Shown here in pieces: positions 1 to 64,000 of a DNA stretch of 64,000 bases. The notes beneath the pieces are model-generated. The model ran no database searches. It saw nothing but the letters and a program-made list of their open reading frames with translations, and was not told the DNA's origin. Every line of letters starts with the position of its first letter. The stretch's first letter is position 1. The position numbers and the translations under genes were made by a program. Source of the DNA: Ianthella basta (Eukaryota > Porifera > Demospongiae > Verongiida > Ianthellidae); the NCBI GenBank assembly GCA_964019415.1, contig OZ025870.1:12750799-12814798 (forward strand). Reading direction: 5' to 3'.

Positions 1-1227
<1,227 letters not shown>

Positions 1228-2279
1228 AGAGATGTGATTCACCAGCTGTATCTTTTGTGCGTGATATAACAATTGCAAGGATAAATTTGTAATTTTGAGC
1301 AGCCCAGGTTAGATGAACTTAGGAGGTATCATGGCTTCTACACTATTATAGTTTTAGCTCAAATGTGCTGTAAATTAAGTTTGATTGAGGTGAATTAAGT
1401 TATTGAATTTACGATAGAGACACGTCATTGCATGTACTGGATGTGTGCATGTGTGAGATTATAGCGGGTTGTTGCCGTTGGAAGAGCATGACACCATTCT
1501 GTTTGCACGAGTTTTCAGCTTAGAGCTGATATGATGATTCTGATTCGTGTAATACAATGTACACTATAGAGCTTGATTCCCGTTCGCATTAGTGCATGAA
1601 ATCTTATGTACATGCACTACCAAAGCCATTGCAATTATTGTATGAAAGGGTATCACGACTTTAGAGAGTGTCACCTTTATTGGAATAGGTACATAGGTAT
1701 ATGACCATGCATGCATGGCTGGTCTGCATCAGCCCACTAACTTCTATCTTTATGCATGGATGGTCGGGACACCTTCACGTGGCCAGTGGCTGGAGGCCGT
1801 GTGTGTGCGGTGGTGTGACATGAAACAATGCCAAACTTGCCATGCATGCAGGATATATTAAAAGGCAAATATCATAGTGAGCACCTTTGGGATTACTGGC
1901 CACGGCAATATATTACCTCAGCTGTGTATGTACTTTTAAGGTACAAACTTTAATACAGAACACGTATAATTATACATCTGTAGCAATGTTATGCTAATAC
2001 AAAACTAACCTCCATATGTACCATATGCAGTACATGGTTGAACAGCATATAATTATACAAAATATATAGCACAAGAGTGCATGCTACAAAATAAAGTTAT
2101 AAGTCCACTACTGTATAATATACATATAATATATACATGCCAGCCAAAAATGAAATACATACTACACTCTGTTTATTCATTTAAATCGATATCATATAAT
2201 AGATTCCTGTGCAACGCACGACTACTGCAAGGCACTATAACTACACTGGCAGTACAGTATGTTTGTACGTACAAATTTG
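1228..2279. other. Convergent 3' spacer between IDH copy A and TRAF-like gene 1
   Basis: About 1.05 kb with no gene. It holds the 3' flanks of both neighbours. A + strand AATAAA (2090-2095) and a - strand AATAAA (2172-2177) are possible poly(A) signals; a GATAAA-type sequence near 1280 is another for IDH. Bases 1228 to about 2015 are almost identical to 5554-6346, and about 2021-2279 matches 55736-55988. The sequence CCTCCATATGTACCATATG at 2009-2027 is the empty counterpart of the satellite site in block B. Confidence 0.8.
2172..2177 (-). terminator. Candidate poly(A) signal for TRAF-like gene 1
   Basis: AATAAA on the - strand about 105 bp beyond the stop codon at 2280-2282. The duplicate gene has the same hexamer at 55889-55894, about 95 bp beyond its stop. 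Confidence 0.55.
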
Positions 2280-3522
2280 TTACTTCCTTTGTGCTTTCAA
2301 CTGATGAACCTCTTCCTTCAGCTTTGCATTCTCGTGCTTCATCTTCATGTAATCACGCTTCAACTCCATGTGGTCCTTGAACATGGCTGTCACGTGGTCT
2401 GACGTTGCCTCCTGCAAATGGTGTGGCATGTACCTCCTCATCACCTTCACCTTGCACCCCACCTCAGCAAATGTGCACTCAACGACTGTCTCAGGACATT
2501 TGTCCTTTACATGTATGTCAACAGCGTATCGTCTCAGAGTGAGGTAGGGGTTGCAGGAGTTGGGACATCGAACGGGCCAACTGGAACATTCACAATGATG
2601 GCCTGTGATAATATCATGGTGTGGTCGTAAAATAGGTCTACCTGCTAGACTAAAACAACACGGGCACTTATCATCTCTCCACAGACACAGTCTGTTTTGA
2701 TGTGTGACGAGGTGTTCCTTAGGAACTGTTACTTCACATTGCACATTGGGGCACTTCTTCATCTCATAGTTGCAATCAGTTGCAAGATGTTGAGACACAC
2801 GACCAAAGCTATTAACCCAGTCACACCCAAAATGGTAGTTTGGGCAGTACACAGCGGCTCCTGTGATTCGGCGTTGGGTTCTAGGGTCCTCAATGACTTT
2901 AAGTGGTTGCTTTCTGCACTGGGGGCAGGAATTGTTCTTTTCCTTCCACTTATCGGTGCACTGTAAACAAACAGTGTTCCCACAGCATGAGGTCTGGTGA
3001 ACATTGTCAGCCAGTTCATGACAAATGATGCACTCCACTTCATCCAGCTTCTCCTTCAAGATGTACTCTCTCCCCTGATAGGTTGCTGTATACCCATTTG
3101 GCTTACCACGCACTTCCTTCAATTTGAAGTCATCTGGAGAGGGCACTTCTGAGGATGGTTTGGTGAACGCTTTATAGAACAGTCCCATCTTGCCGCTCAG
3201 TGTTCCTCTTGCCCAATCATCGCTGGCGTCCCAGTAGTCCACAGTGATGACATCACCTGGCTTCATAGCAAGCTCATCATCCAACTTCCCATCATATGGG
3301 TAGATGACAGTGACTGTCTCCTCTGCAAACAAGATGTAAGATACAGTAGTGGCTAGCTATATTCACACTGAAGGCACACATGTAGCTACTTTTGGCATCA
3401 GCTTTTGTAGATGTAACTAGCTACTGCAAGAATAACCTTTCCTCGGTCCTAGCTGTTGACAAAGTGAGCTTACCTACACTACAAATCACTAGCCGACTAG
3501 CTATGGTAAAAGTCCAGCACAT
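2280..3522 (-). CDS. SH3-RING-TRAF zinc-finger protein, copy 1
   Basis: Probable E3 ubiquitin ligase or signalling adaptor; function is inferred from domains. The main exon is 3322-2280. Its 5' end is a splice acceptor (tttgcag|AGGAGAC), not a start codon. A short first exon 3522-3474 joins in frame: ATG at 3522-3520, donor gtaagc, intron 151 bp, total 363 residues. Domain order: SH3 (IYPYDGKLDDELAMKPGDVI), RING with CIIC, SCCGNTVCLQC and CPQC, two TRAF-type zinc-finger regions with Cys/His repeats, and a short C-terminal coiled coil ending QLKAQRK. The usual RING histidine is Asn, giving a Cys-rich form resembling the RBBP6-type C4C4 finger. No MATH/TRAF-C domain follows. The start is the least certain part: copy 2 starts at a different ATG. 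The coding frame is intact. Confidence 0.85.
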
Positions 3523-3619
3523 GACATATAGCTAGCTATTAGCTACCACCTTCGCACGTCATGTAGCTAGCTAGTCACATACAAACACGCAACTCATCAC
3601 GAATAATAGACAAACACAC

Positions 3620-3790
3620 TTTGGCGCTTCTCTGAGAAACGTGTAGCTGCCGTGACTTTCTCTGATTGCCGTCTCGCCGCCGCTAAAACTAGATATCCTC
3701 TGGGCAGTGCCATTTTGTCGTCATCCGCCCCCGTCCGGCCACGCCCTCCTTGGTCGCTCGCTGCGGACAGATACAGTTAGCTAGCTACTA
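3620..3790 (-). promoter_or_regulatory. CpG-rich candidate promoter upstream of TRAF-like gene 1
   Basis: A short GC- and CpG-rich island in otherwise AT-rich spacer, 100-270 bp upstream of the proposed first exon. It contains GGGCGTGGCCGG-like and CGGGGGCGG boxes and, on the - strand, AAAATGGC, which resembles a YY1 site. Similar GCCATTTT/AAAATGG motifs with GC-rich surroundings occur at 57441-57452 (before TRAF-like gene 2) and 60486-60493. The promoter assignment is an inference from composition and position. Confidence 0.4.
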
Positions 3791-3802
3791 GCTAGTTCAG
3801 AA

Positions 3803-3866
3803 CAAGTATTTCGAGTTAAAAAAAACTCGTGGGGCGCCAGGGCGCCCCTGAACCTCGAACTACTTG
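3803..3866. repeat. Compact nested hairpin sequence
   Basis: An outer inverted repeat pairs CAAGTATTTCGAGTT (3803-3817) with AACCTCGAACTACTTG (3851-3866), with a few mismatches. Inside it sits a perfect 8-bp GC stem, GGGGCGCC at 3831-3838 and GGCGCCCC at 3841-3848, with a 2-base loop. Its function is unknown. Confidence 0.7.
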
Positions 3867-3869
3867 CTA

Positions 3870-4965
3870 GCAACTTCTGCATGCATGTACGTTCAGTAAA
3901 TCAGATAGTTGGGGGTACAGTATTGTTGTTGGCCTGAAAGATACATCAAGACACACTAGACCGTTGGGTTTGCAAGAGTTTCAAGTCTCCAGAGCAGCCA
4001 GTCATATCCAGTGAAAGCACCCCTACCAAACTGTCAAATGTTTTTCTACTGCTTTTTTTATCTATATGACATTCTGAATGAGCAATTGTTACTTTGTTCC
4101 TGTAGGGAGAGTGTGCTGGCTGAAAGGCTACCCTATGATGACTATGAGCGAATCATGGCTATGGCTATAGTTATATGCTATGATTCGCTGGTCTGCCATT
4201 ATTGGCCAACGGGTCAAAATGGATTGGTCACTGACTGCAAAGTATAAAGCTATAGCTGTAAGTATAATAATGCAAATGAACGGTTGCATGGTTTGGTTTG
4301 CTATGTTATAGCTAGCTAGACTCCTACAGCTGTACTTAATAGCCAAACAGCTAGCTAGCTAGCTATTATAGCTATATAGGAGTGTGATCACTAGTCATTG
4401 CCAAAACAGCCCTTGACCTCAGCAGAGATACTTCATAACAGAATGGGAGCGAAACAGTTGGTTTGTGCAGATAGTACAGGACTAAGACTTGCATGCATGG
4501 AACATAGACAAGTTGGTTGAAAGGTACTGCAACACTCAACCACACACTCACTACCTCATGATCACAGACAAGTTGGGCAACATACACAAATGAATATAGC
4601 TATACAAATTAACACAGACAAGTTAAGTTGCCGGAATTAACAAGGTTGGGTTGAGGGTGTGAGTGGTGCAAGGCTTCAATCAATGAGTGGGGACAAGCAA
4701 AGTGATCTAGCTTGCATGGCTTTATAGATGTAGAGGGCAGTGTAATTCTTGTACTAGGGCAGGATGGGGGGCACACATCAGGAATGCTTTATATAGGAGT
4801 CAGGTGAGGGAAACTAAGATTTTGGGTGGCTGCTTGTTGTATGAGTGGGGATCTGAGGTCACAATAATAGGAGTAATTGAATAGAAAGGGAATTTCATCT
4901 TTGATCTCTTGATTGTTGCAGATTTCACATTAGCGTTCTTCAACCGGTTTGGGGGTTTACAATGG
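3870..4965. other. Spacer between block A and block B, no firm gene
   Basis: About 1.1 kb without a recognisable gene. A short open stretch after a CTGTAG at about 4107 reads RESVLAERLPYDDYERIM and could be an exon, but I do not recognise it. It runs into a 10-bp perfect inverted repeat, AGCGAATCAT at 4147-4156 and ATGATTCGCT at 4180-4189. A TAGC microsatellite lies at about 4345-4370. Homology to the IDH intron resumes at about 4966. Confidence 0.5.
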
Positions 4966-5060
4966 CTAATTTATGATAACTGGAGATGCTGTGTGGGGAC
5001 CTTTGATTGTGTGTCTGCTGTGACATGTTCTTATTATCTTGGGAATGCGTGTGTGCGCGT

Positions 5061-5061
5061 G

Positions 5062-5090
<29 letters not shown>
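5061..5090. repeat. (CA)n microsatellite, short
   Basis: Fourteen to fifteen CA units directly before the IDH copy B exon, homologous to the 104-bp tract at 655-758. Confidence 0.9.
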
Positions 5091-5092
<2 letters not shown>

Positions 5093-5094
5093 AG

Positions 5095-5553
5095 ACAACC
5101 CTGCCCTAGCACGCTTTGCCAGTAATCTTGAGGTGGTGTGTGTGGAGACCATCGAGGCTGGCTTTATGACAAAGGACCTCGCCGGCAGCATCAAGGGACT
5201 GCCAAAGTAAGGGAAGGGGGGGAGTGGACGGAAGTGCATGGGCGTGTACCTCTGGGTGGGGAGTGGGAGGGTACAGGGGACAAGAGGAGATTGTGTGGTG
5301 TGTGGAGGAGGAGCTGTTCTGTATTCGTGCAGGTAGAGCTTGCTTCTACATGTGTTATGCAATATAGCTTTGGAGTTTGTCTGCACTTAACAACTGTTAC
5401 TAGTTTCTCCATCTCTGTTGACCTTTCCTGCCCCTCCTCCTGCCCCACCCTCCTCCCGGCTCCCTCTTTAGTGTGACAAGAGATGACTACCTCAACACAT
5501 TTGACTTCCTGGACAAGTTGGCCGATAACCTCAGGACAAAGATGGCTTCTTGA
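5095..5553 (+). pseudogene. NADP-isocitrate dehydrogenase last two exons, copy B (orphan fragment)
   Basis: Exons 5095-5206 and 5472-5553 match copy A in length, phase and splice sites (acceptor gagag, donor gtaagg, acceptor tttag). The protein reads [29 protein letters not shown], a YLNTFDFLDKLADNL segment and KMAS before TGA, so the frame is intact and most changes are conservative. However, IDH-type intron sequence upstream begins only at about 4966, and what precedes it is unrelated. No earlier IDH exon is visible between 3.9 and 5.0 kb. This is most simply a partial duplication that cannot make a full enzyme by itself. It could serve as a terminal exon set only if spliced from a distant upstream copy. 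Confidence 0.75.
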
Positions 5554-6350
5554 AGAGATGTGAATCACCAGCTGTATCTTTTGTGCGTGATATAACAATT
5601 GCAAGGATAAATTTGTAATTTTGAGCAGCCCAGGTTAGATGAACTTAGGAGGTATCATGGCTTCTACACTATTATAGTTTTAGCTCAAATGTGCTGTAAA
5701 TTAAGTTTGATTGAGGTGAATTAAGTTATTGAATTTACGATAGAGACACGTCATTGCATGTACTGGATGTGTGCATGTGTGAGATTATAGCGGGTTGTTG
5801 CCGTTGAAAGAGCATGACACCATTCTGTTTGCACGAGTTTTCAGCTTAGAGCTGATATGATGATTCTGATTCGTGTAATACAATGTACACTATAGAGCTT
5901 GATTCCAGTTCACATTAGTGCATGAAATCTTATGTACATGCACTACCAAAGCCATTGCAATTATTGTATGAAAGGGTATCACGACTTTAGAGAGTGTCAC
6001 CTTTATTGGAATAGGTACATAGGTATATGACCATGCATGCATGGCTGATCTGCATCAGCCCACTAACTTCTATCTTTATGCATGGATGGTCGGGACACCT
6101 TCACGTGGCCAGTGGCTGGAGGCCGTGTGTGTGCGGTGGTGTGGCATGAAACAATGCCAAACTCGCCATGCATGCAGATTATTTGAAGGCAAATGTCATA
6201 GTGAGCACCTTTGGGATTACTGGCCACGGCAATATATTACCTCAGCTGTGTATGTACTTTCAATTATAAGGTACAAACTTTAATACAGAACACGTATAAT
6301 TATACATCTGTAGCAATGTTATGCAAATACAAAACTAACCTCCATATATA
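5554..6350. other. IDH copy B 3' flank, duplicated from block A
   Basis: No gene. It is nearly identical to 1228-2015 and runs until CCTCCATATA at 6339-6350. There the match to block A stops and satellite DNA starts. Confidence 0.85.
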
Positions 6351-7566
6351 TCTTGCCAAATCTTACCTTGTCATTTCTTGCCACATCTTGTCAAATCTTA
6401 CCTAGTCATATCTTGCCAAATCTTGAAAAATCTTACCTTGTCATATCTTACCTAATCTTGCCAAATCTTACTTTGTCATATCTTGCAAATCTCTCCAAAT
6501 CTTACCTTATCATATCTTGCCTAATCTTACCTTGTCATATCTTGCCAAATCTTACCTTGGCATATCTTGCCAGATCTAACCTTGTCATATCTTGCCAAAT
6601 CTTACCTTTTCATATCTTGCCTAATCCTACCATATCTTGCCAGATCTTACCTCGTCAAATCTTGCCAAATCTTGCCAAATCTTACCTTGTCATATCTTGT
6701 CAGATCTTGTCAAATCTTACCTTGTCATATTTTGCCAGATCTTACCTTGTCATATCTTGCCTAATCTTGCCAGATCTTACCTTGTCATATCTTGCCTAAT
6801 CTTGCCAGAATCTTACCTTGTCATATCTTGCCAGATCTTACCTCGTCATATCTTGCCAGATCAAACCTCGTCATATCTAGCTAGATCTTACCTCGTCATA
6901 TCTTGCTAGGTCTTACCTTGTCATATCCTGCCAAATCTTGCCAAATCTTACCTTGGCATATCTTGCCTAATCTTACCTTGTCATATTTTGCCAAATCTTA
7001 CCTTGTCATATCTTGCCTAATCTTACCTCGTCATATCTTGCCAAATCTTACCTTGTCATATCTTGCCAGATCTAGCCAAATCTTACCTTGTCATATCTTG
7101 CCAAATCTTGCCAAAACTTACCTTGTCATTTCTTGCCAAATCTTGCCAAATCTTGCCAAATCTTATTTAGTCATATCTTGCCAAATCTTGAGAAATCTTA
7201 CCTTGTCATATCTTACCTAATCTTGCCAAATCTTACTTTGTCATATCTTGCACATCTCTCCAAATCTTACCTTGTCATATCTTGCCTAATCTTACCTTGT
7301 CATATCTCGCCAAATCTTACCTTGTCATATCTTGCCAGATCTTACCTTGTCATATCTTGCCAAATCTTGCCAAATCTTACCTTGTCATATCTTGCCTAAT
7401 CCTACCTTATCTTACCTTGTCATATCTTGCCAAATCTTGTCAAATCTTACCTTGTCATATCTTGCCAGATCTTACCTTGTCATATCTTGCCTAATCTTGC
7501 TAGAATCTTACCTTGTCCTATCTTGCCAGATCTTACCTCGTCATATCTTGCCAGATCTTACCTCAG

Positions 7567-7697
7567 AAAAGGTTGGTTCTCTAATACCAGCTTCACAACA
7601 GGGTTGAAAACCTTGCCGACGTTTCGACCAGGTGCTCTGGTCTTCTTCAGAACCAACCCTTTTGATGCCTGAGCCAGCTGAGAAGCCCTCACTTCAG
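7567..7697. mobile_element. Non-satellite island in the array (probable retroelement relic)
   Basis: About 130 bp unlike the satellite, flanked on both sides by CAGATCTTACCTC (ending at 7565 and starting near 7695). That could be a target-site duplication, but it is also a satellite phrase. AAAAGGTTGGTTCT (7567-7580) is an inverted repeat of AGAACCAACCCTTTT (7649-7663). Between them is a perfect 6-bp stem with a 5-base loop, GACCAG at 7626-7631 and CTGGTC at 7637-7642. On the - strand the order is CTGAAGA, stem, CGAAACGTC, which resembles a hammerhead ribozyme core. The mobile-element assignment is an inference. Confidence 0.5.
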
Positions 7698-8326
7698 ATC
7701 TTACCTCGTCATATCTTGCCAAATCTTGTCAAATCTTACCTTGTCATATCTTGCCAGATCTTACCTTGTCATATCTTGCCTAATCTTGCCAGATCTTACC
7801 TTGTCATATCTTGCCTAATCTTGCCAGATCTTACCTTGTCATATCTTGCCTAATCTTGCCAGAATCTTACCTTGTCATATCTTGCCAGATCCTACCTCGT
7901 CATATCTTGCCAGATCAAACCTCGTCATATCTTGCCAGATCTTACCTCGTCATATCTTGCCTAATCTTGCCAGATCTCACCTCGTCATATCTTGCCAAAT
8001 CTTGCCAAATCGTACCTTGTCATAGCTTACCAAATCTTGCTTAATCTTACCTTGTCTTATCTTGCTAAATTTTGCTCAATCTTACCTTGTCATATCTTGC
8101 CAAATCTTGCCAAATCTTACCTTGTCATATCTTGCCTAATCTTGCCTTATTTTACCTTGTCATATCTTGCCTAATCTTGCCTAATTTTACCTTGTCAAGT
8201 CTTGCCAAATCTTGCCAAATGTTACCTTGTCATGTCTTGCCAAATCTTGCTTAATCTTACCTTGTCATATCTTGCCAAATCTTGCCAAATCTTACCTTGT
8301 CATATCTTGCCAATTGCAAATCTTGT

Positions 8327-8640
8327 CAAGATTTGGAAAGATATGACAAGGTAAGATTAGGTAAGATTAGGCAAGATATGACAAGGTAAGATTTGGCTAG
8401 ATTTGGCAAGATATGACTAGGTATGATTAAGCAAAATTTGGCAAGATATGACAAGGTAAGATTAGGCAAGATTAGGCAAGATATGATAAGGTAAGATTAG
8501 GCAAGATTAGGCAAGATATGACAAGGTATGATTTGGCAATATTTGGCAAGATATGACAAGGTAGGATTAAGCAAGATTTGGAAAGATATGACAAAGGTAA
8601 GTTTAGGCAAGATTAGGCAAGATATGACAAGGTAAGATTT
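8327..8640 (-). repeat. Inverted segment of the satellite
   Basis: About 314 bp in which the unit reads on the - strand (AGGCAAGATATGACAAGGTAAG type). The left junction is a near-perfect palindrome, CAAATCTTG (8317-8325), T, CAAGATTTG (8327-8335). The right junction is also a foldback, with GGTAAGATT (8631-8639) facing AATCTTACC (8645-8653) and arms extending to about 19 bp with one mismatch. Confidence 0.92.
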
Positions 8641-11600
8641 GCCCAATCTTACCTTATCATATCTTGACAAATCTTGCCTAATCTTACCTTCTCATATTTT
8701 GCCAAATCTTGCCTAATCTTACTGTGTCCTATCTTGCCTAATCTTGCCTAATCTTACCTCCTATCTTGCCAAATCTTGCCTAATCTTACCTTGTCATATC
8801 TTGCCAAATCTTCCTTAATCTTACCTTGTCATATCTTGCCAAATCTTGCTTAATGTTACCTTGTCATATCTTGCCAAATCTAGCCAAATCTTACCTTGTC
8901 ATATCATGCCAAATCTAGCCAAATCTTACCTTGTCATATCTTGCCAAATCTTGCCAAATCTTACCTTGTCATATCTTGCCAAATCTTACCTTGCCCTTAA
9001 TTGCCAAATATTGCAAAATATTACCTTGTCATATCTGGCCTAATCTTGCCAAATCTTACCTTGTCCTATCTTGCTAAATCTTGCCAAATCTTACCTTGTC
9101 ATATCTTGCCTAATCTTACCTTGTCATGTCTTGCCAAATCTTGCCAAATCTTACCTTGTCCTAAATTGCCAAATCTTGCAAAATATTACCTTGTCATATC
9201 TTGCCTAATCTTACCTTGCCATATCTTGCCAAATCTTACCTTGTCATATCTTGCCAGATCTTACCTTGTCATATCTTGCCAAATCTTGCCAAATCTTACC
9301 TTGTCATATCTTGCCAAATCTTACCTTGTCATATCTTGCCAAATCTTGCTAGAATCTTACCTTGTCATATCTTGCCAGATCATACCCCGTCGTATCTTGC
9401 CAGATCTTACCTCGTCATTTCTTGCCAAATCTTGCCAAATCTTACCTTGTCCTATCTTGCCAGATCTTACCTCGTCATATCTTGCCAGATCATACCCCGT
9501 CGTATCTTGCCAGATCTTACCTCGTCATTTCTTGCCAAATCTTGCCAAATCTTACCTTGTCCTATCTTGCCAGATCTTACTTTGTCATATCTTGCTTAAT
9601 CTTGCCAGATCTTACCTTGTCATATCTTGCCTAATCTTGCCAGAATCTTACCTTGTCGTATTTTGCCAGATCTTACCTCGTCATATCTTGCCAGATCAAA
9701 CCTCGTCATATCTTGCCAGATCTTACCTCGTCATATCTTGCCTAACCTTGCCAGATCTTACCTTGTCATATCTTGCCAGATCATACCTCGTCATATCTGC
9801 CAGGTCTTACCTCGTCATATCTTGCCAAATCTTGCCATATCTTACCTTGTCATATCTTACCCAATCTTGCTTAATCTTACCTTGTCATATCTTGGCAAAT
9901 CTTGCTTAATCTTATCTTGTCATATCTTACCCAATCTTGATTAATCTTACCTTGACAGATCTAGCCAAATCTTGCTTAATCTTACCTTGTCATTTCTTGC
10001 CAAATCTTGCCAAATCTTACCTTGTCATATCTTGCCAGATCTTGCCTTGTCATATCTTGCTTAATCTTGCCAGATCTTACCTTGTCATATCTTGCCTAAT
10101 CTTGCCAGAATCTTACCTTGTCATATTTTGCCAGATTTTACCTCGTCATATCTTGCCAGATCAAACCTCGTCATATCTTGCCGGATCTTACCTCGTCATA
10201 TCTTGCTTAACCTTGCCAGATCTTACCTTGTCATATCTTGCCAGATCATACCTCGTTATATCTTGCCAGGTCTTACCTCGTCATATCTTGCCAAATCTTG
10301 CCATATCTTACCTTGTCATATCTTACCCAATCTTGATTAATCTTACCTTGACAGATCTAGCCAAATCTTGCTTAATCTTACCTTGTCATATCTTGCCAAA
10401 TCTTGCCAAATCTTACCTTGTGATATCTTGCCTAATCTTGCCTAATTGTACCTTGTCAAGTCTTGCCAAATCTTGCTTAATCTTACCTCGTTATATCTTG
10501 CCAGATCATACCTTGTCATATCTTGCCAGATGTTCCCTCGTTATATCCTGCCAAATCTTTCCTAATCTTACTTGTCATATCTTGCCAAATCTTGCTTAAT
10601 CTTACATTGACATATCTTGCCAAATCTTGCCAAATCTTGCTTTGTCATATCTTGCTAAATCTTGCCAAATCTTACCTAGTCTTATCTTGCCAAATCTTGC
10701 CAAATCTTACCCTGTTATATCTTGCCAAATCTTGCTTAATCTTACTTTGTCATATCTTGCCTAATCTTACCTTGCCATATCTTGCCAAATCTTGCCAAAT
10801 CTTGCCTTGTCATATCTTGCCAATTGCAAATCTTGCCAAATCTTATCTTGTCGTATCTTGCTTAATCTTGCCTAATCTTACCTTATCATATCTTGCCAAA
10901 TCATGCTTAATCTTACCTTGTCATATCTTGCCAAATCTTGCCAAATCTTACCTTGTCATATCTTGCCAAATCTTGCTTAATCTTACCTTGTCATATCTTG
11001 CCAAATCTTGCCAAATCTCACCATGTCATATCTTGCCAATTGCAAATCTTGCCAAATCTTACCTTGTCATATCTTGCCTAATCTTGCCTAAACTTACCTT
11101 GTCATATCTTTTGAAATCTTGCCAAATCTTACCTTGTCTTATCTTGCCAAATCTTGCTTAATCTTACCCTGTCATATATATCTTGCCAAATCTTGCCAAA
11201 TCTTTTCTTGTCATGATCATATCTTGCCAATTGCAAATCTTGCCAAATCTTATCTTGTCGTATCTTGCACAATCTTGCCTAATCTTACCTAGTCATATCT
11301 TGCCTAATCTTGCTTAATCTTACCTTGTCATATCTTGCCAAATCTTGCCAAATCTTACCTTGTCATATCTTGACAAATCTTGCTTAATCTTACCTTGTCA
11401 TATCTTGCCAAATCTTGCCAAATCTCACCTTGTCATATCTTGCCAATTGCAAATCTTGCCAAATCTTACCTTGTCATATCTTCCCAAATCTTGCTCAATC
11501 TTACCCTGTCATATCTTGCCAGATCTTGCCAAATCTTACCTTGTCATATCTTGCCAATTGCAAATCTCGCCAAATCTTATCTTGTCGTATCTTGCATAAT

Positions 11601-14600
11601 CTTGCCTAATCTTACCTTGTCATATCTTGCCAAATCTTGCTTAATCTTACCTAGTCACATCTTGCTAAATCTTGCCAAATCTTACCTTGTCATATCTTGC
11701 CAAATCTAGCTTAATCTTACCCTGTCACATCTTCCAATTGTAAATCTTGCCAAGTTTTATATACCTTGTCATATCTTGCCTAATCTTACTTAATCTTACC
11801 TTGTCAAATCTTGCCAAATCTTGCCAAATCTTACTTACTCATATCTTGCCAAATCTTGCTTAATCTTGCCTCATTATATCTTGCCAGATCATACCTCGTC
11901 ATATCTTACCAGATCTTACCTCGTCATATCTTGCGAAATCTTTCGTAATCTTACTTGTTATATCTTGCCTAATCTTACCTTGTCAAATCTTGTCAAATCT
12001 TACCAAATCTTACCTTGTCATATCTTGCCAAATCTTGCCAAATCTCACCTTGTCATATCTTGCCAATTACAAATCTTGCCAAATCTTATCTTGTCGTATC
12101 TTGCATAATCTTGCCTAATCTCACCTTGTCATATCTTGCAAAATATTGCTTAATCATACCTCGTTATTTCTTGCCAGATCATACCTCATCATATCTTGCA
12201 AGATGTTCCCTCGTCATATCCTGCCAAATCTTTCCTAATCTTACTTGTCATATCTTGCCAAATCTTGCTTAATCTTATCTTGTAATATCTTGCCAAATCT
12301 TGCTTAATCTTACCTTGACATATCTTGCCTAATCTTGCCAAATCTTGCTTTGACATATGTTGCTAAATCTTGCCAAATCTTACCTTGTCTTATCTTGCCA
12401 AATCTTGCCAAATCTTACCTTGTCATATCTTGCCAAATCTTGCTCAATCTTACCCTGTCATATCTTGCCAAATCATGCAAAATCTTACCTTGTCATATCT
12501 TGCCAATTGCAAATCTTGCCAAATCTTATCTTGTCGTATCTTGCATAATCTTGCCCAATCTTACCATGTCATATCTTGCCAAATCTTGCGTAATCTTACC
12601 TAGTCACATCTTGCCAAATCTTGCCAAATCTCGCCTTGTCATATCTTGCCAAATTTTGCCTAATCTTACCTTGTCATATCTTGCCAAATCTTACCAAATC
12701 TCGCCTTGTCATATCTTGCCAAATCTTGCCAAATCTCGCCTTGTCATATCTTGCCAATTACAAATCTTGCCAAATCTTATCTTGTCGTATCTTGCATAAT
12801 CTTGCCTAATCTCACCTTGTCATATCTTGCCAAATCTTTCTTAATCTTACCTTGTCATATCTTGCCAATTCTTGCCAAATCTTACCTTGTCATATCTTGC
12901 AAAATGTCGCTTAATCATACCTCGTTATATCTTGCCAGATCATACCTCGTCATATCTTGCCAGATGTTCCCTCGTCATATCCTGCCAAATCTTTCCTAAT
13001 CTTACTTGTCATATCTTGCCAAATCTTGCTTAATCTAATCTTGTAATATCTTGCCAATTCTTGCTTAATCTTACCTTGACATATCTTGCCAAATCTAGCC
13101 AAATCTTGCTTTGTCATATCTTGCTAAATCTTGCCAAATCTTACCTTGTCTTATCTTGCCAAATCTTGCCAAATCTTACCTTGTCATATCTTGCCAAATC
13201 TTGCTTAATCTTACCCTGTCATATCTTGCCAAATCATGCCAAATCTCACCTTGTCATATCTTGCCAATTGCAAATCTTGCCAAATCTTACCTCGTCATAT
13301 CTTCCCAAATCTTGCTCAATCTTACCCTGTCATATCTTGACAGATCTTGCCAAATCTTACCTTGTCATATCTTCCCAATTGCAAATCTCGCCAAATCTTA
13401 TCTTGTCATATCTTGCATAATCTTGCCTAATCTTACCTTGTCATATCTTGCCAAATCTTGCTTAATCTTATCTTGTCGTATCTTGCATAATCTTGCCTAA
13501 TCTCACCTTGTCATATCTTGCCAAATCTTGCTTAATCTTACCTTGTCATATGTAGCCAAATTTTGCTAAATCTTACCTTGTCATATCTTGCCAAATCTTG
13601 CCAAATCTCACCTTGTCATATCTTGCCAAATCTTGCCAAATCTCACCTTGTCATATCTTGCCAAATCTTGCCAAATCTTACCTTGTCATATCTTGCAAAA
13701 TGTTGCTTAATCATACCTCGTTATATCTTGCCAGATCATACCTCGTCATATATTGCAAGATGTTCCCTCGTCATATCCTGCCAAATCTTTCCAAATCTTA
13801 TTTGTCATATCTTGCCAAATCTTGCTTAATCTTACCTTGACATATCTTGCCAAATCTTACCAAATCTTGCTTTGTCATATCTTGCTAAATCTTGCCAAAT
13901 CTTACCTTGTCTTATCTTGCCAAATCTTGCCAAATCTTACCTTGTCATATCTTGCCAAATCTTTCTTAATCTTACCCTGTCATATCTTGCCAAATCATGC
14001 CAAATCTCACCTTGTCATATCTTGCCAATTGCAAATCTTGCCAAATCTTATCTTGTCGTATCTTGCATAATCTTGCCTAATCTTACCTTGTCATATCTTG
14101 CCAAATCTTGCTTAATCTTACCTAGTCACATCTTGCTAAATCTTGCCAAAGCTTAGCTTGTCATATCTTGCCAAATCTTGCTTAATCTTACCCTGTCATA
14201 TCTTCCAATTGCAAATATTGCCAAGTTTTATATACCTTGTCATATCTTGCCTAATCTTACTTAATCTTACCTTGTCAAATCTTGCCAAATCTTGCCAAAT
14301 CTTACTTTGTCATATCTTGCCAAATCTTGCTTAATCTTGCCTCATTATATCTTGCCAGATCATACCTCGTCATATCTTGCCAGCTCTTACCTCGTCATAT
14401 CTTGCGAAATCTTTCTTAATCTTACTTGTCAGATCTCGCCAAATCTTTCATAATCCTATCTTGTCATATCTTGCCTAATCTAAATAATCTTACCTTGTCA
14501 AATATTGCCAAATCTTACCAAATCTTACTTTGTCATATCTTGCCAAATCTTGCTTAGTCTTGCCTCATTATATCTTGCCAGATCATACCTCGTCATATCT

Positions 14601-17600
14601 TGCCAGATCTTACCTCGTCATATCTTATGAAATCTTTCATAATCTTACTTGTCATATCTTGCCTAATCTTGCCTAATCTTACCTTGTCATATCTTGCCAA
14701 ATCTTACCAGATCTCACCTTGTCATATGTTGCCAAATCTTGCCAAATCTCACCTTGTCATATCTTGCCAATTACAAATCTTGCCAAATCTTATCTTGTCG
14801 TGTCTTGCATAATCTTGCCTAATCTCACCTTGTCATATCTTGCCAAATCTTGCTTAATCTTACCTTGTCATATCTTGCCAAATCATGCCAAATCTTACCT
14901 TGTCATATCTTGCCAATTGCAAATCTTGCCAAATCTTACCTTGTCTTATCTTGCCTAATCTTGCCTAAGCTTACCTTGTCATATCTTTTCAAATCTTGCC
15001 AAATTTTACCTTGTCATATCTTGCCAAACCCTGCTTAATCTTACCCTGTCATATCTTGCCAAATCTTGCCAAATCTTGCCTTGTCATATCTTGCAAATTG
15101 CAAATCTTGCCAAATCTTATCTTGCCGTATCTTGCATAATCTTGCCTAATCTTACCTTGTCATATCTTGCCAAATCTTGCTTAATCTTACCTTGTCATAT
15201 CTTGTCAAATCTTGTTTAATCTTACCTTGTCATATCTTGCCAAATCTTGCTTAATCTTTCCTTGTTATATCTTGCCAAATGTTGCCAAATCTCACCTTGT
15301 TATATCTTGCCAATTGCAAATCTTGCCAAATCTTACCTTGTCATATCTTGCCTAATCTTGCCTAAACTTACCTTGTCATATCCTTTGAAATCTTGCCAAA
15401 TCTTACCTTGTCATATCTTGCAAAATCTTGCCTAATCTTACCTAGTCATATCTTGCCAAATCTTGCTTAATCTTACCTTGTCATATCTTGCCAAATCTTG
15501 CCAAATCTTACCTTGTCATGTCTTGCCAAATCTTGCTTAATCTTACCTTTTGATATCTTGCCAAATCTTGCCAAATCTCACCTTGTCATCACTTGCCAAA
15601 TCTTACCTTGTCATATCTTGCCAATTGCAAATCTTGCCAAATCTTACCTTGTCATATCTTGCCTAATCTTGCCTAAGCTTACCTTGTCATATCTTTTGAA
15701 ATCTTGCCAAATCTTACCTTGTCATATCTTGCCAAACCCTGCTTAATCTTACCCTGTCATATCTTTTCCAAATCTTGCCAAATCTTGCCTTGTCATATCT
15801 TGCCAATTGCAAATCTTGCCAAATCTTATCTTGTTGTATCTTGCATAATCTTGCCTAATCTTACCTTGTCATATCTTGCCAAATCTTGCTTAATCTTACC
15901 TAGTCATATCTTGCCAAATCTTGTTTAATCTTACCTTGTCATATCTTGCCAAATCTTACTTAATCTTGCCTTGTCATATCTTGCCAAATCTTGTCAAATC
16001 TCACCTTGTCATATCTTGCCAATTGCAAATCTTGCCAAATCTTACCTTGTCATATCTTGCCTAATCTTGCCTAAACTTACCTTGTCATATCTTTTGAAAT
16101 CTTGCCAAATCTTACCTTGTCATATCTTGCCCAATCTTACCTTGTCATATCTTGCCAGATCTTACCTTGTCATATCTTGCCAAATCTTGCCAAATCTTAC
16201 CTTTCATATCTTGCCTAATCTTACCAAATCTTACCTTGTCATATCTTGCCAATTGCAAATCTTGCCAAATCTTATCTTGTCGTATCTTGCATAATCTTGC
16301 CTAATCTTACCTTGTCATATCTTGCCAAATCTTGCCAAATCTTACCTTGTCATATCTTGCCAAATCTTGTCAAATCTCACCTTGTCATATCTTGCCAATT
16401 GCATATCTTGCCAAATCTTACCTTGTCATATCTTGCCTAATCTTGCCTAAACTTACCTTGTCATATCTTTCCAAATCTTGCCAAATCTTACCTTGTCATA
16501 TCTTGCCAAATCTTACCTTGTCATATCTTGCCAAAACTTGCTTAATCTTACCCTGTCATATCTTGCCAAATCTTGCCAAATCTTACCTTGTCATATCTTG
16601 CCAATTGCAAATCTCGCCAAATCTTATCTTGTCGTATCTTGCATAATCTTGCCTAATCTTACCTTGTCATATCTTGCCAAATCTTGCTTAATCTTACCTT
16701 GTCATATCTTGCCTAATCTTGCCAAATCTTACCTTGTCATATCTTGCCAAATCTTGCTTAATCTTACCTTGTCATATCTTGCCAAATCTTGCTTAATCTT
16801 ACCTAGTCATATCTTGCCAAATCTTACCTTGTCATATCTTGCCAATTGCAGATCTTGCCAAATCTTATCTTGTCGTATCTTGCATAATCTTGCCAAATCT
16901 TACCTTGTCATATCTTGCCTAATCTTGCCTAAACTTGCCTTGTCATATCTTTTAAAATCTTGCCAAATCTTACCTTATCATATCTTTTCCAAATCTTGCC
17001 AAAACTTACCTTGTCATATCTTGCCAATTGCAAATCTTGCCATATCTTATCTTGTCATATCTTGCCAAATCTTGCTTAATCTTACTTAGTCATATCTTGC
17101 CAAATCTTGCCAAATCTGACCTTGTCATATCTTGCCTATTGCTAATCTTGCAAATCTTATCTTGTCATATCTTGCCTAATCTTACCTAGTCATATCTTGC
17201 CTAATCTTGCTTAATCTTACCTTGTCATATCTTGCCAAATCTTGCCAAATCTTACCTTGTCATATCTTGACAAATCTTGCTTAATCTTACCTTGTCATAT
17301 CTTGCCAAATGTTGCCAAATCTCACCTTGTCATATCTTGCCAATTGCAAATCTTGCCAAATCTTACCTTGTCATATCTTACCAAATCTTGCTCAATCTTA
17401 CCCTGTCATATCTTGCCAGATCTTTCCAAATCTTACCTTGTCATATCTTGCCAATTGCAAATCTTGTCAAATCTTATCTTGTCGTATCTTGCATAATCTT
17501 GCCTAATCTTACCTTGTCATATCTTGCCAAATCATGCTTAATCTTACCTAGTCACATCTTGCCAAATCTTGCCAAATCTTACCTTGTCATATCTTGCCAA

Positions 17601-20475
17601 ATCTAGCTTAATCTTACCCTGTCTTATCTTCCAATTGCAAATCTTGCCAAGTTTTATGTACCTTGTCATATCTTGCCTAATCTTACTTAATCTTACCTTG
17701 TCATATCATGCCTAATCTTGCCAAATCTTGCTTTGTCATATCTTGCCAAATCTTGCCAAATCTTACCTTGTCATATCTTGCCAAATCTTGCCTAATCTTA
17801 CCTTGTCAAATCTTGCCAAATCTAACCAAATCTTACCTTGTCATATCTTGCCAAATCTTGCCACATCTCACCTTGTCATATCTTGCCAATTACAAATCTT
17901 GCCAAATCTTATCTTGTCGTATCTTGCATAATCTTGCCTAATCTCACCTTGTCATATCTTGCCAAATCATGCTTAATCTTACCTTGTCATATCTTGCCAA
18001 ATCTTGCCTAATCTTACCTTGTCATATCTTGCCAAATCTTGCCTAATCTTACCTTGTCATATCTTGCCAAATCTTACCAAATCTTACCTTGTCATATCTT
18101 GCCAAATCTTGCCAAATCTCACCTTGTCATATCTTGCCAATTACAAATCTTGCCAAATCTTAACTTGTCGTATCTTCCATAATCTTGCCTAATCTCACCT
18201 TGTCATATCTTGCCAAATCTTGCTTAATCTTACCTTGTCATATCTTGCAAAATATTTCTTAATCATACCTCGTTATATCTTGCCAGATCATACCTCGTCA
18301 TATCTTGCAAGATGTTCCCTCGTCATATCCTGCCAAATCTTTTCTAATTTTACTTGCCATATCCTGCCAAATCTTGCTTAATCTTATCTTGTAATATCTT
18401 GCCAAATCTTGCTTAATCTTACCTTGACATATCTTGCCAAATCTAGCCAAATCTTGCTTTGTCATATCTTGCTAAATCTTGCCAAATCTTACCTTGTCTT
18501 ATCTTGCCAAATCTTGCCAAATCTTACCTTGTCATATCTTGCCAAATCTTTCTTAATCTTACCCTGTCATATCTTGCCAAATCATGCCAAATCTCACCTT
18601 GTCATATCTTGCCAATTGCAAATCTTGCCAAATCTTATCTTGTCATATTTTGCATAATCTTGCCTAATCTTACCTTGTCATATCTTGCCAAATCTTGCTG
18701 GAACTTACCTAGTCACATCTTGCCAAATCTTGCCAAAGCTTACCTTGTCATATCTTGCCAAATCTTGCTTAATCTTACCCTGTCATATCTTTCAATTGCA
18801 AATCTTGCCAAGTTTTATATATCTTGTCATATCTTGCATAATCTTACTTAATCTTACCTTGTCAAAACTTGCCAAATCTTCCCAAATCTTACTTTGTCTT
18901 ATCTTGCCAAATCTTGCTTAATCTTGCCTCATTATATCTTGCCACAGCATACCTCGTCATATCTTGCCAGATCTTACCTCGTCATATCTTGCGAAATCTT
19001 TCTTAATCTTACTTGTCATATCTTACCAAATCTTGCCTAATCTTACCTTGTCATATCTTGCCTAATCTTGCCTAATCTTACCTTGTCAAATATTGCCAAA
19101 TCTTACCAAATCTTACCTTGTCATATCTTGCCAAATCTTGCCAAATCTCACCTTGTCATATCTTGCCAATTACAAATCTTGCCAAATCTTATCTTGTCGT
19201 ATCTTGCATAATCTTGCCTAATCTCACCTTGTCATATCTTGCCAAATCTTGCTTAATCTTACCTTGTCATATCTTGCCAAATTTTGCCAAATCTTACCTT
19301 GTCATATTTTGCAAAATATTGCTTAATCATACCTCATTATATCTTGCCAGATCATACCTCGTCATATCTTGCAAGATGTTCTCTCGTCATATCCTGCCAA
19401 ATCTTTCCTAATCTTACTTGTCATATCTTGCCAAATCTTGCTTAATCTTATCTTGTAATATGTTGCCAAATCTTGCTTAATCTTACCTTGACATATCTTG
19501 CCAAATCTAGCCAAATCTTGCCTTGTCATAACTTGCTAAATCTTGCCAAATCTTACCTTGTCTTATCTTGCCTAATCTTGCCAAATCTTACCTTGTCATA
19601 TCTTGCCAAATCTTTCTTAATCTTACCCTGTCATATCTTGCATAATCTTGCCTAATTTTACCTAGTCATATCTTGCCTAATCTTGCCTAAACTTACCTTG
19701 TCATATCTTTTCAAATCTTGCCAAATCTTACCTTGTCATATCTTGCCAGATCTTGCCAAATCCTACCTTGTCATATCTTGCCAATTGCAAATCTTGCCAA
19801 ATCTTATCTTGTCGTATCTTGCATAATCTTGCCTAATCTTACCTTGTCATATATTGCCAAATCTTGCTTAATCTTACCTAGTCATATCTTGCCAAATCTC
19901 GCCAAATCTTACCTTGTCATATCTTGCCAAATCTAGCTTAATCTTACCCTGTCATATCTTCCAATTGCAAATCTTGCCAAGTTTTATATATCTTGTAATA
20001 TTTTGCCTAATCTTGCCTAATCTTACCTTGTCAAATCTTGCCAAATCTTACCAAATCTTACCTTGTCATATCTTGCCAAATCTTGCCTAATCTTACCTTG
20101 TCATATCTTGCCCAGTCTTGCCTAATTTTACCTTGTTAAATCTTGCCAAATCTTGCCAAATCTTACCTTGTCATATCTTGCAAAATCTTGCTTAATCTTA
20201 CCTCGTTATATCTTGCCAGATCATACCTTGTCATAACTTGCCTATTGCATATCTTGCCAAATCTTACCTTGTCATATCTTACCTAATCTTGCCTAAACTT
20301 ACCTTGTCATATCTTACTATGTCATATCTTACTATGTCATATCTTGCCAAATCTTTCTTAATCTTACCCTGTCATATCATGCCAAATCTTGCCAAATCTT
20401 ACCTTGTCATATCTTGCCAATTGCAAATCTTGCCAAATCTTATCTTGTCATATCTTGCCTAATCTTATTTAATCT

Positions 20476-20965
20476 TACCTTGTCATATCTTGCCAAATCT
20501 TGCTTAATCTTACCTAGTCATATCTTGCCAAATCCTGCCAAATCTTACCTTGTCATATCTTGCCTAGTCTTACTTAATCTGACCTTGTCATATCTTTCCA
20601 AATCTTGCCAAATCTTACCTTGTCATATCTTGCCAAATTTTGCCTAATCTCACCTTGTCATATCTTGCCTAATCATTCTTAATCTTACCCTGTCATATCT
20701 TGCCAAATCATGCCAAATCTTACTTTGTCATATCTTGCCAAATCTTGCTTAATCTTACCTAGTCATATCTTGCCAAATCCTGCCAAATCTTACCTTGTCA
20801 TATCTTGCCTAGTCTTACTTAATCTGACCTTGTCATATCTTTCCAAATCTTGCCAAATCTTACCTTGTCATATCTTGCCAAATTTTGCCTAATCTCACCT
20901 TGTCATATCTTGCCTAATCATTCTTAATCTTACCCTGTCATATCTTGCCAAATCATGCCAAATCT
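20476..20965 (+). repeat. 245-bp tandem duplication within the satellite
   Basis: Marker variants (AATCTGACC, TGCCTAGTCTTACTT, CCAAATCCTGCC) repeat at an offset of 245 bp, equal to seven 35-bp units. Confidence 0.85.
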
Positions 20966-23900
20966 TACTTTGTCATATCTTGCCAATTGCAGATCTTACC
21001 AAAACTTATCTTATCATATCTTGCATAAACTTGCCTAATCTTACCTTGTCATATCTTTCCAAATCTTGCTTAATCTTATCTAGTCACAGCTTGCCAAATC
21101 TTGCCAAAGCTTACCTTGTCATATCTTGCCAAATCTAGCTTAATCTTACCCTGTCATATCTTCCAATTGCAAATCTTGCCAAGTTTTATATATCTTGTCA
21201 TATCTTGCCTAATCTTACTTAATCTTACCTTGTCAAATCTTGCCTAATCTTGCCTAATCTTACTTTGTCATATCTTGTCATATCTTGTCAAACCTTGCCA
21301 AATCTTACCTTGTCATATCTTGGATAATCTTGCCAAATCTTACCTTGTCTGATCTTGCCTGATCTTACCTTGTCATATCTTGCCAAATCTTGCCAAATCT
21401 TACTTTTCATATTTTGCCTAATCTTACCTTATCTTACCTTGTCATATATATCTTGCCAGATCTTGCCAAATTTTACCTTGTCATATCTTGCCTAATCTTA
21501 CCTTGTCATATCTTGCTAAATCTTATCTTGTCATATCTTGCCTAATCTTGCCTAATCTTACCTTGTCATATCTTGCCAAATATTACTTAATCTTACCTAG
21601 TCATATCTTGCCAAATCTTGCCAAATCTTACCTTGTGATATCTTGCTAATTGCAAATCTTGCCAAATCTTACCTTGTCATATCTTGCCTAATCTTACTTA
21701 ATCTTACCTTGTCATATCTTTCCAAATCTTGCCAAATCTTACCTTGTCATATCTTGCCAAATCTTGCCTAATTCCACCTTGTCATATCTTGCCTAATCTT
21801 GCTTAATCTTACATTGTCATATCTTGCCAAATCTTGCCAAATCTTACCTTGTCATATCTTGCCAAATGTTGCCAAATCTTACCTTGTCATATCTTGCCAA
21901 ATCTTGCCTAATCTTATTTTGTCATATCTTACCTAATCTTGCCTAATCTTACCTTGTCATATCTTGCCAAATCTTGCTTAATCTTACCTTGTCATATCTT
22001 GCCAAATCTTGCCAAATCTTACCTTGTCATATCTTGCCAAATCTTGCCAAATCTTACCTTGTCATATCTTGTCTAATCTTGCATGATCTTGCCTTGTCAT
22101 ATCTTGTCATATCTTACCTTGCCATATGTTGCCAAATCTTGTAAAATCTTACCTTATCATATCTTGCCAAATCTTACTTAATCTTACCTTATCATATCTT
22201 GCCAAATCTTATTTAATCTTACCTTGTCATATCTTGCCAAATCTTAGCTTGTTATATCTTGCCAATTGCAAATCTTGCCAAATCTTACCTTGTCATATCT
22301 TGCCAAATGTTGCCAAATCTTACCTTGTCATATCTTGCCAAATCTTGCCTAATCTTATTTTGTCATATCTTACCTAATCTTGCCTAATCTTACCTTGTCA
22401 TATCTTGCCTAATCTTGCCTAATCTTATCTTGTCATATCTTGCCAAATCTTGCTTAATCTTGCCTTGTCATATCTTGCCAAATCTTGCTTAATCTTACCT
22501 TGCCATCTTTTACTAAATCTGGCCAAATCTCACTTCGTCATATATTGCCTAATCTTACCTAATCCTACCTTGTCATATCTTGCCAAATCTTACCTTGTCA
22601 TATCTTGCCAAATCTTGCTTAATCTTACCTTGTCATATCTTGCCAAATCTTGCCAAATCTTACCTTGTCATATCTTGCCAAATCTTGCCAAATCTTACCT
22701 TGTCATATCTTGCCAAATCTTGCCAAATCTTACCTTGTCATATCTTGCCAAATCTTGCATGATCTTGCCTTGTCATATCTTGTCATATCTTACCTTGCCA
22801 TATGTTGCCAAATCTTGCAAAATCTTACCTTGTCATATCTTGCCTAATCTTGCCAAATCTTACCTTGTCTGATCTTGCCAAATCTTGCCAAATCTTACCT
22901 TGTCATATCTTGCCAAATCTTTCCTTGTCATATCTTGCCAAATCTTACCTTGTCATATTTTGCCAGATCTTACCTTGTCATATCTTGCCAAATCTTGCCA
23001 AATCTTACCTTTTCATATCTTGCCTAATCTTACCTTATCTTACCTTATCATATTTATCTTGTCATATCTTGCCAAATCTTGCCAAATCTTACCTTGTCAT
23101 ATCTTTCCAAATCTTGCAAAATCTTACCTTGTCATGTCTTGTCTAATCTTGCCAAATCTTACCTTGTCATATCTTGCCAAATCTTGCTTAATCTTACCTT
23201 GTCATACCTTGCCAAATCTTGCCAAATCTTACCTTGTCATATCTTGCCAAATCTTGCTTAATCTTACCTTGTCATATCTTGCCAAATCTTAGCTTGTCAT
23301 ATCTTGCCAATTGCAAATGTTGCCAAATCCTACCTTGTCATATTTTACCTAATCTTGCCTAAACCTACCGTGTCATATCTTTTCAAATCTTGCCAAATCT
23401 TACCTTGTCATATCTTGCTAAACCTTACTTAATCTTATCTTGTCATATCTTGCCAAATCTTGCCAAATCTTACTTTGTCATATCTTGCCAATTGCCAATC
23501 TTACCTAGTCATATCTTGCCAAATCTCGCCAAATCTTGCCTTGTCATATCTTGCCTAATCTTACTTAATCTTACCTTGTCATATCTTTCCAAATCTTGCC
23601 AAATCTTACCTTGTCATATCTTGCCAAATCTTGCCTAATCTCACCTTGTCATATCTTGCCTAATCTTGCTTAATCTTACCTTATCATAACATGCCAAATC
23701 TTGCCAAATCTTACCTTGTCAGATCTTGCTAAATGTTGCCAAATTTTACCTTGTCATAACTTGCCTAATCTTGCCTAATCTTATATTGTCATATCTCACC
23801 TAATCTTGCCTAATCTTACCTTGTCATATCTTGCCAAATCTTACATTTTCATATCTTGCCTAATGTTACCTTATCTCACCTTGTCATATCTTGCCAAATC

Positions 23901-26900
23901 TTGTAAAATCTTACCTTGTCATATCTTGTCTAATCTTGCCAAATCTTACCTTGTTATATCTTGCCAAATCTTGCCTAATCTTACCTTGTCATATCTTGCC
24001 AAATCTTGCTTAATCTTACCTTGTCATATCTTGCCAAATTTTGCCAAATCTTACCTTGTCATATCTTGCTAAATCTTGCTTAATCTTACCTTGCCATCTT
24101 TTACCAAATCTGGCCAGATCTCACCTCGTCATATATTGCCTAATCTTATCTAATCTTACCTTGTCATATCTTGCCTAATCTTACCTAGTCATATCTTGCC
24201 AAATCTTACATTGTCATATCTTGCCAAATCATGCTTAATCTTACCTTGTCATATCTTGTCTAATCTTGCCTAATCTTACCTTGTCATATCTTGCCAAATC
24301 TTGCTTAATCTTACCTTGTCATATCTGGCCAAATCTTGCCAAATCTTGCCAAATCTTACCTTGTGATATCTTGCCAAATCTTGCTTAATCTTACCTTGTC
24401 ATATCTTGCCAAATCTTAGCTTGTCATATCTTGCCAATTGCAAATCTTGCCAAATCTTATCTTGTCATATCTTACCTTATCTTGCCTAAACTTACGTTGT
24501 CATATCATTTCAAATCTTGCCAAATCTTACCTTGTCATATCTTGCCAAATCTTTCTTAATTTTATCTTGTCATATCTAGCCAAATCTTGTCAAATCTTAC
24601 CTTGTCATATCTTGCCAATTGCAAATCTTACCTAGTCATATCTTGCCAAATCTTGCCAAATCTTACCTTGTAATATCTTGCCTAATCTTACTTAATCTTA
24701 CCTTGTCATATCTTTCAAAATCTTGCCAAATCTTACCTTGTTAAAACTTGCCAAATCTTGCCTAATCTCACCTTGTCATATCTTGCCTAATCTTGCTTAA
24801 CCTTACCTTATCATATCTTGCCAAATCTTGCCAAATCTTACCTTGTCTGATCTTGCCAAATGTTGCCAAATTTTATTTTGTCATAGCTTGCCAAATCTTG
24901 CCTAATCTTATATTGTCATACTTGCCTAATCTTGCCTAATCTTACCTTGTCATATCTTGCCAGATCTTACCTTTTCATATCTTGCCTAATCTTACCTTAT
25001 CTTACCTTGTCATATCTTGCCAAATCTTGAAAAATCTTTCCTTGTCATATCTTGTCTAATCTTGCCAAATCTTACCTCGTTATATCTTACCTAATCTTGC
25101 CTAAACTTACCTTGTCATATCTTTTCAAATCTTGCTTAATCTTACCTTGTCATATCTTGCCAAATCTTAGCTTGTCATATCTTGCCAATTGCAAATCTTG
25201 CCAAATCTTACCTTGTCATATCTTACCTAATCTTGCCTAAACTTACCTTGTCATATCTTTCCAAATCTTGCCAAATCTTACCTTGTCATATCTTGCCAAA
25301 TCTTGCCAAATCTCACCTTGTCATATCTTGCCAATTGCAAATCTTGCCAAAGCTTATCTTGTCGTATCTTGCATAATCTTGCCTAATCTCACCTTGTCAT
25401 ATCTTGCCAAATCTTGCTTAATCTTACCTTGTCATATCTTGCCACTTCTTGTCAAATCTTACCTTGTCATATCTTGCAAAATATTGCTTAATCATACCTT
25501 GTTATATCTTGCCAGATCTCACCTCGTCATATATTGCCTAATCTTGCCTAATCTTACCTTGTCATATCTTGTCAGATCTTACCCTGTCATATCTTGCCAA
25601 ATCTTGCCAAATCTTACCTTGTCATATCTTGCCAATTGCAAATCTTGCCAAATCTTATCTTGTCATATCTTGCCTAATCTTGCCTAATCTTACCTTGTCA
25701 TATCTTGCCAAATCTTGCTTAATCTTACCTAGTCATATCTTGCCAAATCTTGCCAAATCTTACCTTGTCATCTCTTGCCAATTGCAAATCTCGCCAAATC
25801 TTACCTTATCATATCTTGCCTAATCTTACTTAATCTTACCTTGTCATATCTTTCCAAATCTTGCCAAATCTTACCTTGTCATATCTTGCCAAATCTTGCC
25901 TAATCTCACCTTGTCATATCGTGCCAAAACTTGCTTAATCTTACCTTATAAAATCTTGCCAAATCTTGCCAAATCTTACCTAGTCATATCTTGCCAATTG
26001 CAAATCTTGCCAAATCCTACCTTGTCATATCTTGCCTAATCTTGCCAAATCTTACCTTGTCATATATAGCCAAATCTTGCCAAATCTTACCTTGTCATAT
26101 CTTGCCTAATCTTTCCTTGTCATATCTTGCCAAATCTTACCTTTTCATATCTTGCCTTATCTTACCTTATCTTACCTTGTCATATCTTGCCAAAACTTGC
26201 CAAATCTTACCTTGACATATCTTGCCAGACCTTACCTTGTCATATCTTGCCAAATCTTGCCAAATCTTACCTTGTCATATCTTGCCAATTGCTAATCTTG
26301 CCAAATCCTACCTTGTCATTTCTTGCCTAATCTTGCCAAATCTTACCTTGTCATATATAGCCAAATCTTGCCAAATCTTACCTTGTCATATCTTGCCTAA
26401 TCTTTCCTTGTCATATCTTGCCAAATCTTACCTTGTCATATCTTGCCAAATCTTGCCAAATCTTACATTTTCATATCTTGCCTAATCTTACCTTATCTTA
26501 CCTTGTCATATCTTGCCAAAACTTGCCAAATATTACCTTGTCATATCTTGCCAGACCTTACCTTGTCATATCTTACCAAATCTTGCTGAATTGTACCTAG
26601 TCATATCTTGCCAAATCTTGCCAAATCTTACCTTGTCATATCTTGCCAATTGCAAATCTTGCCAAATCCAACCTTGTCATATCATGCCTAATCTTATCCA
26701 AACTTTCTTTGTCATAACTTTCCAAATCTTGCCAAATCTTACCTTGTCATATCTTGCCAAATCTTGCCAAATCTTACCTTGTCAAATCTTGCCTAATCAT
26801 GCCTAAATTCACCTTGTCCAATCTTGCCAAATCTTACCTTGTCATATCTTGCCAAATTTTGCTTAATCTTACCTCGTCATACCTTGCCAGATCATACTTT

Positions 26901-29900
26901 GTCACATGTTGCCAGATCTTACCTCGTCATATCTTGCCAAATCTTTCCTAATCTAACTTGTCATATCTTGCCAAATCTTGCTTAATCTTATCTTGTCATA
27001 TCTTGCCAAATCTTGCTTAATCATACTTTGTCTTATCTTGCCAAATCTCGCCTAATCTTACCTTGTCATATCTTGCCAGATCTCGCCTAATCTTACCTTG
27101 TCATATCTTGCCAAATCTCGCCTAATCTTACCTTGTCATATCTTGCCAAATCTCGCCTAATCTTACCTTGCCATATCTTGCCAAATCATAGCTTGTTATA
27201 TCTTGCCAATTGCAAATCTTGCCAAATCTTGCCTTGTCATATCTTACCTAATCTTGCCTAAACTTACCTTGTCATATCTTTCCAAATCTTGCAAAATCTT
27301 ACCTTGTCATATCTTGCCAAATCTTTCTTAATCTTACCCTGTCATATCTTGCCTAATCTTGCTTAATCTTACCTAGTCATATCTTGTCAAATATTGCCAA
27401 ATATTACCTTGTCATATCTTACCAATTGCAAATCTTGCCAAATCTTACCTAGTCATATCTTTCCAAATGTTGCCAAATCTTACCTTGTCATATCTTGCCA
27501 AATCTTGCCTAATCTTACCTTGTCATATCTTGCCTAATCTTGCTTAATCTTACCTTGTCATATCTTGCCAAATGTTGCCAAATCTTACCTTGTCATATCT
27601 TGCCAAATCTTGCCTAATCTTATATTGTCATATCTTACCCAATCTTGCCTAATCTTACCTTGTCATATCTTGCCTAATCTTGCCTAATCTTACCTTGTCA
27701 TATCTTGCCAAATCTTGCTTAATCTTACCTTGTCATATCTTGCCAAATCTTCCTTAATCATACCTTGTCATCTTTTACCAAATCTGGCCAGATCTCACCT
27801 CGTCATATATTGCCTAATCTTGCCTTATCTTACCTTGTCATATCTTACCAAATCTTACCTTGTCATATCTTGCCTAATCTTGCCTAATCTTTCCTTGTCA
27901 TATCTTGCCAAATCTTGCATAATCTTACCTTGTCATATCTTGCCAAATCTTGCCAAATCTTACCTTGTCATATCTTGCCTATTCTTGCTTAATTTTACCT
28001 TGTCAAATCTTGCCAAATCTTACCTTGTCATATCTCGCCAAATTTTGCTTAATCTTACCTCGTCATACCTTGCCAGATCATACCTCGTCAAATCTTGCCA
28101 GATCTTACCTCGTCATATCATGCCAAATCTGTCCTAATCTTACTTGTCATATCTTGCCAAATCTTGCTTAATCTTATCTTGTAACATCTTGCCGAATCTT
28201 GCTTAATCTTACCTTGACATATCTTGCCAAATCTAGCCAAATCTTGCTTTGTCATATCTTGCTAAATCTTGCCAAATCTTACCTTGTCTTATCTTGCCAA
28301 ATCTTGCCAAATCTTATCTTGTCATATTTTGCCAAATCTTTCTTAATCTTACCCTGTCATATCTTGCCAAATCATGCCAAATCTTACCTTGTCATATCTT
28401 GCCAATTGCAAATCTTGCCAAATCTTAACTTGTCATATCTTGCATAATCTTGCCTTATCTTACCATGTCATATCTTGCCAAATCTTGCTTAATCTTACCT
28501 AGTCACAGCTTGCCAAATCTTGCCAAATCTTACCTTGTCATATCTTGCAAAATCTAGCTAAATCTTACCCTGTCATATCTTCCAATTGTAAATCTTGCCA
28601 AGTTTTATATACCTTGTCATATCTTGCCTAATCTTACTTAATCTTACCTTGTCATATCATGCCTAATCTTGCCAAATCTTACTTTGTCATATCTTGCCAA
28701 ATCTTACCTTGTCATATCTTGCCTAATCTTGCCTAATCTTACCTTGTCAAATCTTGCCAAATCTTACCAAATCTTACCTTGTCATATCTTGCCAAATCTT
28801 GCTTAATCTTGCCTCATTATATCTTGCCAGATCATACCTCGTCATATATTGCCAGATCTTACCTCGTCATATCTTGCAAAATCTTTCTTAATCTTACTTG
28901 TCATATCTTGCCTATTCTTTCATTATCTTACCTTGTCAAATCTTGCCAAATCTTACCAAATCTAACCTTGTCATATCTTGCCAAATCTTGCCAAATCTCA
29001 CCTTGTCATATCTTGCCAATTACAAATCTTGCCAAATCTTATCTTGTCGTATTTTGCATAATCTTGCCTAATCTCACCTTGTCATTTCTTGCAAAATGTT
29101 GCTTAATCATACCTCGTTATATCTTGCCAGATCATACCTCGTCATATCTTGCCAGATGTTCCCTCCTCATATCCTGCCAAATCTTTCCTAATCTTACTTG
29201 TCATATCTTGCCAAATCTTGCTTAATCTTATCTTGTAATATCTTGCCAAATCTTGCTTAAACTTACCGTGACATATCTTGCCTAATCTAGCCAAATCTTG
29301 CTTTGTCTGATCTTGCTAAATCTTGCTTAATCTTACCTTGTCTTATCTTTCTAAATCTTGCCAAATCTTACCTTGTCATTTCTTGCCAAATCTTTCTTAA
29401 TCTTACCCTGTCATATCTTGTCAAATCATGCCAAATCTTATCTTGTCATATCTTGCCAATTGCAAATCTTGCCAAATCTTATCTTGTCGTATCTTGCCAA
29501 ATCTTGCTTAATCTTACCTAGTCACATCTTGCCAAATCTTGCCAAAGCTTACCTTGTCATATATTGCCAAATCTAGCTTAATCTTACCCTGTCATATCTT
29601 CCAATTGCAAATCTTGCCAAGTTTTATATACCTTGTCATATCTTGCCTAATCTTACTTAATCTTACCTTGTCGAATCTTGCCAAATCTTGCCAAATCTTA
29701 CTTTGTCATATCTTGCTAAATCTTACCTTGTCATATCTTGCCTAATCTTGCCTAATCTTACCTTGTCAAATCTTGCCAAATCTTACCAAATCTTACCTTG
29801 TCATATCTTGCCAAATCTTACCAAATCTTATCTTGTCGTATCTTGCATAAACTTGCCTAATCTCACTTTGTCATATCTTGCCAAATCTTGCTTAATCTTA

Positions 29901-32900
29901 CCTTGTCATATCTTGCCAAATTTTGCCAAATCTTATCTTGTCATATCTGGCAAAATATTGCTTAATCTTACCTTGTTATATCTTGCAAAATATTGCTTCA
30001 TCATACCTCGTTATATGTTGCCAGATCATACCTCGTCATATCTTGCAAGATGTTCCCTCGTCATATCCTGCCAAATCTTTCCTAATCTTACTTGTCATAT
30101 CTTGCCAAATCTTGCTTAATCTTATCTTGTAATATCTTACCAAATCTTGCTTAATCTTACCTTGACATATCTTGCCAAATCTTGCCAAATCTTGCTTTGT
30201 CATATCTTGCTAAATCTTGCCAAATCTTACCTTGTCTTATCTTGCCTAATCTTGCCAAATCTTACCTTGTCATATCTTGCCAAATCTTTCTTGATCTTAC
30301 CCTGTCATATCTCGCCAATTGCAAATCTTGCCGAATCTTAACTTGTCTTATCTTGCCAAATCTTGCCAAATCTTACCTAGTCGTATCTTGCCAAATCTTG
30401 CTTAATCTTACTTTGTCATTTCTTGCCTAATCTTACCTTGTCATATCTTGCCAAATCTTACCTTGTCATATCTTGCCAGATCTTACCTTGTCATATCTTG
30501 CCAAATCTTGCCAAATCTTACCTTGTCATATCTTACCAAATCTTACCTTGTCATATCTTGCCAATTGCAAATCTTGCCAAATCTTACCTTGTCATATCTT
30601 GCCTAATCTTGCCTAAGCTTACCTTGTCATATCTTTTGATATCTTGCCAAATCTTACCTTGTCATATCTTGCCAAACCCTGCTTAATCTTACCCTGTCAT
30701 ATCTTGCCAAATCTTGCCAAATCTTGCCTTGTCATATCTTGCCAATTGCAAATCTTGCCAAATCTTATCTTGTCGTATCTTACATAATCTTGCCTAATCT
30801 TACCTTGTCATATCTTGCCAAATCTTGCTTAATCTTACCTTGCCATATCTTGCCAAATCTTGCTTAATCTTACCTTGTCATATCTTGCCAAATCTTCCTT
30901 AATCTTACCTTGTCATATCTTGCCAAATCTTGCCAAATCTCACCATGTCATATCTTGCCAATTGCAAATCGTGCCAAATCTTACCTTGTCATATTTTGCC
31001 TAATCTTGCCTAAACTTGCCTTTTCATAACATTTCAAATCTTGCCAAATCTTACCTTGTCATATCTTGCCAAATTTTGCTTAATCTTACCCTGTCATATC
31101 TTGCCAAATCTTGCCAAATGTAATCTTGTCGTATTTTTCATAATCTTGCCTAATCTTACCTAGTCATATCTTGCCAAATCTTGCTTAATCTTACCTTGTC
31201 ATATCTTGCCAAATCTTGCCAAATCTTACCTTGCCACATCTTGCCAAATCTTGCTTAATCTTACTTTGTCATATCTTGCCAAATCTTACCTTGTCATATC
31301 TTGCCAATTGCAAATCTTGCCAAATCTTATCTTGTCGTATTTTGCATAATCTTGCCTAATCTTACCTAGTCATATCTTGCCAAATCTTGCCAAATCTCAC
31401 CTTGTCATATCTTGCCTATTGCAAATCTTGCAAATCTTACCTTGTCATATCTTGCCTAATCTTGCCTAAACTTACCTAGTCATATCTTTTCAAATCCTGC
31501 CAAATCTTACCTTGTCATATCTTTTCAAATCTTGCCAAATCTTACCTTGTCATATCTTGCCAGATCTTGCCAAATCTTACCTTGTCATATCTTGCCAATT
31601 GCAAATCTTGCTAAATCTTATCTTGTTGTATCTTGCATAATCTTGCCAAATCTTACCTTGTCATATCTTTTCAAATCTTGCCAAATTTTACCTTGTCATA
31701 TCTTGCCAAACCCTGCTTAATCTTACTCTGTCATATCTTGCCAAATCTTGCCAAATCTTGCCTTGTCATATCTTGCCAATTGCAAATCTTGCCAAATCTT
31801 ATCTTGCCGTATCTTGCATAATCTTGCCTAATCTTACCTTGTCATATCTTGCCAAATCTTGCCAAATCATACCTTGTCATATCTTGCCAAATCTAGTTTA
31901 ATCTTACCCTGTCATATCTTCCAATTGCAAATCTTGCCAAGTTTTATATACCTTGTCATATCTTGCCTAATCTTACTTTGTCATATCTTGCCAAATCTTG
32001 CTTCATTTTACCTCATTATTTCTTGCCAGATCATACCTCGTCATATCTTGCCAGTTCTTACCTCGTCATAACTTGCGAAATCTTTCTTAATCTTACTTGT
32101 CATATCTTGCCTAATCTTGCCTAATCTTACCTAGTCAAATCTTGCCAAATCTTACCAAATCTTACCTTGTCATATCTTGCCAAATCTTGCCTAATCTTAC
32201 CTTGTCATATCTTGTCCAGTCTTGCCTAATTTTACCTTGTTAAATCTTGCCAAATCTTGCCAAATCCTACCTTGTCATATCTTGCAAAATCTTGCTTAAT
32301 CTTGCCTCGTTATATCTTGACAGATCATACCTCGTCATATCTTGCAAATTGCAAATCTTGCCATATCTTACCTTGTCATATCTTACCTAATCTTGCCTAA
32401 ACTTACCTTGTCATATCTTGCCAAATCTTTCTTAATCTTACCCTGTCATATCTTGCCAAATCTTGTCAAATCTTACCTTGTCATATCTTGCCAATTGCAA
32501 ATCTTGCCAAATCTTATCTTGTCATATCTTGCCTAATCTTGCCTAATCTTGCCTTGTCATATCTTGCCAAATCTTTCTTAAACTTACCTAGTCATATCTT
32601 GCCAAATCTTGCCAAATCTTACCTTGTCATATCTTGCCTAGTCTTACTTAATCTGACCTTGTCATATCTTTCCAAATCTTGCCAAATCTTATCTTGTCAT
32701 ATCTTGCCAAATCTTGCCTAATCTCACCTTGTCATATCTTGCCTAATCTTGCTTAATCTTACCTTGTCATATCTTGCCAAATCTTACCTTGTCATATCTT
32801 GCCAAATGTTGCCAAATCTTACCATCATATCTTGCCAAATCTTGCCTAATCTTATATTGTCATATCTTGCCAAATCTTCCTTAATCTTACCTTGTCTTCG

Positions 32901-33480
32901 TTTACCAAATCTGGCCAGATTTCACCTCGTCATATATTGCCTAATCTTGCCTAATCTTACCTTGTCATATCTTGCCAATTCTTACCTTGTCATATCTTGC
33001 CAAATCTTGCCAAATCTTACCTTGTCATATCTTGCCTAATCTTACCAAATCTTACCTTGTCATATCTTGCCAAATCTTGCCAAATCTTACCTTGTCATAT
33101 CTTGCCTAATCTTACCTTGCCAAATCTTGCCAAATCTTACCTTGTCATATCTTGCCAAATCTTTCCTTGTCATATCTTGCCCAATCTTACCTTGTCATAT
33201 CTTGCCAGATCTTACCTTGTCATATTTTGCCAAATCTTGCTTAATCTTACCTAGTCATATCTTGCCATATCTTGCTAAATCTTACCTTGTGATATCTTGC
33301 CAATTGAAAATCTTGCCAAATCTTACCTTGTCATATCTAGCCTAATCTTACTTAATCTCACCTTGTCATATCTTTCCAAATCTTGCCAAATCTTACCTTG
33401 TCATATCTTGCCAAATCTTGCCTAATCTCACCTTGTCATATCTTGCCTAATCTTGCTTAATCTTACCTTGTCATATCTTG

Positions 33481-36125
33481 CCAAATCTTGAAAAATCTTA
33501 CCTTGTCATATCTCGCCAAATGTTGCCAAATCTTACCTCGTCATATCTTGCCAAATCTTGCCTAATCTTATTTTGTCATATCTTGCCTATTCTTGCCTTA
33601 TCTTACCTTGTCATATCTTGCCTAATCTTGCCTTATCTTATCTTGTCATATTTTGCCAAATCTTGCTTAATCTTACCTTGTCATATCTTGCCAAATCTTG
33701 CTTAATCTTACCTAGTCATATCTTGCCAAATCTTGCCAAACCTTACCTTGTTATATCTTGTCAATTGCTAATCTTGCCAAATCTTACCTTGTCATATCTT
33801 GCCTAATCTTACTTAATCTTATTTTGTCATATCTTTCCAAATCTTGCCAAATCTTACCTTGTCATATCTTGCAAATCTTGCCTAATCTTACCCTGTCATA
33901 TCTTGCCTAATCTTGCTTAATCTTACCTTGTCATATCTTGCCAAATCTTGCCTAATCTTATATTGTCATATCTTACCTAATCTTGCCTAATCTTACCTTG
34001 TCATATCTTGCCTATTCTTGCCTAATCTTATCTTGTCATATCTTGCAAAATCTTGCTTAATCTTACCATGTCATATCTTGCCAAATCTTGCTTAATCTTA
34101 CCTCGCCATCTTTTACCAAATCTGTCCAGATCTCACCTCGTCATATATTGCCTAATCTTACCTAATCTTACCTTGTCATATCTTGCCAAATCTTACCTTG
34201 TCATATCTTGCCAAATCTTGCATGATCTTGCCTTGTCATATCTTGTCATATCTTGCCTAATCTTGCCAAATCTTACCTTGTCAGATCTTGCCAAATCTTG
34301 CCAAATCTTACCTAGTCATATCTTGCCAAATCTTTCCTTGTCATATCTTTCCAAATCTTATCTTGTCATATCTTGCCAGATTTTACCTTGTCATATCTTG
34401 CCAAATCTTGCCAAATCTTACCTTTTCATATCTTGCCTAATCTTACCTTATCTTATCTTCTCATATAGATCTTGCCAGATTTTGCCAACTCTTACTTTGT
34501 CATATCTTGCCTACTCTTATCTTGTCATATCTTGCCTAATCTTATCTTGTCATATCTTGCCTAATCTTGCCTAATCTTACCTTGTCATATCTTGCCAAAT
34601 CTTGCTTAATCTTACCTAGTCATATCATTCCAAATCTTGCCAAATCTTATCTTGTCATATCTTGCCAATTGCAAATCTTGCCATATCTTACCTTGTCATA
34701 TCTTGCCAAATCTTACTTAATCTTATCTTGTCATATCTTTCCAAATCGTGCCAAATCTTACCTTTTCATATCTTGCCAAATCTAGCCTAATCTTACCTTG
34801 TCATATCTTGCCAAATCTTGAAAAATCTTACCTTGTCATATCTCGCCAAATGTTGCCAAATCTTACCTCGTCATATCTTGCCAAATCTTGCCTAATCTTA
34901 TTTTGTCATATCTTGCCTATTCTTGCCTAATCTTACCTTGTCATATCTTGCCTAATCTTGCCTTATCTTATCTTGTCATATTTTGCCAAATCTTGCTTAA
35001 TCTTACCTTGTCATATCTTGCCAAATCTTGCTTAATCTTACCTAGTCATATCTTGCCAAATCTTGCCAAACCTTACCTTGTTATATCTTGTCAATTGCAA
35101 ATCTTGCCAAATCTTACCTTGTCATATCTTGCCTAATCTTACTTAATCTTATTTTGTCATATCTTTCCAAATCTTGCCAAATCTTACCTTGTCATATCTT
35201 GCAAATCTTGCCTAATCTTACCCTGTCATATCTTGCCTAATCTTGCTTAATCTTACCTTGTCATATCTTGCCAAATCTTGCCTAATCTTATATTGTCATA
35301 TCTTACCTAATCTTGCCTAATCTTACCTTGTCATATCTTGCCTATTCTTGCCTAATCTTATCTTGTCATATCTTGCAAAATCTTGCTTAATCTTACCATG
35401 TCATATCTTGCCAAATCTTGCTTAATCTTACCTCGCCATCTTTTACCAAATCTGTCCAGATCTCACCTCGTCATATATTGCCTAATCTTACCTAATCTTA
35501 CCTTGTCATATCTTGCCAAATCTTACCTTGTCATTTCTTGCCAAATCTTGCATGATCTTGCCTTGTCATATCTTGTCATATCTTGCCTAATCTTGCCAAA
35601 TCTTACCTTGTCAGATCTTGCCAAATCTTGCCAAATCTTACCTAGTCATATCTTGCCAAATCTTTCCTTGTCATATCTTTCCAAATCTTACCTTGTCATA
35701 TCTTGCCAGATTTTACCTTGTCATATCTTGCCAAATCTTGCCAAATCTTACCTTTTCATATCTTGCCTAATCTTACCTTATCTTATCTTCTCATATAGAT
35801 CTTGCCAGATTTTGCCAACTCTTACTTTGTCATATCTTGCCTACTCTTATCTTGTCATATCTTGCCTAATCTTATCTTGTCATATCTTGCCTAATCTTGC
35901 CTAATCTTACCTTGTCATATCTTGCCAAATTTTGCTTAATCTTACCTAGTCATATCATTCCAAATCTTGCCAAATCTTATCTTGTCATATCTTGCCAATT
36001 GCAAATCTTGCCATATCTTACCTTGTCATATCTTGCCAAATCTTACTTAATCTTATCTTGTCATATCTTTCCAAATCGTGCCAAATCTTACCTTTTCATA
36101 TCTTGCCAAATCTAGCCTAATCTCA
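33481..36125 (+). repeat. 1,330-bp tandem duplication within the satellite
   Basis: 33481-34810 is repeated at 34811 to about 36125 with very few differences. Shared markers include TTGAAAAATC, CATATAGATC, a CCATCTTTTACC module and TTGCATGATC, all at an offset of 1,330 bp. The near-identity points to a recent event. Confidence 0.92.
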
Positions 36126-38764
36126 CCTTGTCATATCTTGCCTAATCTTGCTTAATCTTACCTTGTCATATCTTGCCAAATCTTGCCAAATCTTACCTTG
36201 CCATATCTTGCCAAATGTTGCCATATCTTACCTTGTCATATCTTGCCATATCTTGCCTAATCTTATATTGTCATATCTTACCTAATCTTGCCTAATCTTA
36301 CCATGTCATATCTTGCCTAATCTTGCCTAATCTTATCTTGTCATATCTTGCCAAATCTTGCTTAATCTTACCATGTCATATCTTGCCAAATCTTGCTTAA
36401 TCTTACCTTGCCATCTTTTACCAAATCTGTCCAGATGTCACCTCGTCATATATTGCCTAATCTTACCAAATCTTACCTTGTCATATCTTGCCAAATCTTA
36501 CCTTGTCATATCTTGCCAAATTTTGCCAAATCTTACCTTGTCATATCTTGCCAAATCTTGCATAATCTTACCTTGTCATATCTTGTCTAATCCTGCCAAA
36601 TCTTACCTTGTCATATCTTGCCAAATCTTGCAAAATCTTACCTTGTCATATCTTGCCAAATCTTGCAAAATCTTACCTTGTCATATCTTACTAAATCTTA
36701 AAAAATCTTATCTTGTCATACTTTGCCAAATATTGCTTAATCTTACCTTGTCATATCTTGCCAAATCTTAGCTTGTCGTATCTTGCCAATTGCAAATCTT
36801 GCCAAATCTCACCTTGTCATATCGTACCTAATCCTGCCTAAACTTACCTTTTCATATCTTTTCAAATCTTGCCAAATCTTACCTTGTCATATCTTGCCAA
36901 ATCTTCCTTAATCTTATATTGTCATATCTTGCCAAATCCATTCAAATCTTACCTAGTCATATCTTGCCAAATCTCGCCAAATCTTACCTGGTCATATCTT
37001 GCCTAATCTTTCTTAATCTTATATTGTCATATCTTGCCAAATCTTGCCAGATCTTACCTTGTCATATCTTGCCTAATCCTACTTAATCTTACCTTGTCAT
37101 ATCTTTCCAAATCTTGCTAAATCTTACCTTGCCATATTTTGCCAAATCTTGCCAAATCTTACCTTGTCATATCTTGCCTAATCTTACTTAATCTTACCTT
37201 GTCATATCTTGCCTAATCTTGCTTAATCTTACCTTATCATATCTTGCCAAATGTTGCCAAATCTTACCTTGTCAGATCGTGCCAAATGTTGCCAAATTTT
37301 TCCTTGTCATATCTTACCTAATCGTGCCTAATCTTACCTTGTCATATCTTGCCAAAACTTACCTTTTCATATCTTGCCTAATCTTACCTTATCTTACCTT
37401 GTCATATCTTGCCAAATCTTGGAAAATCTTACCTTGTCATATCTTGTCTAATCTTGCCAAATCTTACCTTGTCATATCTTGCCAAATCTTTCCTTGTCAT
37501 ATCTTTCTAAATCTTACCTTGTCATATCTTGCCAGATTTTACCTTGTCATATCTTGCCAAATCTTGCCAAATCTTACCTTTTCATATCTTGCCTAATCTT
37601 ACTTTATCTTACCTTGTCATATATATCCTGCCAGTTCTTGCCAAATCTTACCTTGTCATATCTTGCCTACTCTTACCTTGTCTTATCTTGCCAAATCTTA
37701 TCTTGTCATATCTTGCCTAATCTTGCCTAATCTTACCTTGTCATATCTTGCCAAATCTTGCTTAATCTTACCTAGTCATATCTTGCCATATCTTGCCAAA
37801 TCTTACCTTGTCATATCTTGCCAATTGAAAATCTTGCCAAATCTTACCTTGTCATATCTTGCCTAATCTTACTTAATCTTACCTTGTCATATCTTTCCAA
37901 TTCTTGCCAAACCTTACCTTGTCATATCTTGCCAAATCTTGCCTAATCTCACCTTGTCATATCTTGCCTAATCTTGCCAAATCTTACCTTGTCATATCTT
38001 GCCAAATCTTGCCAAATCTTACCTTGTCATATCTTGCCAAATCTTGCCTAATCTTACCTTGTCATATCTTGCCTAATCTTGCCTAATCTTAACTTGTCAT
38101 ATCTTGCCAAATCTTGCTTAATCTTACCTTGTCATATCTTGTCAAATCTTGCTAAATCTTACCTTGCCATCCTTTACCAAATCTGTCCAGATCTCACCTC
38201 GTCATATATTGCCTAATCTTACCTAATCTTACCTTGTCATATCTTGCCAAATCTTACCTTGTGATATCTTGCCAAATCTTGCCAAATCTTATCTTGTCAT
38301 TTCTTGCCAAATCTTGCATAATCTTACCTTGTCATATCTTGTCTAATCTTGCAAAATCTTACCTTGTCATATCCATCCAAATCTTGAAAAATCTTACCTT
38401 GTCATATTTTGCCAAATCTTGCTTGATCTTACTTTGTCATATCTTGCCAAATCTTAGCATGTCATATCTTGCCAATTGCAAATCTTGCCAAATCTTACCT
38501 TGTCATATCTTACCTAATCTTGCCTAAACTTACCTTTCATATCTTTTCAAATCTTGCCAAATCTTACCTTGTCATATCTTGCCAAATCTTCCTTAATCTT
38601 ATCTTGTCATATCTTGCCAAATCTTACCAAATCTTACCTTGTCATATCTTGCCAATTGCAAATCTTACCTAGTCATATCTTGCCAAATCTCGCCAAATCT
38701 TACCTTGTCATATCTTGCCTAATCTTACATAATCTTACCTTGTCATATCTTTCCAAATCTTGCC

Positions 38765-39530
38765 TAATCTCACCTTGTCATATCTTGCCTCATCTTGCTT
38801 AATCTTACCTTGTCATATCTTGCCAAATCTTGCCAAATCTTACCTTGTCATATCTTGCCAAATCTTGCCTAATCTTATTTTGTCATATCTTACCTAATCT
38901 TGCCTAATCTTACCTTGTCATATCTTGCCTAATCTTGCCTAATCTTATCTTGTCATATCTTGCAAAATCTCGCTTAATCTTACCTTGTCATATCTTGCAA
39001 ATCTTGCCTAATCTTACCTTGTCTTATCTTGCCTAATCTTGCTTAATCTTACCTTGTCATATCTTGCCAAATCTTGCCAAATCTTACCTTGTCATATCTT
39101 GCCAAATGTTGCCATATCTTACCTTGTCATATCTTTCCAAATCTTGCCTAATCTCACCTTGTCATATCTTGCCTCATCTTGCTTAATCTTACCTTGTCAT
39201 ATCTTGCCAAATCTTGCCAAATCTTACCTTGTCATATCTTGCCAAATCTTGCCTAATCTTATTTTGTCATATCTTACCTAATCTTGCCTAATCTTACCTT
39301 GTCATATCTTGCCTAATCTTGCCTAATCTTATCTTGTCATATCTTGCAAAATCTCGCTTAATCTTACCTTGTCATATCTTGCAAATCTTGCCTAATCTTA
39401 CCTTGTCTTATCTTGCCTAATCTTGCTTAATCTTACCTTGTCATATCTTGCCAAATCTTGCCAAATCTTACCTTGTCATATCTTGCCAAATGTTGCCATA
39501 TCTTACCTTGTCATATCTTGCCTAATCTTG
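38765..39530 (+). repeat. 384-bp tandem duplication within the satellite
   Basis: Variants such as TGCCTCATCTTGCTT and AATCTCGCTTAATC recur at an offset of 384 bp (for example about 38790 and 39174). The boundaries are approximate. Confidence 0.8.
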
Positions 39531-40679
39531 CCTAATCTTATCTTGTCATATCTTGCCAAATCTTGCTTAATCTTACCATGTCATACCTTGCCAAATCTTG
39601 CTTAATCTTACCTTGCCATCTTTTACCAAATCTGTCCAGATCTCACCTCGTCATATATTGCCTAATCTTACCTAATCTTACCTTGTCATATCTTGCCAAA
39701 TCTTACCTTGTGATATCTTGCCAAATCTTGCCAAATCTTACCGTGTCATATCTTGCCAAATCTTGCTTAATCTTACCTTGTCATAACTTGCCAAATCTTA
39801 GCTTGTCATATCTTGCCAATTGCAAATCTTGCCAAATCTTACCTTGTCATATCTTACCTAATCCTGCCTAAACTTACCTTTTCATATCTTTTCAAATCTT
39901 GCCAAATCTTACCTTGTCATATCTTGCCAAATCTTTCTTAATCTTATATTGTCATATCTTGCCAAATCTTGCCAAATCTTACCTTGTCATATCTTGCCAA
40001 TTGCAAATCTTACCTAGTCATATCTTGCCAAATCTTACCTTGTCATATCTTGCCTAATCTTTCTTAATCTTATATTGTCATATCTTGCCAAATCTTGCCA
40101 TATCTTACCTTGTCATATCTTGCCAATTGCAAATCTTACCTAGTCATATCTTGCCAAATCTTGCCAAATCTTACCTTGTCATATCTTGCCTAATCTTACT
40201 TAATCTTACCTTGTCATATCTTTCCAAATCTTGCCAAATCTTACCTTGTCATATCTTGCCAAATCTTGCCTAATCTCACCTTTTCATATCATGCCTAATC
40301 TTGCTTAATCTTACCTTATCATATCTGGCCAAATGTTGCCAAATCTTACCTTGTCAGATCGTGCCAAATGTAGCCAAATTTTTCCTTGTCATATCTTACC
40401 TAATCTTGCCAAATCTTACCTTGTCATATCTTGCCAAATCTTTCCTTGTCATATCTATCCAAATCTTACCTTGTCATATCTTGCCAGATTTTACCTTGTC
40501 ATATCTTGCCAAATCTTGCCAAATCTTACCTTTTCATATCTTGCCTAATCTTACCTTATCTTACCTTGTCATATATATCCTGCCAGATCTTGCCAAATCT
40601 TAGCTTGTCATATCTTGCCTACTCTTACCTTTTCATATCTTGCCAAATCTTATCTTGTTATATCTTGCCTAATCTTACA

Positions 40680-42000
40680 TTGTCATATCTTGCCAAATCT
40701 TGCAAAATTTTACCTTGTCATATCTTGCCAAATCTTGCTTAATCTTGCCTTGTCATATCTTGCCAAATCTTGCTTAATCTTACCTTGTCATATCTTGCCA
40801 AATCTTAGCTTGTCATAACTTGCCAATTGCAAATCTTGCCAAATCTTACCTTGTCATATCTTACCTAATCTTGCCTAAACTTACCTTTTCGTATCTTTTC
40901 AAATCTTGCCAAATTATACCTTGTCATATCTTGCCAAATCTTATCTTGTCATATCTTGCCAAATCTTGCCTAACTTACCTTGTCATATCTTGCCAATTGC
41001 AAATCTTACCTAGTCATATCTTGCCAAATCTCGCCAAATCTTGCCTAGTCATATCTTGCCTAATCTTACTTAATCTTACCTTGTCATATCTTTCCAAATC
41101 TTGCCAAATATCACCTTGTCATATCTTGCCAAATCTTGCCTAATCTCACCTTGTCATATCTTGCCTAATCTTGCTTAATCTTGCCTTATCATATCTTGTC
41201 AAATGTTGCCAAATCTTACCTTGTCAGATCTTGCCAAATGTTGGCAAATTTTACCTTGTCATAACTTGCCAAATCGTGCCTAATCTTATATTGTCATATC
41301 TTACCTAATCTTGCATAATCTTACCTTGTCATATCTTGCCAAATCTTACATTGTCATATCTTGCCTAATCTTGCAAAATTTTACCTTGTCATATCTTGCC
41401 AAATCTTGCTTAATCTTACCTTGTCATATCTTGCCAAATCTTGCTTAATCTTACCTTGTCATATCTTGCCAAATCTTAGCTTGTCATAACTTGCCAATTG
41501 CAAATCTTGCCAAATCTTACCTTGTCATATCTTACCTAATCTTGCCTAAACTTACCTTTTCGTATCTTTTCAAATCTTGCCAAATTATACCTTGTCATAT
41601 CTTGCCAAATCTTTCTTAATCCTATCTTGTCATATCTTGCCAAATCTTGCCTAACTTACCTTGTCATATCTTGCCAATTGCAAATCTTACCTAGTCATAT
41701 CTTGCCAAATCTCGCCAAATCTTGCCTAGTCATATCTTGCCTAATCTTACTTAATCTTACCTTGTCATATCTTTCCAAATCTTGCCAAATCTTACCTTGT
41801 CATATCTTGCCAAATCTTGCCTAATCTCACCTTGTCATATCTTGCCTAATCTTGCTTAATCTTACCTTATCATATCTTGTCAAATGTTGCCAAATCTTAC
41901 CTTGTCAGATCTTGCCAAATGTTGGCAAATTTTACCTTGTCATAACTTGCCAAATCTTGCCTAATCTTATATTGTCATATCTTACCTAATCTTGCATAAT
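40680..42000 (+). repeat. 681-bp tandem duplication within the satellite
   Basis: Markers TTTTCGTATC, CCAAATTATACC and TGTTGGCAAATT recur at an offset of about 681 bp (for example 40880 and 41561). The boundaries are approximate. Confidence 0.8.
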
Positions 42001-45000
42001 CTTACCTTGTCATATCTTGCCAAATCTTACCTTTTCATATCTTGCCTAATCTTACCTTATCTTACCTTGTCATATCTTGCCAAATCTTACCTTGTCATAT
42101 CTTGCCAAATCTTGCAAAATCTTACCTTGTCATATCTTGTCTAATCTTGTCAAATCTTACCTTGTCATATCTTGCCAAATCTTGCCTAATCTTAACTTGT
42201 CATATCTTGCCAAATCTTGCCAAATCTTACCTTTTCATATCTTGCCAAATCTTGCCAAATCTTACCTTGTCATATCTTGCCAAATCTTAGCTTGTCATAT
42301 CTTGCCAATTGCAAATCTTGCCAAATCTTACCTTGTCATATATTACCTAATCTTGCCTAAACTTACCTTGTCACATCTTACCTAATCTTGCCTAAACTTA
42401 CCTTGTCATATCTTTCCAAATCTTGCCAAATCTTACCCAGTCATATCTTGCCAAATCTTACCTTGTCATATCTTTTCAAATTTTGCCAAATCTTACCTTG
42501 TCATATCTTGCCAAATCTATCTTAATCTTATCTTGTCATATCTTGCCAAATCTTGCCAAATCTTACCTTGTCATATCTTGCCAATTGAAAATCTTACCTA
42601 GTCATATCTTGCCAAATCTCGCCAAATCTTACCTTGTCATATCTTGCCTAATCTTACTTAATCTTACCTTGTCATATCTTTCCAAATCTTGCCAAATATC
42701 ACCTTGTCATATCTTGCCTAATTTTGCTTAATCTTACCCTGTCATATCTTGCCAAATCTTGCCAAATCTTACCTTGTCATATCTTGCCAAATGTTGCCAA
42801 ATCTTGCCTAATCTTATTTTTTCATATCTTACCTAATCTTGCCTAATCTTACCTTGTCATATCTTGCCTAATCTTGCCTAATCTTATCTTGTCATATCTT
42901 GCCAAATCTTGCTTAATCTTACCGTGTCATATCTTGCCTAATCTTGCTTAATCTTACCTTGCCATCTTTTACCAAATCTGTCCAGATCTCACCTCGTCAT
43001 ATATTGCCTAATCTTACTTAATCTTACCTTGTCATATCTTGCCAATCTTACCTTGTCATATCTTGCCAAATCTTGCCAAATCTTACATTGTCATATCTTG
43101 CCAAATCTTGCATAATCTTACCTTGTCATATCTTGTCTAATCTTGACAAATCTTACCTTGTCATATCTTGCCAAATCTTGCAAAATCTTACCTTGTCATA
43201 TCTTGCCAAATCTTGCTTAATCTTACCTTGTCATATCTTGCCAAATCTTGCTTAATCTTACCTTGTCATATCTTGTCAAATCTTAGCTTGTCATATCTTG
43301 CCAATGGCAAATCTTACCAAATCTTACCTTGTCACATCTTACCGAATCTTGCCTAAACTTACCTTTTCACATCTTTTCAAATCTTGCCAAATCTTACCTT
43401 GTCATATCTTGCCAAATCTTTCTTAATCCTATCTTGTCATATCTTGCCAAATCTTGCTTAATCTTACCTTGTCATATCTTGCCAATTGCAAATCTTACCT
43501 AGTCATATCTTGCCAAATCTTGCCAAATCTTACCTTGTCATATCTTGCCTAATCTTACTTAATCTTACCTTGTCATATCTTTCCAAATCTTGCCAAATCT
43601 TACCTTGTCATATCTTGCCAAATCTTGCCTAATCTCACCTTGTCATATCTTGCCTAATCTTGCTTAATCTTGCCTTATCATATCTTGCCAAATGTTGCCA
43701 AATCTTACCTTGTCAGATCTTGCCAAATGTTGCTAAATTTTATCTTGTGATAACTTGCCAAATCGTGCCTAATCTTATATTGTCATATCTTACCAAATTT
43801 TGCCTAATCTTACCTTATCATATCTTGCCAAATCTTACCTTTTCATATCTTGCCTAATCTTACCTTATCTTACCTTGTCATATCTTGCCAAATCTTGCAA
43901 AATCTTACCTTGTCATATCTTGCAAATTGCAAATCTTGCCAAATCCTACGTTGTCATATCTTGCCTAATCTTGCCAAATCTTACCATGTCATATATAGCC
44001 AAATCTTGCCAAATCTTACCTTTTCATATCTTGCCTAATCTTACCTTATCTTGCCTTGTCATATCTTGCCAAAACTTGCCAAATCTTACCTAGTCATATC
44101 TTGCCAAAACTTGCCAAATCTTACCTTGTCATATCTTGCCAAATCTTGCTTAATCGTACCTAGTCATATCTTGCCAAATCTTGTCAAATCTTACCTTGTC
44201 ATATCTTGCCAAATGCAAATCTTGCCAAATCTTACCTTGTCATATCTTGCCTAATCTTACTTAATCTTACCTTGTCATATCTTTCCAAATCTTGCCAAAT
44301 CTTACCTAGTCATATCTTGCCAAATCTTGCCTAATCTCACCTTGTCATAACGTGCCAAAACTTGCTTAATCTTACCTTATCATATCTTGCCAAATCTTGC
44401 CAAATCTTACCTTGGCATATCTTGCCAATTGCAAATCTTGCCAAATCCTACCTTGTCATATCTTGCCTAATCTTGCCAAATCTTACCTTGTCATATATAG
44501 CCAAATCTTGCCTAATCTTTCCTTGTCATATCTTGCCAAATCTTACCTTGTCATATCTTGCCAGATCTTGCCTTGTCATATCTTGCCAAATCTTGCCAAA
44601 TCTTACCTTATCATATTTTGCCTAATCTTACCTTATCTTACATTGTCATATCTTGCCAAAACTTGCCAAATCTTACCTTGTCATATCTTGCCAAAACTTG
44701 TCAAATCTTACCTTGTCATATCCTGCCAAATTATGCCAAATCTTACCTTGTCATATCTTGCCAATTGCAAATCTTGCCTAATCCTACCTTGTCGTATCTT
44801 GCCTAATCTTATCTAAACTTTCTTTGTCATAACTTTCCAAATCTTGCCAAATCTTACCTTGTCATATCTTGCCAAATCTTGCCAAATCTTACCTTGTCAT
44901 ATCTTGCCAAATCTTGCCAAATCTTACCTTGTCATATCTTGCCTAATCCAGCCTAATTATATCTTGTCAAATCATGCCAAATCTTGCCAAATCTTACCTT

Positions 45001-45780
45001 GTCATATCTTGCCAAAACTTGCTTAATCTTACCTTGTCATACCTTGCCAGATCATGCCTTGTCACATTTTGCCAGATCTTACCTCGTCATATCTTGCCAA
45101 ATCTTTCCTAATCTTACTTGTCATATTTTGCCAAATCTTGCTTAATCTTATCTTGTCATATCTTGCCAAATCTTGCTTAATCTTACCTTGTCATATCTTG
45201 CCAAATCTTAGCTTGTCATATCTTGCCATTTGCAAATCTTGCCAAATCTTACCTTGTCACATCTTACCTTATCTTGCCTAAACTTACCTTGTCATATCTT
45301 TCCAAATCTTGCCACATCTTACCTTGTCATATCTTGCCAAATCTTGCCTAATCTTATATTGTCATATCTTACCTAATCTTGCCTAATCTTACCTTGTCAT
45401 ATCTTGCCTATTCTTGCCTAATCTTATCTTGTCATATCTTGCAAAATCTTGCTTAATCTTACCATGTCATATCTTGCCAAATCTTGCTTAATCTTACCTC
45501 GCCATCTTTTACCAAATCTGTCCAGATCTCACCTCGTCATATATTGCCTAATCTTACCTAATCTTACCTTGTCATATCTTGCCAAATCTTACCTTGTCAT
45601 ATCTTGCCAAATCTTGCATGATCTTGCCTTGTCATATCTTGTCATATCTTGCCTAATCTTGCCAAATCTTACCTTGTCAGATCTTGCCAAATCTTGCCAA
45701 ATCTTACCTTGTCATATCTTACCTTATCTTGCCTAAACTTACCTTGTCATATCTTTCCAAATCTTGCCTAATCTTACCTT

Positions 45781-46965
45781 GTCATATCTTGCCAAATCTT
45801 TCTTAATCTTACCCTGTCATATCTTGCCAAATCTTGCCAAATCTTACCTTGTCATATCTTGCCAATTGCAAATCTTTCCAAATCTTATCTTGTCATATCT
45901 TGCCTAATCTTGCCTATTCTTACCTTGTCATATCTTGCCAAATCTTGCTTAATCTTACCTAGCCATATCTTGCTAAATCTTGCCAAATCTTACCTTGTCA
46001 TATCTTGCCAATTGCAAATCTTGCCAAATCTTATCTTGTCATATCTTTCCAAATCTTGCCAACTCTTACCTAGTCATATCTTGCCAAATCTTGCCAAATC
46101 TTACCTTGTCATATCTTGCCTAATCTTGTCTAATTTTACCTTGTCAAATCTTTCCAAATCTTACCTTGTCATATCTTGCCAAATTTTGCTTAATCATACC
46201 TCGTCATACCTTGCCAGATCATACCTCGTCACATCTTGCCAGATCTTACCTCGTCATACCTTGCCAAATCTTGCTTAATCTTATCTTGTCATATCTTGCC
46301 AAATCTTGCTTAATCTTACCTTGTCTTATCTTGCTAAATCTTGCCTAATCTTACCTTGTCATATCTTTCCAAATCTTGCTTAATCTTACCTTGTCATATC
46401 TTGCCAAATCTTTCTTAATCTTACCCTGTCATATCTTGCCAAATCTTGCCAAATCTTACCTTGTCATATCTTGCCAATTGCAAATCTTTCCAAATCTTAT
46501 CTTGTCATATCTTGCCTAATCTTGCCTATTCTTACCTTGTCATATCTTGCCAAATCTTGCTTAATCTTACCTAGCCATATCTTGCTAAATCTTGCCAAAT
46601 CTTACCTTGTCATATCTTGCCAATTGCAAATCTTGCCAAATCTTATCTTGTCATATCTTTCCAAATCTTGCCAAATCTTACCTCGTCATATCTTGCCAAA
46701 TCTTGCCAAATCTTACCTTGTCATATCTTGCCTAATCTTGTCTAATTTTACCTTGTCAAATCTTTCCAAATCTTACCTTGTCATATCTTGCCAAATTTTG
46801 CTTAATCATACCTCGTCATACCTTGCCAGATCATACCTCGTCACATCTTGCCAGATCTTACCTCGTCATACCTTGCCAAATCTTGCTTAATCTTATCTTG
46901 TCATATCTTGCCAAATCTTGCTTAATCTTACCTTGTCTTATCTTGCTAAATCTTGCCTAATCTTA
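45781..46965 (+). repeat. 612-bp tandem duplication within the satellite
   Basis: 45781-46392 is repeated from 46393 at an offset of 612 bp, with shared markers AATCTTTCCAAATC, TTGCCTATTC, CTAGCCATATC and CATACCTTGCCAGATC. Confidence 0.88.
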
Positions 46966-47429
46966 CCTTGTCACATCTTGCCAAATCTTGCTTAATCTTA
47001 CCTTGTCATATCTTGCCAAATCTTACTTAATCTTACCTTGTCATATCTTGCCAAATCTTGCTTAATCTTACCTTGTCATATCTTGCCAAATCTTGCTTAA
47101 TCTTACCTTGTCTTATCTTGCTAAATCTTGCCTAATCTTACCTTGTCATATCTTGCCAAATCTTGCTTAATCTTACCTTGTCATATCTTGCCAAATCTTA
47201 CTTAATCTTACCTTGTCATATCTTGCCTAATCTTGTTTAATCTTACCTTGTCATATCTTGCCAAATCTTAGCTTGTTATTTCTTGCCAATTGCAAATCTT
47301 GCCAAATCTTACCTTGTCATATCTTACCTAATCTTGCCTAAACTTACCGTGTCATATCTTTCCAAATCTTGCCAAATCTTACCTTGTCATATCTTGCCAA
47401 ATCTTTCTTAATCTTTCCCTGTCATATCT

Positions 47430-48190
47430 TGCCAAATCTTGCTTAATCTTACCTTGTCATATGTTGCCAAATCTTGCCAAATATTACCTTGTCATATCTT
47501 GCCAATTGCAAATCTTGCCAAATCTTACCTTGTTATACCTTGCCTACTTACCTTGTCATATCTTTCCAAATCTTGCCAAATCTTACCTTGTCAAATTACC
47601 AAATTTTGCCTATTTTTACTAATTTACCAAATTTTGCCTAATCTCACTTTGTCATATCTTGCCTAATCTTGCTTAATCTTACCTTGTCATATCTTGCCAA
47701 ATGTTGCCAAATCTTACCTTTTCATATCTTGCCAAATCTTGCCTAATGTTATATTGTCATATCTTACCTAATCTTGCCTAATCTTACCTTGTCATATCTT
47801 GCCTAATCTTGCTGAATCTTACCTTGTCATATCTTGCCAAATCTTGCCAAATATTACCTTGTCATATCTTGCCAATTGCAAATCTTGCCAAATCTTACCT
47901 TGTTATACCTTGCCTACTTACCTTGTCATATCTTTCCAAATCTTGCCAAATCTTACCTTGTCAAATTACCAAATTTTGCCTATTTTTACTAATTTACCAA
48001 ATTTTGCCTAATCTCACCTTGTCATATCTTGCCTAATCTTGCTTAATCTTACCTTGTCATATCTTGCCAAATGTTGCCAAATCTTACCTTTTCATATCTT
48101 GCCAAATCTTGCCCAATGTTATATTGTCATATCTTACCTAATCTTGCCTAATCTTACCTTGTCATATCTTACCTAATCTTGCTGAATCTT
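47430..48190 (+). repeat. 370-bp tandem duplication with a degenerate AT-rich core
   Basis: Two copies at an offset of 370 bp each carry a stretch that departs from the unit: TCAAATTACCAAATTTTGCC, then TATTTTTACTAATTTACC, at about 47591-47640 and 47961-48010. This is the most diverged satellite stretch outside the foreign island. Confidence 0.88.
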
Positions 48191-51100
48191 ACCTTGTCAT
48201 ATCTTGCCTAATCTTGCTTAATCTTACCATGTCATATCTTGCCAAATCTTCCTTAATCTTACCTTGTCATCTTTTACCAAATCTGGCCAGATCTCACCTC
48301 GTCATATATTGCCTAATCTTGCCTAATCTTACCTTGTCATATCTTGCCAAATCTTACCTTGTCATATCTTGCCAAATCTTGCCAAATCTTACCTTGTCAT
48401 ATCTTGCCAAATCTTGCTTAATCTTACCTTGTCATATCTTGCCTAATCTTGCCAAATCTTACCTTGTCATATCTTGCCAAATCTTGCCAAATCTTACCTT
48501 GTCATATCTTGCCAAATCTTTCCTTGTCATATCTTGCCAAATCTTACCTTGTCATATCTTGCCAGATCTTACCTTGTCATATCTTGCCAAATCTTGCCTA
48601 ATCTTACCTTGTCATATCTTGCCAATTGCAAATCTTGCCAAATCTTACCTTGTCATATCTTGCCTAATCTTACCTAATCTTATCTTGTCATATCTTTCCA
48701 AATCTTGCCAAATCTTACCTTGTCATATCTTGCCAAATCTTGCCAAATCTAACCTTGTCATATCTTGCCTAATCTTGCCTAATTTTACCTTGTCAGATCT
48801 GTCCAAATCTTACCTTGCCATATCTTGCCAAATTTTTCTTAATCTTACCTCGTCATACCTTGCCAGATCATACCTCGTCACATCTAGCCAGATCTTACCT
48901 CGTCATATCTTGCCAAATCTTTCCTAATCTTACTTGTCATATCTTGCTAAATCTTGCTTAATCTTATCTTGTCGTATCTTGCCTACTCTTGCTTAATCTT
49001 GCCTTGTCTGATCTTGCCAAATCTTGCCTAATCTTACCTTGACATATCTTGCTTAATCTTACCTTGTCATATCTTGCCAAATCTTACTTAATCTTACCTT
49101 GTCATATCTTGCCTAATCTTGTTTAATCTTACCTTGTCATATCTTGCCAAATCTTAGCTTGTTATATCTTGCCAATTGCAAATCTTGCCAATCTTACCTT
49201 GTCATATCTTACCTAATCTTGCCTAAACTTACCTTGTCATATCTTTCCAAATCTTGACAAATCTTACCTTGTCATATCTTGCCAAATCTTTCTTAATCTT
49301 ACCCTGTCATATCTTGCCAAATCTTGCTTAATCTTACCTAGTCATATCTTGCCTTAATCTTGCCAAATATTGCCTTGTCATATCTTGCCAATTGCAAAAC
49401 TTGCCAAATCTTACCTTGTCATATCTTGCCTACTTACCTTGTTATATCTTTCCAAATCTTGCCAAATCTAACCTTGTCATATCTTGCCAAATCTTGCTTA
49501 ATCTCACCTTGTCATATCTTGCCTAATCTTGCTTAATCTTACCTTGTCAAATCTTGCCAAATGTTGCCAAATCTAACCTTGTCATATCTTGCCAAATCTT
49601 GCCTAATGTTATATTGTCATATCTTACCTAATCTTGCCTAATTTTACCTTGTCATATCTTGCCAAATCTTGCCTAATCTTACCTTGTCATATCTTGCCAA
49701 ATCTTGCTTAATCTCACCTTGTCATATCTTGCCAAATCTTCCTTAATCTTACCTTGTCATCGTTTACCTAATCTGGCCAGATCTCACCTCGTCATATATT
49801 GCCTAATCTTGCCTAATCTTACCTTGTCATATCTTGCCAAATCTTACCTTGTCATATCTTGCCAAATCTTGCCAAATCTTACCTTGTCATATCTTGCCTA
49901 ATCTTACCAAATCTTACCTTGTCATATCTTGCCAAATCTTGCCAAATCTTACCTTTTCATATCTTGCCTAATCTTACCTTGCCAAATCTTTCCAAATCTT
50001 ACCTTTTCATATCTTGCCTTATCTTACCTTGTCATATCTTGCCAAATCTTGCCAAATCTTATCTTGTCATATCTTGCCAGATCTTACCTTGTCATATCTT
50101 GCCAAATCTTGCCTAATCTCACCTTGTCATATCTTGCCTAATCTTGCTTAATCTTACCTTGTCAAATCTTGCTAAATGTTGCCAAATCTTACCTTTTCAT
50201 ATCTTGCCAAATCTTGCCTAATCTTATATTGTCATATCTTACCTAATCTTGCCTAATCTTACCTTGTCATATCTTGCCTAATCTTGCTGAATCTTACCTT
50301 GTCATATCTTGCCTAATCTTGCTTAATCTCACCTTGTCATATCTTGCCAAATCTTCTTTAATCTTTCCTTGTCATCGTTTACCAAATCTGGCCAGATCTC
50401 ACCTCGTCATATATTGCCTAATCTTGCCTAATCTTACCTTGTCATATCTTGCCAAATCTTACCTTGTCATATCTTGCCAAATCTTGCCAAATCTTACCTT
50501 GTTATATCTTGCCAAATCTTGCCAAATCTTACCTTGTCATATCTTGCCTAATCTTGCCAAATCTTGCCTTGTCATATCTTGCCATATCTTGCCAAATCTT
50601 ACCTTTTCATATCTTGCCTAATCTTACCTTATCTTGCCTTGTCATATCTTGCCAAAACTTGCCAAATCTTACCTAGTCATATCTTGCCAAAACTTGCCAA
50701 ATCTTACCTTGTCATATCTTGCCAAATCTTGCTTAATCGTACCTAGTCATATCTTGCCAAATCTTGTCAAATCTTACCTTGTCATATCTTGCCAAATGCA
50801 AATCTTGCCAAATCTTACCTTATCATATCTTGCCAGATCTTACCTTGTCATGTCTTGCCAAATCCTGCCAAATCTTACCTTTTCATATCTTGCCTTATCT
50901 TACATTATCTTACCTTGTCATATCTAGCCAAATCTTGCCAAATCTTACCTTGTCATATCTTGCCAGATCTAACCTTGTCATATCTTGCCAAATCTTGCCA
51001 AATCTTGCCTTGTCATATCTTGCCAATGCAAATCTTGCCAAATCTTACCTTGTCATATCTTGCCTAATCTTACCTAATCTTTCTTTGTCATATCTTTCCG

Positions 51101-54100
51101 AATATTGCCAAGTCTTACCTTGTCATATCTTGCCAAATTTTACCCTGTCATATCTTGCCTCATCTTGCCTAATTTTACCTTGTCAAATCTTGCCAAATCT
51201 TGCTAAATCTTACCTTGTCATATCTTTCCATATCATACCCAATCTTACCTTGTCATATCTTGCCAAATCTTTCTTAATTTTACCCTGTCATATCTTGCCA
51301 AATCTTGCCAAATCTTACATTGTCATACCTTGCCAATTGCAAATCTTGCCAAATCTTATCTTGTCACATCTTGCCTAATCTTGCCTAATCTTACCTTGTC
51401 ATATCTTGCCAATTGCAAATCTTGCCAAATCTAACCTTGTCATATCTTGCCTAATCTTACCTTGTCAGATCTTGCCAAATCTTACCAAATCTTACCTTGT
51501 CATATCTTGCTAATTGCAAATCTTGCCTAATCTTACTTAATCTTTCCTTGTTATATCTTGCCAAATCTTGCCAAATCTTACCTTGTCATATCTTGCCTAA
51601 TCTTGCCTAATCTCACCTTGTCATATCTTGCCTAATCTTGCTTAATCTTACCTTGTCATATCTTGCCAAATCTTGCCAAATCTTACCTTGTCATATCTTG
51701 CCAAATCTTGCCTAATCTTATATTGTCATATCTTACCTAATCTTGCCTATTCTTACCTTGTCATATCTTGCCTATTCGTGCCTAATCTTACCTTGTAACA
51801 TCTTGCCAAATCTTGCTTAATCTTACCTTGTCATATCTTGCCTAATCTTGCCTAATCTTATATTGTCATATCTTACCTAATCTTGCCTATTCTTACCTTG
51901 TCATATCTTGCCTATTCGTGCCTAATCTTACCTTGTCACATCTTGCCAAACCTTGCTTAATCTTACCTTGTCATATCTTGCCTAATCTTGCCAAATCTTA
52001 CCTTGTCATATCTTGCCAAATCTTGCCAAATCTTACATAGTCATATCTTGCCTAATCTTTCCTTGTCATATCTTGCCATATCTTACCTTGTCATATCTTG
52101 CCAGATCTTACCTTGTCTTATCTTGCCAAATCTTGCCAAATCTTACCTTTTATTATCTTGCCAAATCTTGCCAAATCTTACCTTGTCATATCTTGCCATA
52201 TCTTACCTTGTCATATCTTGCCAAATCTTGCTTAATCGTACCTAGTCATATATACCTTTCCAAATCTTGCCAAATCTTACCTTGTCATATCTTACCAATG
52301 CAAATCTTGCCAAATCTTACCTTGTCATATCTTGCCTAATCTTACCTAATCTTTCTTTGTCATATCTTTCCAAATCTTGCCAAATCTTATCTTGTAATAT
52401 CTTGCCAAATCTTACCCTGTCATATCTTGCCTAATCTTGTCTAATTTTACCTTGTCCTATCATTCCAAATCTTGCCAAATCTTACCTTGTCATATCTTGC
52501 CAAATCTTCCTTAATCTTACCTAGTCATACCTTGCCAGATCACACCTCGTCACATCTTGCCAGATCTTACCCCGTCATATCTTGCCAAATCTTTCCTAAT
52601 CTTACTTGTCATATCTTGCCAAATCTTGCTTAATCTTATCTTGTCATATCTTGCCAAATCTTGCTTAATCTTACCTTGTCTTATCTTGCCAAATCTTGCC
52701 AAATCTTACCTTGTCATATCTTGCCAAATCTTGCCAAATCTTGCTTAATCTTACCCTGTCATATCTTGCCAAATCTTGCCAAATCTTACCTTGTCATATC
52801 TTGCCAATTGCAAATCTTGCCAAATCTTATCTTGTCATATCTTGCCTAATCTTGCCTAATCTTACCTTGTCATATCTTTACAAATCTTGCTTAATCTTAC
52901 CTAGTCATATCTTGCTAAATCTGGCCAAATCTTACCTTGTCATATCTTGCCTAATCTTACCTAATCTTATCTTGTCATATCTTTCCAAATCTTGCCAAAT
53001 CTTACCTTGTCATATCTTGCCAAATCTTGCCAAATCTTACCTTGTCATATCTTACCTAATCTTGCCTAATTTTACCTTGTCAAATCTTTCCAAATCTTAC
53101 CTTGTCATATCTTGCCAAATTTTGCTTAATCTTACCTCGTCATACCTTGCCAGATCATACCTCGTCACATCTATCCAGATCTTTCCTCGTCATATCTTGC
53201 CAAATCTTTCCTAATTTTACTTGTCATATCTTGCCAAATCTTGCTTAATCTTATCTTGTCATATCTTGCCAAATCTTGCTTAATCTTGCCTTGTCTTATC
53301 TTGCCAAATCTTGCCTAATTTACCTTGTCATATCTTGTCAAATCTTGCTTAATCTTACCTTGTCATATCTTGCCAAATCTTACTTAATCTTACCTTGTCA
53401 TATCTTGCCAAATCTTGTTTAATCTTACCTTGTCATATCTTGCCAAATCTTGCCTAATCTTATATTGTCATATCTTACCTAATCTTGCCTAATTTTACCT
53501 TGTCATATATATCTTGCCTAATCTTGCTGAATCTTACCTTGTCATATCTTGCCAAATCTTGCTTAATCTTACCTTGTCATATCTTGCCAAATCTTCCTTA
53601 ATCTTACCTTGTCATCGTTTACCAAATCTGGCCAGATCTCACCTCGTCATATTCTGCCTAATCTTGCCTAATCTTACCTTGTCATATCTTGCCAAAACTT
53701 ACCTTGTCATATCTTGCCAAATCTTGCCAAATCTTACTTTGTCATATCTTGCCAAATCTTGCAAAATCTTACCTTGTCATATCTTGCCTAATCTTGCCAA
53801 ATCTTGCCTTGTCATATCTTGCCAAATCTTGCCAAATCTTACCTTGTCATATCTTGCCAAATCTTGCCAAATCTTACATTGTCATACCTTGCCAATTGCA
53901 AATCTTGCCAAATCTTATCTTGTCATATCTTGCCTAATCTTGCCTAATCTTACCTTGTCATATCTTGCCAAATCTTGCTTAATCTTACCTTGTCATATCT
54001 TGCCAATTGCAAATCTTGCCAAATCTAACCTTGTCATATCTTGCCTAATCTTACCTTATCAGATCTTGCCAAATCTTGCCAAATCTTACCTTGTCATATC

Positions 54101-55726
54101 TTGCCAATTGCAAATCTTGCCAAATCTAACCTTGTCATATCTTGCCTAATCTTACTTAATCTTACCTTGTTATATCTTGCCAAATCTTGCCAAATCTTAC
54201 CTTGTCATATCTTGCCAAATCTTGCCTAATCTCACCTTGTCATATCTTGCCTAATCTTGCTTAATCTTACCTGGTCATATCTTGCCAAATCTTGCCAAAT
54301 CTTACCTTGTCATATCTTGCCAAATGTTGCCAAATCTTACCTTGTCATATCTTGCCTAATCTTGCCTAATCTTATATTGTCATATCTTACCTAATCTTGC
54401 CAAATCTTACCTTGTCATATCTTGCCTAATCTTGCTTAATCTTACTTTGTCATATCTTGCCAAATCTTGCTTAATCTTACCTTGTCATATCTTGCCTAAT
54501 CTTGCCAAATCTTACCTAGTCATATCTTGCCTAATCTTTCCTTGTCATACCTTGCCAAATCTTACCTTGCCATATCTTGCCAGATCTTACCTTGTCATAT
54601 CTTGCCAAATCTTGCCAAATCTTACCTTTTCTTACCTTGCCTAATCTTACCTTATCTTACCTTGTCATATCTTGCCAAATCTTGCCAAATCTTACCTTGT
54701 CATATCTTACCAGATCTTACCTTGTCATATCTTGCCAAATCTTGCTTAATCTTACCTTGTCATATCTTACCAGATCTTACCCTGTCATAACTTGCCAAAT
54801 CTTTCTTAATCGTACCTAGTCATATCTTGCCAAATCTTGCCAAATCTTACCTTGTCATATCTTGCCAATGCAAATTTTGCCAAATCTTACCTTGTCATAT
54901 CTTGCCTAATCTTACCTAATCTTTCTTTGTCATATCTTTCCAAATCTTGCCAAATCTTACCTTGTCATATCTTGCCAAATCTTACCCTGTCATATCTTGC
55001 CTAATCTTGTCTAATTTTACCTTGTCAAATCTTGCCAAATCTTGCCAAATCTGACCTTGTCATATCTTGCCAAATCTTCCTTAATCTTACCTAGTCATAC
55101 CTTGCCAGATCATACTTCGTCACATCTTGCCAGATCTTACCCCGTCATATCTTGCCAAATCTTTCCTAATCTTACTTGTCATATCTTGCCAAATCTTGCT
55201 TAATCTTATCTTGTCATATCTTGCCAAATCTTGCTTAATCTTATCTTGTCTTATCTTGCCAAATCTTGCCAAATCTTACCTTGTCATATCTTGCCAAATC
55301 TTGCTTAATCTTACTTTGTCATAACTTGCCAAATCATGCCAAATCTTACCTTGTCATATCTTGCCAAATCTTGCTTAATCTTACCTTGCCATATCTTGCC
55401 AAATCTTAGCTTGTCATATCTTGCCAATTGCAAATCTTGCCAAATCTTACCTTATCTTGCCTAAACTTACCTTGTCATATCTTTCCAAATCTTGCCAAAT
55501 CTTGCTTAATCTTACCCTGTCATATCTTGCCAAATCTTACCTTGTCATATCTTGCCAATTGCAAATCTTGCCAAATCTTATCTTGTCATATCTTGCCTAA
55601 TCTTGCCTAATCTTACCTTGTCATATCTTTCCAAATCTTGCTTAATCTTACCTAGTCATATCTTGCCAAATCTGGCCAAATCTTACCTTGTCATATCTTG
55701 CCAATTGCTAATCTTGCCAAATCTTA

Positions 55727-55988
55727 TATATTTACCATATGCAGTACATGGTTGAACAGCATAAAATTATACAAAATATAGCATTATATATTATTATACA
55801 AAATTATACAAGAGTGCATGCTACAAAATAAAGTTATAGGTCCACTATAATACACACCAGTCAAAATGAAATGCATAACTATACTCTGTTTATTTGTTTA
55901 ATGTATAACAGGTTCCTGTGCAACACACGACTATTGCAAGGCGCTATAACTACACTGGCACTACAGTATGTTTGTACGTACAAATTCG
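55727..55988. other. TRAF-like gene 2 3' flank
   Basis: Homologous to about 2018-2279. From TTACCATATG at 55732 the sequence follows block A again. A - strand AATAAA at 55889-55894 is a likely poly(A) signal for the TRAF-like gene, so its transcript end lies only about 160 bp from the satellite. Confidence 0.75.
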
Positions 55989-57184
55989 TTATTTCCTTTG
56001 TGCTTTCAACTGATGAACCTCTTCCTTTAGCTTTGCATTCTCAAGCTTCATCTTCATGTAATCACGCTTCAACTCCATGTGGTCCTGGAACATGGCTGTC
56101 ACATGGTCTGACATTGCCTCCTGCATGTGTTGTGCCATGTCCTTTCTCTTCACCTTCACCTTGCATCCCACCTCAGCAAATGTGCACTCAACGACTGTCT
56201 TAGGACATTTGTCCTTTACATGTTTGTCAACAGTGCATCGTCTCAGAGTGAGGTATGGTTTGCAGGAGTTGGGACATCGAACGGGCCAACTGAGACATTC
56301 ACAATGATGGCCTGTGATAATATCATGGTGTGGTCGTAAAATAGGTCTACCTGCTAGACTAAAACAACACGGGCACTTATCATCTCTCCACAGACACAGT
56401 CTGTTTTGATGTGTGACGAGGTGTTCCTTAGGAACTGTTACTTCACATTGCACATTGGGGCACTTCTTCATCTCATAGTTGCAATCAGTTGCAAGATGTT
56501 GAGACACACGACCAAAGTTATCAACCCAGTCACACCCAAAATGGTGGTTTGGGCAGTACACAGTGGCTCCTGTGATTCGGCGTTGGGTTCTAGGGTCCTC
56601 AATGACTTTAAGTGGCTGCTTTCTGCATTGGGGGCAGGAATTGTTCTTTTCCTTCCACTTATCGGTGCACTGTAAACAAACAGTATTTCCACAACATGAG
56701 GTCTGGTGAACATTTTCAGCCAGTTCATGACAAATGATGCACTCCACTTCATCCAGCTTCTCCTTCAAGATGTACTCTCTTCCCTGATAAGTTGCTCCAA
56801 ACCCACTTGGCTTACCACGCACTTCCTTCAATTTGAAGTCATCTGGAGAGGGCACTTCTGAGGATGGTTTGGTGAACGCTTTGTAGAACAGTCCCGTCTT
56901 GCCGTTCAGTGTCCCCTTTGCCCAATCATCGCTGATGTCCCAGTCGTCCACAGTGATGACATCACCTGGCTTCATAGCAAGCTCATCGTCCAACTTCCCA
57001 TCAGACGGGTAGATGACAGTGACTGTCCTCTCTACACACCAAGATACAAGATACGTACAATGTTAGCTAGCTACATTCACACTGATGGCAATCATCTACG
57101 TATAGGCCTATTGGCATCAGTTTGGCACATGCTCTGTAAGGATAACCTTACATTGGTCCTGTCGAGGAAGCAAAGCTTACCCAT
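55989..57184 (-). CDS. SH3-RING-TRAF zinc-finger protein, copy 2
   Basis: A near-identical paralogue of 2280-3522 with the same 1,043-bp main exon (57031-55989; acceptor gtgtgtag). Exon 1 appears to supply only ATGG (57184-57181), followed by donor gtaagc and a 149-bp intron, giving 348 residues beginning MERTVTVIYP. An in-frame TAG lies 11 codons upstream of this ATG, supporting it as the first usable start. Domains: SH3 about 4-57; RING cysteines at about 99, 102, 114, 115, 120, 123, 134 and 137; TRAF-type zinc fingers about 161-224 and 254-311; C-terminal coiled coil about 312-344. No MATH domain. Probable ubiquitin ligase or adaptor, by family inference. The gene is convergent with IDH copy B, but 49 kb of satellite lie between them. 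Confidence 0.85.
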
Positions 57185-57907
57185 GTTACAAATTACGACA
57201 TACGTAGCTTGCTATGGTCCACGCCCATACATGCAGACACACAGATAGATAGATAGCTACAAGCAGATGAGTGATCTTAACAGATAAATGCACCTCCTTT
57301 GGGGATCGGCGATCGAAAAATGCAAATTGGTCTAGACAGAAATCTAGCAGGATTTCTTCACATAACATACTGTAACAATGTCTGCTATTTCACTTTCTAG
57401 ATATAGAGCTGATGGCACAGTCTCATTCCCAAACCTGCCCGCCACCATTTTATTTGCCGCCTCTATGATTTATTTTTTTAAATTTCACTTGCATAAAAAT
57501 AGGCTATGTACGTGCATAGCTCGCTATGTATTTAGCTAGCAGTCATGAAGTAAAATAATGGCTAATTCGCTAGCAATTCGTCATGTGTTGACAGTAAAAC
57601 TAGCCCATGCCAACTATGCACAGATTCTGCATTCTCAATATTACGTAGCACTCTTGCTCAGATCGTGCAACAAATATATTCAATGCATATCACACAACAG
57701 TGAACAAGCAGCAACCTGCCTATATCAGACTGACGGACTGCCTGGTTTGTATCTTGGTGGTATAAATTAGCATTATAATTAGTGCATGACTTTGGGTTTA
57801 AGTGTGGCTGTGCTCAATAGCTACATGAATAGCTGCCATCACGTCTTGCACGCCATGCATGCAGTTGACCATTCCTGTCCCACTCCATTCACTGCCATCT
57901 CTTTCAG
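57185..57907. other. 5' flank of TRAF-like gene 2, no firm gene
   Basis: No recognisable gene. The part nearest the TRAF-like gene resembles 3475-3600 loosely. A GATA microsatellite lies at about 57243-57255. A GCC-rich stretch with CCACCATTTTATTTGCCGCC at about 57437-57465 is a possible promoter (GCCATTTT-like motif, compare 3709-3716). Confidence 0.4.
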
Positions 57908-57982
57908 TACTAGTGCTACCTCAATAGATTAAACATTCTGGACAAGCTGGCTGACAACCTCATGACCAAGATGGCCACTTGA
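57908..57982 (+). pseudogene. Decayed IDH last exon (copy D)
   Basis: After a TTTCAG acceptor-like sequence, the frame ends YLNRLNILDKLADNL, then MTKMAT and TGA. This aligns with the IDH last exon (YLNTFDFLDKLADNL, then RAKMAS). The first codons are altered and the preceding intron end is only weakly similar. No partner exon is visible upstream. It represents an older duplicate of the IDH 3' end, and the sequence just after the stop still resembles the IDH 3' flank (AAGAGATGTAAATCA, GCGTGATAAAATCATTG). Confidence 0.75.
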
Positions 57983-58068
57983 AGAGATGTAAATCAGACC
58001 GGCGTATCACTAGTGCGTGATAAAATCATTGAAAAGATACAATTTTGAACAGTTCTTAGCTACATATA

Positions 58069-58493
58069 TGTGAGCGAATTTGACAAAAGGGGCCACTTGC
58101 CGCTATGTATAAAGTGTCACTATGGACAAAAACATGCAATCGAGTGATGTTTTCAGTATATTCAGATTTTTGTGTCTTTCGTAACTGTGGTATCGTCCCA
58201 ACATCCTGGCCAAGTTTGAAACCCGTAGTCCTTTCCTGCGCTTCAAACCAGGAAGAATAATTATGCTGTCGCCATGTTTATGGATATAATAATGGAAAGG
58301 CTACCGGTTGTTTGCTCGTAAACGCACCGGGCATATTTTCGTACTTTGAGCGAGTGTATCTCGGGAACAAGAGCAGCTATTGAAGTGCAACAAAAGTGCA
58401 ACAAAGTGCTCATCTACTGTGCTTCCACCCAGTACCACTAACTCAAAATCGACAAATGCGGACAAGTGGGACCTTTTGTCAAATCCGCTCACA
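58069..58493. mobile_element. 425-bp inverted-repeat element with TA flanks (Tc1/mariner-type MITE candidate)
   Basis: The left end TGTGAGCGAATTTGACAAAA and the right end, read on the - strand, TGTGAGCGGATTTGACAAAA continue matching for about 36 bp (to CCACTTG and beyond) with a few mismatches. Both ends are flanked by TA (58067-58068 and 58494-58495). There is no transposase ORF, so it is non-autonomous. It lies about 90 bp beyond the decayed IDH exon. Confidence 0.8.
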
Positions 58494-58955
58494 TATTGGC
58501 AAGAATAGTATAAATGTTCAATTCCTTACATTGTAGCACACCAACATCAATTTTGCGGGAGAATACTTTCACAATACCTAAAATATTGCCCAAACAGTAA
58601 ATGTTTAAACAGTAATACTCAAGAACATTTTGTGCTCTGCACAATAAGCCATGCCCCCAGTTCGATAGCTGCATTTCTTTGACTACTCACACATGCCGTC
58701 TTGAAGTGACAGCCGGGAATGCTTCAGAAACAAAACACTGCACGCTGCTGCCCTTTAAATGTGCAAGGGGTTCCTACAGGGCCAATCTCTGATTGTAGCA
58801 ATACCATGCCCTTATACATGCACAAGTAAAGCCCCCCCCCACATACACAAGCACACACATGCACTCATACCAACCTCCATACTATAGCTCTCAGCACAGC
58901 TAGAAGACTGCTGCACCATGGTGGCATGAACAAATAAAGCAAACACAGCACTCAC
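58494..58955. other. Probable intron of the NUP98-like fragment, no other gene
   Basis: No gene recognised. It starts with a donor (GTGAGT on the - strand) immediately next to the exon at 58956 and contains a short C-run and CA-rich stretch near 58830-58860. Confidence 0.5.
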
Positions 58956-59331
58956 TTCCTACTGAAGTGTTGAGGCCAGTCCCCAGCTGTCTCAGGCCCC
59001 CAAGTGTTCTGCTCCCCTTCCGACCCTGCTGGTAGTCCTCAAAACGCAATTCCTACACACAAGCATGCAGAACCACTCTAGTGATGGAGTGTTACATCTT
59101 AAGCAGTCCAGTATGCTAAGAGGGGTAAGCCCACAGGTCTGCTGGGAGGGGCTAGCACACTAGACAGTTGCTTTCTATTTGTTAAAAAACAATACCGACC
59201 ATACGTATATATAGTGCTACTATAATGTATCCAAGACTCAATCTGAACCCTTCTGGGAATACCAACACACAGCCTCATGCACCTCCAAGCTCTTTGTCTC
59301 ATAGTCCTTCATAGTTGTCACACACTGGATT
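58956..59331 (-). CDS. NUP98: NUP98-like exons, GLEBS region (partial gene)
   Basis: NUP98 is a nucleoporin whose GLEBS segment binds RAE1. Two - strand exons are visible. Exon 59331-59283 (49 bp; acceptor gatgcag, donor gtgcat) encodes IQCVTTMKDYETKSLE. Exon 59052-58956 (97 bp; acceptor gtgtag, donor gtgagt) encodes ELRFEDYQQGRKG and a Gly/Thr-rich tail, LGGLRQLGTGLNTSVG. Joined in phase they match the conserved CITAMKEYE-KSLEELRLEDYQ-GRKG signature of NUP98, recognised from memory of the family. No other NUP98 exon is identified: upstream on the - strand come microsatellites and a transposable element, and downstream a MITE and IDH relics. It may be a real gene with long introns or an orphan piece of a rearrangement. 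Confidence 0.75.
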
Positions 59332-59398
59332 CTGCATCGGACGTTGACTGTGCAGCCTCTAATTACAGCTGTGTCTCTTATTTCTAAGGGCTAGTCAA

Positions 59399-59457
59399 AT
59401 GTGTGGGTGTGGGTGTGGGTGTGGGTGAGAGAGAGAAAGGGAGAGGGAGAGAGGGCG
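59399..59457. repeat. (GTGTGG)n and GA-rich microsatellite
   Basis: Four to five GTGTGG repeats are followed by GAGAGAGAAAGGGAGAGGG. Confidence 0.9.
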
Positions 59458-59516
59458 GGTCACCATAACATACATGTTGACACAGTGTAACAGAACCTAT
59501 CTACACACATGCATGC

Positions 59517-59562
59517 ATGCACACGCACACTCACACACACACACAACACACACACACACACA

Positions 59563-59652
<90 letters not shown>
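59517..59652. repeat. (CA)n microsatellite
   Basis: CA repeats with a few interruptions on the left (ACGCACACTCACA, ACAACACA), then a long pure tract. Short ORFs on both strands here are repeat artefacts. Confidence 0.97.
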
Positions 59653-59689
59653 AGCACATAAGACAAACTAACAGCCAGGCACAGGGAAC

Positions 59690-60471
59690 GAGACTAACCG
59701 GGGGGGGGGGGTCGGTCAAGGCCACGTGTGTCCGCAAAACGGCCGACGCGGCTGCTCTTTACTGTGTATTTTACCTATACTAGCTAAGAGCAGACATATT
59801 TCGAGAAACACGTACGTCGCATCGCTTGTTTCTTTGCTTCTGAGCACACAGTTGGATAAGGGCTATCAGAAAATGGACCCTTCCCCGCCCTTCCCCAGCA
59901 TCTAGGTAGGTTTTGCGAGCATTTTCCAACACCGGTGTACGAGTGTTTGCTGATGCTGGCTACGAGGCAGATTGATCCTAATCTGGAGTACTGAGCAAGT
60001 GCTCCTGTGGAAGTGACTCCTTAGAAGCTGGTAGCGAGTCCTCATTGATCACTTCAGGACTGCAAGACTGATAGGTTGACTGCTTCTGCAATGGGAGTGC
60101 AATCGGCAGCCACGTCCTTGCAATCGCCTTGGTTCTGTACACGATTTGTCACATTCGATAGCAGGGATGCTAGAAATGGCTTAAGCGTGCTGGCAATCCT
60201 CAAAAACGCTGCGAAAACTAAATCGTGAAAGCGGTCAGACAATTAAGCCTAATCCACCGTATAGCTCCTTGGCTACGTACGTACGGGTCATACCAGGGGC
60301 GCGAATGCAGTAAAAGGTCCTGCCATGGCTCAGGGTATGCACATTCGGCCTTGGAGCACAGTCAGCTAACATGGATACGCGATTGGAATGTCAGGAATGC
60401 AATTATTGAGGTGCTGGTATTGCGCAATCCCAGGACTTGTCCGACCCCCCCCCCCCCCCCGGAGACTAACC
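59690..60471. mobile_element. 762-bp element with poly-G-ended inverted repeats and 10-bp target duplication
   Basis: The element is 59700-60461. The left end is 12 G then TCGGTCAAGGCC. The right end read on the - strand is a run of 16 G (after one C) then TCGGACAAGTCC. The direct repeat GAGACTAACC flanks it (59690-59699 and 60462-60471). There is no transposase ORF; a 62-residue - strand ORF (60054-60242) has no recognisable domain. Terminal inverted repeats plus a 9-10 bp duplication fit a Mutator-like MITE, but the superfamily is an inference. Confidence 0.75.
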
Positions 60472-60580
60472 TTGGCCAAGAAAACGCCATTTTGGTTGAT
60501 CGACGAGTCTCTCCGGCTCCGGACACGCCCCCTATTGACGTCGACGTCCTCTCCCTATCATAATCATCTCGGCGCATAGC
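60472..60580 (-). promoter_or_regulatory. GC-rich candidate promoter / first exon
   Basis: A CpG-rich stretch with GACGTCGACGTC and GGGGCGTGTCCGGAGCCGG on the - strand leads into CCAAAATGGCGTTTTC. The AAAATGGCG resembles a YY1 site. It is also a possible start codon followed by a donor-like AAG|GTTAGT at about 60473. Whether it belongs to the NUP98-like gene is unknown. Confidence 0.35.
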
Positions 60581-60589
60581 TAGCTACCA

Positions 60590-61397
60590 GTGATTGAGCG
60601 ATCTGTAAGCATAGCTCTCTCAGTACATGTACAATCGCAAACAATGTGAAGCCATGATAAATATTCCTTTGCATAAAATTATAGCAATTCCAGTAGCTAG
60701 TTAGCTAGCTATAGCTATTCCGATCCAGCTTTACCACCAAGCCCCTCCCCAAACTGCGTCGATCATGTTCTGCCGCCACTGTTTGGAGTTGTCAGGCTGA
60801 GGTTCAGTACATAACATCTTGTCATCACGTTTGTCACCCCTGCAGTTGAGCCTTCCTGCCCCACATGCACCCTCACTTCCCCTCTTCATGGTCGTCTTAA
60901 TGCACAACTGGTAAGTCGATCACAATGAGGTCATGCAGGTGTGCATGGTTGGGATACAGCTCTTAGCTGGGTAGCTATGGCAAATATATATAAGTAACAT
61001 TGTTCAATTACTTACACAACCATAAAATAATATATAGCTGTATTAATTGTGCCAAAAATAACGTATAAATGCATAGTAAGGATGTTTATATAGAAAAGGT
61101 CTGTGTGTTGTGTATCTGTTGCAGTGTGTAGCTGCATTTCAATTGGAAATGCAACTCAGTGCCTACCTACTTGGTACCCACACATAATACACACAAGTAC
61201 ACCATATGCCATGACCTGTGTTCATGCATGTATATACCCTCTGTTGCAGAGTACAATTTGCATTGCTACATCAACACACATACTAACCTTGTGCAATGCA
61301 TGCATGGTCATAATATAATATAGCCAATACATGTACAACACAATTACTAGATGTGTATGTGTAAACAGTAGACACACCATAAATATAATCCCGGCTG
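60590..61397. other. Spacer with a weak IDH-intron relic
   Basis: No gene. The stretch at about 60820-60910 (CACCCCTGCAGTTGAGCC, then TTCCTGCCCCACATGCACC) resembles the end of the last IDH intron at 1085-1145 and 57840-57900, but the exon itself is not recognisable. The rest is AT-rich spacer and TRAF-like 3' flank. Confidence 0.35.
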
Positions 61398-61700
61398 TTA
61401 CTTCTTTTGTGATTTCAAGTGATCAAGCTCTTTCTTCAGCTTCACGTAGTCAGTGAACAAGGATGTCAAATGGTCCATCATTGCTCCCTGCATGTGTTGT
61501 GGCAGGTCCTTCCTCTTCACCTTCACCTCGCACCCCACCTCAGCAAACTTGCATGCAACAACTGTCACGGGACATTCCTCTTCCACATGTTTGTCGACAG
61601 TGTATTGCTTCAGAGTGCGGTAGGGTTCGCAGAAGTTTGGACATCGAACAGGCCAATGGACACATTGACGATAATGGTTAACAATAATAACACCTCCCCT
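61398..61700 (-). pseudogene. 5'-truncated TRAF-like fragment (copy 3)
   Basis: The - strand frame ending at 61398 encodes WPVRCPNFCEPYRTLKQYTV, then HVEEECPVTVVACKFAEVGC, the KDLPQHMQGAMMDHL segment and a charged coiled coil ending LKSQKK. This matches the last third of the two full TRAF-like genes: the second TRAF zinc finger and the coiled coil. It is clearly more diverged from both than they are from each other. Homology stops at about 61700, where - strand purine-rich simple sequence begins. There is no splice acceptor, SH3, RING or first zinc finger. The frame runs on into simple sequence, so the ORF looks longer than the homologous part. It is probably an old truncated duplicate. Confidence 0.8.
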
Positions 61701-61795
61701 CCCATCCCATCCCCTTCCCTCCTTCCTTCCCTCTTCCCCTTCTCTCCTCCACTCCCATCCCCTTCCCTCCTCCCCTTCACTCCTCCCCCCTATTC
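61692..61795. repeat. Polypyrimidine tract (CCCTTCC-rich)
   Basis: About 100 bp almost purely C/T, lying between the TRAF fragment and the first IDH copy C exon. A similar CCCCTCCCCT tract lies at about 62207-62305 in an IDH intron. Confidence 0.9.
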
Positions 61796-61803
61796 TTGTG
61801 TAG

Positions 61804-63238
<1,435 letters not shown>

Positions 63239-63944
63239 GTGAGTACGAGCTTGAGTGGTCCAACTTGTGAAGGATGAACCCGTCAGCGTGGGGGGGGGGG
63301 GGGGGGTAGGGAGGGAGGGAAGGAGGGAACTGGCGGTGCAGATCTTTGCTGTTTGTGTGATGGTGCGAACCTTTGATAGGGAAGTACAGTAGGCATGCAT
63401 GTACTAATAGCTATGGGTGCATGTGTTAGGATTAGTGTTGGGCGACATTCACTTTTAGCAAGACAACCAAATATCCTCATGAAACATCACGGTGTAACTA
63501 AGTATCACATTGTTATTAACCACTAGTAAGGTCACTTCTGACAGCCATTTTAATGGTGGTCGGAAGTGGATTGACAATGAGAGATACACAAATAAGATGA
63601 CGGCGGTGACAGTCTTGAATGTGTGGATTTTACTAGACAACAGTCAACGCTTTCTTGTGATGGACTCCTGTCACTAAGGCCATAGTCTTTAAAGGTAGTT
63701 CTGTACAGGTGAGGTCTCATGTACTGTTGCTGTAGTTGGTATACGTGACATTTATCATGTAGCGATATTTCGATAGTCGCCCTCCACAGACGATGTTTAC
63801 AAATGAAACAACATTACCAAGTATAACCTTGATGTACTGGGATACCACTCAGCACTAATTATGATAACTGGAGATGCTGTGTGTAGACCTTTGATTGTGT
63901 GTCTGCTATGACATGTTCTTGTTATCTTGGGAAACATACGTGCG

Positions 63945-64000
<56 letters not shown>
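63239..64000 (+). other. IDH copy C intron, repeats the window start
   Basis: The donor GTGAGT at 63239 starts an intron that contains a 17-G run (63290-63306). It then matches 13-706 at a fixed offset of 63,294 bp with scattered substitutions, and ends in a CA tract cut by the window (from about 63949). No gene is visible. Confidence 0.85.

Follow-up and report, generated by a model that had tools for sequence, protein, structure and literature searches.

Positions 12750799-12814798 of contig C3, in an assembly of 96 contigs and 209,087,449 bases, form the 64,000-nucleotide window analyzed here, most of which is occupied by one tandem array of short units. The question raised by this locus is whether the array is a local expansion or one representative of a satellite that is dispersed in the genome. 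A first-pass annotation, made from the letters of the window alone, placed the array at 6351..55726 and left the choice between these outcomes to a search of the assembly. The analysis described below indicates, with high probability, that the array belongs to a satellite family that is non-coding and mainly subtelomeric, its 35-bp unit being composed of one 15-bp module (A) followed by two 10-bp modules (B).

Structure of the array

Both TRF and a decomposition into modules had been proposed as checks by the first-pass annotation. TRF reports a single array at 6350-55704 with a period of 35, 1397 copies and 76% matches, and a k-mer scan sets the limits at 6347-55727, with a short inverted block between them, so the original limits are correct to within a few bases. 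The composition changes sharply at the array edges, the array itself being about 35% GC. The decomposition of 49,376 bp, in which 154 bases were left unassigned, bears out the description of a composite array built from two modules that each start with TCTT, and provides the module counts and unit order. Module A (15 bp, TCTTACCTTGTCATA) was found 1444 times, 541 of them exact; the 10-bp type module B (TCTTGCCAAA) 2547 times (936 exact); and a 16-bp module, E (TCTTGCCAATTGCAAA), 134 times (72 exact). All three of the units that had been said to coexist are present, with ABB (15+10+10; 1062 units) predominant over AB (15+10; 234) and AEB (15+16+10; 107), in addition to 13 ABBB units. Divergence from the module consensus averages approximately 9% and peaks at 0.128 in the first 2.5 kb of the array.

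Two interruptions, a segment of foreign DNA and the inverted block, are found within the array (Table 1). Short inverted blocks comparable to that of the window are also seen in two other arrays, at L021 6750-6886 and L029 6116-6393. Beside the next array of C3 there is a near-perfect hairpin of about 107 bases (L021 5275-5381), a partial copy of which lies inside the window array at 7565-7695. The hairpin matches Rfam miRNA models below gathering scores only and is reminiscent of Penelope-like/hammerhead motifs.

Table 1. Coordinates of the array and of associated features in the window
Feature	Position	Strand	Evidence or remarks
Satellite array, 35-bp A-B-B unit with 25-bp A-B and 41-bp A-E-B variants	6347..55727	+	TRF, k-mer scan, module decomposition
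Foreign DNA of ~130 bp within array	7565..7695	.	Related DNA borders next C3 array (L021)
Inverted block within array	8327..8642	-	k-mer scan; junction letters
Block duplicated in tandem at a spacing of 1330 bp, with exact pieces of up to 435 bp	33458..36123	+	Internal exact repeats
Paralogous copy of both flanks without array; array-less site ~2014-2019	1..3450	.	Identity 91.3% left (727-2016 vs 5062-6346), 88.4% right (2014-3450 vs 55728-57160)
Left array flank, paralogue of 727-2016; IDH-like 3' exon region by eye	5062..6346	+	
Right array flank, paralogue of 2014-3450; ORF 55989-56993 on minus strand	55728..57160	-	
Start of further segmental duplication copy	63295..64000	+	93.8% to 1-706

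Basic unit and growth within arrays

In each of the 16 array groups that the assembly sample comprises, ABB is the most frequent unit, at 69-94% of units, and is therefore considered the basic unit. In the window, the two B positions of ABB differ in their variants and the AB units are distinguished by TCTTGCCAGA, a variant that accounts for 27.8% of AB and is outside the eight commonest variants at either ABB position. AB directly follows AB 83 times, compared to 37.9 expected. Given this variant and the excess of AB-AB succession, AB seems to be propagated as a unit. Tandem block duplications with spacings of 245, 384, 612 and 1330 bp are among the longest exact internal repeats of the window array; others of these repeats are far apart (e.g., 11,396 bp). 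The number of 16-mers per A module is 0.09-0.11 in the window array, in the two arrays that come next on C3 and in the array at 8.27 Mb of C1, and no more than 0.023 in the remaining groups, the left end of C12 excepted (3 versus 30 A modules in a 1.2-kb sample).

On the best reading of these data, the satellite grows mainly via block duplication and less via single 10-mers. The first-pass annotation had proposed growth by gain or loss of 10-mers as well as of whole units; single 10-mer gain does occur, as seen in the ABBB units, but growth by 10-mers is the less well supported part of this proposal. Within arrays, unequal exchange and replication errors would duplicate blocks that range from a few units to over 1 kb, and the 25-bp and 41-bp units would be variants amplified like other blocks. 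The notion that the 15-mer is a fused pair of 10-mers is unsupported, the predicted 20-mer intermediate occurring 0 times in 14 array groups.

Abundance and chromosomal position

An exact 32-mer taken from the array is repeated 154 times in the window; the whole assembly contains 6555 copies, 3337 on one strand and 3218 on the other, against 0 for the reversed control, which is far beyond chance. The first-pass annotation had equated a single locus with a local expansion and many loci with a genomic satellite; arrays are found on many contigs, and by that yardstick the repeat is a genomic satellite and not a local expansion. Like satellites in general, it forms long head-to-tail arrays and has a high copy number at several loci. 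Extrapolation from the 32-mer density (643 matches per 190 kb of array in 20 sources, with 1.5 to 6.8 per kb in single sources) gives a total of approximately 1.9 Mb, or about 0.9% of the assembly. The exact 32-mer has 0 matches in IMG/VR and 0 in GTDB contigs, from which records close to the genome of the window were possibly left out.

The places of arrays were collected from exact matches to seven rarer variant patterns of 32 to 85 bases and from one contig-start read. For the 32-mer above (6555 matches) and for two of these patterns (148 and 146 matches), the places cover the first 100 matches listed, in contig order, so that later contigs are under-sampled and those with no cluster among the matches listed (C5, C11, C13 and others) may still carry arrays. 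Among the matches listed, 24 clusters were recognized, of which 16, 18 and 20 are within 100, 250 and 650 kb of a contig end, compared to 0.52, 1.33 and 3.41 expected for random places in simulations that use estimated sizes for C17 and C21, omit C23-C25 and the matches on the 110-kb contig C54, and draw on places that are partly a selection per cluster. The complete lists alone place 9 of 15 clusters within 250 kb of a contig end, versus 0.82 expected; when the left cluster of C9, which stems from the contig-start read and not from the pattern search, is excluded from the 24, 17 of 23 are within this distance. Orientation of the arrays relative to the contig end is mixed (12 vs 8, p 0.50), and a fixed orientation toward the end is thus unsupported. 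Four clusters are interior, at 8.27 Mb and 13.95 Mb of C1, 3.45-4.13 Mb of C3 and 1.51 Mb of C10, and a distance of 0.51 Mb separates the window cluster from a contig end at which no telomere tract is seen. Gaps of 200 N are present in and beside the 8.27-Mb array of C1 (L012 5376-5575 and L014 6576-6775), so that scaffolding may have influenced how large this array is and where it lies.

Twenty contig starts, one of them all N, and five ends were read. Among these 25 extremities, telomere-type tracts reach the end at the left of C2 and C3 and at the right of C9 only. At the right end of C9, a TTAGGG tract is within the last 1.5 kb, and the last array match (8,287,787) is about 10 kb from the end and at most 8.5 kb from the tract. 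At the left of C2, a CCCTAA tract occupies 6-755 and array matches begin at 52.7 kb; at the left of C8, interrupted tracts at 1.0-2.0 kb precede array matches at 16-93 kb. The left end of C3 has a telomere tract, but its first array match among those listed is at 3.45 Mb. As the remaining ends read lack a long telomere tract, some contig ends may be assembly breaks, perhaps caused by the repeat. The subtelomeric assignment is in line with the location of 18 of the 24 clusters at most 250 kb from a contig end, two of these ends (C2 left, C9 right) bearing a telomere tract and the tractless ones being possibly breaks. At C3 left (L035 1-2000), the telomere tract is followed by a different short tandem repeat, containing AGGAAGTCGTTTGCAGCA, and a similar repeat is found at the start of C15.

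The same distribution could be seen as that of a centromeric or pericentromeric satellite, many contig ends then being breaks at centromeres. Large arrays do sit at contig ends, C16 starting inside an array and C9 and C12 having one within the first 0.9 kb, and the interior blocks at 3.45-4.13 Mb of C3 and 8.27 Mb of C1 could be centromeres. We nevertheless regard this reading as unlikely: instead of one main site per chromosome, six contigs (C4, C7, C9, C12, C15 and C20) have clusters near both ends, that at C9 left comprising only 161 bp, and telomere tracts are present near the arrays of C9 right and C2 left.

Probable insertion site in the window

The size of the array relative to the compact genes around it was called striking by the first-pass annotation, which is valid locally but not beyond. 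The surroundings are a tandem segmental duplication. Because 727-2016 and 2014-3450 match the two flanks (Table 1), one copy carries both flanks adjoining, without the array. The ORF of the right flank matches SH3 and TRAF-type zinc finger (zf-TRAF) models, with RING models just below curated cut-offs, and the surroundings contain isocitrate-dehydrogenase-like exons, with a Pfam match below cut-off. In a third segmental copy (L021) the region of the site is unrelated DNA, and a later C3 array shares its right flank with the window array at 98% identity. The segmental duplication is surrounded by long runs of G and by CA/GT runs (1-12, 655-762, 59500-59650, 62466-62488). The sequence is CCTCCATAT/ATCTTGCC at the left junction, TCTTATATAT/TTACCATATG at the right one and CCTCCATATGTACCATATG in the array-less copy. 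From this single array-less copy we infer that the array was more likely inserted at the site than cleanly lost from it.

Transport to new places by a mobile element would account for an insertion, and the ends at the window site can indeed be read as a 4-5 bp target duplication. However, CATAT occurs in the repeat unit, so that the left junction is explained by microhomology and an element is not needed. Some flanking sequences are shared: about 600 bp of the right flank of a C14 array are 94% identical to the right flank of two C3 arrays, and C1 and C3 arrays are bordered, in opposite orientation, by a repeat of about 470 bp (72.6%). These may equally be duplicated DNA, and the 22 edges compared have no terminal sequence in common. 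Transport by a mobile element is regarded as improbable. A 656-bp insertion in the C10 array (L028 7074-7729), with TTAA/TAA flanks and CCCT...AGGG-like ends, is reminiscent of piggyBac elements.

Subfamilies and probable exchange between chromosome ends

A single 35-bp majority sequence, with differences only at positions 23, 32 and 33, is found in the 14 array groups compared, which are partly non-independent (three arrays of the window cluster, two parts of the 8.27-Mb array of C1 and two C3 places). The numbers of shared 45-mers per thousand define several subfamilies: 209-506 among C6 left, C9 right and C16 left (the last a short sample of 2.0 kb); 160-180 between the three C3 window arrays and the 8.27-Mb array of C1; 116 for C12 left, a short sample of 1.2 kb, and C20 left; and 64-125 between the C3 arrays at 3.45, 3.68 and 3.96 Mb and that of C10, with 720 for the 3.45/3.68 pair. 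Other pairs share 11-65, and the arrays at 13.95 Mb of C1, C4 left and C14 left belong to no such subfamily. The flanks of the 3.45- and 3.68-Mb arrays (L017/L018) are more than 99% identical, indicating that 3.45-4.13 Mb of C3 holds recent duplications. As expected under concerted evolution, variants are array- or group-specific, with the polymorphic positions 23, 32 and 33 being common to groups. New arrays would be seeded by ectopic exchange between chromosome ends, and segmental duplication may also have moved arrays with it.

For a sub-variant with TCTTACTTTTTCATA, the assembly contains 146 exact matches, and the 100 matches listed are all no farther than about 0.37 Mb from a contig end and are distributed over 11 ends (C2 left, C4 left, C7 left and right, C8 left, C9 right, C12 left and right, C15 left and right, C19 right). 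Among the matches listed there are none on C1, C3 or C10, nor at the terminal clusters of C6, C14, C16 and C17, and the sub-variant is absent from the window. Tentatively, and with less than even confidence, which the lack of listed matches at those four terminal clusters lowers somewhat, this pattern may be taken as a record of exchange, in which the sub-variant circulates only in terminal arrays and those displaced inward, such as the window array, became isolated and evolved a module of their own, the 16-mer. If true, the repeat would be a marker of past chromosome-end positions.

Coding capacity and constraint

The array could also act through its sequence, as a coding repeat on the plus strand or through minus-strand units that resemble 5' splice sites. 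The plus-strand consensus is free of stops in three frames, the longest open stretch spans 302 codons, and CAAG/GTAAGA in minus-strand units is a 5' splice-site-like motif. On the other hand, ATG is depleted in the array (131 vs 426 expected from base composition), each plus frame contains 380-428 stops, and, within module A, the C on which the GT of the donor depends ranks with the less conserved positions (0.881 in the window, 0.903 on average). Based on ATG depletion, stops and per-position conservation, both candidates were ruled out, and a sequence-dependent role is very improbable. Conservation profiles correlate between array groups at 0.74 on average, and the common polymorphic positions are as compatible with old variants from a common pool as with constraint. 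With positions 23, 32 and 33 excluded, C/G positions average 0.933 and A/T positions 0.964, values that mutation by itself could produce. The array groups compared show no conspicuous constrained box, and Rfam families have 0 matches in the window at gathering score. Since a variant pool and mutation fit the profile, with neither a constrained box nor an Rfam match, no sequence-specific function is proposed; the repeat would at most act as replaceable, putatively heterochromatic DNA near chromosome ends.

The probability of a purely local minisatellite expansion between two convergent genes, which the sharp edges and the array-less paralogous copy might suggest, is negligible, as the genome-wide 32-mer count rejects it and flanks elsewhere are unlike those of the window, one neighboring C3 array excepted.

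Relationship to known satellites

The satellite family is thus real and sizeable, subtelomeric and ordinary in kind. No description of it was found among the top papers listed in literature searches, made by words and not by sequence, and a search for sponge genomes and tandem repeats returned no paper. The repeat provides a sequence-defined marker for the chromosome ends of this genome, and its subfamilies could help to follow exchange between ends and to recognize interior arrays that are former ends or errors of scaffolding. Among known systems, khipu of common bean is a subtelomeric satellite with a 528 bp unit (PMC3797529). The two are alike in forming tandem arrays near chromosome ends and differ in unit length, 35 bp here versus 528 bp. 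The human subtelomeric minisatellites CEB1 and CEB25 also have short units near chromosome ends; they are described as GC-rich (PMC3486850), whereas the present array, at about 35% GC, is a member of a family that makes up about 0.9% of the assembly. The scattered satellite DNAs of the Pacific oyster (PMC8268682) resemble this family in having many arrays in many places, but the arrays described here are strongly biased to contig ends.
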